DNA from: an uncultured Clostridia bacterium
Lineage (GTDB): Bacteria; Bacillota; Clostridia; Oscillospirales; Acutalibacteraceae
DNA: 58,540 nt
Assembly (NCBI GenBank): GCA_945863885.1
Contig: CAMAZY010000017.1
Location: 1 to 58,540, forward strand
Direction: 5' to 3'
Shown here: piece by piece, positions 1 through 58,540 of the stretch
Numbering within the stretch: the first letter of the stretch is position 1
Layout of the letters: every line of letters begins with the position of its first letter
Notes under the pieces: generated by a model
Told to the model about the DNA's origin: nothing
Databases searched by the model: none
What the model saw: only the letters and a program-made list of their open reading frames with translations
Program-made: the position numbers and the translations under genes

Positions 1-1
1 G

Positions 2-496
2 CAAAGAAAATTCCTCGAAGACCTCGGACTTGACAAGGAAACGGTCGACAAAATCCTCGACGAGAACGGGGCAGACATCGAGAAGGCAAAAAGCAAAGCC
101 GAAACGGAGCGTGACAACTATAAGTCACAGCTTGAAACGGCGCAGGACGCCCTGAAAGAGTTTGAGGGCGTTGACGTCAAGGACTTGCAAGGCAAAATCC
201 AACAGTTTAACGATACCCTTTCCCAAAAGGAAACGGAGTATCAGGCGAAAATCGCCGATATGGAGTTTGACGCTAAGCTTTCCGAGCTTCTCAAGCAGTC
301 CGGTGTCAAAAACGTCAAGGCGGCGAAAGCACTTCTTGACCTTGACACACTCAAAGAAAGCAAGAATCAGGACGCCGATATCAAAACGGCGGTTGACGCT
401 TGCAAAGAAGAAAAACAAATCTTGCCTGATGGCCGTCCAAAATACTACGAAAACTTTGTTGTTGACTTCCCGAAAGAAAAGATGGAAGCGGCTTAA
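2..496 (+). CDS. Phage GP20-like minor structural/scaffold protein, 5' partial
   Basis: The frame is open from the window edge to a TAA, so the N-terminus is missing. The translation begins QRKFLEDLGLDKETV and continues as a charged, helical, coiled-coil-like protein (residues ~20-120 of the visible part), as in Phage_GP20 scaffold proteins that assist capsid assembly. The LDLDTLKESKNQDADIK stretch is typical of that family. The last ~24 residues (LPDGRPKYYENFVVDFPKEK and after) do not look like the usual GP20 tail, so the 3' end may be a recombination fusion. No terminase, portal or capsid gene follows, which points to a prophage remnant. The family call is by eye, from motif memory. Confidence 0.7.
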   Translation, partial: QRKFLEDLGLDKETVDKILDENGADIEKAKSKAETERDNYKSQLETAQDALKEFEGVDVKDLQGKIQQFNDTLSQKETEYQAKIADMEFDAKLSELLKQSGVKNVKAAKALLDLDTLKESKNQDADIKTAVDACKEEKQILPDGRPKYYENFVVDFPKEKMEAA

Positions 497-508
497 AAAT
501 CAGATTCA

Positions 509-535
509 GGAGAATCCTTCGGGGTTCTCCTTTTT
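509..535 (+). terminator. Rho-independent terminator after the phage-like gene
   Basis: A 9-bp stem GGAGAATCC/GGGTTCTCC (one G-U pair) closes a TTCG tetraloop and is followed by five T. It lies 12 bases after the stop codon of the GP20-like gene. Confidence 0.9.
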
Positions 536-587
536 CCGTGTACGCAGAAAAACCGCCCACCTGTGGTGAACGGCTTTCAGCAAATGA

Positions 588-921
588 TTATGACGTACAG
601 CAAGATTTCAGCCTCAATGGCTTAATTTTCTTGCCTATAATTAGTATGACAGATGAGCGGCATCTTTTGTGAAGAAAAAATGTAAAAGAAAAATGGTAAA
701 GTAAATTGTTGTGTGGGTTAATATTTTGAGAAAAAATGTCTTTTTGGCTTTTCGCCTTGATTTCAGAACGGATACGGTAAACGGTGGATTGCGATAGACC
801 GAGTTCGGCTACAAGCTGTTTTACAGGTTTATCGAAATTGTCTTTGTTGTAAAATTCGTTTAGGCGGAACATAGTCCGTTTCGGGCGGTAAATCATATCG
901 GGTCAAAATGTCTTTGAACAT
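588..921 (-). pseudogene. Small helix-turn-helix protein, frameshifted
   Basis: A minus-strand ATG at 921 sits behind a GTGAGG ribosome site and reads MFKDILTRYDLPPETDYVPP, then stops after ~30 codons. The neighbouring frame continues with a clear helix-turn-helix, PVKQLVAELGLSQSTVYRIR (about 830-740). A one-base shift near 855-885 would join the two into one protein. The C-terminal ~45 residues after the helix-turn-helix look low-complexity and may be read-through. The helix-turn-helix resembles small phage or mobile-element DNA-binding proteins. The alternative is that the shorter frame starting at 896 is intact and functional. Confidence 0.5.
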
Positions 922-1112
922 AACAAAAACCTCACTTTCTACTTTCTGATTTTGGGTTCAGAATCAGTATGAAAGATGAGGGGAGTGGATAAGTGAAAAA
1001 GAGGTAAAAGGTAAAGTTTTAATAATATAATCTGAATATAGAGGCATCTGGAAGTGTTCGCTCGTGGGTGCTACTTTTCATTTTACTGTCTTTCCATAAC
1101 GTGTATAAATTT

Positions 1113-1123
1113 CACATAATGTG
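1113..1123. promoter_or_regulatory. CACATAATGTG palindrome
   Basis: A perfect 11-base inverted repeat lies directly upstream of the -35 box at 1124. It is a candidate operator for the downstream promoter; no binding protein can be named. Confidence 0.35.
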
Positions 1124-1151
1124 TTGATTTTTCACATATTTATGATATTAT
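1124..1151 (+). promoter_or_regulatory. Candidate sigma-A promoter upstream of DUF1292
   Basis: TTGATT (1124-1129) and TATTAT (1146-1151) are 16 bases apart. The start would fall next to the hairpin at 1153-1190, giving a structured leader to the gene at 1304. Confidence 0.4.
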
Positions 1152-1152
1152 A

Positions 1153-1199
1153 AAGATGTCAAAGTTTGTCAAAAAACTTACTGACATCTTATTTTTTTA
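1153..1199 (+). terminator. Strong hairpin with T-run (terminator or attenuator)
   Basis: The outer stem AAGATGTCA/TGACATCTT (1153-1161, 1182-1190) encloses an inner stem AAGTTT/AAACTT, and ATTTTTTT follows. No + strand gene ends just before it. If the promoter at 1124 is real, the hairpin sits at the transcript start and could attenuate DUF1292. Confidence 0.6.
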
Positions 1200-1255
1200 G
1201 CTTATAACGTCTTATATTTCAAGTGTTGGCACAAAAAGCGGCGTTTTACGCAAGG

Positions 1256-1267
1256 TATGACGTCATA
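1256..1267. promoter_or_regulatory. TATGACGTCATA perfect palindrome
   Basis: This 12-base perfect inverted repeat lies 36 bases before the start codon at 1304. It is a candidate operator; no regulator is known. Confidence 0.35.
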
Positions 1268-1303
1268 TTAACCGAATCCGAAGCATGACGAGGAGTGAAT
1301 AAT

Positions 1304-1582
1304 GTGAAATATATTAACACCGACTATGACCTGATTATTGACAAAACCGACGAAAACTTTCCGACCTATACGGTCTTACATACGTTCCAATGCATCGAAA
1401 ACGGAAAGCATTATGTCATCTTAACCGACGGCTCAACAGATGAGGCGGGAATGCAGAACATTTATGCTGCGACATTTGACCCGGATTCCGATGAAAGCGA
1501 ATTGATTGATCTTAAGACCGAGGAAGAAATCGAAATGGTGAATGATGTCTTAGATGATTTGTCAAAGGAAAGCAGAGGGTGA
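1304..1582 (+). CDS. DUF1292-family protein
   Basis: A small acidic protein of ~92 residues. YTVLHTFQCIENGKHYVILT and the tail LKTEEEIEMVNDVLDDL match the DUF1292 pattern of Firmicutes; its biochemical role is unknown. The start is GTG at 1304, eight bases after AGGAG; an earlier in-frame GTG at 1295 overlaps that ribosome site and is less likely. The stop TGA is at 1580-1582. The same frame continues directly into a glycosyltransferase fragment, so the stop lies exactly at a junction. It probably belongs to the mobile-element debris on its left. Confidence 0.75.
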   Translation: MKYINTDYDLIIDKTDENFPTYTVLHTFQCIENGKHYVILTDGSTDEAGMQNIYAATFDPDSDESELIDLKTEEEIEMVNDVLDDLSKESRG

Positions 1583-1873
1583 AGCCGCTACGAGGGAAAA
1601 AGCGTCACGGTCAGAGAAGCGCAGCTGCTCGGAAAACCGGTCATCATCACGGCATACGGTACAGCAGAAAGCCAGTTGGAAAACGGCGTGGACGGGATGA
1701 TCGTGCCGCTTGATACCGAAAAATGTGCGAAGGCGATTGCCGGCTTGCCGAAAGACGGAAAGCTTTTGCGTGAGCTTTCGGATTGCTGTAAGGGCAGAGA
1801 TTATTCCAACGCCAAAGAGACGAAGAAGATATACAGATTCCTTGAAAACGGTGAGACGTTAAGTGCTACATGA
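1583..1873 (+). pseudogene. C-terminal fragment of a GT4-type glycosyltransferase
   Basis: Directly after the DUF1292 stop the same frame reads SRYEGKSVTVREAQLLGKPV and then NGVDGMIVPLD. This is the nucleotide-sugar-binding end of a family 4 (GT-B) glycosyltransferase, including the E-x7-E-like region. About 95 residues remain of an expected ~350-400; the acceptor domain and start codon are absent. The fragment heads the polysaccharide operon, so the 5' part of that operon was removed or displaced by the DNA now at 1-1582. It cannot be functional on its own. Confidence 0.8.
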
Positions 1874-1897
1874 AGCGATGAGTCAGGAGGAAATAAT

Positions 1898-2917
1898 ATG
1901 CCGAAAATCAGTGTAATTGTGCCGGTTTACAAGGTGGAAAAATACTTGAAACGGTGTGTTGACAGTATTTTGCATCAGACATTTTCCGATCTGGAAGTGA
2001 TTCTGGTGGATGATGGCTCACCGGATCAATGCCCTGCTATGTGCGACAAATACGCCGGAACGGATGGCCGGGTCAAAGTGATTCATCAAAAGAACGCAGG
2101 CGTCTCGGCGGCAAGAAATGCCGGGCTTTCGCTGGCTTCTGGTGAATATATTACGTTTGTTGACAGCGACGATTTTATCGAACTGCAGATGTACGAAAAA
2201 ATGCTTGCGGTTGCCAAAAAATACGATTGTGATGTCGTGATGTGCGATTGTATGAAAGAGTTTCCGGATCATCAGGAGGTTTATACCCACAATATCCGTC
2301 CCGGTTTATATAACAGAGAACAGTTGAAAGATGAATATTATCCGCATCTTTTAATGATGGAAAACGTGGAATATCCGCCGACGATTTCAAACTGCCTTTT
2401 GCTGTTCAAAAGGCAACTGAACAGCGGGAAAGAGATACCGAGATATCTTGAAGGTGTCCGCTTTTCAGAGGACTTGCTTTTCGGAGCACAGCTTTTATAT
2501 GCCGCTGATTCCTTTTTCTACATGAAAGGGGATTGCTTCTATCATTATTGCATGAATGCCGATTCTGCAACCCACAGTTTTAAACCGGATAAATGGAACG
2601 ACTATAAGCGACTTGTAGAGGAAATCCGCAAATGCTTTGCCGACTGTCCGGATTATGATTTCGGCGAACAGATAGATAAAGTACTGCTGTTTTTCATTTA
2701 CAACACAATTGGGGATATTTTCGCTGAGGACAGCCTGTCTCAACAACAGAAAAATAAAATGGCAAAGGGAATTTTACAAGAGAAAACGGTTGTTGAACTG
2801 TTCGGGCGGTTAAATATCGGGAAGCTTGCCGTGCCTGCCAAGTTGAAAATATTGACCGGTTGCTATGCCCACCCGGTATTGGTGCCGTTGGTGTCGGCTT
2901 ATATGGGAAGAAAGTGA
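1898..2917 (+). CDS. Family 2 glycosyltransferase
   Basis: A 339-residue GT-A enzyme expected to add a sugar to a lipid-linked polysaccharide repeat on the cytoplasmic face. The N-terminal domain has ISVIVPVYKVEKYL, the nucleotide-binding VDDGSPD (residues ~35-42), the AGVSAARNAGL helix and the metal-binding VDSDD near residue 90. The C-terminal half is variable and presumably binds the acceptor. Start at ATG 1898 behind TCAGGAGG. First intact gene of the operon, 24 bases after the broken glycosyltransferase. Sugar specificity cannot be read. Confidence 0.9.
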   Translation: MPKISVIVPVYKVEKYLKRCVDSILHQTFSDLEVILVDDGSPDQCPAMCDKYAGTDGRVKVIHQKNAGVSAARNAGLSLASGEYITFVDSDDFIELQMYEKMLAVAKKYDCDVVMCDCMKEFPDHQEVYTHNIRPGLYNREQLKDEYYPHLLMMENVEYPPTISNCLLLFKRQLNSGKEIPRYLEGVRFSEDLLFGAQLLYAADSFFYMKGDCFYHYCMNADSATHSFKPDKWNDYKRLVEEIRKCFADCPDYDFGEQIDKVLLFFIYNTIGDIFAEDSLSQQQKNKMAKGILQEKTVVELFGRLNIGKLAVPAKLKILTGCYAHPVLVPLVSAYMGRK

Positions 2918-2928
2918 GGGATTTTCAA

Positions 2929-3933
2929 ATGAATTACCCGATTTCGGTTGTTATACCTGTTTTTAACAAGGAAAAGTATCTTCGAAACATCTTCGACTGC
3001 TTGTTAAAACAATCTTTTGAAGATTTCGAATGTATTGTCGTTGATGACGGTTCGACGGACGGATCGGGTGATTTGTGTGACGAGCTTGCGTCAAGTGACA
3101 ATCGCTTTCGGGTATTCCATATTTCGAACAGCGGTGTGTCTCATGCAAGAAACCTTGCTTTAAGCAAAGCAAACGGCGAATACATTACCTTTATCGATGC
3201 AGATGACAGCATACCGGAAAACTACCTTGAATGTTTATACAACACAATTACGCAAAGCAAAGCAGACATGGTGATTTGCTCCGTAACGAAAGTATGGCAA
3301 TCGGGAAAACAGGAAAAAGTTGATTTGCTCCCGAATGGTGTCTATGAAAAAATAGACCTGCTTCCTGATTTTGCGGCTTTTCAGAAAAAAACGGGAATGT
3401 ATGGTTATTGCTGTGGGAAAATCTTTTTAAAACAATTGACAACTGAAAAACAGTTTGATGAAACCATCTGTCTTGCGGAGGATTTTGACTTTTATTTAAA
3501 ATTATATGCCGAAATCGACAGTATTTGTTTTACTGATGCAACAACCTATTTATATCGTCAGGAATCCGAAAACTCATCATTTACGGTTGATGATCATGCG
3601 ATAGACTACCGTGCCCAGTTGACAATCAATGTACATTATAAGCATTATCTTGAAAGTGAAAATGTATTTTGTGGGCAAAATCGCGCGATTGTATCACAGT
3701 TGTTGAGCAATTATGTTTATTATACACTGTTTTATTGTGATATTAAAAAGTTGAAACAGATTTATTCAGATTTACAGGCTGTATATAAAGAAGAACAATT
3801 TGAATTACACGGAAGAAATACGTTTGAAAAGTGGATTTTATTTTTGTTCCGTCATCATCAATCCCTGCCGATAAAACTCAGCTTAAAACTATATCGGTTT
3901 GCAAGAAAAATGATAAAAGGCAGAAGCTTTTAG
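2929..3933 (+). CDS. Family 2 glycosyltransferase
   Basis: A 334-residue GT2 enzyme starting at ATG 2929, 11 bases after the previous stop and behind GTGAGGG. An upstream in-frame start at 2860 would overlap the preceding gene by 58 bases and is rejected. PISVVIPVFNKEKYL, VDDGSTDGSGD and the metal-binding DADDSIPENYLE are present. The DADDSIPENYL block is shared with the next gene, so the two are probably tandem paralogues. AT-richer than its neighbours in its second half. Donor and acceptor are unknown. Confidence 0.9.
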   Translation: MNYPISVVIPVFNKEKYLRNIFDCLLKQSFEDFECIVVDDGSTDGSGDLCDELASSDNRFRVFHISNSGVSHARNLALSKANGEYITFIDADDSIPENYLECLYNTITQSKADMVICSVTKVWQSGKQEKVDLLPNGVYEKIDLLPDFAAFQKKTGMYGYCCGKIFLKQLTTEKQFDETICLAEDFDFYLKLYAEIDSICFTDATTYLYRQESENSSFTVDDHAIDYRAQLTINVHYKHYLESENVFCGQNRAIVSQLLSNYVYYTLFYCDIKKLKQIYSDLQAVYKEEQFELHGRNTFEKWILFLFRHHQSLPIKLSLKLYRFARKMIKGRSF

Positions 3934-3985
3934 CTGTTTTTCTTTTTCTGTTTCTTACGAAAACTTCAATACAGGAAGGTGTAAC

Positions 3986-4933
3986 ATGATTTCAATCATC
4001 ATTCCGATTTATAATGCAGAAGGTAATTTAAGGCGAATGCTTGACGGCGTTCTTGCCCAGACATACACGGATTATGAGTGTATCCTGATTGACGACGGCA
4101 GTACGGACGGCTCCTGCCATATATGCAAAGAATATGAAAACCGTGACAGCCGTTTTTTCTGCTTTATACAGGGGAACGGCGGCGTGTCATCGGCAAGAAA
4201 CCGGGGGCTTGAAATAGCAAAAGGGGACTACATAACCTTTTTGGATGCCGACGATTCTATCCCCGAAAACTATCTTTCTGAACTGTATGCGGCTTGTAAA
4301 GACGCCGATATTGCAGTTTGCGATACCGTGATTTATGAAAGCGGAAAAGAGACGCTTCGTTTTACGCATGAAAGTGCTTGTCTTACCGGAACCGAAGCCA
4401 TCAATTTTTTGTTGAGCCGGAAATACATCAATTCCGGACCGTGCTCAAAGCTGTTTAAAAAAGAAATTCTGAAAGATTTGCAGTTTCCGCCCCTGAAAAC
4501 GTATGAAGACATTCTGTTTGTTCTTGATGCTTTTTCTCGTGCGGAGAAAATCGCCGTAACGGATAAGACAGTGTATCACTATATTCAGAATACAAACGGA
4601 GCCATGAGTGCGATGATGAAAGAACCGTCTGCGGATATCATCGTTGCTACGGAGCGGATTTTGCAGTTCATCAGTGAGCGGAAAGATTTACAGCCGGAAT
4701 GTACTTATGTCACGGTTTCCCATTTATATCAGTATGCCTTGCCGCTTCTTGCTTCTCAAAACTATGTCGGTTCGGATTTCATAAGAAAAACAGCGAGACT
4801 TACGGGTAAATATATGCACCTTATTCTTTCCTGCAAGGCGATATCGTGGAAAGAAAAGATGACATTTTTTCTGTTTTCTCACGGGGCGGCTTTGGAAAGC
4901 GGATGTAAGATTCACAGAATCAGAAAGGGATAA
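3986..4933 (+). CDS. Family 2 glycosyltransferase
   Basis: A 315-residue GT2 enzyme with SIIIPIYNAEGNLRR, IDDGSTDGSCH and DADDSIPENYLSEL. ATG 3986 follows GGAAGGTGT. The gap from the previous gene is 52 bases with no visible terminator, so co-transcription is likely. Close resemblance of its first ~110 residues to the preceding gene suggests duplication followed by divergence of the acceptor half. Specificity is unknown. Confidence 0.9.
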   Translation: MISIIIPIYNAEGNLRRMLDGVLAQTYTDYECILIDDGSTDGSCHICKEYENRDSRFFCFIQGNGGVSSARNRGLEIAKGDYITFLDADDSIPENYLSELYAACKDADIAVCDTVIYESGKETLRFTHESACLTGTEAINFLLSRKYINSGPCSKLFKKEILKDLQFPPLKTYEDILFVLDAFSRAEKIAVTDKTVYHYIQNTNGAMSAMMKEPSADIIVATERILQFISERKDLQPECTYVTVSHLYQYALPLLASQNYVGSDFIRKTARLTGKYMHLILSCKAISWKEKMTFFLFSHGAALESGCKIHRIRKG

Positions 4934-4936
4934 ACG

Positions 4937-6106
4937 ATGTCGAAAATCTGGATGTATGCACATGGAGGAAGCGGAAATCACGGCTGTGAAGCGATTGTCC
5001 GTTCAACGTGCGGCTTGTTAAGTGAAAAAGCAAAAGCCGGCTTGACGCTGATTTCCTCCAATCCGAAAGAAGATAAAAAATACGGAATTGACACTCTTTG
5101 TGCAATTGAGCCGGATATTCTGCCGTATAAAAAGAGCAGTCTGTCTTTTGCTAAGGCATATTTGTCGTTGAAAATAAAAAATGACTATCTGCCGCTTGAT
5201 AAAATGAATTACAAAACAACGGCGGATCATATCCGAAACGGTGATATTGCGATGTCAATCGGCGGGGATAATTACTGTTACGCTGATGTGAAAAAATATA
5301 TCATGCTTCACGATATGATGCTCGAAAGAGGAGCAAAGACGGTGTTGTGGGGCTGTTCGGTTGAGCCTGAGCTGCTGGAACAGCACGAAATCTGCGCAGA
5401 CATCAGCCGGTATCATCTTATCACCGCTCGGGAAATGATTACCTATAACGCCTTAAAAGCAGTCAATCCGAATACGGTACTTGTTGCCGATCCTGCGTTC
5501 ACGCTTTTGCCGGAAAAGACAGCCTTGCCGCAAGGCTTTGTTCCCGGAAATACAGTCGGTATCAACATCAGCCCGATGATACAAAAGAGCGAAAAACATG
5601 AGGGCATCACGCTGAAAAACTATGAGGTGTTGATCGGAGAAATTCTGAATACCACTGATATGATGATAGCTTTGATACCCCATGTTGTGTGGAATAGCGG
5701 CGATGATCGGCAGGTGCTCGGTCAATTATATGAGCGTTTCAAGGACAGCGGCAGGGTCGTGCTGATTGAAGATCAGAGCTGTTCAAAGCTGAAGTACATT
5801 ATTTCCAAATGTCGCTTCTTTGTCGGGGCAAGAACCCATGCAACGATTGCAGCGTATTCGACTTGTGTACCGACCCTTGTTGTCGGTTATTCGGTCAAGG
5901 CGAGAGGAATCGCAAGAGATCTGTTCGGGAACGAGGAGCATTATGTTTTGCCCGTGCAGTCACTGAAAGACAAAACGGATTTGACAAAAGCGTTTGATTG
6001 GATTGTGCAAAATGAGGCTTCAATAAAGAGGCAGTTGGAAAATGAAATGCAGGCTGTTATCAAAAAAGCCACATCGGCAAGGGAATATATTGAACGTTTG
6101 ATTTAA
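4937..6106 (+). CDS. Polysaccharide pyruvyl transferase family protein
   Basis: A 389-residue protein. The N-terminal WMYAHGGSGNHGCEAIV loop and the C-terminal ARTHATIAAYSTCVP and YSVKARGIARDLFG segments are the conserved features of the PS_pyruv_trans (CsaB/WcaK-like) family, which moves pyruvate from phosphoenolpyruvate to sugars to make ketals. It begins three bases after the previous stop, so it is translationally coupled. With four GT2 genes and a flippase it implies an acidic, pyruvylated surface glycan. The pairing with an FrhB-like protein at 8720 is common in clostridial polysaccharide loci. Confidence 0.88.
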   Translation: MSKIWMYAHGGSGNHGCEAIVRSTCGLLSEKAKAGLTLISSNPKEDKKYGIDTLCAIEPDILPYKKSSLSFAKAYLSLKIKNDYLPLDKMNYKTTADHIRNGDIAMSIGGDNYCYADVKKYIMLHDMMLERGAKTVLWGCSVEPELLEQHEICADISRYHLITAREMITYNALKAVNPNTVLVADPAFTLLPEKTALPQGFVPGNTVGINISPMIQKSEKHEGITLKNYEVLIGEILNTTDMMIALIPHVVWNSGDDRQVLGQLYERFKDSGRVVLIEDQSCSKLKYIISKCRFFVGARTHATIAAYSTCVPTLVVGYSVKARGIARDLFGNEEHYVLPVQSLKDKTDLTKAFDWIVQNEASIKRQLENEMQAVIKKATSAREYIERLI

Positions 6107-6120
6107 AAGGGAGATAGAGT

Positions 6121-7686
6121 ATGTCAAGACTAGAAAACTCGGCCAAAAACATATTCTTGTCATTCGGTAATACACTCCTGCAATCTCTTCTCGGACTGGT
6201 TTCCCGAACGGTTTTTATTTATACGCTCGGCTCGGACTATCTCGGTTTGTCGGGCTTGCTCGGTAATGTTCTGGGCTTTTTGTCAATCAGCGAGCTCGGA
6301 ATTGCCGCCGCAATCGGGTTCAGTCTTTATAAGCCTTTGGCTGAAAAAGATTATAAGTCAGTCAGCGCCCTGATGACAATCTACCGAAAGTCGTATGCCG
6401 TCATAGGCGGTATTGTGCTGGTGTCGGGAATCGTTCTGTTTCAATTTCTTGACTTTTTCGTTCCCGTCGATCAGCAGCCGTACGGGACAAGCTTTGCCTA
6501 CTTTGCGTTTTTGGCAAACACGGTGATCGGCTATTTTCTCTCATATAAAACGACGCTGATATCCTCGGATAATCAGATGTTCCGGCTTGTGCCGATTCAG
6601 TTTTCGGTTGCCGTGGTTCAGACGATCCTTCAGATTATTTCTCTTCTGATCTTTAAGAACTATATTGTTTATCTTTCGATTCAGATTGTCTGTTCGGTTG
6701 CTTCCATGGCAATTCAGAACGCTTTCATTTCGAAAAGATACAGTGAGGTTGACTTCAATTCTAAGGACAAGTTAACCGATTCTCAGAAAAGCAAAATCAA
6801 AAAGAATATATCCGGTCTGATTATTGCAAAAATCGGAGATTATCTTGTAAATTCAACGGACAATCTGATTATTACTAAGCTTGTCAGCCTTACCGCTACG
6901 GGTATTTATTCAAATTACCTGATCATCCGGAATATGGTCAACAGCTATATCGGGTCGATTTTCAGCGGAATTACCGCCGGTATGGGAAATGTGGTTGCGG
7001 TTGAAAGTGACGAGAAAAAGTTGGAAATCTTCGATACCATGTTTTTCTGTGCCTTTTTTATATACAGCCTGGAAGCGAGCTGTTTCATGTGCCTGTTCAA
7101 TCCGTTTATCGGAGATATATGGATCGGTGAAAAGTACCTGTTTCCGGTCGGTACGGTTGCGATTATCGTGCTGAATAATTTCCTGACGGGACTCCGGATG
7201 CCGCTGATTACCATGAAAGGTGCCGCCGGAAAATATCTGGAGGATTCCTGGGTTCCGTTTGCTTTTGCCGGTATCAATCTGGCGGCTTCGATTCTTTTGG
7301 CAAAGCCGCTTGGCGTAGCCGGTGTATTTTTAGGTACCATTATCGGAAGTGTTCTCACAGCCGATTGGTACAGACCGATTGTGATTTATCGGACGGTTTT
7401 TCATGCTCCGGTAAGAAAGTATTACAAAAAGTATTTACAATATCTTATGTTGGGAACTGCCTATGTGGTGTTTGCCTATTGGCTGTGCGATCTGATTCCG
7501 ATCCGGAACGTTTATTTTGGCTTTGTCGTCAAGGCGTTGATTGCCGGTATCATTCCGGTGGTTTTCAATTGTCTTTTCTTCTTTAAAACGAAAGAATTTG
7601 CGTCGGTCAAAACAATTGCCGTAAGACTGACAGGCGGAGTGCTTATGAAAATGAAATCATTATTGAAACGGAGGAGCCATGAATAA
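6121..7686 (+). CDS. Wzx-like polysaccharide flippase (MOP superfamily)
   Basis: A 521-residue integral membrane protein with about 12-14 hydrophobic segments across residues ~10-490, and an N-terminus rich in S and G typical of PST/Wzx flippases. NTLLQSLLGLVSRTVFIYTL and the GSDYLGLSGLLGNVL segment are characteristic. It would move the undecaprenyl-linked repeat unit across the membrane. Start at ATG 6121 behind AAAGGGAG. It overlaps the next gene by eight bases. No Wzy polymerase is visible in the window; it may lie in the lost 5' part of the locus. Confidence 0.88.
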   Translation: MSRLENSAKNIFLSFGNTLLQSLLGLVSRTVFIYTLGSDYLGLSGLLGNVLGFLSISELGIAAAIGFSLYKPLAEKDYKSVSALMTIYRKSYAVIGGIVLVSGIVLFQFLDFFVPVDQQPYGTSFAYFAFLANTVIGYFLSYKTTLISSDNQMFRLVPIQFSVAVVQTILQIISLLIFKNYIVYLSIQIVCSVASMAIQNAFISKRYSEVDFNSKDKLTDSQKSKIKKNISGLIIAKIGDYLVNSTDNLIITKLVSLTATGIYSNYLIIRNMVNSYIGSIFSGITAGMGNVVAVESDEKKLEIFDTMFFCAFFIYSLEASCFMCLFNPFIGDIWIGEKYLFPVGTVAIIVLNNFLTGLRMPLITMKGAAGKYLEDSWVPFAFAGINLAASILLAKPLGVAGVFLGTIIGSVLTADWYRPIVIYRTVFHAPVRKYYKKYLQYLMLGTAYVVFAYWLCDLIPIRNVYFGFVVKALIAGIIPVVFNCLFFFKTKEFASVKTIAVRLTGGVLMKMKSLLKRRSHE

Positions 7687-8686
7687 AACAGTCAGTGTTA
7701 TCATTCCATGCTACAACGGAGAACAGTTTATAGACCGATGCATCAATTCCGTTGTTTCACAGGATTATCCGACTATTGAAATCATTATCGTTAATGACGG
7801 ATCGACGGATAAAAGCGAAGATAAAATATTGTCATGGAAAAAAGAACTTGAAAATACGGGACGCAGATTGATTTATGTAAAACAGGAAAATAAAGGCTCC
7901 GGAGCCACTGTCAACACCGGGCTTAAATATGTCTCGGGTGAGTATATCTCTTTACTTGATGTTGATGATGAATATCTGCCCGGTTGTATATCGGAAAGGG
8001 TCAAATTCCTCAATGAACACTGTGATATTGACGTTGTCCGGTCAAACGGCTGGTATGTAAGAGGAGAAAACAGAAGCCTATTCATATACGATGAAAAAGA
8101 AAAAAATATTCAGGATGTTTTTTCTGCGTTGATTGAAGGGAAAACAAACAACTGGGCGGGAAGCTTTATGGTAAGAGCCTCCGCTTTATTTGCTTTTTAT
8201 CCGGATCGGGAAATTTACCAATCCAGATACGGTCAGAATTTACAATTTTTGATGCCTTTGATTTATAAAAAGAAATGCGGCTATATAGACGAACCGCATA
8301 TGAATTATAACCAACAGGAGAACTCATTGAGTAAATCAACTAATGCCGATAAAAAAGCGTTTTTACTGACAAATCAAAAAGGGTACAGAGAAATCCGTGA
8401 GTACATGATCAGCCTGATTGTGAAAGATAAAAAGGAGAAAGAAGCGTTCTTTTGTCTTGCCAAAAAGTGCTATTTGAAAAATGCTATGCAAATTGCTCTG
8501 GATTTCAAAGACCGAAGTCTCATGAAAGAGACGTTTTCCGAATTGAAAGCAATAAAGTCAATTTCGATTGATGAAATGATTACCTATTGCCGTTTGTTAC
8601 ATTCGGGGTTGGTTCCGTTTCTTCGTTTGTGCAGAAAGATAAAGACAGTAACAAACAAAATATTGCAAAAGCGAACCGATTTCTGA
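7679..8686 (+). CDS. Family 2 glycosyltransferase
   Basis: A 335-residue GT2 enzyme: VSVIIPCYNGEQFIDRC, VNDGSTDKSED and the metal-site LDVDDEYLPG (a DVD variant of the usual D-x-D). The ribosome site GGAGG lies inside the end of the flippase gene, and the eight-base overlap indicates translational coupling. The C-terminal 150 residues are lysine-rich and variable. Fourth intact glycosyltransferase of the operon; donor and acceptor unknown. Confidence 0.88.
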   Translation: MNKTVSVIIPCYNGEQFIDRCINSVVSQDYPTIEIIIVNDGSTDKSEDKILSWKKELENTGRRLIYVKQENKGSGATVNTGLKYVSGEYISLLDVDDEYLPGCISERVKFLNEHCDIDVVRSNGWYVRGENRSLFIYDEKEKNIQDVFSALIEGKTNNWAGSFMVRASALFAFYPDREIYQSRYGQNLQFLMPLIYKKKCGYIDEPHMNYNQQENSLSKSTNADKKAFLLTNQKGYREIREYMISLIVKDKKEKEAFFCLAKKCYLKNAMQIALDFKDRSLMKETFSELKAIKSISIDEMITYCRLLHSGLVPFLRLCRKIKTVTNKILQKRTDF

Positions 8687-8719
8687 TAATTTGTTGGTTT
8701 CGGTCGGAGGTAATTGAAA

Positions 8720-9898
8720 ATGAAACATTTGGCAGATAAAAAGCAGTGCACCGGCTGTACATCTTGTGCGAACAGTTGTCCAAAATGTAGTATCACGATG
8801 GTTCGCAATGCGGAGGGCTTCAGCTTCCCGGAAATTGATTCCGGCTCCTGCATTGACTGCGGTGTTTGTCGGTCAGCTTGCCCTGTTTTGCACGGCAAAA
8901 AAGAAAGCCGGCAGAATACCATAGCTTATGCCGCCTATACCAAAAATCCCAAAATCAGAAAAGAAAGCACATCCGGCGGTCTTTTTTCCGAGCTTGCGTC
9001 GGAAATACTGAACCGTGGCGGAGCCGTATACGGAGCGGCTTACGATGAAAATTTTCGTGTAGTGCATCAATGTATTGAAAATAGTGAAGCTTTAGCGGCT
9101 CTTCGAGGAGCAAAATACGCACAAAGTGAGTTGGGCGATTGTTTTTCCGATATCCGGAAACGATTGAAAAACGGTCAGAAGGTTCTTTTTTCGGGTACAC
9201 CGTGCCAGGTTGCCGGGCTGAAAGCGTTTTTGAAGAAAGACGATGATAATCTTTTTTGTGTTGACTTGGTATGTCATGGGGTGCCGTCGCCGATGGTATG
9301 GGAAAGCTATGTCAGGTACCGTGCCGAAAGAGACAGTGACGGCTTAATGCCGGAATCCGTCAATTTGCGGTGTAAAGACAGCGGTTGGAGCCGATATGCC
9401 TATTCGGTTGACTTTACTTACCCCTGCGGTGTTCGTTATCTGAGAAGAAACGGCGAAGACGAATTTATGCAGATGTTTGTAGGCGATTACGTTTTGCGTG
9501 AATCCTGCGGAAACTGCCCGGAAAAGGGATATGACCGGAAAAGCGACATCACCTTAGGCGACTTTTGGGGAATCTGGGATATTGACCCCGGAATGGACGA
9601 TAATAAAGGCACCTCGTTATTGTTGACCCATTCTGAAAAGGGTGAAAAGTTGTTTGGCTTGATAAAGTGTCGCATTCAATTTAAGAAAGTGGAAGCGGAA
9701 GAGGCGAGCCGCATGAATCCGGCGATTCTTATGTCCGTAACTCATAAAAAAGAGAGACAGGAAACACTTGCAGCGATTTCATCGGGAGGGTTTCAGCCGC
9801 TGAACATACCGGATAATGAGAGGACAGATTTGAAAACAAAAATCAAGAACAAAGTCAAAAGTCTGATACGGAAGGTGTCAAAAAATCAGAAGCAGTAA
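8720..9898 (+). CDS. FrhB-like Coenzyme F420 hydrogenase/dehydrogenase beta-subunit family protein
   Basis: A 392-residue protein with an N-terminal double [4Fe-4S] ferredoxin unit (CTGCTSCANSCPK, residues ~11-23, and CIDCGVCRSACPV) followed by FrhB N- and C-terminal domains (FSGTPCQVAGLKAFL; LRCKDSGWSRY; GDFWGIWDID). ATG 8720 is nine bases after CGGAGG; an in-frame TTG at 8714 is too close to it. Members in polysaccharide loci are thought to be flavin/iron-sulfur redox proteins acting with pyruvyl transferases, but no reaction is proven. Last gene of the operon. Confidence 0.85.
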   Translation: MKHLADKKQCTGCTSCANSCPKCSITMVRNAEGFSFPEIDSGSCIDCGVCRSACPVLHGKKESRQNTIAYAAYTKNPKIRKESTSGGLFSELASEILNRGGAVYGAAYDENFRVVHQCIENSEALAALRGAKYAQSELGDCFSDIRKRLKNGQKVLFSGTPCQVAGLKAFLKKDDDNLFCVDLVCHGVPSPMVWESYVRYRAERDSDGLMPESVNLRCKDSGWSRYAYSVDFTYPCGVRYLRRNGEDEFMQMFVGDYVLRESCGNCPEKGYDRKSDITLGDFWGIWDIDPGMDDNKGTSLLLTHSEKGEKLFGLIKCRIQFKKVEAEEASRMNPAILMSVTHKKERQETLAAISSGGFQPLNIPDNERTDLKTKIKNKVKSLIRKVSKNQKQ

Positions 9899-9964
9899 TG
9901 ATAATAGACTTTTACTGATCTTTCGTAACCTCCAAATAACCCTGCGTAACAGCAAATAGAATTA

Positions 9965-10011
9965 ACCCCCGAAGAACGAGTGCGCTCAACCGAGCGACAT
10001 TCTTCGGGGGT
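9965..10011 (+). terminator. Terminator at the end of the polysaccharide operon
   Basis: A 12-bp stem ACCCCCGAAGAA/TTCTTCGGGGGT with an inner CGCTC/GAGCG hairpin, 66 bases after the last stop. The following T-run is weak (GTCTTATTC). It may equally belong to the IS66 3' end on the other strand. Confidence 0.6.
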
Positions 10012-10014
10012 GTC

Positions 10015-10246
10015 TTATTCAGATTTCAGCGGTAACCGTCTTTCTCCGGTGCGGAAGATGTTCGTCAGATATTCTTTGACATCAATGCCGTTTGCCTGTG
10101 CGGTGTTGATGATTGAATAGGCCATCGCACTGGCGTCGGCACCTTTCGGTGAGGTGGAAAACAACCAGTTTTTTTGCCGATGACAAAAGGTTTTACTGCT
10201 CTTTCGGCTAAATTGTTGTCTATCGGAATCTGCGGATCTTCAAGGA
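10015..10246 (-). pseudogene. IS66-family transposase C-terminal remnant
   Basis: Read on the minus strand: ITFLEDPQIPIDNNLAERAV, then FVIGKK, then (one frame over) NWLFSTSPKGADASAMAYSI and IDVKEYL, ending in TAA at 10015-10017. These are the hallmark C-terminal motifs of IS66 TnpC. The frame breaks at a run of seven T (10169-10175); eight would restore GKKNW. Only ~75 residues remain, and the upstream end is cut by a MITE end at ~10247. It is dead. Confidence 0.85.
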
Positions 10247-10293
10247 AAGTAATATGTGCATCAAAGCCTATGCTGTGATTTATTCAGAGGTCC
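10247..10293 (-). repeat. Fragment of the ~173-bp MITE (left end only)
   Basis: On the minus strand it reads GGACCTCTGAATAAATCACA and continues GCATAGGCTTTGATGCACAT. This matches the first ~45 bases of the full MITEs at 47430, 51105 and 55263, with one base missing in GGAACC. The rest of the MITE is absent. TTAA flanks the outer end, as at 55263. Confidence 0.8.
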
Positions 10294-10297
10294 TTAA

Positions 10298-10621
10298 ATA
10301 AGATAAATTACACGGAATAAATTATCATCTCTACAAAGCTCAACATAGTCGCTGTATCTGTCGAAATGAATCTCCGGCGCGGTTGACATCAATTTTAGTA
10401 AATATGTCGAATAGTTTACACAAAACCCCTTTCTTTGTCAAAAAACAAACAATGTCAAGCAGAATTGATGATTGAACACTGCGTAAACAGGATGTTATCA
10501 TATATTAAGTCAAAGTTCCGATTATTGAAAAATCAGGAACTTTCCGCTTCTACACCTTCAGTAACAAGTCTTCCGGCGGTGTAAAGCGGTAAAATTTTTT
10601 ATTTGTTTTTCGGAGGTTTTT
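10298..10621 (+). other. Leader region of the acyl-CoA ligase gene
   Basis: No gene is seen. It holds an inverted repeat AAAGTTCC/GGAACTTT (10512-10519, 10536-10543) and a TTGACA at 10389 without a well-spaced -10 box. The ribosome site CGGAGG is at 10611-10616. The promoter cannot be fixed by eye. Confidence 0.4.
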
Positions 10622-12274
10622 ATGTTACCGTCAGCTGATAATTATAATTGTTATGAATATCTTAAGGTATGTACTCAGATTTATGATGATGTTTACATGA
10701 TGCAGCATTTTGGCGCAAAATATTTAAGATCCGAAATATTTCATGACATTGATGCGTTGTCTTCTTATTTTCAAAACGAGTTAAAGCTGAAAAAAGGCGA
10801 TGTTTACACCGTCTTTATGCCGACGACGGTTCAAAGCATAATCAGTATTTATGCACTCAATCAGATAGGTGTGATAGTAAGCCCGGTTCATCCTCTTATG
10901 TCAAGTGAATATTTGAAAGAAGTTATGAAAGAAACAAATTCAAAGGGAGTCATGATTCTTGATATTCTTTCCAAAAAGCATGCTGAAACAATAAATGAAA
11001 TGGATGTACCGTGTCTTGTATGTTGTTCATCCGATTATTCAAAAGGAATAAAACGTTTCGGTACAAAGACAGGCGAAAAGATTCTGAAATGCATTTACCC
11101 GAAGCTGAAGAATACCACATACTACAAGGATGCAATCAAAACGCATAAAAATTTCGTTCCTGTCAAGAACAACGGCGATGATATTGCCGTTTATCTCAAC
11201 GGCGGCGGCACAACCGGAAAGAGCAAAACAATCAAGCTTTCTTCCAAGGCTCTGAATGAACTTGTTCAGCGGGTTTCTGTTCTTGATGAAATACATATTC
11301 CGGGTGAGGAAGCGGAAATAATTGTTCTTCCCATGTTTCACAGCTTCGGGCTTTGCCTCGGTGTTCATATGGCAATATGCAATTCTGCAAGACTGATCCC
11401 GATGATGCGGTTTGATGCAAAGCTTTTCAATAAGCTTATGAGAAAGAATCTGGTAGTCGGTGTTATGGGAATTCCCTCCATGTTCCAGAAACTTATGAAG
11501 GAAGAGCATTTTGACGGTCCGTGGCTCAAAAATATCAGATTGATGTTCTGCGGCGGCGACGATGTCAGCGAAAAGTTTCTCGATGAATTCAATTCATACT
11601 TTGAAAAATGGGGTGCTGTCGGCAGGCTCAGGCAGGGCTACGGATTAACTGAAGTTGCATCCGTTTGTTGTACCAATACAAACACAGATAATCGAAAAGG
11701 TTCAATCGGAAAGGCGCTTGACGGCGTGAGAATCGAAATCTGGGACGATGACCACAAGAAGCTTCCCACCGGTGAAATAGGCGAAATCGTTATTTCGGGT
11801 CCGACCGCTATGAGCGGCTATTTCTCTCCGGACGGGCCGGATGACCTTGGTCTTTACACCGATGAAAACGGAGAGAAATGGGTTCTTTCGGGTGACCTCG
11901 GTTATCAGGATGAAGACGGCTATTTCTTCTTCTCGGGCAGAAAGAAGAGACTGATTATCATTTCCGGCTATAATGTCTACCCCAACGATATAGAAAAGAA
12001 GATCGGCGAGCTTGACTTCATCAAAGAGGTCTGTGCCGTTCAGGGCTGGCAAGGCGACAAGAGTATAGTAAGACTTTACGCTTCGCTGAAAACTTCCGGC
12101 GACGAAGAGGAATATAAAGAAAAAATAAGGAGCGTCTGTGTTGAAAACTTTTCAAAGTTCTATTATCCCAAGGAAATAATCTTTATGAAAGAGCTTCCGC
12201 AGACACCGCTTATGAAGGTTGACTTTATGAAGCTTTCACAGATGAAGCCGGGTGATAAAGTTTACGCAGTGTAA
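10622..12274 (+). CDS. AMP-forming acyl-CoA ligase
   Basis: A 550-residue ANL-superfamily enzyme that activates a carboxylic acid with ATP and CoA. Visible motifs: phosphate loop YLNGGGTTGKSKTIKLS (~residues 191-207), RQGYGLTE, SGDLGYQDEDGYFFF, GRKKRLIIISGYNVYP hinge, and a C-terminal lysine in QTPLMKVDFMKL. The gene sits just upstream of a VOR-type ferredoxin oxidoreductase, which uses acyl-CoA thioesters. The substrate is therefore probably a branched-chain or aryl acid (inference). A separate promoter at 12298 means the two units can also be expressed independently. Confidence 0.85.
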   Translation: MLPSADNYNCYEYLKVCTQIYDDVYMMQHFGAKYLRSEIFHDIDALSSYFQNELKLKKGDVYTVFMPTTVQSIISIYALNQIGVIVSPVHPLMSSEYLKEVMKETNSKGVMILDILSKKHAETINEMDVPCLVCCSSDYSKGIKRFGTKTGEKILKCIYPKLKNTTYYKDAIKTHKNFVPVKNNGDDIAVYLNGGGTTGKSKTIKLSSKALNELVQRVSVLDEIHIPGEEAEIIVLPMFHSFGLCLGVHMAICNSARLIPMMRFDAKLFNKLMRKNLVVGVMGIPSMFQKLMKEEHFDGPWLKNIRLMFCGGDDVSEKFLDEFNSYFEKWGAVGRLRQGYGLTEVASVCCTNTNTDNRKGSIGKALDGVRIEIWDDDHKKLPTGEIGEIVISGPTAMSGYFSPDGPDDLGLYTDENGEKWVLSGDLGYQDEDGYFFFSGRKKRLIIISGYNVYPNDIEKKIGELDFIKEVCAVQGWQGDKSIVRLYASLKTSGDEEEYKEKIRSVCVENFSKFYYPKEIIFMKELPQTPLMKVDFMKLSQMKPGDKVYAV

Positions 12275-12297
12275 TATCAGTATGGTTTACATTATGG

Positions 12298-12326
12298 TTT
12301 ACATTTTCGAGCATTTGTGATAAAAT
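12298..12326 (+). promoter_or_regulatory. Promoter of the oxidoreductase operon
   Basis: TTTACA (12298-12303) and TAAAAT (12321-12326) with a 17-base spacer. The -35 region lies in a tandem repeat of TATGGTTTACAT. Confidence 0.6.
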
Positions 12327-12368
12327 GTTGACTTGTAATGAAGAATTTGATAAGGAGATGTTTTCATT

Positions 12369-12578
12369 ATGACAGTAATAAACGATTATCTGTGCAAGGG
12401 TTGCGGCTACTGTATCAGATTTTGCCCCAAGCATATTCTTGAACTGGGCAGCGAAAGAAACAAACGGGGGCATTTTTACCCCGTGAACATTGATACAGAA
12501 GCCTGTACCTCGTGTGCCATCTGCGCTACGGTTTGCCCCGAAGGCGCAATAGAAATACCTGAGAAGGGAGAGAATTAA
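12369..12578 (+). CDS. 2-oxoacid:ferredoxin oxidoreductase delta subunit (2[4Fe-4S] ferredoxin)
   Basis: A 69-residue ferredoxin-like subunit with two clusters, CKGCGYCIRFCPK and CTSCAICATVCPEGA. It relays electrons between the thiamine-diphosphate subunit and external ferredoxin. ATG 12369 follows AAGGAGATG. It ends one base before the alpha subunit gene, so the four genes form a tight unit in the order delta-alpha-beta-gamma, typical of VOR/KOR enzymes. Confidence 0.9.
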   Translation: MTVINDYLCKGCGYCIRFCPKHILELGSERNKRGHFYPVNIDTEACTSCAICATVCPEGAIEIPEKGEN

Positions 12579-12579
12579 A

Positions 12580-13653
12580 ATGGGCGAAAAAAGATTTATG
12601 AAAGGCAATGAAGCAATCGCTGAAGCTGCTGTCAGAGGTGGCTGCCGATTCTTCGCCGGTTACCCCATTACACCGCAGAACGAAATTCCCGAATATCTTT
12701 CATGGAGGCTTCCCGAGGTTGGCGGTGATTTCGTTCAGGGTGAAAGCGAGGTTGCGTCAATCAATATGGTCTATGGTGCTGCAGCCATGGGAACACGTGC
12801 AATGACAAGCTCCTCGAGCCCGGGAATCAGCCTGAAGGCCGAGGGAATATCCTATCTTGCGGCCGCTATGCTTCCCGCACTCATCGTAAATGTCAGCCGT
12901 GGCGGTCCGGGTCTCGGCTCCATTCAGCCTGCACAATCCGATTACCTTCAGGCAACAAAGGCGTTGGGTCACGGTGGCTTCCACACCCTTGTTTTTGCTC
13001 CGAATACCGTTCAGGAGGCTGTTGATATCGTTTATGAGTCGTGGGAATATGCCGAAAGAGACAGAAACCCTGTTTTCGTTCTGATTGACGGCTGCCTCGG
13101 CAATATCATGGAAGAGGTTGATCTTCCTGAGATGAAAGAAATCAAGCCCGAAGATCTTCCCGAATGGTGTCTTTCAAGAAGAAACGGTCGTGACTGGCAG
13201 GGTAATATCACCCCGATTTATACAGAGCCGATTCTTGAAGGTCTTAATATGATGGCAGGTGAAATGTATAAGCAGTGGGAAGAGGAAGATGTCCGGGTTG
13301 AAGAATTCATGCTTGACGATGCGGAATATGTTGTTATCGCCTACGGCATGGCTTCAAGAGTTGCAAAGGAAGCAGTTATCAAGCTTCGTGAAGAAGGCCA
13401 CAAGCTTGGTCTTATCAGACCCATCACCCTTTATCCGTTCCCGAAAAACAGCATAAGAAATCTTGACTATTCGCGCGTTAAGGGAATTATTGACATAGAA
13501 ATGACGATCCCTGCACAGATGCGTGATGACATTGAACTTCAGGTAATGGGAAGATGCCCGGTTTATGAATACGGACGAAGCGGAGGCTGTCTTCTTGATG
13601 ATGACGGCGTATATGAAGCGATTAAAGAAGTAATCACAGGAGGTGCTGAATAA
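12580..13653 (+). CDS. 2-oxoacid:ferredoxin oxidoreductase alpha subunit (VorB-like)
   Basis: A 357-residue subunit. KGNEAIAEAAVRGGCRFFAG, YPITPQNEIPE, QGESEVASINMVYGAA and SSSPGISLKAEG are the conserved pyrimidine-binding and CoA-side motifs of KorA/VorB. The closest recalled family name is 3-methyl-2-oxobutanoate dehydrogenase subunit VorB. The enzyme interconverts a 2-oxoacid and CoA with an acyl-CoA, CO2 and reduced ferredoxin. The stop codon overlaps the start of the beta subunit (13653). Substrate choice among branched-chain, 2-oxoglutarate and aryl pyruvates cannot be proven from sequence. Confidence 0.88.
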   Translation: MGEKRFMKGNEAIAEAAVRGGCRFFAGYPITPQNEIPEYLSWRLPEVGGDFVQGESEVASINMVYGAAAMGTRAMTSSSSPGISLKAEGISYLAAAMLPALIVNVSRGGPGLGSIQPAQSDYLQATKALGHGGFHTLVFAPNTVQEAVDIVYESWEYAERDRNPVFVLIDGCLGNIMEEVDLPEMKEIKPEDLPEWCLSRRNGRDWQGNITPIYTEPILEGLNMMAGEMYKQWEEEDVRVEEFMLDDAEYVVIAYGMASRVAKEAVIKLREEGHKLGLIRPITLYPFPKNSIRNLDYSRVKGIIDIEMTIPAQMRDDIELQVMGRCPVYEYGRSGGCLLDDDGVYEAIKEVITGGAE

Positions 13654-14396
13654 TGGCAGTGTATAAAAGACCAACCTCTATAGCGGATGCTCCCAGCGGA
13701 TATTGCCCCGGTTGTCTTCATTCACTTGCAACAAAGCTTGTTGCGCAAGCAATTGAAGAACTGGGTCAGGCGGACAACTCTCTCAACATCATTTCTGTCG
13801 GTTGTTCAGGTCTTAATATACTTTATTGGAGCGGTGATTTTTTGAGCACTGCTCACGGTAGAGCACCTGCTGCGGCAACAGGCGCAAAGCGAGCCAATCC
13901 CGAAAGACTTGTTTTTACTTATCAGGGAGACGGAGATCTTGCTGCAATAGGTCTTGCAGAAATTATGTCGGCGGCTAACCGCGGTGAAAACTTCACCGTT
14001 ATTTTCGCCAATAATCAGACATACGGTATGACGGGCGGTCAGATGGCCCCGACAACACTGATCGGCCAGAAATCGACCACCTCAATCTATGGCAGAGATC
14101 CTAAGACGACAGGCTATCCGCTCAGGATGTGCGAAATTATTTCAACACTTGAAGCACCTCGCTTTGTTGCCCGCTATGCTCTTAATTCGCCCAAGGGAAT
14201 TATGGATGCAAAAAAAGGGATTAAAAAGGCGTTTGAAATGCAGCTTGCCGGAAAAGGCTTCACATTTATCGAGCTTCTTACAAACTGCCCGACAAACTGG
14301 CATATGACACCGCTTCAGACGCTGGATTATATGAACACAAACACGATCCCGTATTTCAAGCCGGGCATTTATAAGGATACGGAGGAGAACGCATAA
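13653..14396 (+). CDS. 2-oxoacid:ferredoxin oxidoreductase beta subunit (thiamine diphosphate binding)
   Basis: A 247-residue subunit. SGYCPGCLHSLATKL, then GDGDLAAIGLAEIMSAANRG and the NNQTYGMTGGQMAPTT segment form the thiamine-diphosphate/Mg site. It catalyses decarboxylation of the 2-oxoacid or, in reverse, carboxylation of the acyl unit. The ATG overlaps the alpha stop codon by one base, and its own stop overlaps the gamma start in the same way, so all subunits are translationally coupled. Confidence 0.9.
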   Translation: MAVYKRPTSIADAPSGYCPGCLHSLATKLVAQAIEELGQADNSLNIISVGCSGLNILYWSGDFLSTAHGRAPAAATGAKRANPERLVFTYQGDGDLAAIGLAEIMSAANRGENFTVIFANNQTYGMTGGQMAPTTLIGQKSTTSIYGRDPKTTGYPLRMCEIISTLEAPRFVARYALNSPKGIMDAKKGIKKAFEMQLAGKGFTFIELLTNCPTNWHMTPLQTLDYMNTNTIPYFKPGIYKDTEENA

Positions 14397-14941
14397 TGAA
14401 AGAATCATTCGTATTTTCAGGCTCTGGCGGTCAGGGCATTATGAGTGCAGGTATCACTCTTGCACACACGGCAATTGATATGAATAAGCATGCCACCTAT
14501 CTTCCCGAATACGGACCCGAGCAGAGAGGCGGCAGTGCAAAATGCACCGTTGTTATCAGCGGTGACAAAATCATTTCACCGCTTCCGAAGCAGTGCGACA
14601 ATCTTATCGTTATGAATGAGCAGGCGTATGCAAAATTCGGCGAAGATGTCAGGAAGGGCGGCATACTTCTTCTTAATTCAAGCCGTATAAAGGAAGAGGT
14701 TAAAAGAGATGATGTAACGGTAATCGCTGCACCGGTTGATGATATTGCTCTTGAACTCGGAAATGTCAAGGCTGCCAATATCGTTCTTTTGGGTATACTG
14801 ATCGGTGCAACAGACATCGTATCAAGAGAAGTTCTTGTTCTTTCTCTTGAAGAAAAATTTAAGAGCAAAAAACCCGAAATTCTGGATATGAACATCAAGG
14901 CTCTCGACAGGGGCATTGAAATAGGAAAAAAATACAAATAA
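14396..14941 (+). CDS. 2-oxoacid:ferredoxin oxidoreductase gamma subunit
   Basis: A 181-residue subunit with FSGSGGQGIMSAGITLAHTA at the N-terminus, and PEYGPEQRGGSAKCTVVIS, both typical of the POR/KOR gamma domain that completes the CoA-binding and assembly surface. It completes a full four-subunit enzyme. The next gene follows 13 bases later behind AAGGAGATA. Confidence 0.9.
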   Translation: MKESFVFSGSGGQGIMSAGITLAHTAIDMNKHATYLPEYGPEQRGGSAKCTVVISGDKIISPLPKQCDNLIVMNEQAYAKFGEDVRKGGILLLNSSRIKEEVKRDDVTVIAAPVDDIALELGNVKAANIVLLGILIGATDIVSREVLVLSLEEKFKSKKPEILDMNIKALDRGIEIGKKYK

Positions 14942-14954
14942 GGAGATAATCATT

Positions 14955-15284
14955 ATGGCAAAAATAGGTATCGGTTCATGGGCAGGAAAAATCAATGTCA
15001 GACTTGCAAGAGGCGAGGTGACCTTCAACATTGCAGAAGATGCAAATGGTGAGTACAAAATTGATGTCAAGCTTCCCGGCGCTCTCAGAACCGCAAAAAT
15101 CAACTTTTTTGATCTTGTTGAAGAGGCCGACGGCAAAACAATCTCAGGCAAGGGCACAATTTCCGTTCTTCCGGGCAGAAATCTTGAAGGCGCCTTCACT
15201 TTTGAAGAAGACACATTTGTCGGCGAAATCAAGGCTCCGGTTGTCGGAAAAATAAGAATCACTGACGGTCACAGAATTGGCTGA
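14955..15284 (+). CDS. Small unknown protein co-transcribed with the oxidoreductase
   Basis: A 109-residue protein with no family I recognise. It has no signal peptide, no membrane segment and no cysteine. Alternating hydrophobic residues (KINVRLARGEVTFNIAED, GAFTFEEDTFVGEIKAPVVG) suggest an all-beta fold such as a lipocalin-like or steroid-isomerase-like barrel. ATG 14955 is 13 bases after the gamma stop with a strong ribosome site, and the operon terminator follows. It may bind the acid or CoA substrate of the ligase and VOR (inference only). Confidence 0.7.
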   Translation: MAKIGIGSWAGKINVRLARGEVTFNIAEDANGEYKIDVKLPGALRTAKINFFDLVEEADGKTISGKGTISVLPGRNLEGAFTFEEDTFVGEIKAPVVGKIRITDGHRIG

Positions 15285-15294
15285 TAATTCCAAC

Positions 15295-15321
15295 AGAATT
15301 TTAAGCTGACGCTAAAATTCT
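15295..15321 (+). terminator. AT-rich hairpin after the operon
   Basis: AGAATTTTA/TAAAATTCT stem (15295-15303, 15313-15321) with a nine-base loop, 10 bases after the last stop codon. Weak; the stronger terminator is at 15341. Confidence 0.45.
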
Positions 15322-15340
15322 TACATTTATTCAAAAACAC

Positions 15341-15378
15341 CTCCCTGTAATCGGCAATGCCGTTTTACAGGGAGTTTT
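15341..15378 (+). terminator. Terminator of the oxidoreductase operon
   Basis: CTCCCTGTAA/TTACAGGGAG stem with an inner CGGC/GCCG extension, followed by TTTTATCTTTC. Confidence 0.85.
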
Positions 15379-15503
15379 ATCTTTCAACAGTTTGTCAAAA
15401 TGTGTAAGCAAAACAGCGAAACATCAATCCCACCAAAAGGTCAGGATTCTGCGTTTCGCCGTCTTATCAAAGATTATTGGTTTTTAATCGTTGATTTCTT
15501 CCA

Positions 15504-17480
15504 TTACGCCTCGTTATTATAATTCTCGCGCCCAAAACATTTTCTGACATCGGCATCCTTTTTTACAAAGGCAATAAACTCATCAATTTCGGCATGAATC
15601 GTGTTCCAGCCCTTTGTATAAGTCTTGCCGTCTTTCGTCAGAATCCACTCGCCGTCAGGAATATAGACCTCTTTTTCTGTCTGACCTTTATTGACAATCG
15701 GTGCGAAAAGGATGTCATCGCCGAAGAAATACTGGCTGTCAAGAGTATAACAGATTTCATCGTCGGGAAAATGAAAAAACATCGGTCTTATTACCGGGTA
15801 TCCCTTTTCCGAGGCGATATCCATCTGTTTTTTTATGTACGGACGAAGTCTTTCGCGAAGGAAAATGAGATCTTTTATGATACGGAAATTTTCTTCCCCG
15901 AAGCTCCAGATTTCGTTCGGATCACCGCTTGGTTCAAGAAGGCCCGGTGTTGCTTCTTTGTGTCTTCGACGCGAACCGTGAAGCCGCATAACCGGGCAGA
16001 AAAGACCGAACTGAAACCAGCGGACGATGAGTTCCCTGAAATCCTCGCTCTGCGTATCCCCGTCGTAGAAGCCGCCGATGTCTGTGTTCCACCAGGGAAT
16101 GCCACACATCGATATATTGAGTGCCGCCTTCACCTGATGGGAAAGACTTTCAAAGGTTGAGGGAATATCGCCCGACCAGACAAGCGAACCGAATTTCTGA
16201 CTGCCGAAATATCCGCATCGGGTCAGCGTGATGATATCGTCCCTACCGATAGACCGGAAGCCGTCATAGGCCATTTTCGAATAATAGTACGGGTATAAAA
16301 GCGCCACCTTGTCGGCTCTGCCCTTGTGCCAGAGGAGATTGTCAAACTGTTCGGGATGAATTTCAGGCTCGGCTTCGTCAAACCAGAGCGCATCAACGCC
16401 GTTGTCGATATAGTTTTCTTTAAGCTTGCTCCATACGAACTCTCTTGTATCGGGATTCGTCACATCGATTTCCGCCTGCCAGCCATAAAAGTCAAAGACT
16501 CTGTCCGAGCCGTGAACGGTACGCATCAGCATATTGTTTTCCTGCATATACCGATAGTTTTCGCTTTTTTCGTTTACGGTCGGCCATACGGAGACGATGA
16601 GCTTCGTCCCCATCTCATGAAGCTCTTCCGTCATGGCTTTTACATCGGGCCAATACTTCGGATCAAATTTGTAATCACCCTGCTCGGTCCAATGGAAGTA
16701 GTCGCAGATGATGACAGAAAGCGGGATCCCGAGTTGCTTGTATCGTCTTGCAACGGACAACAGCTCGTCCTGCGTTTCGTAACGGAGCCTGCACTGCCAG
16801 AATCCCGTCGCCCAGAGGGGCATTTCGGGTGCGTGGCCTGTTAAATCCGCAAGAACGCTGCAGGCTTCGGCAGGAGTACCGGCAATCACAACATAGTCAA
16901 CGGCATGGCAGCAATCACTGCTCCAACGGGTTCGGTTTTTCGAAAGCTCGCAAAGTCCCGTTGAGGGTACATTCCATAAAAAGCCGTAGCCGAGAGAGGA
17001 GTAAATATAAGGAATGGTACATTTTGCATTGACGTTCCGGATGTCAATACTCGTTCCTTTGAGGTCAAACTCATTATCCCAACTGTGACCCATACCGAAA
17101 AAGTGTTCCTTTTCGTCGGGCTCAAAGGTCACCCGTGCCGACCACAGTCCGCTGCCTTTGTTTTCGTAGTGGCGGATTCCGTCGCCAAAGGTCAGTTCGG
17201 GCTTTTCGGCAAGGATTTGTTTGCCGTCCAAATAAAACACAACCCTTCCGCTTGTACCGATCACGCATTTCAGTTTACCGCAGATAACGGTTCCCCATGT
17301 GCCGTTGTCCTCAAAGATAGCTTCCGTATTCTGAGGTAAGAGGCAGTAGTTTTCGTCAATCACCCGGCAATCGGGAAAGCTCTGAAAGCGAATGGCATTT
17401 TCACCGCAGGCGGTAATGCGTACCAATTCTCCTTTGCGGGAAAACAAGAACTCGTTTTTTGTTATCGTAATCTTTTTCAT
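15504..17480 (-). CDS. Glycoside hydrolase family 31 enzyme
   Basis: A 658-residue TIM-barrel alpha-glycosidase. The nucleophile is the aspartate of ALWFDEAEPE (~residue 365) and the acid/base is the aspartate of VWSGDIPSTFES (~436). LPLWATGFWQCRLRYET and WWNTDIGGFYDGD are further GH31 signatures, and an N-terminal beta-sandwich precedes the barrel. There is no signal peptide, so it is cytoplasmic. The start is ATG 17480; an upstream frame extension to 17546 would overlap the promoter. GH31 includes alpha-glucosidases, alpha-xylosidases and others, so the substrate is open. The divergent MFS transporter may import it. Confidence 0.88.
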   Translation of the reverse strand: MKKITITKNEFLFSRKGELVRITACGENAIRFQSFPDCRVIDENYCLLPQNTEAIFEDNGTWGTVICGKLKCVIGTSGRVVFYLDGKQILAEKPELTFGDGIRHYENKGSGLWSARVTFEPDEKEHFFGMGHSWDNEFDLKGTSIDIRNVNAKCTIPYIYSSLGYGFLWNVPSTGLCELSKNRTRWSSDCCHAVDYVVIAGTPAEACSVLADLTGHAPEMPLWATGFWQCRLRYETQDELLSVARRYKQLGIPLSVIICDYFHWTEQGDYKFDPKYWPDVKAMTEELHEMGTKLIVSVWPTVNEKSENYRYMQENNMLMRTVHGSDRVFDFYGWQAEIDVTNPDTREFVWSKLKENYIDNGVDALWFDEAEPEIHPEQFDNLLWHKGRADKVALLYPYYYSKMAYDGFRSIGRDDIITLTRCGYFGSQKFGSLVWSGDIPSTFESLSHQVKAALNISMCGIPWWNTDIGGFYDGDTQSEDFRELIVRWFQFGLFCPVMRLHGSRRRHKEATPGLLEPSGDPNEIWSFGEENFRIIKDLIFLRERLRPYIKKQMDIASEKGYPVIRPMFFHFPDDEICYTLDSQYFFGDDILFAPIVNKGQTEKEVYIPDGEWILTKDGKTYTKGWNTIHAEIDEFIAFVKKDADVRKCFGRENYNNEA

Positions 17481-17510
17481 AATTTCACCCGTAGATTTTT
17501 GATAGAAACC

Positions 17511-17539
17511 ATTGTAGCAGAAAACGGGGCAGAGTGCAA
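17511..17539 (-). promoter_or_regulatory. Promoter of the GH31 gene
   Basis: On the minus strand TTGCAC (17534-17539) and TACAAT (17511-17516) with a 17-base spacer, 31 bases upstream of the start codon. The -35 box lies in a small inverted repeat GTGCAAGATGCAC. Confidence 0.7.
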
Positions 17540-17629
17540 GATGCACTGACCAAAAGAACGACGCCTTTGTGAACGGCGGAAATCATCTTGATTTCAGCAG
17601 AATAGAACGGAAATCGGGTAAACATTATA

Positions 17630-17658
17630 TTGACCTTTATTCTGCAATCTGTTACAAT
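17630..17658 (+). promoter_or_regulatory. Promoter of the MFS transporter gene
   Basis: TTGACC (17630-17635) and TACAAT (17653-17658) with a 17-base spacer, divergent from the GH31 promoter ~90 bases away. Confidence 0.75.
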
Positions 17659-17690
17659 TCAATCAGGTACTTTAATAAGGGGGATTTTAT

Positions 17691-19091
17691 ATGGACAAAC
17701 GTGAAAAGCAGATTTTAAAACTCAGAAAAGCCAAGGAAAAGCCGCAGATCGGCTCGGCGTTCGTTTTTCTTTTCATCATGCTTACCGTTGTTTACATTGT
17801 TGATGAAATTGCGTCAAACATGACAAGCACCATGCAGCCTTATGTCATTTTTGATCTGTTTAAAATCCCGGGGGCTGATATTCTGTCTGACGAATATGCC
17901 GCTGCCCTCGGCACGATGACAGCCGCCGCCATGCCGGGATACGCTTTCTGTCTGTTGCTTCCGCTGTATAAATCGCTTGCAGACAGAGTGGGTAGAAAAC
18001 CGCTTCTTATCATCAACACAGCCGGACTTGCAATGGGATTATTCATTTGCATGACGGCGAAGCACTTTGTTGTGTTCGTCCTCGGTATGCTTCTGATTCA
18101 ATTTATGATGCCGAATGATATGCAGGTTATCTATATCATGGAAACCGCCCCGTCGAAGCACAGAGCAAAGCTCTGCTCGGTTTCGAAAGCGATTGCACTT
18201 GTGAGTGTTTCACTCATCGGTGTTTTAAGAAGTGCCTTTTATGACCCCTCCGATGTTACAAGCTGGAGAAAGGTCTATCTTGTCCCCGTTCTGATCGGCA
18301 TTTGCGTGGTGGCGCTCTGTATTCCTTTTGTAAAAGAGACGCCGGTATTTATTGATAAAAAGCTCGCTCTTCTTGAAGGCGAAAAAGAAGAAAAAGCAAA
18401 AGATGAAAACGGCGGTTTTATCAACGCAGTCAGGTATATTTTCAAAACCAAACAGCTTCGCTTTATTGCAATCACTTGCTTTGTGTTCTATTTTGCAACA
18501 GGAATTACGAGTCATTATGCAACGATTCTTGAGGCATCAACAAATGTCGGCTCGCTGACAAAAGAGAGTATTGACAAGGTCATTATTTTCTTCCCGTTCA
18601 TCAACGGAATTGTCACATTCCTGAGCGGTTTTCTGGCCGATGCCTTCGGCAGAAAAAAGTCGAGCGTAATACTCTGCTGCATTTCGGCCGTCGGTATTTT
18701 CATGTTCCTGTGGGGCGCGAAATCCGGTTGGAATCCGTATCTGATCGGCACAGGCTACGGCTTGTATATCGGCGGACTGTGGTCAACAAGCGACACGCTT
18801 TATATCATGCTTCCCGGAGAATCGACGCCGACAAATCTGCGCTCGTCGGTTATCGGAGCGATGTCACTCTTCGCCGTCGGCGGTATGCTTTTCAACCTGA
18901 GTATCGGTCTTTTCGGTGTAAAGCTGATCGGTGCCGAAAACCTCGGTACCGTATGCCTTTGCATCTGCCTGCCCGCCATGGTCATATCTCTTCTTATTCT
19001 TACCTTTAAGGTAAAGGAAACGATCGGCACCGACCTTGACAGCATTGAAGCGGAAGAAAATGCTGGAGAAAAAGAAGAAGCTCTGTCTTAG
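17691..19091 (+). CDS. Major facilitator superfamily transporter
   Basis: A 466-residue, 12-helix permease. The loop 2-3 signature DRVGRKPLLIINTAG and its repeat ADAFGRKKSSVILCC between helices 8 and 9 are the MFS hallmarks. A charged central loop (KKLALLEGEKEEKAKDENGG) splits the two six-helix halves. ATG 17691 follows AAGGGGGA. Divergent from the GH31 gene, so uptake of a glycoside or sugar is a fair guess, but the transported compound cannot be read from sequence. Confidence 0.85.
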   Translation: MDKREKQILKLRKAKEKPQIGSAFVFLFIMLTVVYIVDEIASNMTSTMQPYVIFDLFKIPGADILSDEYAAALGTMTAAAMPGYAFCLLLPLYKSLADRVGRKPLLIINTAGLAMGLFICMTAKHFVVFVLGMLLIQFMMPNDMQVIYIMETAPSKHRAKLCSVSKAIALVSVSLIGVLRSAFYDPSDVTSWRKVYLVPVLIGICVVALCIPFVKETPVFIDKKLALLEGEKEEKAKDENGGFINAVRYIFKTKQLRFIAITCFVFYFATGITSHYATILEASTNVGSLTKESIDKVIIFFPFINGIVTFLSGFLADAFGRKKSSVILCCISAVGIFMFLWGAKSGWNPYLIGTGYGLYIGGLWSTSDTLYIMLPGESTPTNLRSSVIGAMSLFAVGGMLFNLSIGLFGVKLIGAENLGTVCLCICLPAMVISLLILTFKVKETIGTDLDSIEAEENAGEKEEALS

Positions 19092-19260
19092 TGTGACATA
19101 CTCGGGACTTAATCCGGATGCACAAGCACAAAACACAGATAAAAAGAACGACCGCGCACCGGAGGAAACAATTCCGCTCAGCATGACCGTTTATTCCTTT
19201 GACAAGGTTACGTTCCTTTTCAAGGACGGTTCAAAGGTCGAATGGAAAATCGAAAAGTAA
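19060..19260 (+). CDS. Possible small protein overlapping the MFS gene end
   Basis: A 66-residue frame from ATG 19060, overlapping the last 32 bases of the transporter gene. The C-terminal half, MTVYSFDKVTFLFKDGSK, looks like a beta hairpin of a real protein, and a terminator follows the stop directly. The ribosome site (GGAAG) is close and weak. No family is recognised. It may be a coupled small protein or a chance frame. Confidence 0.4.
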   Translation: MLEKKKKLCLSVTYSGLNPDAQAQNTDKKNDRAPEETIPLSMTVYSFDKVTFLFKDGSKVEWKIEK

Positions 19261-19265
19261 TAAGG

Positions 19266-19311
19266 CCGCAGGTTGCGATGGAAACAATGCTCCATCCGGC
19301 TTGCGGTTTTT
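19266..19311 (+). terminator. Terminator after the MFS unit
   Basis: An imperfect stem CCGCAGGTTGCGATGGA / TCCATCCGGCTTGCGG (19266-19282, 19291-19306) followed by five T. Confidence 0.75.
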
Positions 19312-19476
19312 CTGTTTTCTGCGGCAAATTAAACCTTTGTACGATAGGTATACTTTTGTACGAAAGGTCGAGGATAAATTTTTCTGCTACATTTTCGTAC
19401 ACAACGGATTTCCAGCTTACTTGGCAGGTGCAGTGCGGTGCTTTTCCGGGGTGTCACGCAGAACGGTGAAAACAAA

Positions 19477-19502
19477 GAAAGCCCTTGATACAAGGGGCTT
19501 TC
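19477..19502. terminator. Hairpin GAAAGCCCTTG/CAAGGGGCTTTC
   Basis: An 11-bp stem with a three-base loop lies between the MFS unit and tRNA-Leu. No strong T-run on either strand, so its role is uncertain. The stretch 19312-19476 shows no gene. Confidence 0.45.
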
Positions 19503-19513
19503 GGGCATAAAGC

Positions 19514-19557
19514 AAGAACCTCACGGAAGATAGCTTTCTATCAACCGTGAGGTTCTT
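19514..19557 (-). terminator. Long hairpin just downstream of tRNA-Leu
   Basis: A 13-bp perfect stem AAGAACCTCACGG/CCGTGAGGTTCTT with an inner GATAG/CTATC stem, three bases past the tRNA 3' end. Probably the tRNA terminator, although the T-run is short. Confidence 0.65.
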
Positions 19558-19560
19558 ATT

Positions 19561-19645
19561 TGGTGCGAGAGACGGGACTTGAACCCGTACGAGTCGCCCC
19601 ACACGCCCCTCAAACGTGCGCGTCTGCCGATTCCGCCACTCTCGC
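19561..19645 (-). tRNA. tRNA-Leu (GAG anticodon)
   Basis: Minus strand, 85 bases including an encoded CCA. The acceptor arm GCGAGAG pairs with CTCTCGC; the anticodon stem CACGT/GCGTG carries the loop TTGAGGG (anticodon GAG, reads CUC/CUU). The long variable arm and GGGTTCAAGTCCC T-arm fit a class II leucine tRNA. Its first 22 bases are duplicated 199 bases upstream. Confidence 0.95.
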
Positions 19646-19687
19646 ATATTCCTATTCAATTGTATTGTCTTTACCGTCTGCCTTAAG
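19624..19687 (-). repeat. 64-bp direct repeat, copy 1 (tRNA-Leu 5' end plus upstream)
   Basis: Identical to 19823-19886 by eye. It covers tRNA nucleotides 1-22 and 42 bases of leader. Confidence 0.9.
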
Positions 19688-19727
19688 GGTGAAGCAGACG
19701 CACATGCGCGATACCGCTTGCGGTTCC

Positions 19728-19764
19728 CAAAATTTTCTGCGGCTTGGAGCGCCGCAAAATTTTG
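19728..19764. other. Strong hairpin inside the duplicated tRNA leader
   Basis: CAAAATTTTCTGCGGC pairs with GCCGCAAAATTTTG, apart from a two-base bulge, around a seven-base loop. It lies between the two copies of the 64-bp repeat. Possibly a processing or mobile-element feature. Confidence 0.55.
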
Positions 19765-19822
19765 ACCGCTACGCCATTTCGAACTCGCTTTATCCGCCAC
19801 AGGCGGCGCTTCGTCCGGAATG

Positions 19823-19886
19823 CTGCCGATTCCGCCACTCTCGCATATTCCTATTCAATTGTATTGTCTTTACCGTCTGCCTTAAG
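19823..19886 (-). repeat. 64-bp direct repeat, copy 2 (orphan tRNA-Leu 5' half)
   Basis: Repeats the first 22 bases of tRNA-Leu and its leader without the rest of the tRNA. It lies between the tRNA promoter (19940-19968) and the real tRNA, so transcripts should carry a decoy 5' half. Confidence 0.9.
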
Positions 19887-19916
19887 AGGAAAGTATAGGC
19901 ATATCAAATAAAACCA

Positions 19917-19935
19917 AAGCACTCAACAAGTGCTT
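19917..19935 (-). other. Small hairpin in the tRNA leader
   Basis: AAGCACT/AGTGCTT inverted repeat with a short loop, just downstream of the tRNA promoter. Confidence 0.4.
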
Positions 19936-19939
19936 ATAT

Positions 19940-19968
19940 ACTATATCACTCCGGTGTATGTTTGTCAA
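19940..19968 (-). promoter_or_regulatory. Promoter of tRNA-Leu
   Basis: Minus strand TTGACA (19963-19968) and TATAGT (19940-19945) with a 17-base spacer, near consensus. The only strong minus-strand promoter upstream of the tRNA. Confidence 0.8.
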
Positions 19969-20054
19969 GAGATTTTCGCAACTTTTTTACGTGTTCTGCG
20001 CCGCTGAAACGTCGATGATGATTTTCAACGGAAAAATTAGTTTTGTTGAACCGT

Positions 20055-20083
20055 TTGACAGTAAAAAATCGGTATGCTATTAT
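20055..20083 (+). promoter_or_regulatory. Promoter of the sulfatase gene
   Basis: TTGACA (20055-20060) and TATTAT (20078-20083) with a 17-base spacer, 47 bases before the start codon. Confidence 0.8.
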
Positions 20084-20129
20084 AAGTGACGGAAAATAAC
20101 TTGAAAGATGACAAAAGGAAGATGGGATA

Positions 20130-21455
20130 ATGAGCCGAAAAAATATCATTTTTTACTTTTCTGACCAACAGCGTTGGGATACGGTCAATGAAACGGTCAC
20201 GCCGAATCTTTGCGCACTTGCCGGAGAGGGTGTGCTGTTCGAAAATAACTTCACCTGTCAGCCGGTCTGCGGGCCGGCAAGAGCGTGCTTGCAGACCGGC
20301 GTTTATGCGACACAATGTGGCTGTTATTGGAACGGTGTACCGCTTCCGGATAGCATTACGCCGCTTGCTCATTATTTCAATGAAGCCGGCTATGACACCG
20401 CATATATCGGAAAATGGCACCTTGCGTCCGACCGTGTGCCGGGTGTCGGCTGTCACTGCGAAAAGACCGCCATACCGAAAGAACGACAGGGAGAATACCG
20501 CTACTGGCGCGCCGCCGATGTGCTGGAATTTACGTCCCACGGCTATGACGGCTATGTGTTCGACGAAAACGGAAGGCGGCTTGACTTTACCGGCTACCGT
20601 GCCGACTGTATCAACGATTTTGCGCTCGAGTATCTTGAAAAGCGGAACAGCAAGAAGCCGTTCTTTCTGTTTATCAGTCAGCTTGAGCCGCACCATCAGA
20701 ACGATCATCATACTTATGAGGGCTTTAGGGAAACGGTGGAAAGCTACAAAAACTACCCGTTGCCGTCCGACCTGACGTTCCTTGAAGGGGACTATGAGCA
20801 AATGTACCCGGACTATATATCGGCAATCAACCGCCTTGACTACAACGTTGGACGTCTTGTCGATAAGCTTCGAGAGCTCGGTATTTATGATGATACCGTG
20901 ATTCTCTATACCTCTGACCACGGCAGTCACTTTAAAACCCGCAACGCCGAATACAAACGGTGCTGTCACGAAAGCGCGGTGCGTACGCCGCTGATTATCC
21001 GGGGCGGCGGCTTTACCGGCGGCAAAAAGGAACAGAGACTGACTTCTCTTATCGACCTTCCGCCGACGCTGTTGTCGCTCGCTTCGATTCCGGTGCCCGA
21101 TTCCTACATGGGGGAGGATCTGACAAAACAGCTTGCAGACCCCGACAGAAAACGGGACTGTGTGTTTATCCAGATCAGCGAAAGCCAGTGCGGACGGGCA
21201 ATCCGCACCGAACGGTTCAAATATTCCGTGCGTTCCGCCGCCGCAAGCGGTTTTGCCGTCCATTCGGCAAGGGTGTATTTTGAGGATTACCTGTACGATT
21301 TGGAGCGTGATCCGGACGAAAAAGAAAACCTCGTTAAGAACCCGCAGTATAAGGAGTATCGCAGGGAGTTAAGAAAAAAGCTGATTGAGCAGATGGTGAA
21401 AGCCGGCGAGAAAGCCCCGGTGATTCTCCCGGCGATCAGGAAAAGAGAAAAATAA
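20130..21455 (+). CDS. Type I sulfatase (Cys-type)
   Basis: A 441-residue alkaline-phosphatase-superfamily sulfatase. The active-site CGPARACLQTG (C47 in a C-x-P-x-R motif) would be turned into formylglycine by an anaerobic radical-SAM maturase. Other marks are the metal-site FSDQQRWD near the start, YIGKWHLAS, and YTSDHGSHFKTR with the distal metal D-H. There is no signal peptide, so the substrate is cytoplasmic or imported. The gene stands alone with its own promoter and no maturase is present in the window. The sulfate ester attacked (glycan, choline or phenolic) cannot be told from sequence. Confidence 0.9.
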   Translation: MSRKNIIFYFSDQQRWDTVNETVTPNLCALAGEGVLFENNFTCQPVCGPARACLQTGVYATQCGCYWNGVPLPDSITPLAHYFNEAGYDTAYIGKWHLASDRVPGVGCHCEKTAIPKERQGEYRYWRAADVLEFTSHGYDGYVFDENGRRLDFTGYRADCINDFALEYLEKRNSKKPFFLFISQLEPHHQNDHHTYEGFRETVESYKNYPLPSDLTFLEGDYEQMYPDYISAINRLDYNVGRLVDKLRELGIYDDTVILYTSDHGSHFKTRNAEYKRCCHESAVRTPLIIRGGGFTGGKKEQRLTSLIDLPPTLLSLASIPVPDSYMGEDLTKQLADPDRKRDCVFIQISESQCGRAIRTERFKYSVRSAAASGFAVHSARVYFEDYLYDLERDPDEKENLVKNPQYKEYRRELRKKLIEQMVKAGEKAPVILPAIRKREK

Positions 21456-21601
21456 GCCTTTCCGGCTTGCTGACAAAAAAGAAAAACGGATCTGTGTCGT
21501 TGTTTTGGCGGTGCAGATTCGTTTTTTGTTCAGACCGAAAAATGCGACAGACGAAGAGGGCGATCGATTTCCGTAAAACCGTGAAAGATAATAAATATTT
21601 A

Positions 21602-21630
21602 TTGACAAACAATAATTTCTGTGTTATTCT
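21602..21630 (+). promoter_or_regulatory. Promoter of the small exported-protein pair
   Basis: TTGACA (21602-21607) and TATTCT (21625-21630) with a 17-base spacer. The AGGAGG ribosome site is at 21657-21662. Confidence 0.75.
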
Positions 21631-21668
21631 GTAGCCGTAAATCAATACGGCTTGCAGGAGGAAGCAAG

Positions 21669-22127
21669 ATGAAACGAGCTATCAAGATCATTTCTGCAAT
21701 TATGCTGTCGCTGGCTTTGCTTGCCGGAATTTTTGCCGGGGCGGTCAGCGTCAGAGCAAGAACGCTCAGCAAAAACATCGACAAGGCTGATGTCGGCATT
21801 TTTGTTCCGCAAGGTATGGCGAACCGCTATGCCGACCCGATGAAATTCAGTTTTGATGATTTTCGAATGTGGGAATATCGACTGAATGACCGGGAGGTTG
21901 AGCAAATCGAAGCTGACCTGCAAAACGGCGTATGGCAAAAGCCGACGAAAGAGGAGTTAGACGACGTTTTGTCCGAATTTTTCCTTGGCGGTCTGCCCGA
22001 AAAGCCGGAATTTTCCGATGAGGTTTATTGCTGCCTGCCTGACAACCCACAAAGCAAGAGCACCCGGCTGTTATTTGTTTATGACGCTTCGGAGCACACT
22101 TATCTTTGTGTGTCCATGAGTATATGA
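21669..22127 (+). CDS. Small exported or membrane-anchored unknown protein
   Basis: A 152-residue protein with an N-terminal hydrophobic helix (IISAIMLSLALLAGIFAGAV, residues ~6-25) acting as signal or anchor, then a soluble domain. ATG 21669 is chosen because AGGAGGAAGCAAG precedes it; the longer frame from 21621 covers the promoter. Residues ~50-95 are acidic and helical (REVEQIEADLQNGVWQKPTK). No family is recognised. It is followed 15 bases later by a second exported protein, so the two are likely an operon. Confidence 0.7.
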   Translation: MKRAIKIISAIMLSLALLAGIFAGAVSVRARTLSKNIDKADVGIFVPQGMANRYADPMKFSFDDFRMWEYRLNDREVEQIEADLQNGVWQKPTKEELDDVLSEFFLGGLPEKPEFSDEVYCCLPDNPQSKSTRLLFVYDASEHTYLCVSMSI

Positions 22128-22142
22128 AAGGGGAAAGTCGGA

Positions 22143-22751
22143 ATGAAAAAGCTGTTAATCAGTTTGGCTGTACTCTTTATGCTGCTTTCGGCGGTGTTCT
22201 ATTCTTTTTCAATTCCATACAGTATTGTTACCAAGAAAGCGGACACCATTATGCAAATTTGTAAGGATAACGAAAAAAGTGTTGCGGCTTTCGGTGATGC
22301 CTTGATCAATAATCCCGAATTGGCAAGGGGAACAAGCTATAAATTGATACTTCGTAATGACAAGGTGATTTTACAAACCTTGAAAGGATACAGTGATTAT
22401 ACGGTTATTGCGGAAAAAGATGTCAGCAAAGACTATAAAGAGTATTGGACTGCCAATCAATGGCTTTCGGAAAATGCCGAGGTTACAATCAGCAAATTTG
22501 CCATAGATGAATATATTGATGAAGAATACAGCAGTATGATGATCAGATATTGCTTTTCGACAAGGCTATACTACTGCCGGAAACGTCTGAAAATCTATTA
22601 CGGTGACAAAAGCGCTTTTCCGGAGACAGACTATTATTCCTCGACTGACGAGTATTCCTACGATTATTTAACAGACAGCAAAAAGCTTTACTATGAGGTT
22701 GACACCTATTGGTTCAACGAGGAAGAGATCAGGTTAGGTGTTTCTTCATGA
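22143..22751 (+). CDS. Exported or membrane-anchored unknown protein
   Basis: A 202-residue protein with one N-terminal hydrophobic segment (LLISLAVLFMLLSAVFYSFS) and a tyrosine-rich extracellular domain. ATG 22143 follows AAAGGGGAAAG. No catalytic motif or family is recognised. Its pairing with the preceding gene suggests a shared surface or secretion role. A convergent terminator follows. Confidence 0.7.
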   Translation: MKKLLISLAVLFMLLSAVFYSFSIPYSIVTKKADTIMQICKDNEKSVAAFGDALINNPELARGTSYKLILRNDKVILQTLKGYSDYTVIAEKDVSKDYKEYWTANQWLSENAEVTISKFAIDEYIDEEYSSMMIRYCFSTRLYYCRKRLKIYYGDKSAFPETDYYSSTDEYSYDYLTDSKKLYYEVDTYWFNEEEIRLGVSS

Positions 22752-22765
22752 ACAGGCACGCACAA

Positions 22766-22796
22766 AAAATCCGCCTTCCCTAAGAAAGCGGATTTT
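22766..22796. terminator. Bidirectional terminator
   Basis: AAAATCCGC/GCGGATTTT stem (22766-22774, 22788-22796), flanked by A on one side and T on the other, between convergent genes. Confidence 0.85.
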
Positions 22797-22817
22797 CGTT
22801 ATGCTTGGCTTTGTCAC

Positions 22818-24296
22818 TTAAAACGTTCCTGTTTTCAGCACGCTCATGATGATTTTCGGAAGATTCCTGAGCGTCGTAAACAGCCAGTTGAATACGGTGT
22901 AATAGGCAAGATGAACGAACGACGGAACCACGTCAAGCGCATAGTCAAGCTCACTTGTGGTGTTGTCGCCGTCAAAGGTCGCCGTGTTTTGGCCGGTTTC
23001 CTTTTCGAGCGTGAGGCTGTCGATGTTTTTGATGCTTCCGGTTTCGTCCGAAAGAATGTAGGCGTCAAGACGCAGTGTGCCGCCGTCAATGTTCACGGAC
23101 GAGAAACAGCCGCCGACGTTTTCGGGGTCGGTGCTTTGGTAATCCGTCCCGTTCCAGTAGTTGCCGTAGCCGCTTTTCTGAACGGTGAGCGCATCAATAA
23201 AATCGGTGTTCAGATAGGTGCCGGCGGAATAGTCACGGATTTCGTACCGCTTCGTTCCGGCGGTGCCGGCAAGAATATAGCGTGTGCCCTCGCCGTTTTC
23301 GGCAATTTGGTTGCCCTTTAAGGCCTTGGTGCGAAGATACATATGATCGTGACCGGACAAGACAAGATCGACTGAACATTCGTCAAGAACCGCCGAAAGT
23401 GCTTCGGTCAGATACAGCGCATCGGGCCACTTGCCGTCCTTACCGAGAGAATACGGCGACTTGTGCATCAGAACGATTTTCCAGTCCGCATCGGTCGCAT
23501 TCATGTCGTTTTTCAGCCAGTCAAGCTGAGCCTGAGAGATGCTCAGCACGTCGTTGGTGTTCAGCACGGCGAAATGTGCGTTCGCATAGTCAAACGAATA
23601 GTTGACGCCGTTTACAGTCTGTACGCTTTCGCTCGTGTCAAGGGCGAACATCTTGTCAAACCAGTGCCATACGCCGAGGCCGTCATGGTTGCCGGCAACG
23701 GGAACAAGTGTAGCGGCGGTGTTGTGGCGCTCAAAGGCTGTGAAGTAGCCGTCCCATTCTTCATTCGTGCTGTCGTTGGTGAAGTCGCCGAGATTGACAA
23801 CAAAATCCGGGTCAGCGTTTACTTCGAAAGCCGCATCAAGCACTTTTGCGGCTTCTTCGAAGTTTTCGGGACTGCTTGCCTGAACGTCGGCAACACAAAG
23901 GAAGCTAAGATTGTTTCCGCCGTCGGTCTTGAACTTGCCCTCGGTGCTCCAATTCGTGCCGTCACCGACAAGATAGGTGTACTCGATGCCGGCTTTCAGA
24001 CCGCTGACGGTCACCTTGTGTCTGTACAACCCCTCCCATTCTTCGCACGTTACATCAGTGAAAGAAAGAGAATCGCTGACATCTACTCCGTTTTCGAAAA
24101 TTCTGACAACGCTGTCGGTTTTCTTTTCGGTGTACCAGCAAAAGCCCCGTCGGGTTTTGCTGTCGCCGTTCATCACGCAGGAGACCCGTGTGATTTGTCC
24201 GCTTTCGTTTCCGGCAAAAGCACAGACACTGCCCGAAGCGAAAAGGAGGGCGAGACAGAGCAATAAGGATAATAGCTTTTTCGTTTTTGTTTTCAT
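22818..24296 (-). CDS. Secreted purple-acid-phosphatase-like metallophosphoesterase
   Basis: A 492-residue protein with a signal peptide (LLSLLLCLALLFASGSVCAFA). The N-terminal ~100 residues resemble the fibronectin-like domain of purple acid phosphatases. The calcineurin-like core follows: FLCVADVQ, NLGDFTNDS, PVAGNHDGLG, LMHKSPYSLG and LSGHDHMYLRT supply the two-metal ligands. It would hydrolyse phosphomonoesters outside the cell. ATG 24296 follows GGAGGAAAACGAA. The C-terminus ends in an amphipathic, partly hydrophobic helix (LPKIIMSVLKTGTF), possibly a membrane contact. The gene is divergent from the giant secreted protein. Confidence 0.88.
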   Translation of the reverse strand: MKTKTKKLLSLLLCLALLFASGSVCAFAGNESGQITRVSCVMNGDSKTRRGFCWYTEKKTDSVVRIFENGVDVSDSLSFTDVTCEEWEGLYRHKVTVSGLKAGIEYTYLVGDGTNWSTEGKFKTDGGNNLSFLCVADVQASSPENFEEAAKVLDAAFEVNADPDFVVNLGDFTNDSTNEEWDGYFTAFERHNTAATLVPVAGNHDGLGVWHWFDKMFALDTSESVQTVNGVNYSFDYANAHFAVLNTNDVLSISQAQLDWLKNDMNATDADWKIVLMHKSPYSLGKDGKWPDALYLTEALSAVLDECSVDLVLSGHDHMYLRTKALKGNQIAENGEGTRYILAGTAGTKRYEIRDYSAGTYLNTDFIDALTVQKSGYGNYWNGTDYQSTDPENVGGCFSSVNIDGGTLRLDAYILSDETGSIKNIDSLTLEKETGQNTATFDGDNTTSELDYALDVVPSFVHLAYYTVFNWLFTTLRNLPKIIMSVLKTGTF

Positions 24297-24356
24297 ATTT
24301 CGTTTTCCTCCGTTCGGTTCCCGGATTGCCGGGAGACCTTTGATTCTGACGGTTTC

Positions 24357-24385
24357 ATTATACTATTGCGCCGGAAAAAATTCAA
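24357..24385 (-). promoter_or_regulatory. Promoter of the metallophosphoesterase gene
   Basis: Minus strand TTGAAT (24380-24385) and consensus TATAAT (24357-24362) with a 17-base spacer. Confidence 0.8.
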
Positions 24386-24424
24386 CAAAAGCGTAACAAA
24401 GTTTGCTTTTTATTCATGCTTTTC

Positions 24425-24453
24425 TTGCGTTTTTCCGGCAAATCATGTAAAAT
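24425..24453 (+). promoter_or_regulatory. Promoter of the giant secreted protein gene
   Basis: TTGCGT (24425-24430) and TAAAAT (24448-24453) with a 17-base spacer, back to back with the opposite promoter. Confidence 0.6.
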
Positions 24454-24492
24454 CTTCATGTCAGAAAATTCAATAAATTGGAGGAAACAAAA

Positions 24493-27400
24493 ATGACAAA
24501 AAATTTCGGAAAACTCCTCAAACGTGCTTTTGCATGTTTTCTGGTCGTGGTGATGACGCTTTCGGCGGTGCCGATGAGCGGCTTTGTCGGGCTTGAGATG
24601 CCGAAGTGGTCTCAGCTGTTTGCGACAAAGGCAAGTGCAGAGGACGAACTGACGCCGGAGGACTGTGTGGACATCTACATGGATAACAGCTATGTATGGC
24701 TCAAGAGGGATACTGATAAATACGACTATACATATTATTATTCTTTTCTTGATCTTGACTTTGACGGCGTTCTTGAAATGCTTCGTACGCAGGAAGTTCA
24801 AGGCACAGGCTTTTTTACATATAATGCCTATTTTAAAATTGACAAATCGGACGAATCCGTTTATCAGATTCCGGTATATCTCGACGGTGAGAACAGGACA
24901 TATGACGGCTGTGGACTGGATTATCGTTTGACCGATCCGCTGGAACTTTATAAAAACAAAACAACGGGTGAGTATTTTTATTTCGGCTCAGATCTGTGGA
25001 GATCCGGTATATGGGAAAACGGTTGTGAAAACAGAATTCTCACCTATACGTACAGAATAAATGTCAAAACTATCTTCAGCGAGTATCGGTATTTAGAAAA
25101 TCCGAGCAGCGATTACAAGACTAAATATTATGCGGCAAATACGCCGGTAAGCAAAACTGACTATGACAAAAAATATAAAGCATATTTTGACAATTGTGAA
25201 GATCTGGAATTGAAATACAGTTATGCCAATAAGACCGGAGAGTCCCTTTACGCAAAATCTTCTGCAACCCAGCGTAAGCTTCTTCTTGAGGCATACAAGG
25301 CATTCAATTATAACGGATACAAAACCGATTTTAACTTTATTTATAAAACCAAAAACGTCTATCTCGGTACAAATGCCGATGAAGACAACATCAAAGGTGT
25401 ACCTCTGATATTTAAGGGCACAGCGGACGAGGTGAAAAAGTTCACGACCTCCCGTATCAAAAAGTGGGAGATCGCCGATACGAGTATCGCTGAATATAAA
25501 TCCTGTGACCTTTCCCGAACGATTACAACGAACCCGACAGATGTCACGGTGACGGCCTATCTCGAAGCCAAAAAAGAGGGAAAGACAACCCTTACCGCAA
25601 CGCTTGACAACGGAAAGAAGGCAAGCTGTGAAATCGTCGTCAAGCGTCCGAATGAAGTCACGATGGAAATCAAGGACGTCGGAACGTATTATGCGATCGA
25701 TAATGTTTTCTTTGATGAATATGGAAATTACAGCGGCGGTGCGGTCGATATCAACACGAATTTTTACAATCTGGCAAAAGACGAAATCGAATCGGAAATT
25801 ACGGATAAACAAGCTCTTGAAAACCTGAAGGTCAAAAAGCTGAAGCTTGAGCTTGAACTGAATGCGGAAGGCTTCAGTCTTGAACCCGATTCTTATGCGA
25901 ATACGAAAGAGATTATTCTTGAAGAAGAGGAAGATATCGAACTTTATAAAAAGGTCGAAAAGGTTGTTCAGGTATTTTCAAGAGATGACGCTCTGATCGA
26001 CTCAAAGGGAGAAGTGATCTGCGGACTGAAATTCAAGGTGTCTTTGCCTGACGAAAACGGCGTGTATGTCGAGGAGGCGGAAGATGAGATTGAATTTACC
26101 GTCAAGTCCTATAAAAGAGAATATGTAGAGGATCATATTGCCGCTGTTTCGCCCGGCGGAGATTACAGTCTCATTCTTCAGTCAAGCTTTGCGGTTAATA
26201 TGGCCGAGATCGGGGACGATTTTGATTACAATTGGTATCAATGGATGAGTAAAGGCGTGGTCGAAGGACTTGTCGATTTTGTGTCGGACTTTGATGAAGT
26301 GACAGGTTACCAGTTGATTATCAGTGACTATATCAGTATGCTCAACTCACAGGAAAATGTTGAGAGGAATCTCATAAATAATATGGGTGATACCGCCCTT
26401 GATTGTAGTAAGACCATATTCGATGCGGTTGTCGACTATACCAAGTCCGTCTTTGGAATAGATTTTTATCGTAAGCTGGTCAAAGACATGAAGGGTATTT
26501 CCTTACAGCAGGTAATGGATGTTCTCGACGGAGATGATACGTCAAGCCGCCTTTATAAATGTATGCAAGATATGCTTCGTACAGACAAAGGAAGAAATAT
26601 GTTCAATAACGCTTTGCGGAAAGTTGGAAGAGTCGGTGATGTGTTCCAGGCTTTGGAAATCGGTGTCGTTTCGATAAATTCCGCAATAGAAGCGTATAAT
26701 ATGTATGTTTCTCTTGAATCGTTCAGACAGATTCAGGAAGAACAGATCGATACATTGAAACAAATCAGAAACAGTGCCGAAAAATCCGGCAATGCCGCCT
26801 TGGCAAAAGCCATTGACAGTTACTTGGATTATTCGAATTTAGATAGTGAACTTGAAAAATTCGGTCGGTCGGTGCTTGAAGGAATCAGGCACCAAAGCGG
26901 AAAATTGCTTGATATCGGGGTGACTTTTTCTGTTAAAACAGCATTAAAACTAACAAAAGACAATCTTACCGGTTTTGCGAAAGAGTATTGGTTCGGTGCA
27001 GGCGGTGTTGTAGATGTTATCTCCGGTGTCCTCAACGGCATTATGGCGGGAAAATTTGTATCAAATCTTTTATGCAACAACAAGGAATACGCTGAATATT
27101 CATTCAAGCTGGTAGGTATTGGTTTGATTCAGAAAGATTTGATTCGTGTTGTCAAGGAATTAGCAGCGGATCTGAAGTATTACAATAACGCCAATCAGAT
27201 CGATAAAGCCTATGAATGTGCAAGCCGGCTTGATGAAGCGCTGTCGATGGTGAAAACCTTTGAGCAGGAGGCTTATTCCATGTCCGCCGCCGCTCTTCAG
27301 GCAAGGGGCGACAGCTGGATTAAGACCGTATGTCAAAAAAAGGATAAACAGAACTTAAAAACGGAAGCAACGAAATTTCTGTGTAAGAGCACGAACCTTG

Positions 27401-29406
27401 CGACCCTGCATTGTCACAATCTTGAACTTGCAGAGATTTACGCTCAGATTCTTTCTACCACTTATTCGGGTTCGGCTCCTTCTGGCTCTGTCGGCAATCA
27501 GTCTGACCTTACCACCTATAAAACTATTACGATTCAATGTCCGGTCGATGTGTTCGTCTACCAAGGAAAAACGCTTGTGACGGCAATCGAAAACAACGTG
27601 GTCACAAAGAGCGACAGCAGGATATCGACCCTTGTCATTGACGACCAGAAATTTGTAATGATGCCGGCGGACAACAGCTATTCGGTCAAGCTTGTCGCAA
27701 CGGAAGACGGAACGATGGACTATTCGGTTTATGAGCTTGATGCGGCCGGTCAGCCGCTGAGAAACGTTTCGTATGATGCAGTGACACTGACAAAGGACAA
27801 GCAGTTTACCGCGCAGATCAATGATGAAAGCATTGCCGACGCCTCAAGTTACGACCTTGCGTCTGAGGGCGAAACGATTAGTGCAACAAGCGACGACTAT
27901 GTCAGGCTCACCGGACTGCGCTTCGAAAAGAGCGAAGAGAGCATCTATGTTGATAACACGGTTACGCTGACCGTCAGCAAAACCCCCGAAAACGCAAGCG
28001 AAACCATCTTTCGCTGGGAAAGCAGTGATCCGTCGGTTGCCGAGGTCGATGCCTACGGAACGGTTACGGGAATCAGCGCCGGCACAGCCGAAATCAGCTG
28101 TATTTCAAAAATTGATGATACCGTCAAGGCGACCGTAACGGTGACGGTAAGCGACTGTACCCACAGCTTTACCGATTATGAAACCGTCAGTGAGTCGACC
28201 TGTACATCATACGGTTATCAGTCAAGAACCTGTACTGTCTGCGGCAAGACGGAAACCAAGGCAATTGAAACGCTGAAAGCGCATGAGCCGGACGGAGAAC
28301 AGTATACGATCGAAGCGACCTGTACGGAAAATGCCAAAAAAGTCCGCCTTTGCAAAAACTGCTGTAAGATCGGCGAAACAATCGAAGAGCCGGATACGGC
28401 GTTGGGACATGATGTCGTACTTGACAAAGCGGTTGCCGCCACCTGCACCAGGACGGGACTTACCGAGGGCAAGCACTGTGCAAGATGTCAGGAAGTTTTC
28501 ACCGCACAGAAAACGGTTGCAAAGAAAGCCCATACGCTGGTTAAAACCGTCATAAAAGCCACAACAACGGCGGACGGTAAGGCTGTAACAAGCTGTAAGG
28601 TCTGCAAGGCTTCCAAAACGGTTGCGATTGCGAAAGTCGCATCAATCACGCTTTCCGCTTCTTCCTATGCGTATGACGGAAAAGTAAAAAGCCCGAAGGT
28701 CACGGTAAAGGACAGCAAAGGCAAGACGTTGACGAAGAATACCGACTATACGCTGACGGCGTCAAGCGGCAGAACGAACATGGGGCGGTATGCTGTCAAG
28801 GTGACGCTAAAGGGTAATTATTCGGGATCAAAGACCTTGTATTTCGATATCGTACCGGCGCAGGTGACGAAGCTGAAAGCCACGCAGACAACCTCATCCA
28901 TCACGCTTTCGTGGAGCAAGGTCGCCGGCTCGAATATGCGGTACTACGTTTTTTCGTACAATCCGACTACGAAAAAGTATAAATCCTTAGGCTACACGAC
29001 CGGCACAAGCTGTACAGTCAAGAAGCTTTCTTCGGGGACGACGTATTATTACGCTGTTCAGGCGTACAACACGACCGCTAAAAAGTGGGGTAAGGCGTCG
29101 GCAACGCTGACAACAGCGACAAAGCCGGGTACCCCGACGCTCAAAGCGGTAGCGGGAACAAAAAAAGCGACACTTTCGTGGAATAAGCAAAACGGAGCGA
29201 CCGGTTATGTGCTGTATATGTCAACGAGCAAAAACGGAAGTTATTCAAAGATTGCGACCCTGAAGGGCAATACCAAGGTAAGCTATACCAAAACGGGGCT
29301 GACCAAGGGAAAATATTACTACTTCAAGGTCATCGCTTACAAGACCGTCGGCAGTACGAACATTTACGGTGCGTATTCGTCGGTCAGGTATGTAAGGGCA
29401 AAATAA
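24493..29406 (+). CDS. Giant secreted modular protein (Big2, helical core, CxxC modules, FN3)
   Basis: A 1637-residue protein from ATG 24493 behind GGAGG. Signal peptide ~1-50. In order: unknown domain (~55-300), Big2-like domain (~306-384), another unknown region, and a long helical region (~556-989, includes FAVNMAEIGDDFDYNWYQW and glycine-rich hydrophobic patches). Then a second Big2 domain (~1136-1221, WESSDPSVAEVDAYGTVTG), a string of CxxC-bearing modules (~1221-1382), a SYAYDGK beta module (~1384-1454) and two FN3 domains (~1456-1636). No sortase signal, dockerin or S-layer domain is seen, so it is probably released or wall-associated by its repeats. No catalytic motif is recognised. 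Confidence 0.85.
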   Translation: MTKNFGKLLKRAFACFLVVVMTLSAVPMSGFVGLEMPKWSQLFATKASAEDELTPEDCVDIYMDNSYVWLKRDTDKYDYTYYYSFLDLDFDGVLEMLRTQEVQGTGFFTYNAYFKIDKSDESVYQIPVYLDGENRTYDGCGLDYRLTDPLELYKNKTTGEYFYFGSDLWRSGIWENGCENRILTYTYRINVKTIFSEYRYLENPSSDYKTKYYAANTPVSKTDYDKKYKAYFDNCEDLELKYSYANKTGESLYAKSSATQRKLLLEAYKAFNYNGYKTDFNFIYKTKNVYLGTNADEDNIKGVPLIFKGTADEVKKFTTSRIKKWEIADTSIAEYKSCDLSRTITTNPTDVTVTAYLEAKKEGKTTLTATLDNGKKASCEIVVKRPNEVTMEIKDVGTYYAIDNVFFDEYGNYSGGAVDINTNFYNLAKDEIESEITDKQALENLKVKKLKLELELNAEGFSLEPDSYANTKEIILEEEEDIELYKKVEKVVQVFSRDDALIDSKGEVICGLKFKVSLPDENGVYVEEAEDEIEFTVKSYKREYVEDHIAAVSPGGDYSLILQSSFAVNMAEIGDDFDYNWYQWMSKGVVEGLVDFVSDFDEVTGYQLIISDYISMLNSQENVERNLINNMGDTALDCSKTIFDAVVDYTKSVFGIDFYRKLVKDMKGISLQQVMDVLDGDDTSSRLYKCMQDMLRTDKGRNMFNNALRKVGRVGDVFQALEIGVVSINSAIEAYNMYVSLESFRQIQEEQIDTLKQIRNSAEKSGNAALAKAIDSYLDYSNLDSELEKFGRSVLEGIRHQSGKLLDIGVTFSVKTALKLTKDNLTGFAKEYWFGAGGVVDVISGVLNGIMAGKFVSNLLCNNKEYAEYSFKLVGIGLIQKDLIRVVKELAADLKYYNNANQIDKAYECASRLDEALSMVKTFEQEAYSMSAAALQARGDSWIKTVCQKKDKQNLKTEATKFLCKSTNLATLHCHNLELAEIYAQILSTTYSGSAPSGSVGNQSDLTTYKTITIQCPVDVFVYQGKTLVTAIENNVVTKSDSRISTLVIDDQKFVMMPADNSYSVKLVATEDGTMDYSVYELDAAGQPLRNVSYDAVTLTKDKQFTAQINDESIADASSYDLASEGETISATSDDYVRLTGLRFEKSEESIYVDNTVTLTVSKTPENASETIFRWESSDPSVAEVDAYGTVTGISAGTAEISCISKIDDTVKATVTVTVSDCTHSFTDYETVSESTCTSYGYQSRTCTVCGKTETKAIETLKAHEPDGEQYTIEATCTENAKKVRLCKNCCKIGETIEEPDTALGHDVVLDKAVAATCTRTGLTEGKHCARCQEVFTAQKTVAKKAHTLVKTVIKATTTADGKAVTSCKVCKASKTVAIAKVASITLSASSYAYDGKVKSPKVTVKDSKGKTLTKNTDYTLTASSGRTNMGRYAVKVTLKGNYSGSKTLYFDIVPAQVTKLKATQTTSSITLSWSKVAGSNMRYYVFSYNPTTKKYKSLGYTTGTSCTVKKLSSGTTYYYAVQAYNTTAKKWGKASATLTTATKPGTPTLKAVAGTKKATLSWNKQNGATGYVLYMSTSKNGSYSKIATLKGNTKVSYTKTGLTKGKYYYFKVIAYKTVGSTNIYGAYSSVRYVRAK

Positions 29407-29411
29407 AGAAG

Positions 29412-29444
29412 AATCCGGGGCATTCGACGCTCCGGATTTTTTTT
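29412..29444 (+). terminator. Terminator of the giant protein gene
   Basis: AATCCGGGGC/GCTCCGGATT stem (one G-U) followed by eight T. Confidence 0.9.
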
Positions 29445-29467
29445 GGATACTTCGATTGGAATAATAG

Positions 29468-29496
29468 TTGACTTTGCTCTTTAAATATGTTAAACT
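29468..29496 (+). promoter_or_regulatory. Promoter of the second secreted modular protein
   Basis: TTGACT (29468-29473) and TAAACT (29491-29496) with a 17-base spacer, and a ~105-base leader before the start codon. Confidence 0.65.
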
Positions 29497-29601
29497 AAAT
29501 TTAAATATATGATATAAATTATTTGAAAGATATAAAGCTTTATACAGGCTGTGTATCCGTCAGAATCAATTGTATCATATAGAAGAAAAGGAGGAAGTCA
29601 A

Positions 29602-31785
29602 ATGAAAACATCAATCAAGAGGTCATTGCGACGGCTGTTTTTGTGCTTGCTGATTGTCGCTGCGGTCGGATCTTTCGGCGTGTTTGTCGGTGCCGAACCG
29701 CTTCTTACGGCAAGTGCAGAAGATTTTGTCAGCGGCGGCTTTACCTACACGGTGGCGGAAAATGAAGCAGCGATTACCGGATATGACGATGCTTCTGTTG
29801 AGAATTTAATGATTCCGAAGGCCCTTGACGGGTATGCCGTTGCGGCGATCGGCGACAATGCTTTTGCTTCTTGTGCAGACATTACGAGTGTTTCCGTCCC
29901 GGCAAGTGTTACCGCTATCGGCGAAAATGCGTTCGGTGAAGCTGACAGTCTCGAACGGATTTATTATGCCGGTTCGGAACAGGAGTGGGGGCTTATTGCA
30001 ATCGCAGAGAATAACGAAGCGATCACTTCGGCTCAGATCGAGTATGATTCTGTCGGTGAGCACGTTCACTCTTACACGAAGACAGTCACCAAAGAGCCGA
30101 CCTGCGCCGAAAAGGGCATCACGACTTATACCTGTATTTACTGCGATGACAGCTATACGGAAGATATCCCGGAAACGGGAGAACACACCCTTGAATCTGT
30201 TGTTACCAAGGCGACAACCTCAAAGGACGGAAAGATTACGACTTCCTGTACGGTCTGCGGTAAAGTTGTTAAAACCGAAACGATTGCAAAGGTGACCTAT
30301 TTTAAGCTTTCGGCATCTTCCTATGTTTATGACGGCAAGACCAAAACGCCCACGGTGACAGTCAAAGACAGTACGGGTAAGACGCTCAAAAAGAACACCG
30401 ATTACACACTGAAAGCGCCGTCAAGCAGAACAGCGGTCGGCTCTTACACCGTTACCGTCACGCTGACCGGAAAGTACAGCGGCTCGAAATCGCTTGTTTT
30501 CACGATCGTTCCGAACGGTACAAGCCTTATGTCACTTACGCCGACTTTCGCCGGCTTTACGGCAAAATGGAAGAAACAGACGAGTCAGACAGCCGGCTAT
30601 CAGCTTCAGTATGCCTATACAAGCTCGTTCAGTTCCTATAAGACGCTGACAGTCAAGAGCACTTCGACAACATCTCTTGCGGTCAGTAAGCTTAAGGGCA
30701 GTACAAAATATTATGTAAGAGTCCGGACATACAGCGCCGTCGGCGGAAAGTACTATTATTCGGCGTGGTCTCCGGCTGCGGCAGTCAAAACAGATCCTCA
30801 ATACGGGATTAAAATGATTTCGTCTGCTTCTCTTTATGTCGGCGGCTCGGGAACGATTTCGACTGTAACAAGTCCCGCAAAAGTGACAGTCAAGTGGAAG
30901 AGCAGCGACACCTCCGTTGCGAAGGTTTCTACCACCGGAAAGGTTACCGCCGTCAAGAAGGGCACCGCAACCATAACGGCTTACTTTACATACGGCGGGG
31001 CTACTTATAAGGCTGCATGCAAGCTGACGGTCAAGACACCGGCAATCAAGCTTAGCAAAACCTCGCTGACCTTGACGGAAAAGAATACCTATCAGCTCAA
31101 AGCCGAGACGGCACCGACAGGTGTTACGGTCAAGTGGCAGAGCAGTAATACCTCTATCCTGACGGTGTCTTCCACAGGCAAAATCACAGCCCTTAAGAGC
31201 GGAAAAGCGACCGTTACCGCTTATTTCGTTTACGGTTCGGTAACATATAGGGCCTATTGTAACGTGACCGTTGTGACAAAAAGAGCGGCAAGCTTTGACA
31301 AAGTAAAAAGCTTCATCGAGAAAAACGGATATACGAACCAGAACGGAAACAAGGTTATCGTATATGCATTGGAAGATGAGGAATACATATATAATTACGG
31401 AATTGCTTACGACAAGAAGAGCGGCAAACTTGACTTCGTTTATTTGTGCGAAAGAAAATACAGCACCGGCTTTGAAGTAACTATTTCAATGGAAGTCGGA
31501 AAGACGTCAACCAGCACGACTGCTACCGATACGATTATATATTATGAGTACAACGAGCCCCTCGGTGCCGCAGTCGCAACATCGAGTATTCAGATGAGTA
31601 AGTTCACGTCGTCAACAAAGCTGAATTACTCATTCAGCAGCGATTCGACCTCCAACATGAAGAATCAAAACGTAAAAGACCTTTTGAATGCAGAGCTTCA
31701 GTATGCATTCGAAATCTGGAATGCGATGCTGAAATCTTCGGTCGGCGTTACGATGCGTGATCTCGGCTTTACCGCTTACAAATAA
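29602..31785 (+). CDS. Secreted BspA/Big2/FN3 modular protein
   Basis: A 727-residue protein from ATG 29602 behind AAGGAGGAAG. Signal peptide ~1-45. BspA-type leucine-rich repeat (~66-150, AIGDNAFASCADITSVSVPA); CxxC module (~153-230); SYVYDGK beta module (~233-303); FN3-like domain (~305-398); two Big2 domains (~400-558, KWKSSDTSVAKVSTTGKVTA); and a unique C-terminal domain (~560-727). The CxxC plus YDGK modules closely match those of the upstream giant protein. The last ~50 codons are duplicated at 47850. A surface or secreted binding role is likely; no enzyme motif is seen. Confidence 0.85.
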   Translation: MKTSIKRSLRRLFLCLLIVAAVGSFGVFVGAEPLLTASAEDFVSGGFTYTVAENEAAITGYDDASVENLMIPKALDGYAVAAIGDNAFASCADITSVSVPASVTAIGENAFGEADSLERIYYAGSEQEWGLIAIAENNEAITSAQIEYDSVGEHVHSYTKTVTKEPTCAEKGITTYTCIYCDDSYTEDIPETGEHTLESVVTKATTSKDGKITTSCTVCGKVVKTETIAKVTYFKLSASSYVYDGKTKTPTVTVKDSTGKTLKKNTDYTLKAPSSRTAVGSYTVTVTLTGKYSGSKSLVFTIVPNGTSLMSLTPTFAGFTAKWKKQTSQTAGYQLQYAYTSSFSSYKTLTVKSTSTTSLAVSKLKGSTKYYVRVRTYSAVGGKYYYSAWSPAAAVKTDPQYGIKMISSASLYVGGSGTISTVTSPAKVTVKWKSSDTSVAKVSTTGKVTAVKKGTATITAYFTYGGATYKAACKLTVKTPAIKLSKTSLTLTEKNTYQLKAETAPTGVTVKWQSSNTSILTVSSTGKITALKSGKATVTAYFVYGSVTYRAYCNVTVVTKRAASFDKVKSFIEKNGYTNQNGNKVIVYALEDEEYIYNYGIAYDKKSGKLDFVYLCERKYSTGFEVTISMEVGKTSTSTTATDTIIYYEYNEPLGAAVATSSIQMSKFTSSTKLNYSFSSDSTSNMKNQNVKDLLNAELQYAFEIWNAMLKSSVGVTMRDLGFTAYK

Positions 31786-32350
31786 TCAAAAACAACAAAG
31801 AACCCGTCGGCTTCCTGTCGGCGGGTTGCTGTTTATACTTGGGCTAACGCTTCTTTTGCCTCTTGTATAGCCTTTTCTTTGGTGTCATAAATTCCGGACG
31901 GAACAACGTCGCTTGCCGGCGCCCAATAATATTTACCGAAATAGTCGTCAAAGTAAGATTTCATGACGGTATAGGTATAAGTGTTGCGCTTTTTTAAAAT
32001 CATGATATAGCATCTGTCGCTGATATCAATTGTTTCAATCGCATCGGGATCAATGGATTCCGGTGCTCGGGTTGTAAACGGCGGGTTATGATGCGGCTTG
32101 CTCAAAGGGGTATGCTTCGTGGTCAATACATCACGGATTGTCATATCTTTTAGTCCGAAAGACCGGAACTTGTGTTTCCACGTTTGAGCCTGTCCGCAGT
32201 TTTTCAGTATGATACTGCCGTTTTCATATTCATACATACCTGCCCGGTTCTTATAATCGTCCTCAATCTGTACTGTGCCGATGTAGTGAAGTCTGCATGA
32301 GGGCAGCAGTTCCGCATCCGAAAACCATGCAACGGTGTACAGGGGAGAGG
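31633..32350. repeat. 718-bp direct repeat, left copy
   Basis: Contains the last ~50 codons of the secreted protein gene, the convergent terminator and the 3' ~170 codons of the convergent unknown gene. It aligns end to end with 47850-48567. About 320 bases in the middle (31856-32180) look identical by eye, while both flanks carry scattered substitutions. Confidence 0.9.
31801..31827. terminator. Convergent-gene terminator (left repeat copy)
   Basis: AACCCGTCGGC/GTCGGCGGGTT stem with G-U pairs and a five-base loop. A matching hairpin is in the right repeat copy at 48020-48043. Confidence 0.75.
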
Positions 32351-33113
32351 CAAGAATATGCTCGTCCGTATGATAATCGTTGTGATTTCTGAGCCGTGCT
32401 GTTTCTGTCAGCATATTCACACGATCGGCGCAGCGGCGAAGCGCAATTTCACGAAGCGCCGTCAGATTCTCTTCCGTAAAGAAATGGCCAACCGCTTGCC
32501 GGGCCTGAGCAGGCCGGTAAACATCGCCTGATTTCATTCGTTCAATCAGTTCCTGCGGCTCAATGTCCACCAGTTCAACCTGACTTGCGTTATCAAATAC
32601 GGAATCAGGGATCCGTTCATTGACCATGATGCCGGTTATGGAGGCCACCGTATCATTCAGGCTTTCAATATGCTGAACATTGACCGTCGTATATACATCG
32701 ATTCCGGCGTTGAGTAATTCCTCAATATCCTGAAACCGCTTGGTATGGCGGCAACACGGCGCATTGGTGTGCGCAAGCTCATCAACAAGAAGCAAAGATG
32801 GTTTTCTTCTGAGCGCAGCGTCAAGATTGAACTCCGTAAGCGTAATGCCGTTATGTTCCGTCGTCAGTGTCGGGAGACATTCCAATCCGTTCAGCAAAGC
32901 GGCAGTCTTCGGTCTGGCGTGCGGCTCGATGTAACCGGCCACGACATCAACACCGCGCCGCCTTGCCGCATGGGCGGCTTTCAGCATGGCATAGGTTTTT
33001 CCGACACCGGCGGCATATCCGAAGAATATTTTCAGATGTCCTCTTTTTTTGTTTTGTTCTTCCTTTTCGATTTCTTTCAGAAACTGTTCCGGACTTTGTC
33101 TTGCGTTGTCCAT
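31833..33113 (-). CDS. Chimera: KdpD N-terminal domain fused to an unknown protein's C-terminus
   Basis: A 426-residue frame. Residues 1-~253 are the KdpD sensor domain: FFGYAAGVGKTYAML Walker A, GYIEPHARP, LLVDELAHTN Walker B and VYTTVNVQHIESLND. In the family a Usp domain, four transmembrane helices and a histidine kinase should follow; here the frame switches at ~32353 into SPLYTVAWF, the tail of the unknown gene at 48050. The kinase and membrane parts are absent and no kdpE is seen. ATG 33113 replaces a longer start at 33203. The short KdpD-N form can exist alone in Firmicutes, so residual ligand sensing is possible, but phosphorelay is not. Confidence 0.8.
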   Translation of the reverse strand: MDNARQSPEQFLKEIEKEEQNKKRGHLKIFFGYAAGVGKTYAMLKAAHAARRRGVDVVAGYIEPHARPKTAALLNGLECLPTLTTEHNGITLTEFNLDAALRRKPSLLLVDELAHTNAPCCRHTKRFQDIEELLNAGIDVYTTVNVQHIESLNDTVASITGIMVNERIPDSVFDNASQVELVDIEPQELIERMKSGDVYRPAQARQAVGHFFTEENLTALREIALRRCADRVNMLTETARLRNHNDYHTDEHILASPLYTVAWFSDAELLPSCRLHYIGTVQIEDDYKNRAGMYEYENGSIILKNCGQAQTWKHKFRSFGLKDMTIRDVLTTKHTPLSKPHHNPPFTTRAPESIDPDAIETIDISDRCYIMILKKRNTYTYTVMKSYFDDYFGKYYWAPASDVVPSGIYDTKEKAIQEAKEALAQV

Positions 33114-33165
33114 ACAAACACCTCTGTGTTCTCTCCTATATATAAGCAAGAAAATATAAGAAAGC

Positions 33166-34077
33166 TTAAAAGAATTTTTTCTTTTTAAAGTATATAATTT
33201 CACCTATGGCAATGATAAGAGCGACCAGAATGACCGCCGGATATCCGAACCGCCACTTAAGCTCCGGCATATAGGCAAAGTTCATTCCGTACCAACCCGT
33301 AATCAGGGTCAGCGGGAGGAAAATGGTGGTGACGATCGTGAGGATCCCCATGATCTTATTCTGTCTTGCGTCCTGTTTTGACTGATACAGCTCACGAAGC
33401 TGCAGCATATTTTCACGAAGCAACTGTACATGATTCTGCAGCCGTCCGGCACGATGGGTATATTGCTCCCACTCCTGAGCGTCCTGTATAAAAGAAGAAC
33501 AGACATGAGATTGAAACAGCTCTCCGATATCCGTCAGCTGTTCATAGTAGGCGTTGAGCTCGGAAAGCTTTTGCCGGTATCCGGTGAGTAGGGGGAAGAA
33601 GTCCTTAGTATCACCGTTGAGCAAGCGTTCCTCCATTTTCTCCGCCGCCGTCTCGATGTGCGTCAGATACAGAGCGTCGTCCTCGATCATCTGTTCCATG
33701 AACTGCAAAAGAAGCTGCGCCGGACTGCTCACTTCCGAAAGCTGCCCAATCTGCTTTTCTGACCATCTTTTTACATCTCCTGCATCTTCAATAAAGACAA
33801 GAGATTGCCGTGTCAGGCAGAATGCGAAGGAAAGCTGTGGCGAACGCTGTTCGCTTTTCCGAGGCAGACGCAAGGTGCCGATGATATCGTCCTTGAACGC
33901 TTCAGCCTTGCAGTAACGAATCGAACCGAGACTGTGCAGCAGCTCTTTATAATACGGATACTGTTCTTTTTCCTCCCGGAACTGCCCGGCACTGATTACG
34001 GTAAAAAACGGCTCCTGAGAATTGTCATTTTCAATAGGACGCAGACTTCTGTCGAGTGAATCTAACTGATATTGCAT
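33166..34077 (-). CDS. corA: CorA-family magnesium transporter
   Basis: A ~303-residue protein: large N-terminal cytoplasmic domain, a long helical stalk and two C-terminal transmembrane helices. The signature GWYGMNFAYMPELKWRFGYP follows the first helix and forms the pore entrance (GMN selectivity motif). The lysine-rich tail KKKKFF is cytoplasmic. The start is ATG 34077, because AAAGGAGA lies eight bases upstream inside the longer frame. It is inserted between kdpC and kdpD, an unusual neighbour. Mg, Co or Ni transport cannot be told apart from sequence. Confidence 0.88.
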   Translation of the reverse strand: MQYQLDSLDRSLRPIENDNSQEPFFTVISAGQFREEKEQYPYYKELLHSLGSIRYCKAEAFKDDIIGTLRLPRKSEQRSPQLSFAFCLTRQSLVFIEDAGDVKRWSEKQIGQLSEVSSPAQLLLQFMEQMIEDDALYLTHIETAAEKMEERLLNGDTKDFFPLLTGYRQKLSELNAYYEQLTDIGELFQSHVCSSFIQDAQEWEQYTHRAGRLQNHVQLLRENMLQLRELYQSKQDARQNKIMGILTIVTTIFLPLTLITGWYGMNFAYMPELKWRFGYPAVILVALIIAIGEIIYFKKKKFF

Positions 34078-34223
34078 ACGAACATCTCCTTTGGACAATG
34101 AAACAATACTATTTTAATTATATCTTATCATTTGTCAAATCAACCTTAAAAGAAAAGATGACGCATAAAGATTTCATAAAGAAAATGGAAAGCGTACTGA
34201 TTTATCGCCTTCACATTTTCATA

Positions 34224-34829
34224 CTATTTCAGAATACCGTCCAGCATCAGATTAACCTTCAGTACATTGACGGTTTTTTCACCGAAAACGCCTAAAAATC
34301 TGCCGTCGGTGCATTTGTCAATAATGGTTCTGACCTCGTCCTGAGACATGTTGTTGGCTTTTGCGATTCTCGCAACCTGATATTCGGCGGCGGCCGGAGA
34401 AATATGCGGATCCAGTCCGCTGCCCGAGCAGGTTACAAGGTCAACGGGGATCGCCGTTTCGTCCATATCGGGGTTAGCTGCCCGAAGCTTTTCCACACGC
34501 TCTTTCACTAAAGCCTTGTATTCATCGCTTGCCGGAGAAAGGTTAGACGGTGCGGCATACATCAAAGTTTTTCCGTTTTTATCCTTGAAGGTGGAAACAT
34601 CAAGATTCATAATGCGTCCCCACATATGACCGTCGTCCGTGTATTGCTGACCGAGAAGCTCACAGCCGTACTTTTTTCCGTCAACTTCAATAATGCTTCC
34701 GTTTGCTTTATCAGGGAAGATAAGTTGTGCAAAACCGGTGACAACGCCGGTATAAAGGACACCGCAAAATAAGGTGAAAATCAGAAAGATGATTGCCGCT
34801 TTCGGTAAAATGTTTTTGATTGTTTTCAT
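34224..34829 (-). CDS. kdpC: Potassium-transporting ATPase KdpC subunit
   Basis: A 201-residue subunit with one N-terminal transmembrane helix (AAIIFLIFTLFCGVLYTGVV) and an extracellular domain. LVTCSGSGLDPHISPAAAEY and VARIAKANNMSQDEV are the diagnostic KdpC motifs. It stabilises the KdpFABC complex in the membrane. It lies 12 bases after kdpB in the same direction and has normal length, so this subunit looks intact even though kdpB is frameshifted. Confidence 0.95.
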   Translation of the reverse strand: MKTIKNILPKAAIIFLIFTLFCGVLYTGVVTGFAQLIFPDKANGSIIEVDGKKYGCELLGQQYTDDGHMWGRIMNLDVSTFKDKNGKTLMYAAPSNLSPASDEYKALVKERVEKLRAANPDMDETAIPVDLVTCSGSGLDPHISPAAAEYQVARIAKANNMSQDEVRTIIDKCTDGRFLGVFGEKTVNVLKVNLMLDGILK

Positions 34830-34841
34830 GATGAAGCCTCC

Positions 34842-36910
34842 TTATGCTAATCCGAACAGGACAAGCAGTAAATCAATCAGCTTGATGAAGATAAACGGCG
34901 CCGCAAGTCCGCCGAGACCGTAAATCAACAGGTTACCTGACAAAAGCTTTCCTGCCGGAACCTCACGGTATTTGACGCCTTTGAGTGCCAGCGGAATCAG
35001 CGCAATAATAATCAGCGCATTATAGATGATGGCAGACAGAACAGCACTTTGCGGGGAGTGAAGTCCCATAATGTTCAAAGCGGACAGCCCCGGATAAAGT
35101 CCCATAAACAAGGCGGGAATAATGGCAAAGTACTTGGCGACATCGTTGGCAATCGAGAAAGTAGTCAGACTTCCTCTTGTCATCAGAAGCTGTTTGCCGA
35201 TACGAACGATATCAATCAGCTTAGTTGGCGAGGAATCAAGGTCAACCATGTTGCCGGCTTCCTTAGCCGCCTGCGTGCCGGTGTTCATTGCGACCGCCAC
35301 ATCAGCCTGCGCAAGAGCAGGAGCGTCGTTTGTGCCGTCGCCCGTCATGGCGACAAGGTGACCCTTGCTCTGAAAATCACGGATCATCGTAAGCTTACCC
35401 TCGGGTGTTGCTTCGGCCAGAAAATCGTCCACACCGGCTTCTGCTGCAATGGCGGCGGCGGTCATCGGGTTATCGCCTGTAATCATGATGGTTTTAATAC
35501 CCATTTTACGAAGATCCGCAAATTTTTCCTTTACTCCCTGCTTGATAATGTCTTTCAGATGAATAACACCTAAAATCTTATGGTTTTTCCTGACAACAAG
35601 CGGTGTTCCGCCTTTGTTTGCAATTTCTTTGACAATGCGGTCGCATTCTTCCGGATAAACACCGCCGTTTTTGGTGACATACTGCTGCATGGTGTCGGCG
35701 GCACCTTTGCGGATTTCGTTGCCGTCATAATCAACGCCGCTCATACGGGTTTTCGCCGTAAAGGGGATAAAGGTCATGTTTTTATCGGAACGCTCCCGTT
35801 CCCGCAGCTCGTATTTTTCCTTGGCGAGAACGACGACACTTCTGCCCTCCGGCGTTTCGTCGGCCAGAGACGACAGCTGCGCCGCATCGGCTAATTCCTG
35901 CTCGTTCACACCGTCTATCGGAATAAATGCGGAAGCCTTGCGGTTGCCGAGCGTAATGGTGCCGGTTTTGTCAAGCATCAGAATATCCACATCGCCTGCG
36001 GCTTCAATCGCTCTGCCGCTCATGGCAAGCACATTAGCCTGATTGAGTCGGCTCATACCGGCAATACCGATAGCGGAAAGCAACGCACCGATGGTGGTAG
36101 GGGCAAGGCAGACAAGCAACGCTACCAAGGTAGTAACGGAGGTGGGATTATCGATTCCCGCCTGCTTTGCTGAGAAAATCGAATAGGTGTAAAGCGATAC
36201 CGTGACGAGGATAAAGATAATGGAAAGCGCGACAAGAAAAATCTGCAATGCGATTTCATTCGGCGTCTTTTCCGGGAGGCGCCCTCAACCATAGCGATCA
36301 TTTTATCAAGGAAGCTTTCGCCGGCTTCGCTTGTGATTCTGACAACAATCCAGTCGGAAAGCACGGTTGTGCCGCCTGTTACGGCGCTTCTGTCGCCGCC
36401 TGCTTCACGGATAACGGGTGCGGATTCGCCTGTAATAGCGCTTTCGTCAACGGATGCGGCGCCCTCGATTACTTCGCCGTCGCCCGGAATTTGTTCGACG
36501 GCTTTTACAATGACAATGTCGCCTTTTTTCAGTGTTGCCGAAGAAACGGGAGTGACCTGATCTTTTTTATCGGCGGACGGGATTTTGTGTGCCTCCACAT
36601 CCTTTTTGGAAGCTCTCAAGGCGTCCGCCTGCGCCTTACCTCTGCCCTCGGCAATCGCTTCGGCAAAGTTAGCGAAAATACAGGTAAACCACAGAATCAC
36701 GGCGATTGCCAGTGTATAGCCGCTTGAAGCGTCTTTCATTCCGAACAGGGAAACGATCCACAGCCCGGTCGTCAGAATCGCCGAAACATAGACCAGAAGC
36801 ATGACAGGATTTTGCACCTGTGTTTTGGGGTTTAGTTTGATAAATGAATCTTTTATGGCTCTGCCGAGCATCTTTTTATCGGCAAAAGCACTTTTTGTTT
36901 TTGATGCCAT
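34842..36910 (-). pseudogene. kdpB: Potassium-transporting ATPase KdpB, frameshifted
   Basis: Two overlapping frames together make a full P-type ATPase of ~690 residues. The first (from ATG 36910) runs to [12 protein letters not shown]; the second resumes with [19 protein letters not shown] and carries [12 protein letters not shown] (phosphorylated Asp), the [11 protein letters not shown] and [14 protein letters not shown] motifs. The break is in a run of four A (36268-36271 on the + strand); a fifth would restore RKKTPNE. As given, KdpB is split before its catalytic domain. A sequencing or assembly error in the homopolymer is a real alternative, since everything else is well conserved. Confidence 0.88.
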
Positions 36911-36922
36911 AACAGTGCCTCC

Positions 36923-38734
36923 TTAAATGACATTACTGAAAAATTCAGCGAGCGGTCCGAGTGCCAGCGCCGGGAAGAAGCTGAGCGCACCGATGAGAAT
37001 AACGATGAAAATCAGCAGGAAAACGAACATTGCGTTGGTTGTCGAAAGTGTACCTGCGCTTGTTGCAATCTTCTTTTTGCCGGCAAGACTGCCTGCTATT
37101 GCCAGCGTTCCGATAATCGGAAGGAAACGGACAAACAGCATGACAAGACCGAGGGAAATATTCAAAAATACGGTGTTTGCATTAAATCCTGCAAAGGCAG
37201 AGCCGTTATTGCCGCCGGCGGAGGAATAAGTGTACAGCATTTCGGAAAAGCCGTGCGCGCCGCCGTTGTTGAGACTGTCCGCCACGCTCGGAACAATTGC
37301 CGCAAGTCCGCTTCCTATAAGAATGGCAATCGGCGTAGCAAGGCAAACAAGCACAGACCATTTCATCTCGTAAGGCTCAATCTTTTTGCCTAAGAATTCC
37401 GGCGTTCTGCCGACCATTAGACCGGCGATAAAGACCGTCAGAATGGCAAAAGCAAGCATACCGTAAAGACCGCAGCCGACGCCGCCGAAAATAACCTCAC
37501 CGAGCTGCATCAGAAGCATCGTCACCATACCGCCGAGCGGCGTGTAGCTGTCGTGCATTGAGTTGACAGAGCCGTTGGAAGCCGCCGTTGTAAATGCCGC
37601 CCAAGTTGAGGATGTCGCAATACCGAATCGGGTTTCCTTGCCCTCCATGTTGCCTCCTGCCTGATCGGTCATGGAGATGTTGACGCCGTCCTGCGCAAGC
37701 TGCGGTGTTGCAAGCTGTTCGCTGACAGCAATCGAGCCGAGAGCCAACGCAAGGCATATAAACATCGCCATAAAGATGGCAACGCCCTGTTTTTTATTCT
37801 TTACTGCCTTACCAAAGGTGAAGCACAGCGCCGCAGGAATCAGCAAAATTGAAAGCATTTCAATCAGATTGGTAAAAGCGTTCGGGTTTTCAAGCGGGTG
37901 AGCGGAGTTGACGCCCATATAACCGCCGCCGTTTGTACCGGTTTGCTTAATGGCGACCTGACTTGCCGCAGGACCCATCGGTACAAACTGTTCGGTAACA
38001 ATTTCGGCATCTTCTACTACTTTACCGTCTACCGTCACCGTGCCCGCTTCGAGGTCAATTTCGGCATTTTCAAGTATTTCACCGTCTGCGCTGACGGCAA
38101 TCGGTTCAACAAGCGATACCGTATCGGCGCCTTTCAGGTTCTGAATTACACCGCCGCCGACAAGGCAAAGCGCAATGACAAGGTTAAGCGGTATTAAAAT
38201 ATGAATGACGATTCTCGTCATATCCACCCAGAAGCTGCCTAAGCCGTCTGTTTTCACTTTGATAAAGCCTCGTATCAGTGCGAACAGCACAGCGATTCCG
38301 GTCGCAGCGGAAACAAAGTTCTGCACGGTCAGACCGAGCGCCTGCGTGAGATAGCTGAGCGTCGATTCGCCGCTGTACGCCTGCCAGTTTGTGTTGGTTA
38401 CAAAGCTTGAAGCCGTGTTAAAGGACAAATCCCATTTCACACCCGAAAGTCCCTGCGGATTGCCGGGAAGAACGCCCTGCAAAAGCTGAAGCAAAAACAG
38501 AAAAACAAGACCGATGCCCGAAAAAATCAGAACGGAAACGGCGTACTTCTTCCAGGTCATTTGCTCGTCCTTGTCAACGCGCATCACTTTGTATACTGCG
38601 TTTTCACAAGGCGTCAGAATTTTGGAAAGAAAGGTTTTTTCGCCGTCCATGACTTTTTTGATGTACGCTCCGAGCGGAATCGCCAGAACGATCAGAACGG
38701 CAAGATACAATATGTACTGAATCACCGCACTCAT
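36923..38734 (-). CDS. kdpA: Potassium-transporting ATPase KdpA subunit
   Basis: A 603-residue channel-like subunit with about ten transmembrane helices. Selectivity loops visible: SFVTNTNWQAYSGE (~residue 110) and GGYMGVNSAHPLENP (~270). This is the high-affinity potassium entry path. Its ATGA start overlaps the kdpF stop, and kdpB follows 12 bases after it. The segment ~200-250 carries an acidic insert (VEPIAVSADGEILENAEI) typical of clostridial KdpA. Confidence 0.95.
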   Translation of the reverse strand: MSAVIQYILYLAVLIVLAIPLGAYIKKVMDGEKTFLSKILTPCENAVYKVMRVDKDEQMTWKKYAVSVLIFSGIGLVFLFLLQLLQGVLPGNPQGLSGVKWDLSFNTASSFVTNTNWQAYSGESTLSYLTQALGLTVQNFVSAATGIAVLFALIRGFIKVKTDGLGSFWVDMTRIVIHILIPLNLVIALCLVGGGVIQNLKGADTVSLVEPIAVSADGEILENAEIDLEAGTVTVDGKVVEDAEIVTEQFVPMGPAASQVAIKQTGTNGGGYMGVNSAHPLENPNAFTNLIEMLSILLIPAALCFTFGKAVKNKKQGVAIFMAMFICLALALGSIAVSEQLATPQLAQDGVNISMTDQAGGNMEGKETRFGIATSSTWAAFTTAASNGSVNSMHDSYTPLGGMVTMLLMQLGEVIFGGVGCGLYGMLAFAILTVFIAGLMVGRTPEFLGKKIEPYEMKWSVLVCLATPIAILIGSGLAAIVPSVADSLNNGGAHGFSEMLYTYSSAGGNNGSAFAGFNANTVFLNISLGLVMLFVRFLPIIGTLAIAGSLAGKKKIATSAGTLSTTNAMFVFLLIFIVILIGALSFFPALALGPLAEFFSNVI

Positions 38735-38823
38735 TTTTGTTCATCCCCTTTCATCAGGATATACACATAGTACCCAAGCAGTGCCGCAGCACAAAGACCA
38801 ATAATTCCGATTATGATATTCAT
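38731..38823 (-). CDS. kdpF: KdpF-like small membrane peptide
   Basis: A 30-residue peptide, mostly one transmembrane helix (IIIGIIGLCAAALLGYYVYI), then MKGDEQK. It starts at ATG 38823 behind TGCAAGGAGGTAAG and ends in an ATGA overlap with kdpA. Size, position and composition fit KdpF, which stabilises the Kdp complex. It was too short for a routine open-reading-frame scan. No c-di-AMP riboswitch is recognisable in the 91 bases upstream. Confidence 0.8.
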   Translation of the reverse strand: MNIIIGIIGLCAAALLGYYVYILMKGDEQK

Positions 38824-38914
38824 AGTCTTACCTCCTTGCAAAATATTGTAGCAGCATTAGAATTAAATCGGGATTAGCAGAATTTACAGCGTATTAAAAC
38901 GGTGTTAAAGATCC

Positions 38915-39109
38915 TTACAACCACCCGAAAATCAAAGCAATCGGAACTGCGGTGATCATCGTAAAGAAAAACACAGCGGCAAGAATAAAAATCGGCATAC
39001 CGATAAAAACCGCAAAAAAGGACAGAACCGGATGTTTGAATGAAAAATGATCCACATGTGCTTCTATACGCTTGTCAAGCGCATGTATTCTTTTCAACAG
39101 GACTGCCAT
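38915..39109 (-). CDS. Small membrane protein of unknown function
   Basis: A 64-residue protein: a charged N-terminal helix (LLKRIHALDKRIEAHVDHFS) then one or two hydrophobic segments (LSFFAVFIGMPIFILAAVFF). ATG 39109 follows AAGGAGGGA. It lies just upstream of kdpF in the same direction and may be co-transcribed with kdp; no family is recognised. Confidence 0.65.
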   Translation of the reverse strand: MAVLLKRIHALDKRIEAHVDHFSFKHPVLSFFAVFIGMPIFILAAVFFFTMITAVPIALIFGWL

Positions 39110-39238
39110 AAAGAATCCCTCCTTACGCTAATAGAGTAGCACAGGAGGGATAAAAAGGGGGGAAGACTGTATCAATTGTTGTTAAGAATAGATAAAATCA
39201 GGAGCCCATATCAGATCCGCTTTCATCTGCTTCATTCT

Positions 39239-39472
39239 TTACGCTTCAAATTCTTTGACCGCTTTTTTAATTTGCTCAAGTCTGTCACCTTCGGCGTTGA
39301 TCCGCAGCAATACCGGCTTTGACAAATCAATGCTGAATATACCGAGAACCGATTTGGCATCGACGATATATTTTCCGCATATCAGCTCAAAGTCCTCGTC
39401 AAACTCAGTGATTTTTGTTACGAATTTTTTTACGCTTTCGATGGTTCCTAAAGAAACATACATATCAAGCAT
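39239..39472 (-). CDS. HPr-like protein lacking the phosphoryl-carrying histidine
   Basis: A 77-residue protein with the HPr fold pattern. The regulatory-serine helix is clear (YIVDAKSVLGIFSIDLSKP, matching the Ser46 region of HPr). The N-terminus has no GLHARP-type His15 motif. So it cannot carry phosphate for the PTS but could be phosphorylated on serine, like Bacillus Crh. It overlaps the fructokinase gene by eight bases and is the last gene of a non-PTS sugar operon, which suggests a catabolite-control role (inference). ATG 39472 follows AAAGGAAG. Confidence 0.8.
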   Translation of the reverse strand: MLDMYVSLGTIESVKKFVTKITEFDEDFELICGKYIVDAKSVLGIFSIDLSKPVLLRINAEGDRLEQIKKAVKEFEA

Positions 39473-40442
39473 GGTTATTCTTCCTTTCTGCTGTCAGTTT
39501 TAAAATCTCGCTTTTTTCGGGCATCACTTTCAGTGCGCCCTTTCGGGTCGTGATGATGGACGATGCCGCATTCGCAAACTCGAGCATTTCGTGTAAGCTC
39601 TGTTCGTCAAAGCTGTCAAGACCGATTCTCAGAACGGCGTCAAGCACGCAGGCCATAAAGGTATCGCCGGCTCCCGTGGTCTCGATGGTCTTAACTTCCA
39701 AAAATGTGGGACAAAGTGTGCTGATGTTCTGATAATACGCCTTGCTTCCTCTTTTGCCCATCGTGGCACACACAAGACGGATGTTATACTTTTCTCTGAT
39801 GCGCTTAATGCCCTCGTCAATATCGTCGGTGCCCGTTAAAAATGCAATCTCATCGTCTGAAATCTTGAGAATGTCGCATTGTTCCAAGCCGTACCGGATT
39901 TTTTCCTTGGCTTTGTCAAGACTGTCCCACAAGGGCGGACGGAGATTCGGGTCAAAGGAAATCAGAGCCCCGGCGTTTTTCGCCGCTTCGACCGCCGTTT
40001 TTGTTGCTTCTTCCACTGTCTGATCTGTCATCGACAGGGAACCGAAATGAAATATTTTCGAATCGGCAATCAGCCCGATGTTGACTTCTTCCGCTCTTAG
40101 CATCATGTCCGCGCCGGGATTGCGGTAAAACGAAAAGCTTCGGTCGCCGTCCGCCGCCGTGTGAACAAAGGCAAGCGTTGTCGGCACCTTGTCGTCCATA
40201 AGCAGATTGTCGGTATTGATTCCCAGACGGCTCACGGTGTCCTTGAGCATATTGCCGAACGAATCATTGCCGACCTTGCCGATAAAAGCGGTTTTTCTGC
40301 CGAGCTTTTGAAGCATGGCAAGCACATTGCAGGGCGCTCCGCCGGGGTTTGCTTCAAACAGCTGATTTTTCTGTGCACTCATGCCGTTCATGGTGAAATC
40401 GACAAGAAGCTCGCCGAGGGCGGTTACATCGTAATTTTTCAT
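39465..40442 (-). CDS. PfkB-family sugar kinase, probable fructokinase
   Basis: A 325-residue ribokinase-family enzyme. The N-terminal DVTALGELLVDFTMNG, the NPGGAPCNVLAMLQKLG segment and the C-terminal ETTGAGDTFMACVLDA (catalytic Asp, anion hole) are present. Downstream of a GH32 hydrolase, it most likely phosphorylates fructose released from sucrose or fructans. It lies 14 bases after the GH32 gene and overlaps the HPr-like gene. Other PfkB substrates cannot be excluded. Confidence 0.9.
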   Translation of the reverse strand: MKNYDVTALGELLVDFTMNGMSAQKNQLFEANPGGAPCNVLAMLQKLGRKTAFIGKVGNDSFGNMLKDTVSRLGINTDNLLMDDKVPTTLAFVHTAADGDRSFSFYRNPGADMMLRAEEVNIGLIADSKIFHFGSLSMTDQTVEEATKTAVEAAKNAGALISFDPNLRPPLWDSLDKAKEKIRYGLEQCDILKISDDEIAFLTGTDDIDEGIKRIREKYNIRLVCATMGKRGSKAYYQNISTLCPTFLEVKTIETTGAGDTFMACVLDAVLRIGLDSFDEQSLHEMLEFANAASSIITTRKGALKVMPEKSEILKLTAERKNNHA

Positions 40443-40456
40443 GACCTTTCCTCCCT

Positions 40457-41908
40457 TTAAACCTGAATATCATATTTTTCTATATTCAGGTTCGCTTTTC
40501 CGTCGCACCTGAATACGATTTCATCCGCTTCAAGCGGCGTATAAAAGGTTGCGCTGAAGACCTGATACCCGTCATTGACAAACAGCTCTGCCGAGTATTT
40601 GTCGAGTATCAGACGAAGCTTCAAGGTGCTTTCCGGATTGTCAAGCTTCATCTTTCTTTGGCTGATGACGTCTCTTCTCATGCCGGAATACGTCCTGTTA
40701 AATTCAATGCTCTGCTCCTCTTGGTTGTAAGTAAAGCAGGAGGTATATTCCGCATTGTGTGCAATATGGATGGTAAGCTTTTCGAAATCGCCCGACAGCA
40801 CTTCTGCCGACAAATCAAGCACTCTGCCCTTGATCCCCGGGAGGCTGACTTCGCCCGAAATTTCCGCATTTTTATAGATTACGGGATTCACACGGTGATT
40901 TTCAAGCTCACGGACAGGCTGCTGATAAAGATGACCGTCTACGAGGCTCAGCTCTCTCGGAATGGTCATCATCCCGTTCCATCTTTGTTCTGCGGGCTTG
41001 ATATTGATATCCCACGACTGCATCCAGGCGATCAGAATCCGTCTGCCGTCATTTGTCAAAAGTGTCTGCGGCGCATAATAGTCCGGACCGTAATCGAGCA
41101 TAACACCTTCGTTATAATCAAATTGACAGCTCGTTTTGTTAAACTGCCCAAGGAAGTATAATGCATGGTTTCCGTTATAAAACTTGTTTTCAACCGCCCG
41201 CATATCCTGCGGAGATACAATCAGTACATGCTGATTGCCAAGCTCAAAAAAGTCCGGGCATTCCCACATCGTGCCGTACGTTCCGTCGTTTTCCGCAAGT
41301 ACCGTCACATACTGCCAGTCTTTTAAATCCGTCGAACGGAACAAAACGACCTGTCCTAAACCGTCGCTCTTTCTGTTTCCTGCAACAAGAAAATAGGAGC
41401 CGTTATCGAACCATATCTTCGGGTCACGGAAATCCTCCCGGCTGAAGCCCTCGGGCAGCTGATTGCCATCAATAACGGGATTGCCGGCAAATTTCCGATA
41501 GGTTTTGCCGTCGCCGAATGCCAGACATTGATTCTGATAGGAGCACTTTTTACCGTTTTCCTCTCTTTCGGTAACACCGGTGTAAACCAAAGCGTGTTCC
41601 TCGTCCGTTTCAAGCGCACTTCCCGAAAAGCAGCCGTTTTCATCATAGCTTTCGTCCGGAGCCAGCGCATCCGGCAGGGTTTCCCACTTGATAAAGTCGC
41701 CGGAAGTACAATGTCCCCAGTGCATCGGACCCCACGCATCGCTGTAAGGATGGTGCTGATAAAACAGATGATATTGATTCCGATATTCCGAAAAACCGTT
41801 GGGGTCGTTTATCCAGCCGACCGGAGCCGTAACATGAAAATCGGGTCTTTGCTCTTTCGGCACCTTGTTTTTTTCAATATAGCTGTTTGCCGTTTCTAAT
41901 TTATTCAT
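40457..41908 (-). CDS. GH32 sucrose/fructan hydrolase
   Basis: A ~483-residue five-bladed propeller plus beta-sandwich enzyme. The nucleophile is in GWINDPNGF (Asp35), the transition-state stabiliser in DFRDPKIWF, the acid/base in MWECPDFFEL. No signal peptide, so it acts in the cytoplasm on sucrose, sucrose-6-phosphate or short fructans. Because the operon has an ABC importer and a fructokinase rather than a PTS, unphosphorylated substrate is likely. ATG 41908 is chosen; an in-frame GTG lies nine bases upstream. Confidence 0.92.
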   Translation of the reverse strand: MNKLETANSYIEKNKVPKEQRPDFHVTAPVGWINDPNGFSEYRNQYHLFYQHHPYSDAWGPMHWGHCTSGDFIKWETLPDALAPDESYDENGCFSGSALETDEEHALVYTGVTEREENGKKCSYQNQCLAFGDGKTYRKFAGNPVIDGNQLPEGFSREDFRDPKIWFDNGSYFLVAGNRKSDGLGQVVLFRSTDLKDWQYVTVLAENDGTYGTMWECPDFFELGNQHVLIVSPQDMRAVENKFYNGNHALYFLGQFNKTSCQFDYNEGVMLDYGPDYYAPQTLLTNDGRRILIAWMQSWDINIKPAEQRWNGMMTIPRELSLVDGHLYQQPVRELENHRVNPVIYKNAEISGEVSLPGIKGRVLDLSAEVLSGDFEKLTIHIAHNAEYTSCFTYNQEEQSIEFNRTYSGMRRDVISQRKMKLDNPESTLKLRLILDKYSAELFVNDGYQVFSATFYTPLEADEIVFRCDGKANLNIEKYDIQV

Positions 41909-41937
41909 ATCAACCACAACCTTTTGTCCAACTGTAA

Positions 41938-43029
41938 TTATATTGCCTGTTCTGTTTCCCTGTCGAAGAAGTGCATTTTGTGCGGCATGAACACAAACTC
42001 AACCCGATCTCCTATCTGACACACCTCATACTTGGATACTCTTGCTACCGTCAGAGCACCGCCGAACTGAAAATACAGATTGTTTTCATTTCCCATGATT
42101 TCCGTATTCTCAATAACAGCCTGCTGACTGTTCTGTTTATAAACATCAATGTTCTGACTGTCAAACTTGATATCCTCGCCCCGGATTCCGAGAATCAACT
42201 CTCCTTTATGTTCCGACAGCTTTTCCGCCGTTGCTTTCGGCAAGGTCATTTTGCTTCCGTCCGCAAAGGTCATTTCTTCGCCGTTTACGGTGACATCATA
42301 AAAGTTCATTTGTGGAGAGCCGATGAAGCCTGCCACAAATTTATTCTGCGGATGCTCATACAGATCCATCGGCTTGCTTATTTGCTGAATGACACCGTCC
42401 TTCATAATGACAATGCGATCCGCCATGGTCATGGCTTCCACCTGATCGTGCGTAACATAAATCGTCGTGCTTCCGAGACTGCGATGAAGCTTACTGATTT
42501 CGTTTCTCATGCTGACACGTAGCTTTGCGTCAAGATTCGACAACGGCTCGTCCATCAGAAACACCTTCTGATCCTTGACAATCGCTCTGCCTAAGGCAAC
42601 ACGCTGTCTTTGTCCGCCCGAAAGGTTCTTGGGCTTTCTGTACCGGTACTCTTCAAGCCCTAAAATATCAATCACCCAATCAACCTTTTTCTTAATAACG
42701 TCTTTCGGCACCTTCATGTTTTTCAGTCCGTAGGATATATTCTTTTCGACGGTCATGTGCGGGTAAAGCGCATAGTTCTGGAACACCATGGATATGCCCC
42801 TGTCTCTGGGCGCAACCTCATTCATTTTTACGCCGTCGATATACAGCTCGCCTTCGGTGATTTCTTCAAAGCCCGCTATCATGCGAAGCGTCGTTGATTT
42901 TCCGCAGCCGGACGGTCCTACAAAAGCGATAAATTCTTTTTCGTTGATTTCAAGATTAAAATCTGTCACGGCATTTTTATCAGAATTGGCATATTTTTTT
43001 CCGATGTGTTTTAATTCTATAAAGCTCAT
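41938..43029 (-). CDS. Sugar ABC transporter ATPase (MsmK/UgpC type)
   Basis: A 363-residue ATPase: Walker A GPSGCGKST, signature LSGGQRQRVALGRA, Walker B VFLMDEPLSNLDAK, switch TIYVTHDQVEAM, then a C-terminal OB-fold regulatory domain (~240-360). It energises the two permeases upstream. Many clostridia use one shared MsmK for several sugar importers; here it is inside the operon. Confidence 0.93.
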   Translation of the reverse strand: MSFIELKHIGKKYANSDKNAVTDFNLEINEKEFIAFVGPSGCGKSTTLRMIAGFEEITEGELYIDGVKMNEVAPRDRGISMVFQNYALYPHMTVEKNISYGLKNMKVPKDVIKKKVDWVIDILGLEEYRYRKPKNLSGGQRQRVALGRAIVKDQKVFLMDEPLSNLDAKLRVSMRNEISKLHRSLGSTTIYVTHDQVEAMTMADRIVIMKDGVIQQISKPMDLYEHPQNKFVAGFIGSPQMNFYDVTVNGEEMTFADGSKMTLPKATAEKLSEHKGELILGIRGEDIKFDSQNIDVYKQNSQQAVIENTEIMGNENNLYFQFGGALTVARVSKYEVCQIGDRVEFVFMPHKMHFFDRETEQAI

Positions 43030-43052
43030 AATGATTCCCTTTCTTTTTAAAC

Positions 43053-43904
43053 TCAGCCCTCTTTTGAGCCTGTTGAAACAACGCCCTCTACAATCTGCTT
43101 GGAGAAGAAGGAGTAAATAATGATAACCGGGATCGTGATCAGCGTAATGACGGCAAGCGTCTGACCCATGGTTGTGTTTTCGTTTGAGGTGATGGCGTTC
43201 AGTCCGATCTGCGCTGTGAGCAGGTCACTCGACGTAAACACAAGCGACGGCCAGAGGTAGTCGTTCCACACATTCAGGAAGGTGAACACGCTGACAGTAG
43301 CCACAACGCTCTTTGACATGGGAAGAACCATGGTAAAGAAGTATTTGACGGGACTGCAGTAGTCAAGCTGCGCCGCTTCATAAATATCATCGGGTAAGCT
43401 GATAAACACCTGTCGGAACAAAAAGATGTTGAACGGATTGACGATCATCGGAAGAATATAGCCGATAACGGTGTTCAACAGTCCGAGCTTCGCCACAAAC
43501 AAAAAGTGGATCGTGATAATCGTTTCCATCGGAACAATCATCAGAAGCATAATAATCAGAAGCCAGCGTTCACGGAACGGGAATTTGATTTTGGCTAGCG
43601 CATAGCCGGCAAGACCGTTTACGATGACGCCAAGCACAATCAGCACGGCCGCATAAAACAGGGTGTTGAGCATATAGCGCAGAAAGCTTGTGTTGGTAAG
43701 GATCGAAATATAGTTATCCAGAAAGCTGCCGGTTAAAGCAGGGGGGATAAAAGCCGCCGCCGAATTCATATCGGCTGTAATCTGTGCGTCAGTCTTAAAG
43801 GAATTGGCAAGCATCCAGATGACGGGGAAGAGGAAAAATAACGACAACACAATCAAAACGGCAACGAGTATCCAATTACTTATCCTTTTTCTTTTTGTCA
43901 GCAT
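43053..43904 (-). CDS. Sugar ABC transporter permease (MalG type)
   Basis: A ~283-residue inner-membrane permease with six predicted helices and the EAA loop YEAAQLDYCSPVKYFFTMVLP that contacts the ATPase. ATG 43904 follows AAAGGGGGAATAAG; a longer frame to 43931 is less likely. It overlaps the MalF-type gene by 29 bases. Confidence 0.92.
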   Translation of the reverse strand: MLTKRKRISNWILVAVLIVLSLFFLFPVIWMLANSFKTDAQITADMNSAAAFIPPALTGSFLDNYISILTNTSFLRYMLNTLFYAAVLIVLGVIVNGLAGYALAKIKFPFRERWLLIIMLLMIVPMETIITIHFLFVAKLGLLNTVIGYILPMIVNPFNIFLFRQVFISLPDDIYEAAQLDYCSPVKYFFTMVLPMSKSVVATVSVFTFLNVWNDYLWPSLVFTSSDLLTAQIGLNAITSNENTTMGQTLAVITLITIPVIIIYSFFSKQIVEGVVSTGSKEG

Positions 43905-44799
43905 GCTTATTCCCCCTTTCCTTTGTGACAACCGTCTGAATGACCGTCAGTATCATGACAAAGAACGCAAATACAATGGCCATTGTGGAAGCAAGACCGA
44001 TTTCCCAGTTCACCGTACCTGTTTCGTATATGTCGTAAACCATGGTGTAGGTTGAGTGGGACGGTCCGCCGCCCGTCATAATCATCGGCTGAACGAGCAT
44101 ACGGAACGCGCCGATTGTAATTGTGATAAATACAAAGATGCAAAGAGGCTTCAGTTCCGGCAAGGTAATGTCCTTAAACTTTTTCCAGCCGCTTGCGTGA
44201 TCCATCTCAGCCGCTTCATAAAGTGCAGGATTGATTGCCTGCAAGCCACCGAGGAAAATAATCATCTGATAGCCCATGCCCTGCCAGGAGCTCATAATGG
44301 CAATGGACGGGAGAGCCTGCGATGCGCTGTTGATAAACGGCTGAGGAGCAATTCCGAAATTGCCGAGAATGGAGTTTAAAATGCCCTCGGGGCTGAAAAT
44401 CTGAATCCACAAGGTCGAAACAACGGCAAGCGACATGACGACGGGTACAAAAAACGCTACCTTAAAGTACTTTTTGCAGTACGTCACCTTGTTGATTAAA
44501 AGCGCCAGACCCAAAGCGCCCAAGCCCTGAAGCGGTACGATAATCAGCACAAACCGAACCGTGTTTCCGAATGCCTGTCTGAAGTCTTCGTCACGAAAAA
44601 TCTGAAAATAGTTTTCAAGCCCGACAAAGTGGGTAATTTCGGGATTGAGTGCAAAAAAGTCCGTGAAGCTGAATATCAGCGTCAGAATCATCGGAATGAA
44701 CAGAAATACCGTCAGCAGTACAAGCGCAGGACCGAAAAACGCCATTCCAAGAAGCGATTCCGACTTCTTTTTCTTTTTAACAGTTAGCTCTTTATTCAT
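43876..44799 (-). CDS. Sugar ABC transporter permease (MalF type)
   Basis: A 307-residue permease with about six helices and the EAA loop LYEAAEMDHASGWKKFKDI. The lysine-rich ends (TVKKKKKSE and ADKKKKDK) are cytoplasmic. It overlaps the solute-binding protein gene by eight bases, so translation is coupled. Confidence 0.92.
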   Translation of the reverse strand: MNKELTVKKKKKSESLLGMAFFGPALVLLTVFLFIPMILTLIFSFTDFFALNPEITHFVGLENYFQIFRDEDFRQAFGNTVRFVLIIVPLQGLGALGLALLINKVTYCKKYFKVAFFVPVVMSLAVVSTLWIQIFSPEGILNSILGNFGIAPQPFINSASQALPSIAIMSSWQGMGYQMIIFLGGLQAINPALYEAAEMDHASGWKKFKDITLPELKPLCIFVFITITIGAFRMLVQPMIMTGGGPSHSTYTMVYDIYETGTVNWEIGLASTMAIVFAFFVMILTVIQTVVTKERGNKHADKKKKDK

Positions 44800-46123
44800 T
44801 GTCGTATGTGTAACGCTTCAGCTTTGCGTTAATCCTTTCTACAGATTTATTCAGCTCCGACTGAATATCAAGTCCTGAAAGAACACAGTTCTCAAGAGTT
44901 TGCTGAAAAGAGGTGCTGACCTGCGGATAAACAGGTGTTTTCGGTCTCGGATGACCGTATTTGCTAAGCTGATAGTAAAGTGCCTTGAAATTTTCGTCCG
45001 TCTGAAAAATATCGTTTTCCTCGAACGCCTTATAGGTCGACGGCAGACTTTTTGTTTTTTGGCAAAGCAGGGAGCCGCTCTCCGCACCGCTCATCCACTT
45101 GACAAGCTCGGTTGCCCCTTCAATATTTTCTGTTTTTGAGGTTGCTGCAAATGCCCATGAGCCGGTCGGTGTATAGCGTTCGCCGTTCCAGTCATCGCCG
45201 ACGATGTAGGGTGCAACACCGAGGTCAATATCCGGATAGCTCGTGTAAATCGTATTGACCTCCCATGCACCGTCAAACTTAAAGGCGGCTCTTCCGCTTT
45301 CGAACAGCTTATCGACCGGCACCGCCGACATATAGCCCTTGTCAAGAAGCGTTCTGAAGTATTCGACGGTTTCTTTATTTTTTTCTGAGTTAAACACGCC
45401 GTCAGCAACAAGCCCCGTTTCGTCAATCATATCGCCGCCGTTTGACCAGAAGAACGGCGCATAATAATAGATCGTTGCCTCGCCTACGGGGAAGGTCATA
45501 TCAAGCGCATATCCGCTTTTCTTTTCAACAACGGGCTTGACTTTTTCAAGAACCTCCAAAAACTCGGTGAAGGTCCAGGGATCGTCAGCCTCGGGAACGG
45601 TCACACCCGCACTTTTCAGAATATCCTTGTTATAATAGAGTCCGACGCTTGATTCCATCGCGCCGAGAGCATAAAGCTTCCCGTTATATGTACCCTGATC
45701 AAGAATAGACTCAAGATATTCACTGCGTTCGGATTCGGTAAGCGGTGCAAGCGGCTGAATGATATTGTTCACCGCATATGCCGCAATGTTCGGACCGTCT
45801 ACGGTAATGACATCAGGCAAACCGCCCGACATCACCGAAGCGTTGATTTTGTCGGAATAGCCGCCTCCGCTGTCGTTTCTCGGAATAAACTCAATATCGG
45901 CAAAATATTTTCCGTTGTATGCCTCATTGAATTTGTGAACCGATTCCTTGTAGCACCGTCCCTCGTCGGTATCCTCAATAGTGTGGACCCAGATTGACAG
46001 ATACTCTTCGCCGTCGTCATAGCCTTCAATGTCACCGGGAGACGGGACGGAGGTCTGACATCCTGTTAAGAAACAGGCGGCAGACAGCATCAAGGCTATA
46101 ACGGCTGATAGTTTTCTTCTCAT
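44792..46123 (-). CDS. Sugar ABC transporter solute-binding lipoprotein
   Basis: A ~443-residue extracellular protein with a lipoprotein signal ending in CFLTGCQTS (lipid-modified Cys ~21). The family 1 solute-binding fold shows in PDVITVDGPNIAAYAVN and in KFDGAWEVNTIY. ATG 46123 follows AAAGGAGC. First gene of the seven-gene operon, directly under two LacI-type operators. The ligand is presumably sucrose or a fructo-oligosaccharide, judged from the enzymes downstream. Confidence 0.92.
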   Translation of the reverse strand: MRRKLSAVIALMLSAACFLTGCQTSVPSPGDIEGYDDGEEYLSIWVHTIEDTDEGRCYKESVHKFNEAYNGKYFADIEFIPRNDSGGGYSDKINASVMSGGLPDVITVDGPNIAAYAVNNIIQPLAPLTESERSEYLESILDQGTYNGKLYALGAMESSVGLYYNKDILKSAGVTVPEADDPWTFTEFLEVLEKVKPVVEKKSGYALDMTFPVGEATIYYYAPFFWSNGGDMIDETGLVADGVFNSEKNKETVEYFRTLLDKGYMSAVPVDKLFESGRAAFKFDGAWEVNTIYTSYPDIDLGVAPYIVGDDWNGERYTPTGSWAFAATSKTENIEGATELVKWMSGAESGSLLCQKTKSLPSTYKAFEENDIFQTDENFKALYYQLSKYGHPRPKTPVYPQVSTSFQQTLENCVLSGLDIQSELNKSVERINAKLKRYTYDNE

Positions 46124-46169
46124 CAAAAAGCTCCTTTCAAGTAAAATTTCTGCTTGCGTAACCGATTAA

Positions 46170-46181
46170 GTAACCGGTTAC
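46170..46181. promoter_or_regulatory. LacI-type operator GTAACCGGTTAC
   Basis: A perfect 12-base palindrome just downstream of the -10 box of the minus-strand operon promoter, as expected for repression. A near copy is at 46253-46264. Confidence 0.8.
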
Positions 46182-46192
46182 TTTACAAGCTA

Positions 46193-46221
46193 ATAATACT
46201 CCCTGAATGGAAGCTTGTCAA
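46193..46221 (-). promoter_or_regulatory. Promoter of the sugar ABC/GH32 operon
   Basis: Minus strand TTGACA (46216-46221) and TATTAT (46193-46198) with a 17-base spacer. Confidence 0.85.
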
Positions 46222-46240
46222 TAGGTTTCGGTAAAAAAAA

Positions 46241-46264
46241 ATAACCGATTCCGTAACCGGTTAT
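46241..46264. promoter_or_regulatory. Second LacI-type operator
   Basis: GTAACCGGTTAT (46253-46264) lies within a larger inverted repeat ATAACCG...CGGTTAT starting at 46241. It sits just upstream of the lacI -35 box. It could give autoregulation or pair with the first operator about seven to eight helical turns away. Confidence 0.7.
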
Positions 46265-46271
46265 TTTTTAC

Positions 46272-46300
46272 TTGATTTTTTGGTCTTAAGTTGCTATACT
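46272..46300 (+). promoter_or_regulatory. Promoter of the LacI regulator gene
   Basis: TTGATT (46272-46277) and TATACT (46295-46300) with a 17-base spacer. Confidence 0.75.
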
Positions 46301-46328
46301 GAATCCACACAGAATGGGGGCATTAAAG

Positions 46329-47354
46329 TTGAAACAGAAAAAGGTCACCTTTGACGACATCGCAAAATATACAGGCTTTTCAAAAACTACCATTTCACGG
46401 TATTTTAACAATCCCGACTCGCTCACTCTTGAAAATCAGGAAAAAATAGCGGCGGCACTGTCTGCGCTCAACTACCATGAAAACAAGCTGGCTAAGGTTC
46501 TTGCAAACGGCAAAAGCGAGTTTGTGGGGATTATTGTCCCGAACCTTTATATGCACTACTACTCCGAAATGCTCAACCGGATTCTTTCAAGCTATGAGCA
46601 ATACGGCTATAAATTCCTTGTCTTTGTCAGCACCGGTCGGAAAGAAGAAGAGAGAAAATATTTAAAGGAGCTTCTGGCGTATAACATTGAGGGAATGATC
46701 ATACTCAGTCATACCATACCCTCAAAGGAGCTGGCATCTTATAACATACCGATAGTAACGATTGAGCGTGAGGATCAATATGTATCAAGCGTGAATACCG
46801 ATAACTACATGGGTGCGGTTCAGGCAACAAGCCTGCTGATCAAAAACAAATGCGATATCCTTATCCATATTAACTCCGAGTTTCCGTCCGACATTCCGGC
46901 ATACGGGAGAATAAAGGGCTTTCTTGACATCTGCGAAAAAGAAAATATCCGGCACGAGTTGATTTTAACGGATCCTGGCAACACCTACAAGGAAAACTAT
47001 GACTGCATTCTTTCGCTTCTTCAGGATATCAAAAAGAAGTATCCGAACATGAAAAAAGGACTTTTTATGGCGAACGATACCCACGCAAATGTTCTGCTGA
47101 ACATCATCGTCAGAGAGTACGGAACTCTGCCTGACGAATTCCGGATTGTGGGCTTTGACAACTCGCCTATTGCAAGCGAGGCCATCATACCGATCAGCAC
47201 AGTCGGACAGCAGATTGAAAAAATAGCCGCCGAAGCGGTGGAGTTGCTTGTAGAACAAATGAACGAGAGAAAAAAAAGAAAGCCCTCGCCTCAAAAGGGG
47301 ATTACCCATAAAAAAGTGACGCCGATACTGATCCGCCGGGACACGACGGACTGA
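46329..47354 (+). CDS. LacI-family transcriptional regulator
   Basis: A ~341-residue repressor. Its N-terminal helix-turn-helix is VTFDDIAKYTGFSKTTISRY followed by a hinge helix, then a periplasmic-binding-like effector domain (FVGIIVPNLYMHYYSEML; FRIVGFDNSP). TTG 46329 is preferred: GGGGG lies eight bases upstream. An ATG at 46314 is possible but has no ribosome site. It is divergent from the ABC/GH32 operon with two operators between them, so it very likely represses that operon and is relieved by the sugar. Confidence 0.92.
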   Translation: MKQKKVTFDDIAKYTGFSKTTISRYFNNPDSLTLENQEKIAAALSALNYHENKLAKVLANGKSEFVGIIVPNLYMHYYSEMLNRILSSYEQYGYKFLVFVSTGRKEEERKYLKELLAYNIEGMIILSHTIPSKELASYNIPIVTIEREDQYVSSVNTDNYMGAVQATSLLIKNKCDILIHINSEFPSDIPAYGRIKGFLDICEKENIRHELILTDPGNTYKENYDCILSLLQDIKKKYPNMKKGLFMANDTHANVLLNIIVREYGTLPDEFRIVGFDNSPIASEAIIPISTVGQQIEKIAAEAVELLVEQMNERKKRKPSPQKGITHKKVTPILIRRDTTD

Positions 47355-47429
47355 GGCCGGCAAAGGGGATTGTCGCACGTAACCCCCAAAACAAACCCTC
47401 AACTACCCAAGAAGACCAAACCGGTCTAA

Positions 47430-47603
47430 GGAACCTCTGAATAAATCACAGCATAGGCTTTGATGCACAGCTACCTTGCATATTTTCCGCCGGAACAGGA
47501 CAAAAACTGCTTGAAGTTCGACAGGATTCCTGCGCAGCTTTTGCATTTTTCTGACGAAAAAATTGACGGCGTAATCTGTACATCAGATTGAATCAGAGCT
47601 TCC
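47430..47603 (+). repeat. MITE copy A (174 bp)
   Basis: Terminal inverted repeats GGAACCTCTGAATAAATC and (on the other strand) GGAAGCTCTGATTCAATC. The internal sequence matches copies B and C. It encodes no protein. Flanks are CTAA on the left and TTAG on the right, not identical. Confidence 0.88.
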
Positions 47604-47849
47604 TTAGATTTATTTTTTTACCGTTTTATCAACGTGTTTTATATACGAATCCGTGTAGAATCTTTTCTTCAAAGCAAAGCACCTCACAAAATTAAACAAG
47701 CATATTGAACACAATTTCCTTTAATTTGTTAAACCTTACAAAATCCTTACGCGGTTCATTTATATGATAAACAATAAGCCGTAAGCGTAAAATCGTCGAC
47801 CTGGAATATGCGATACATTTTACGTAAAAGCATATTTGTATAATACTTG
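47604..47849. other. AT-rich stretch, nothing recognised
   Basis: No gene, tRNA or clear promoter. It ends at the right 718-bp repeat. If that repeat arose by integration, this stretch would have been next to the repeat in the incoming DNA. Confidence 0.5.
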
Positions 47850-48000
47850 TTCAGCAGCGATTCGACCTCCAACATGAAGAATCAAAATGTAAAAGACCTT
47901 TTGAATTCGGAGCTTCAGTATGCATTCGAAATCTCGAATGCGGTGCTGAAATCTTCGGTCGGTGTTACCAAGCGTGACCTTGGCTTTACTTCGTACAAAT
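47850..48000 (+). pseudogene. 3' fragment of the secreted BspA/Big2 protein gene
   Basis: Fifty codons (SSDSTSNMKNQNVKDLL..., LGFTSYK) match the end of the gene at 29602. No start, signal or upstream domain is present, and the stop codon is lost (TAA changed to TAT), so the frame runs on. Dead fragment within the right repeat. Confidence 0.88.
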
Positions 48001-48019
48001 ATTCAGAAATAACGAAAAG

Positions 48020-48043
48020 ACCCGTCGGCTTTTGTCGGCGGGT
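48020..48043. terminator. Convergent terminator (right repeat copy)
   Basis: ACCCGTCGGC/GTCGGCGGGT stem with a short loop, counterpart of 31801-31827. Confidence 0.7.
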
Positions 48044-48049
48044 TGCTGT

Positions 48050-48745
48050 TTATATTCGGGCTAACGCTTCTTTTGCCTCTTGTATAGCCTTTTCTTTGGT
48101 GTCATAAATTCCGGACGGAACAACGTCGCTTGCCGGCGCCCAATAATATTTACCGAAATAGTCGTCAAAGTAAGATTTCATGACGGTATAGGTATAAGTG
48201 TTGCGCTTTTTTAAAATCATGATATAGCATCTGTCGCTGATATCAATTGTTTCAATCGCATCGGGATCAATGGATTCCGGTGCTCGGGTTGTAAACGGCG
48301 GGTTATGATGCGGCTTGCTCAAAGGGGTATGCTTCGTGGTCAATACATCACGGATTGTCATATCTTTTAGTCCGAAAGACCGGAACTTATGTTTCCACGT
48401 TTGCGCCTGACCGCAGTTTTTCAGAATGATACTGCCGTTTTCATATTCATACATACCCGCCCGGTTCTTATAATCGCCCTCAATCTGTACTGCGCCGATG
48501 TAGTGAAGCCTATAAGAGGGCAGCAGCTGCACATCCGAAAACCATGCAACGGTGTACAGGGGAGAGGAGAGAACATCTTCGATTGTTACCGTCTTTGCAG
48601 AGCCGACGAGTTGCTCGGACAGCGCAATCAGATAACAGCCGGCTTGCTTACATAAAAAAACAAGCCCGAATGTCTTGCCGAGAGATTTATAACGATAAAC
48701 TCCGCCGGCTTTATACTCTTTTTTGTTTTTGAAAATCGCACTCAT
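48050..48745 (-). CDS. Unknown protein, intact version of the KdpD-fused tail
   Basis: A 231-residue protein with no signal peptide. N-terminal ~60 residues (YKAGGVYRYKSLGKTFGLVF) look like a small beta-barrel; the C-terminal ~170 are almost identical to the tail fused to KdpD at 31833. The segment YYWAPASDVVPSGIYDTKEK and after suggests a KOW-like or substrate-binding fold, but no family is recognised. ATG 48745 follows AAGGAGC. It may form an operon with the two small genes upstream (49391, 49854). An immunity-type or stress role is only speculation. Confidence 0.75.
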   Translation of the reverse strand: MSAIFKNKKEYKAGGVYRYKSLGKTFGLVFLCKQAGCYLIALSEQLVGSAKTVTIEDVLSSPLYTVAWFSDVQLLPSYRLHYIGAVQIEGDYKNRAGMYEYENGSIILKNCGQAQTWKHKFRSFGLKDMTIRDVLTTKHTPLSKPHHNPPFTTRAPESIDPDAIETIDISDRCYIMILKKRNTYTYTVMKSYFDDYFGKYYWAPASDVVPSGIYDTKEKAIQEAKEALARI

Positions 48746-48848
48746 TGATTTGCTCCTTGATTCGTTAACACAAAATGCTCAAAAATCGGTTCCTGTATGG
48801 CGGCGGATATCTCTTTTAAGGGGGCTTGAGGAGAGTTATGCCGAACGG

Positions 48849-49391
48849 TTATTTTATTATGCACTTGTAAGAATTCCAATCGTATATTTCATACTGCGTT
48901 TTCGATTGAAAGATTTTTGCAAACAGCCCTTTTTTTCTTTGGATTCGCCGGATTGCTTTTTGATATCCGGGTTCACCGAAGGTATCATCGCTGTCATCGC
49001 TTCTGTCGAAGCCGGCGTCACCGAGCCAACGCTTGTTTTTGATATCGTTGGCAACAATAACCGCTGTTTTTCCCTGCATGATATTCGAAATACGTTCAAG
49101 CAAACCGGACTCAAGTATTTCTTCAGAATAATCGAACATTTCATACGAAAACTCACCGAACCACAGTTCCTCAAAACGAAACCCATCATCGGCTTCATTG
49201 AACTGCAGTTCAATATCTTTCTTACCGTTATTGCTTTTTATGATGATGGCGATGACCTTGCAGGGCTTTGCTTTTTTTGTATAAGGGAACAGCATCGTGT
49301 GATGCCAATATTCTTCTTCACTTTTATATTCGCGTTTTTCATACGGAATACTTTGTTCGTTTAACAATTCTTTTGCGTCTGATAAAGTCAT
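48849..49391 (-). CDS. Unknown cytoplasmic protein
   Basis: A 180-residue acidic protein with no signal peptide or transmembrane helix. Conserved-looking segments are KAKPCKVIAIIIKSNNGKKD and FEELWFGEFSYEMFDYSEE; the C-terminus carries an amphipathic KKGLFAKIFQSKTQYEIYDW. ATG 49391 follows GAGGTGA. It resembles the small uncharacterised proteins found next to contact-toxin immunity genes, but no family can be assigned. Confidence 0.65.
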   Translation of the reverse strand: MTLSDAKELLNEQSIPYEKREYKSEEEYWHHTMLFPYTKKAKPCKVIAIIIKSNNGKKDIELQFNEADDGFRFEELWFGEFSYEMFDYSEEILESGLLERISNIMQGKTAVIVANDIKNKRWLGDAGFDRSDDSDDTFGEPGYQKAIRRIQRKKGLFAKIFQSKTQYEIYDWNSYKCIIK

Positions 49392-49422
49392 AGAATCACC
49401 TCATAATGTTAAGGGTGCTGAA

Positions 49423-49854
49423 TCAAAGACCGAATTCTAAAAACGGAATGACGGCGGCGTTCAGCTTTTTTACGATGAACCCATTAAGCTTATACGGAAT
49501 AAGGCTTTGCATACCGATCAATTCTGCTTGCTGTAACTTTAAGATAGAGAAACCGTCATATTCCTGAATCTGATAATAGTATTTTCGGTGAGAATCACAA
49601 TCCGAGAAAACAATTACCGTGTTTTCAAAATCAAAAGTACAGGACAAATCGTCCGTATCGTCCGATACGCTTAACGAGTTGATAATATCTGCACTTGATA
49701 AATTGACCTGATAGACAAATTTTTTCATCTGAGAATCATAGTTGATAATACCGTTGGTTACACTTTTGTGTTTTTTGTATATGGGTATAATGTTTCCTAA
49801 AATCAGGGGGATAAGGATTACAAAAAGGAATATGGCAAAAAATAAAAATTTCAT
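49423..49854 (-). CDS. Unknown membrane-anchored protein
   Basis: A 143-residue protein with a strong N-terminal hydrophobic helix (FLFFAIFLFVILIPLILG, ~3-20) and a soluble outer or inner domain of ~120 residues. ATG 49854 follows AGGAGGAATC. It has its own promoter at 49876-49904 and could lead an operon with 48849 and 48050. No family is recognised. Confidence 0.65.
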   Translation of the reverse strand: MKFLFFAIFLFVILIPLILGNIIPIYKKHKSVTNGIINYDSQMKKFVYQVNLSSADIINSLSVSDDTDDLSCTFDFENTVIVFSDCDSHRKYYYQIQEYDGFSILKLQQAELIGMQSLIPYKLNGFIVKKLNAAVIPFLEFGL

Positions 49855-49867
49855 TCAGATTCCTCCT

Positions 49868-49904
49868 TTTCTATGATTATATCATAGAAAGGAAACAACC
49901 GCAA
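49868..49904 (-). promoter_or_regulatory. Promoter with perfect 10-bp inverted repeat
   Basis: Minus strand TTGCGG (49899-49904) and TATAAT (49876-49881), 17-base spacer. The -10 box sits in TTTCTATGAT/ATCATAGAAA (49868-49877, 49881-49890), a good operator candidate. Confidence 0.6.
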
Positions 49905-49928
49905 CCTTGTATCGGGATTGCGGTTGTT
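49894..49928. terminator. Hairpin AACAACCGCAA/TTGCGGTTGTT
   Basis: A perfect 11-bp stem with a 13-base loop, then CTTT. Overlaps the -35 box of the minus-strand promoter. Confidence 0.6.
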
Positions 49929-49988
49929 CTTTGGCAAATAACGCTAATTTTAATAGAAACTCGTTAAGGGGTGCATTTTGAGGTTCAG

Positions 49989-50021
49989 AGGGGGTGCAGT
50001 TTCTGAGCAGTTGCACCCCCT
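49989..50021. other. Hairpin AGGGGGTGCA/TGCACCCCCT
   Basis: A 10-bp perfect stem with a 13-base loop in the gene-free stretch downstream of the recombinase remnant. AGGGG-TGCA is also present as a near copy at ~49969. Role unknown. Confidence 0.5.
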
Positions 50022-50101
50022 TACTAACAATACCGAAAAATCATTTCTTGCATTGAAAAAGACCACAGGCGTTATAACCTACGGCCATATTGCTTTTCGC
50101 C

Positions 50102-50546
50102 TTATGCATCAATCTCCGTTCCGCCTTGAAATTTGAATGTCAGCCTTCCATCGGCATGGACGGTCACCGTATCGACCACGGACAGCCAGAGTTTTTCATC
50201 AAACTCAGAAAGTGCATCAAGTTCCTGTACCTCAAACATGGACGCTCCGATGGCTTCTGCCTGTGCTTCCCGTTCTGCCTTTGTGATACGGAGCCGCTCA
50301 AGCTGCGCCTTGGCTTTTTCGTACCGTTCAACAAATCCGTTGTACCGGGCAGCGTATTCGATTTGGTTTTGTGCTGTCTGTGAGTTTTCGGCAATGCAGC
50401 GTTTTGTCAGTTCGGTCACCACAGAGATTTCTTCAAGCAAACTTTCGATTTCTGCATCAATGCCGGTACAATCGCTCAGCGTAGTCTGAATCAAGCGGCA
50501 ATCATCGAGGATGCTGTCTTTGTTGTCAAGAATTGCATTAAAGGCA
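50102..50546 (-). pseudogene. C-terminal fragment of a large serine recombinase
   Basis: The minus-strand frame reads [20 protein letters not shown], a coiled-coil helix region (EYAARYNGFVERYEKAKAQL) and the typical recombinase ending FDEKLWLSVVDTVTVHADGR. That matches the zinc-ribbon/coiled-coil C-terminal domain of TnpX-like recombinases from conjugative transposons. The catalytic resolvase domain is absent: at ~50546 the sequence changes into an IS5-family fragment on the other strand. Confidence 0.85.
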
Positions 50547-50550
50547 ACAA

Positions 50551-51138
50551 GAAACCATCATCAATGCTCCCAGTTCAACCAAGAATGCAGACAAAGCCCG
50601 TGATCCGGAAATGCACCAGACAAAAAAAGGAAATGAGTGGAAATTCGGGATGAAATGCCACATCGGCGTGGATGCCGGCAGCGGTTTGGTTCACACGATC
50701 ACCGTCACAGCAGCAAATGAGCATGACATCACACAGACAGCGAAGCTACTCCGAGAAGATGACGAGGTAGTATAGGGGGATTCCGGCTATCTTGGTGTCC
50801 AAAAGCGTCCCGAGATCACAAACAACGAGCATTTTTCAAAGATTGATTTCCGCATTAACCGCCGCCCCGGCAGTCTCTCCAAGGTCAGTGACAACGCTAT
50901 TGACTGGGAACGCCATATCGAAAACCGCAAATCCTCGGTACGCTGCAAAGTGGAGCACGCATTTCGGATCATCAAGTGTCAGTTCGGCTACAAGAAAACG
51001 GTGTATCGCGGATTGATGAAAAATGAGAATCGGCTATACGCCATGTTCGCCTGTGCCAATTTATACGCCCTTGCCATCGCCGGGCGAAAACTTTCCACAT
51101 CTTGGGAACCTCTGATTAAATCACAGCATACACTTTGA
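50551..51138 (+). pseudogene. IS5-family transposase, 5'-truncated with an internal stop
   Basis: The frame reads [39 protein letters not shown] and GDSGYLGVQKR, then VEHAFRIIKCQFGYKK: the DDE core of the IS5 group. The N-terminal third is missing, and TAG at 50773-50775 replaces the codon before GDSGY. The natural TGA after GRKLSTS was displaced by MITE B, so the last 11 codons come from the MITE. Non-functional. Confidence 0.9.
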
Positions 51139-51277
51139 TGCACATCTTACTTGCAAATTTTCCGCCAGAACAGCACAAAACCTGCTTGAAATCCGTCAGG
51201 ATTCCTGCGCAGCCTTTGCACAATCTGACGAAAAATTTGACGGCGCAATCTGTGCATCAGATTTAATCAGAGCTTCC
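51105..51277 (+). repeat. MITE copy B (173 bp) nested in the IS5 remnant
   Basis: Inverted ends GGAACCTCTGATTAAATC / GGAAGCTCTGATTAAATC (17 of 18 match), flanked by a direct CTTG duplication (51101-51104 and 51278-51281). Removing it restores the transposase stop codon TGA. Confidence 0.93.
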
Positions 51278-51430
51278 CTTGATATAGGGGTAGTCTGCCC
51301 TTTTTTCGGGGAATGGATCAGAAAAGCGGAGGAATAACGGCTATTTTCCTATGAAATTGCCTTAATCCGGCACAAAAACGGCTGATTCATTGAGTGAGTA
51401 CAGATAAGGGTTATTTATTCAGAGGTTCCC
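51278..51430 (+). mobile_element. 3' end of the IS5 element
   Basis: Noncoding tail after the transposase, ending with the inverted end GGGAACCTCTGAATAAAT (read on the minus strand, 51412-51430). This end matches the MITE ends, so this element or a relative could mobilise the MITEs. Confidence 0.75.
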
Positions 51431-51459
51431 TTGACATTTCCACTGTTTTTGCATATAAT
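51431..51459 (+). promoter_or_regulatory. Perfect consensus promoter at the IS5 edge
   Basis: TTGACA (51431-51436) and TATAAT (51454-51459) with a 17-base spacer. The -35 box starts at the last base of the IS end and is part of the CTTG flank. It should drive the SGNH esterase gene with a ~120-base leader. Confidence 0.85.
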
Positions 51460-51587
51460 GAAGCCATAGAAAGCGAGGGGATGTAATAACACATATCATC
51501 TTATGAGCCGTCTCATTTATCCACTGTTGTGATTCTGTTTTTCAAAGGTATTTTATCATTTTGAAAATTTAAAAGGAGCAATTCGAT

Positions 51588-52925
51588 ATGAAAAAGGCTA
51601 AAAAATCCTACATACGCATAGTATCTGTACTGCTGATCACAATGATGAGTTTATCCTGCTTTTCTGTCTTTTCGTCGGCAATCGATAACGGCGGAAAATG
51701 GGTGAGCGCCTGGTCGACAAGCCCTGTAGATGTTGCTACATCCGGGCTCGGTGAAATCGACAATCTGGGTGTATCCTTATCGTTTATGACGTCAAGAATT
51801 GTAATTGAACCGACAATCAGCGGTTCTGCCATTCAGCTCCGGTTTTCAAACGAATACGGCAGATCCTCCCTGAAAATCGGAGAATGTACGATTGCCAAAG
51901 CGCAAAAAAACAACAGAGCAATTGAAAAGAATACGGTTGTCAATGTTACCGTAAACGGCAAAAAGAGCTTCAACGTTCCGAAGGGCAAGATCATCGTTTC
52001 CGATCCCATTGTGTTTGATGTAATCGCCGGTCAGAAGCTTTCTGTTTCCACCTATTATAAAGGAGTCAATACGTTCAAAACGGTCGGACTGATCGGTGGT
52101 CATTCATATGTAAGTGTCGGCAATCATACCAAAACCGAAGTCATCAGGGGTCTTAAACTGAACTATACCGCAGATTCAGGAAACTATGACGTCATTCCGA
52201 CAATTACGGAATTAGATGTTCTGGCTTCTTCTGACAGCAAGGCCTGCGTTATCTTCGGTGATTCAACCGTCGATAATGAAGTACCCCGTTATTTTGCCCA
52301 TATCCTCCGCGGCAAGGGAATCCATAATGTAAGCGTTACACAAGCAGCACTCAAAGGAAACCGCCTTTTAGAAGACGGCGTAGGTTTACTGTCCAATTTA
52401 CTTGGGGACAGTGCTCTCAAACGCTTTGAAAAGGATGTGTTATCACAGTCGGGAATCGATTCCGTTATTCTTAAAATCGGCGTAAACGATGTTGTTCATC
52501 CCTATTGCGCCTCCAAAAAGAATAAATTGAAGCCTGTAAATCTTGAACAGATGAAAGCCGGATATAATCAACTGATTGATATGTGTCATAATAAAGGCGT
52601 GAAGGTTTACATTTGTGAAGTTGCCCCCTGGAGAGGCTATACAAGAAATATGCTCAATAAAAACGGCGATGTTTTCTGGAACGAAGAAATTGATAAGCTG
52701 CGGCTTGATACAAACAACTGGCTGGCAAGCAGCGATTGTAAAGCAGATGCCTATATTGCGCTTCCTCTGCTGGCCGATCCGACAGATGCATATTCAATAT
52801 TGCCCGCATACACCACGGACGGAATTCACTACACGGAAGCCGGCGCGATGGTACTTGCTCAGTCGATCCCTGTACAACTTTTCGGCACAACTTCTGAAAC
52901 CGTTAATTTTATCAAGAAAAACTGA
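51588..52925 (+). CDS. Secreted SGNH/GDSL-family esterase
   Basis: A 445-residue exported hydrolase. Signal peptide with a hydrophobic core VSVLLITMMSLSCFSVFSSA. Residues ~35-200 form a beta-sandwich (WVSAWSTSPVDVATSG, typical of the SGNH N-terminal region). The catalytic blocks are CVIFGDSTVDNE (Ser ~225), LKIGVNDVVH (Asn oxyanion hole) and TTDGIHYTEAG (Asp-His). Such enzymes remove acetyl or other acyl groups from glycans. ATG 51588 follows AAAGGAGC. Single gene with its own promoter and terminator. Confidence 0.9.
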   Translation: MKKAKKSYIRIVSVLLITMMSLSCFSVFSSAIDNGGKWVSAWSTSPVDVATSGLGEIDNLGVSLSFMTSRIVIEPTISGSAIQLRFSNEYGRSSLKIGECTIAKAQKNNRAIEKNTVVNVTVNGKKSFNVPKGKIIVSDPIVFDVIAGQKLSVSTYYKGVNTFKTVGLIGGHSYVSVGNHTKTEVIRGLKLNYTADSGNYDVIPTITELDVLASSDSKACVIFGDSTVDNEVPRYFAHILRGKGIHNVSVTQAALKGNRLLEDGVGLLSNLLGDSALKRFEKDVLSQSGIDSVILKIGVNDVVHPYCASKKNKLKPVNLEQMKAGYNQLIDMCHNKGVKVYICEVAPWRGYTRNMLNKNGDVFWNEEIDKLRLDTNNWLASSDCKADAYIALPLLADPTDAYSILPAYTTDGIHYTEAGAMVLAQSIPVQLFGTTSETVNFIKKN

Positions 52926-52940
52926 ACATTGCATACATTG

Positions 52941-52967
52941 AAAGGACCCGAGAAGGGTCCTTTTGTT
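52941..52967 (+). terminator. Terminator of the SGNH esterase gene
   Basis: AAAGGACCC/GGGTCCTTT perfect 9-bp stem followed by a T-rich tail. The stretch 52968-53203 beyond it holds no gene. Confidence 0.9.
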
Positions 52968-53203
52968 TTACCGGGGCATTCCTTTCCGATTTCGCTTGAC
53001 TTTTCCTGGTTAATGTTTTGTAGCTAATCCATTATACCATATTTTGAAGTTACTTCTCTTTTTTATTGGGTCACATCATTTTAACACATACAATGACGCT
53101 TTTTTGCATGCTTCGGCTTAAGATTTCAGGCGCTTTGGAGCTAAATGCATCAGATTATTTTCATAGTACATTTATTGTATTTTTTATCACAGAAAATAAG
53201 TTG

Positions 53204-53232
53204 TTGACTTTTATCGTTTTGTAATATATAAT
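53204..53232 (+). promoter_or_regulatory. Promoter of the secreted hydrolase-like gene
   Basis: TTGACT (53204-53209) and TATAAT (53227-53232) with a 17-base spacer. Confidence 0.8.
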
Positions 53233-53275
53233 AAAATGATAGATAATAATAAATTGTTAACAAAGGAGTTTCAAA

Positions 53276-54904
53276 ATGAAAAAATTAATTTCTGTTTTTC
53301 TTACACTTGTGATGATATTCACTTTGTTTGTTCCCTCTTTTGCAGCAAGCGAAGATATCGCCCAATATCCAACCCTTTATCTTGAGGGGCAAGGCTATCC
53401 TTTATACAACGAAGCCGGTGAAAAAATCTATGGTCTTGATGTTGATTGGCTTTCCTATATCACAGAAGGCGACAACATCAAAACTCTTCTCAAAGACATT
53501 GCTCTTGTGGACTATGATCAGTACGCTGAAGATCTCTACAACATTATTGCTCCTGTTTATGAAAAGCTTATTCTTGACGAAAACGGTGAAGCAAGTGATG
53601 GTTCAGGCCTCAAATGGGACAGATTCGGCAAGTCAATTTACACCAAAAAGAATCCTGCCGGCAAGTGCCTTGAATTTGTTACTATGCCCGACACACTTAA
53701 TGTCACTCAGGGATCTTTTCCGGTTTACAGAGCTCATTTTGACTGGAGACTTTCTCCTGTAACGCTTGCGGAAGATGTTCACGAGGCTATTAAGGTGATT
53801 CTTGAACAGACCGGTGCCAAAAAGGTTAATCTTGTAAGCCGTTGCCTTGCAACAAACATTGCAGCTGCATATATGTCAATGTATGGTGATGAAGGCAAAA
53901 TCAACGAATGTATATATTATGCTTCTTCAATTGACGGCATCGGACTTTTAAACGCATTGTTTACTGGAACACTCAAGCTGGATCCGCAGAGCCTTGACTG
54001 CTTTGCTACATATTTCACTTCAATTGAAGGGAATGAGGCCCTTCTTGGCGATGACTCAACCACAAGCCTTGTTGTTGCGCTCCTTACATTGATTTACAAT
54101 GTTAAACAGCTCGGTTACGGAATGAATGTCCTTCAGGGGCTGGTTGATTCGATTCAGAAGATTGCACTTCCAAAAATAATGAAGGCAAGCTATGCCACAT
54201 TTCCTTCATATTGGGCAATGACATCAGTTGATCAGGTTCAGAAAGGACTTTCGTTCACATTCAAAACGCAGGAAGATAAGATGACCTATGCAGGTCTTAT
54301 TGAAAAAATCAACAACTATTATGATCTTCAGGTTAATTTCCATGATGTTTTTGCAGTTCAGCAGAACAGTGGTATTGCAAACTACGCTGTCATTGCAAAA
54401 TATGCTTTCCCACTCATTCCGCTTTCATCTGATGCAAGAGAAGAATCTGATGTATTTGTAACAACGAATAAGATGTCACTTGGCGCAACTTGTGCAGAAA
54501 CAAACGGAAAGCTTTCTGATTCTTACATTGCAGCAGTTAAAGATCCGAAGTATGTTTCAGTTGATAAAAAGATTGACGCTTCAACCTGTCTGTTCCCCGA
54601 CACAACATGGTTTGTTAAAGGGCTTGAACACAAGGCATTCCCGGATTGTGTAAACGATCTTATTCTTGCAATCTGCAACAGCAACGGAACAATGACTGTT
54701 GACACAGATGAAAAGTATACTCAGTTCCTTCAGTATGAAGGTGTTGGTTCAAGTGACAGTGCAAAAGGGTCGCTCACACCGATCCTCACAATGGATGACA
54801 CAACTGATACAACAGAGAATTATACGAAGAACAATCCTTTAAAGGCTTTGATTAATTTTGTAATCAAACTGTTTAAAGTTATTGCTAACCTTTTTAAGAA
54901 GTAA
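53276..54904 (+). CDS. Secreted LCAT-like alpha/beta hydrolase with Cys at the nucleophile elbow
   Basis: A 542-residue protein with a signal peptide (LISVFLTLVMIFTLFVPSFA). Residues ~150-205 follow the lecithin-cholesterol acyltransferase/lipase pattern: AHFDWRLSPVTLAEDVHEAI, then KVNLVSRCLATNIAAAYM, where family members have L-V-G-H-S-M-G-G. Here the nucleophile position is Cys190 and the flanking glycines are Ser and Ala. A late FPDTTWFVKGLEHKAFPD supplies a possible catalytic histidine. The C-terminus is an amphipathic helix (LINFVIKLFKVIANLFKK) that may bind membrane. It could be a thiol hydrolase or acyltransferase, or a catalytically dead binder. ATG 53276 follows AAAGGAG. Confidence 0.7.
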   Translation: MKKLISVFLTLVMIFTLFVPSFAASEDIAQYPTLYLEGQGYPLYNEAGEKIYGLDVDWLSYITEGDNIKTLLKDIALVDYDQYAEDLYNIIAPVYEKLILDENGEASDGSGLKWDRFGKSIYTKKNPAGKCLEFVTMPDTLNVTQGSFPVYRAHFDWRLSPVTLAEDVHEAIKVILEQTGAKKVNLVSRCLATNIAAAYMSMYGDEGKINECIYYASSIDGIGLLNALFTGTLKLDPQSLDCFATYFTSIEGNEALLGDDSTTSLVVALLTLIYNVKQLGYGMNVLQGLVDSIQKIALPKIMKASYATFPSYWAMTSVDQVQKGLSFTFKTQEDKMTYAGLIEKINNYYDLQVNFHDVFAVQQNSGIANYAVIAKYAFPLIPLSSDAREESDVFVTTNKMSLGATCAETNGKLSDSYIAAVKDPKYVSVDKKIDASTCLFPDTTWFVKGLEHKAFPDCVNDLILAICNSNGTMTVDTDEKYTQFLQYEGVGSSDSAKGSLTPILTMDDTTDTTENYTKNNPLKALINFVIKLFKVIANLFKK

Positions 54905-54935
54905 AAAAGCGGGGGTTAGAACTGCCCTAATAAAG

Positions 54936-54973
54936 TCCGGAATTCACAGAAAAGGTGAGTTTCGGATTTTTTT
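54936..54973 (+). terminator. Terminator after the hydrolase-like gene
   Basis: TCCGGAATTCAC/GTGAGTTTCGGA 12-bp stem (two G-U pairs) and seven T. Confidence 0.88.
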
Positions 54974-55059
54974 AAGGTTGCGCATACACAACAACCGGTG
55001 AAAACACAATTTACAGCGCATATTTGCCGGTAAAATCAGTAAAAATCAAATAAACCGAA

Positions 55060-55094
55060 CAACACCCGGAAGTTTCAGCTGCTTTCGGGTGTTG
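55060..55094. other. Hairpin CAACACCCGGAAG/CTTTCGGGTGTTG
   Basis: A 13-bp stem without a T-run, in a stretch (54974-55262) with no gene. Possibly a terminator remnant. Confidence 0.45.
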
Positions 55095-55262
55095 ATATAT
55101 CATTGTAATAATAGTGCCATGTAAAATTAACATATAACAAACTTTGAATACGGTGACAAAATTATAATGACAGCTTTCGGCTGAATGTGACGTTATGCGG
55201 CATTTTTCGCCGGGAAGTTAAAGAAAATAGTTTTGGTGTTAACTGCCTGACAAAAGCTTTAA

Positions 55263-55434
55263 GGAACCTCTGAATAAATCACAGCATATGCTTTGATGTA
55301 CAGCTTACTTGCAAATTTTCCGCCATATCGCACAAAAACTGCTTGAAATCCGCCATGATTCCTGCGCAACTTTTGCACAATCTGACGAAAAATTTGACGG
55401 CGCAATCTGCACATCAGATTTAATCAGAGCTTCC
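55263..55434 (+). repeat. MITE copy C (172 bp)
   Basis: Inverted ends GGAACCTCTGAATAAATC / GGAAGCTCTGATTAAATC, flanked by direct TTAA on both sides (55259-55262, 55435-55438). Confidence 0.93.
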
Positions 55435-55435
55435 T

Positions 55436-55456
55436 TAAATTTGAAACTTTGCTCAT
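55436..55456 (-). pseudogene. Start of a tiny gene interrupted by MITE C
   Basis: On the minus strand ATG 55456 follows an excellent GGAGGAATTAAT site and reads MSKVSNL before MITE C. With the MITE and one TTAA removed it reads MSKVSNLKLLSGS and stops. One extra base earlier would let the frame run on to NTKTIFFNFPAKNAA. A very short peptide gene, perhaps broken twice; function unknown. Confidence 0.35.
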
Positions 55457-55481
55457 ATTAATTCCTCCGTTTTGTTAAAAA

Positions 55482-55904
55482 TCAGCTGACCGAAGCAGAG
55501 ATAATAAAACTCTGTGCAATCAGCACTTTGTTTGTTTGGGAAATAGGTTCTCCCGAATAAATCATGGAGATAGACTGAAATACAGGATATGTTCGCTCCC
55601 ATTGTGCCGTGTAGGTGACGTCTGATTCGTATGCGGTCGGTAGCGTGCCTTAATAGACATTGCCGTTTGCCGAACTCTTCCAGCCTTTGAAGGTGTATCC
55701 GTCTCTTGTTGGTGCAGAACCAAAGGACGGTACTGTGTTGTAGTCATACATCTTTTTCGTTGTGGGGATTCCTTCGCCTGTAAAAGTGATATAGCAGGCT
55801 CTTGTTCGTGTGACGGTAAAGGTGCATTCGCTCAGCCAGATTCTGCAGTCAAGATTGTTGATTTTGAAATCTGATAGCCAGTTTCTCCAGAAATATTTGT
55901 CCAA
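55482..55904 (-). pseudogene. Fragment of an InlB B-repeat (Listeria-Bacteroides repeat) surface protein
   Basis: The minus-strand frame reads MYDYNTVPSFGSAPTRDGYT, FKGWKSSANGNVY, then TAA, then in the same frame GTLPTAYESDVTYTAQWERT and on to TGA at 55482-55484. The GWxxxxxGxxY...YTAQW pattern is the Flg_new/InlB repeat of secreted gut Firmicute proteins. No signal peptide or start fits; the internal stop and missing 5' part mark it as dead. Confidence 0.75.
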
Positions 55905-56008
55905 GAAACTTTTACTTTAGTTTAACGATTACCCAATAATTTAACGAATACCCATAAGTTTAACGATTACAACGGCATCGTAAGTCGTAAGAACCGGAAA
56001 AAGTAGAA

Positions 56009-56041
56009 AACCCCGCTGCATAAATGCTCTGCAGCGGGGTT
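56009..56041. terminator. Hairpin AACCCCGCTGCA/TGCAGCGGGGTT
   Basis: A perfect 12-bp stem with a nine-base loop, followed by short T-runs on both strands. It may end transcripts on the minus strand. Confidence 0.65.
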
Positions 56042-56094
56042 CGTTTATACTCTGAAATAGGAAAAACCTTGATTTCAACCGGTTTTCGGGCATG

Positions 56095-56131
56095 AAAAAA
56101 GCCCACGATAATTCTATCAAAATTACCGTGG
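56095..56131 (-). terminator. Terminator of tRNA-Ser
   Basis: Minus strand CCACGGTAATT/AATTATCGTGG stem then GCTTTTTTC, beginning six bases after the tRNA 3' end. Confidence 0.85.
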
Positions 56132-56136
56132 ACATT

Positions 56137-56229
56137 TGGCGGAGAGCAAGGGATTCGAACCCTCGAACAGGGGTTAACCCGTTACACGATTTCCAATCGT
56201 GCTCCTTCGACCAACTCGGACAACTCTCC
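56137..56229 (-). tRNA. tRNA-Ser (GGA anticodon)
   Basis: Minus strand, 93 bases including encoded CCA. Acceptor GGAGAGT/GCTCTCC; anticodon stem CACGA/TCGTG with loop TTGGAAA (anticodon GGA, reads UCC/UCU); long variable arm AACGGGTTAACCCCTGTT; T-arm GAGGGTTCGAATCCCTT. Standard class II serine tRNA. Confidence 0.95.
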
Positions 56230-56300
56230 AAACAACGAAAATTATTATATACAATTTATAAGAAAAAATCAAGTCTTTATCTTAAAAAATTTAGAAAGTA

Positions 56301-56921
56301 TCAAAATTTTTTCAGAAAATCATCTATTCTATTAAATATCGGTTCTAAATCAATGTCTGAACAGCCGTCGTCGTTTATTATCACATCAGCATATTTCTTA
56401 CACGGCTCAACATATTTTTCATGCATCGGTCTAACAGTTTCAAGATATTGAGTTAAAACCGATTTAAGCGTTCTTGCACGACTGTTTATATCTCGTTCAA
56501 TCCGTCTTAGCAGTCTGATATCGGCAGGCGTGTCGACATATATTTTTAAATCGAAAGATTCTCTGAGTAATTTGTCGTAAAAAAGCAGAATGCCGTCGGC
56601 AATGATTATAGGTTTTGGTTCGATTGATTTATAATCACCGGTCCTGTTGTGAATAGAATAATCATACTTAGGGCATTTTACGGATTCAAAATTTTTAAGT
56701 TTAAACAAATCATTAAAAAATAAATCACTGTCAAAAGCCTCGGGGCTGTCATAGTTTATTTTTTTACGTTCGTCAAGAATCAGTTCGTCATTAGGCTTAT
56801 AATAATCGTCGAAATTAACAATCTCTGTTTTGTCGGGATATTTATTCTTAATAATATTTGCAAGCGTAGTTTTTCCGCTTCCCGAACCTCCGGCGATTCC
56901 GATAATAAAACTCATACTCAT
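56301..56921 (-). CDS. udk: Uridine kinase
   Basis: A 206-residue P-loop kinase that phosphorylates uridine or cytidine with ATP or GTP. P-loop GIAGGSGSGKTTLAN (Lys17), then NFDDYYKPND with the catalytic Asp, KYDYSIHNRTGDY and the lid DIRLLRRIERDINSRART. Length and motifs fit Udk, although a more divergent uridine-kinase-like protein is possible. Start at 56921 (ATG) with a second in-frame ATG six bases later. It lies two bases after the broken lipoprotein gene in the same direction. Confidence 0.88.
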   Translation of the reverse strand: MSMSFIIGIAGGSGSGKTTLANIIKNKYPDKTEIVNFDDYYKPNDELILDERKKINYDSPEAFDSDLFFNDLFKLKNFESVKCPKYDYSIHNRTGDYKSIEPKPIIIADGILLFYDKLLRESFDLKIYVDTPADIRLLRRIERDINSRARTLKSVLTQYLETVRPMHEKYVEPCKKYADVIINDDGCSDIDLEPIFNRIDDFLKKF

Positions 56922-56923
56922 AA

Positions 56924-57604
56924 TTATTTAAATACGAATGATTTGGCAAATGAATCAAATTTTACTTTTTTAACATAGTCAGTTGTAACACTTGCATTAA
57001 CAAGATATATTCTGTCGTTGACGTTAAAATAGTAGTAATAATCTGTTTTCGGATAGTCGGACGATGTACAAATCAGTTTAAAAGCGCGGACAGATACATT
57101 GCTCTTTGATGTTTTTAAATCATAAATATCATATGAAAACCGGTCGGAACCGTAGCTTTCCTGAAGCTGGGAACAATTGCTTTCTATAAGTTTATACTGC
57201 TGTTCAATATCCGTGTCTGCAAGCACGCTTATGTATATCTGAGCGCCGATATCATCATTTAAAAACAAAAGTCCCGTGTCATATGACTGTGTGAATCCCG
57301 ACGGAAGCGTAAACTCAAGTTCCTTTGTCTGAACGTGATGTCCGTCTGTTATCTGCCCGTTAAATTCAATAAATTCGGTACGGTATTCTCCGCTTTCGTC
57401 CTTTATTCTTTTGCCGTTTTACTATAGCAGATAAACCTGAAGTTTATTGTCGTTGGTTACAAAATTACCGTTCTCGTCATAAACGATGTCATATGATTTT
57501 CCGTCCTTATCCGTATAAGTTTTTATCTGTGAAGAGGAACATGAGGACAGAATGAATGCTGAACAAAGCGTCAGACATACCGCCGTTATAATTTTATTTT
57601 TCAT
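56924..57604 (-). pseudogene. Lipoprotein gene interrupted by two adjacent stop codons
   Basis: The frame starts at ATG 57604 with a lipoprotein signal (CLTLCSAFILSSCSSSQIKT, lipid Cys ~22) and reads DENGNFVTNDNKLQVYLL before TAG TAA (57419-57424). The same frame then continues as NGKRIKDESGEYRTEFIEFN and on through a ~170-residue domain (LPSGFTQSYDTGLLFLNDDI) to a stop at 56924. No frameshift is needed, only the two stops. The C-terminal domain looks like an intact extracellular domain. Pseudogene is the simplest reading; an error at these bases or recoding are alternatives. Confidence 0.7.
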
Positions 57605-57617
57605 TTTTAATCATTCC

Positions 57618-58178
57618 TTACGGGTTGTTTATGAGTGATAATACTTCGGCTCTTGTTCGCGGGTCTTTTCTAATGGAACCGCGAAGTGCCGATGTTCTTG
57701 TTTTTGCTCCTGCCGCTCTTATTCCGCGCATTGACATGCAGAGATGTTCGGCTTCTATTAATACCGCAACACCCTTAGGGTTGAGCTCGTTGTTGAGAAA
57801 ATCCGCAATCTGAGACGTAAGTCTCTCCTGAACCTGCGGACGTTTTGCAAAAGACGATACTATACGGGCTATTTTAGATAAACCTATAATTTTTCCGTCT
57901 GACGGGATGTATGCTATATGAGCCTTACCCGAAAACGGAAGAAGATGATGTTCGCTCATTGAGTAAAGCGGGATATCACGGACTATTACAACCTCGTCGC
58001 TGTCGGACTCCGAAAATATTTTTACGTACTGTTTCGGGTCATCTCCAAGTCCCGCAAAAATTTCTTCATACATCTGCGCTACCCTGCGCGGAGTTTCTGT
58101 AAGTCCCTCGCGATCGGGATCCTCACCTATTGCGATGAGAATTTCACGTACCGCGTTTTCAATTCTTTCCTTATCCAT
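57618..58178 (-). CDS. folE: GTP cyclohydrolase I
   Basis: A 186-residue enzyme that makes 7,8-dihydroneopterin triphosphate from GTP, the first step of folate synthesis (also a queuosine precursor). [20 protein letters not shown] carries zinc and substrate residues, and [19 protein letters not shown] the third zinc ligand and catalytic motif; [17 protein letters not shown] is also conserved. The start is ATG 58178. No other folate gene is in the window. Confidence 0.95.
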
Positions 58179-58191
58179 TAAAATTCAATTC

Positions 58192-58540
58192 CTATTCAAA
58201 TATAATACGTATGCTGTTTGTGCTGTCGTCAATCGTATAAGATATTTTATTGCTTGTAATCTTATTTTCACATGAGGCGGAAACATAGTAAATAATCTTT
58301 CTGATATCTGCGTCATCGTCATCCGAACCTGTTCCGAAAAGCGTTGTTACCGCATCATTAAAACAATCGTTTGTAAACATAAATTCAGACGAATAATTAC
58401 CTGCGTTAACCTCACTTATGCATCGATTGATAATCTTATCCGTAACGGTATAATCATATTTATCGAACAACAGTGAGTTGTAAACAAAATAGTTATATTT
58501 CGTACCTGTGCAATGTACGCTCAGTGCGTCAAAATCAGAG
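58192..58540 (-). CDS. Unknown protein, 5' partial at window edge
   Basis: The minus-strand frame is open to the window edge (first visible residues SDFDALSVHCTGTKYNYFVY) and ends in TAA at 58192, 13 bases before folE. The visible ~115 residues contain an acidic loop (FGTGSDDDDADIRK) and end in SYTIDDSTNSIRIIFE. No motif or family is recognised. Same direction and close spacing suggest an operon with folE, the lipoprotein gene and udk. Confidence 0.6.
   Translation of the reverse strand, partial: SDFDALSVHCTGTKYNYFVYNSLLFDKYDYTVTDKIINRCISEVNAGNYSSEFMFTNDCFNDAVTTLFGTGSDDDDADIRKIIYYVSASCENKITSNKISYTIDDSTNSIRIIFE

Follow-up and report, generated by a model that had tools for sequence, protein, structure and literature searches.

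A kdp–sucrose island between diverged direct repeats built from two ordinary protein genes in an uncultured Clostridia bacterium

The stretch of DNA analysed here (the window) comprises 58,540 nucleotides of contig CAMAZY010000017.1 from an uncultured Clostridia bacterium. Its central part holds a kdp segment and an apparently complete sucrose operon between two direct repeats, each made of pieces of two convergent protein-coding genes, termed S and U. The features are listed below (+, forward strand; -, reverse strand;., no strand assigned).

29551..31785, +, S, whole copy: secreted-type protein of 744 aa with BspA-type LRR, Big_2 and fn3 domains (ORF, Pfam)
31627..32350,., left repeat copy: S 3' end and U 3' part
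31833..33203, -, chimeric ORF of 456 aa: KdpD sensor domain and C-terminal part of U, in frame (ORF, Pfam, junction alignment)
31841..32171,., 331-bp core, identical to 48058-48388
33166..34098, -, CorA-like transporter
34224..34829, -, kdpC
34842..36910, -, kdpB, two ORFs owing to a one-base frameshift near 36,270
36923..38734, -, kdpA, 603 aa
39465..40442, -, PfkB-family kinase, probable fructokinase (best NCBIfam match fructokinase, below its cut-off)
40457..41917, -, GH32 hydrolase, sucrose-6-phosphate hydrolase subfamily (above cut-off)
41938..46126, -, sugar-type ABC transporter: UgpC-like ATPase, two permeases and a solute-binding protein
46314..47354, +, LacI-family regulator
47427..47611,., copy of an interspersed element of ~180 bp with inverted-repeat ends
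47844..48567,., right repeat copy: S 3' fragment (stop lost) and part of U
48050..48745, -, U, whole copy: 231-aa protein without family assignment (ORF, Pfam, NCBIfam, PHROGs)

Self-BLAST of the window returned a single long direct repeat, pairing 31627-32350 with 47844-48567 at 94.6% identity over 725 columns and a copy spacing of 16,217 bp. The colinear 718-bp repeats of the original prediction were confirmed, the aligned block extending six bases further at one end. The alignment contains 35 substitutions (23 transitions and 12 transversions) and four mutually compensating gap columns; the equal length of the copies is accidental, as small indels between the two stop codons offset each other. 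Aligned base by base, the repeat has sharp ends, with identity dropping at both sides: in 25-base bins, 22 of 25 positions match in the first bin inside the left end vs 6 of 25 just outside, and at the right end identity falls from 25 to 11 to 6 going outward. The predicted identical centre with differing flanks was likewise found, as a longest identical run of 331 bp (31841-32171, equivalent to 48058-48388), outside which the remaining ~390 repeat positions differ at about 9%. A run of this length was reached in none of 20,000 random placements of the 35 differences, a permutation that gives all sites equal weight. DNA searches of the whole draft genome (67 contigs) yielded no third copy.

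The two genes are distributed over the repeats in complementary order. On the left, S is whole (its last ~150 bases forming the start of the repeat) and the 3' part of U is joined in frame to KdpD within the 456-aa ORF; on the right, S survives as a fragment that lacks its stop, next to a whole U. Each gene is therefore represented by one uninterrupted and one truncated copy with sharp ends, in a Campbell-type arrangement, as had been predicted. The further claim that this pattern reflects a single crossover held in part: the geometry and the identical core fit, but they are not diagnostic, because any left pair with a truncated U and right pair with a truncated S shows the same, and other routes lead to it.

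Close relatives of either gene were scarce. U received no family from Pfam, NCBIfam or PHROGs at the thresholds used, with two sub-threshold Pfam matches, and is probably a two-part protein, since its relatives match either the N-terminal or the C-terminal part only. No close copy of U was found in any other of 59 genomes, the two that matched being this genome and G010 (34% identity), nor in any other of 394 genomes, where the eight matched comprised this genome and seven partial matches at 30-64%. The S C-terminus matched in one of 39 genomes, this one, in a set that includes 24 of the 34 genus genomes. Neither an uninterrupted S–U locus in the relatives searched, a set with one strain of the species, nor a donor S–U locus in the genomes searched was found; an uninterrupted locus was also absent among the matches listed for DNA queries against the 34 genus genomes, which constitutes weak evidence with the best eight candidates per genome scored. 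In plasmids and phages, tblastn with U gave no match, and in viral contigs none of the ten pattern matches for U and four for the S C-terminus was confirmed.

The left junction falls inside kdpD, and the same point truncates U. The KdpD match in the window stops after 255 of 900 residues and covers the sensor domain only. With the frameshift in kdpB, a short kdpD without kinase and no kdpE at the locus, a functional KdpFABC system with KdpDE is not encoded here; kdpB lies in one frame at locus L071 and, over the part covered, in genome G026. Contig C242 of the sister species G020 aligns colinearly, at 90-93% identity, with 32345-35607 and 37901-39791 of the window. Homology to this contig ends at 32345, a few bases from the repeat end at 32350, where G020 runs on from corA–kdpC into an uninterrupted kdpD of 900 codons (900 aa), then kdpE and a WYL-domain gene. 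Among 16 of 80 named kdp loci that were examined, the KdpD match extends to residues 892-900 of the query (900 aa) in 13, and 12 of those 13 also carry a KdpE match; the other three lack KdpD in the stretch covered. Because KdpD is full-length in G020 and in these 13 of 16 loci, the kdpD of the window is probably a derived state, cut where the repeat begins.

The kdp genes lie beside a fructokinase gene in both the window and G020. In G020 the kdpE side carries no repeat copy, and the contig ends inside the fructokinase gene. Since G020 shares the linkage and its kdpE side is without a repeat copy, the kdp–fructokinase linkage probably predates the repeat bracket. In G026, kdp homology stops at 39203, with other genes beyond. 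kdpA itself was detected in 3 of the 34 genus genomes, including this one, and in 4 of all 59 genomes searched, and no second kdpA was found in this genome.

Other kdp observations concern different loci. In G020 (L038, G020:C242, 7420-7480), a deletion of ~2.3 kb makes kdpA run into kdpB, the join lying at a near-repeat some 9-10 bases long; it differs from the kdpB frameshift of the window, so that two separate kdp lesions occur in two draft genomes. A second full-length KdpD–KdpE pair is encoded on contig C4 of the present genome (L067, G000:C4), beside TrkA- and TrkH-type genes, its KdpD being 78% identical to that of G020; this pair may regulate Trk.

The locus presents a decaying kdp operon next to a sucrose operon that appears complete. 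The GH32 gene has matches in 8 of 39 genomes (24 of the 34 genus genomes and others, this one included), those elsewhere being only 31-43% identical. No close copy of the LacI gene was found in the other 33 genus genomes; besides itself, the search of all 34 returned two paralogues at 26-27% identity, one in this genome and one in G020.

In a scan of the main island ORFs, every one was assigned a role in metabolism, transport or regulation, and no recombinase, plasmid or phage gene was found among them. An integrative island with its own integrase is not supported on this ground, nor by the short att-type direct repeats, often at a tRNA, that mark such islands, the repeats here being ~724 bp long and mainly protein-coding. 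The only two tRNAs in the window (Rfam, ARAGORN), tRNA-Leu at 19561-19645 and tRNA-Ser at 56137-56229, do not border the island. Megablast against 72,556 plasmid records gave 40 matched records, none covering 80% of the island; among the 20 listed, 19 are short hits to the UgpC-type ATPase gene (10673-11324 of the query), leaving a single one, which falls in the kdp part. Against 50,697 phage records there was no match to the island. The captured catabolic circle of the original prediction, as such, was not borne out by either the gene content or the search for a plasmid or phage carrier. The locus was not found in the literature searched, which is no proof of its being unpublished.

The island sits in what looks like a variable stretch between the tRNA-Leu and tRNA-Ser genes; beyond about 24 kb, the matches listed for genus genomes include few long ones. 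Several repeats and remnants lie in this setting. The ~180-bp element recurs at 51105-51277 and 55260-55442, has a strong predicted fold (z -3.7) and is represented in this genome by at least 21 near-full copies among at least 34 matches (best 40 of 49 candidates scored), and also in G020, G023 and G027; it looks like a non-autonomous MITE-type repeat. Outside the island, 50102-50494 encodes what is left of the C-terminus of a large serine recombinase; a full-length enzyme of this type (529 aa), encoded on contig C30 of this genome, shares 80% DNA identity with the remnant. Further on, 55435-56163, which adjoins the tRNA-Ser gene, contains two stretches (423 bp, 100%; 248 bp, 98%) matching contig C30 at two sites some 14 kb from each other that adjoin phage tail and lysis-type genes, possibly as the remnant of a related prophage. 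At the other side, a 64-bp exact direct repeat (19624-19687 and 19823-19886) overlaps one end of the tRNA-Leu gene and could be an attachment-site duplication.

Divergence between the repeat copies is concentrated at synonymous sites. Outside the core, S shows dN 0.043 and dS 0.310 (8 synonymous and 5 non-synonymous changes) and the 5' part of U dN 0.037 and dS 0.282 (9 and 5, respectively), giving a dN/dS of about 0.14 and a dS of about 0.3 across both genes; these counts leave out the lost stop of the right S fragment and two non-synonymous differences at U's far end, and the codon samples are small (50 for S, 59 for U). The synonymous excess gave p = 0.0017 for S and 0.0007 for U in simple binomial tests, which ignore transition bias and therefore somewhat overstate significance. 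Because truncated fragments drifting after a simple duplication should show no such excess, the copies were probably still functional genes while they diverged, and were truncated and brought together later. Some decay after truncation is visible in the right S fragment, in the lost stop and several non-conservative changes. The same measure between this genome and its sister species gave a dS of 0.40 for kdpC, 0.39 for corA, 0.28 for the 5' part of kdpD and 0.42 for part of kdpB (all against G020) and 0.44 for kdpA (against G026); beside this range of 0.28-0.44 in five kdp-region comparisons, a fructokinase fragment (G020, 0.17) and an SGNH gene (G023, 0.81) fall outside. The divergence of the copies is probably at about the level of sister species of the genus and not that of a fresh duplication. 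The identical core would then represent a more recent exchange, either a crossover with its repair tract or a conversion.

The reading that we favour, at a probability of roughly 0.45, is that DNA of a related bacterium carrying the kdp–sucrose segment entered the resident S–U locus by a single RecA-type crossover. The incoming DNA would have had this segment joined to a piece of ~0.7 kb of its own S–U locus, and an earlier join of the donor U (U') to kdpD would have truncated kdpD and removed kdpE. One crossover between the donor piece and the resident locus, with its repair tract within the 331-bp core, would place U' next to the resident S at the left end and the donor S (S') next to the resident U at the right end, so that S' and U' would both be foreign, truncated parts. 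We infer the single crossover, the donor origin and the order of events from the arrangement and codon pattern described above. The patchy occurrence of kdpA in the genus and the lack of a close LacI copy in its other 33 genomes count in favour of this reading; that no donor S–U locus turned up in the genomes searched counts against it. By our count this is the least costly reading, with about three events; it requires the earlier joins of U' to kdpD and of S' to the lacI side, which the model leaves unexplained.

A circle is dispensable if two resident paralogous S–U pairs lay around the kdp–sucrose segment and were trimmed by two unrelated deletions, one removing the 5' part of U', kdpE and the 3' part of kdpD on the left and the other the 5' part of S' on the right, with the core homogenised by gene conversion. 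Such a history yields the same geometry by construction, suits the dS and the synonymous excess equally well through old paralogues, and invokes a kind of deletion seen in the same operon elsewhere, namely the loss of about 2.3 kb of kdpA/kdpB in G020; yet the draft genome yielded only two copies and nothing to suggest a larger family, and about four events are needed vs three. We regard it as the main competitor, though a doubtful one. An assembly artefact, in which the core served as a false join between two related loci or between a circle and an uninterrupted S–U locus, is distinctly unlikely. The genome is a draft in 67 contigs and 331 identical bases exceed common k-mer sizes, but the novel junctions at 32350/32351 and 47843/47844 both lie outside the core and are accordingly independent of how it is resolved. 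Assemblers also need pair or long-read support for a contig that crosses such a core twice, and contamination is listed as 0. The codon pattern also bears on a single insertion with a staggered break of ~720 bp or a template switch, after which the copies drifted while conversion kept the core alike: the sharp ends and single target gene pair suit it, but non-functional fragments should drift neutrally and the changes in S and U are mostly synonymous, and a dS of 0.3 would take a long time to accrue. Simple staggered duplication is disfavoured on these grounds and is the least probable of the explanations weighed here.

If the single crossover is correct, a second one in the core would free a circle of 16,217 bp and leave an uninterrupted S–U locus; RecA-mediated loss of the island through the 331 identical bases is plausible on this basis. 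In Bacillus subtilis, RecA strand exchange is reported to mediate interspecies exchange up to a divergence of ~15%, close to which the integrated lengths are 130-340 bp (PMC6382021). We think it very improbable that the island is a live, integrase-free exchange unit, in which homologous recombination lets a 16.2-kb circle with one S–U piece leave and re-enter S–U loci, across species of the genus as well, with sucrose use as cargo. Overall, the locus looks like a patchwork to which related bacteria contributed by recombination, and nothing in it points to a dedicated mobile element.

Individual parts of the locus resemble described systems to differing degrees. The 456-aa KdpD–U ORF recalls the KdpD-like non-kinase potassium sensor (NCBIfam NF038185), which has the KdpD sensor domain in a short protein devoid of a kinase, but it matches only positions 3-249 of 373, with a score of 272.6 vs a cut-off of 550, and it looks like a truncation product because its remainder is U sequence. 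Homology-facilitated illegitimate recombination, suggested for instance to underlie the displacement of effector/immunity genes in Vibrio cholerae (PMC5361080; PMC3240628), likewise leaves gene remnants, the incoming DNA having a homology anchor on one side and an illegitimate join at the other. A single anchor would however predict one-sided divergence, whereas here both outer repeat parts differ, and this one-sided route is disfavoured on that account.

The nearest described case found is the microcin H47 island of Escherichia coli (PMC3191183), which is likewise a small chromosomal island (a 13-kb system in a 16.8-kb segment) between extensive imperfect direct repeats that contain fully identical stretches, and which, according to that account, has no recombination genes of its own. 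Its excision and integration have been demonstrated, including under recA deficiency, and many strains carry hybrid empty sites (PMC3191183), whereas the island described here is known from sequence, has no known empty site and is flanked by pieces of ordinary protein genes. The codon pattern within its flanking repeat points to copies that were distinct genes before they came to lie together, and the same test, which separates recombination of diverged alleles from simple target duplication, is usable on other islands with long repeats. Islands bracketed by diverged gene remnants through recombination are a known kind, of which this locus is probably a further example.
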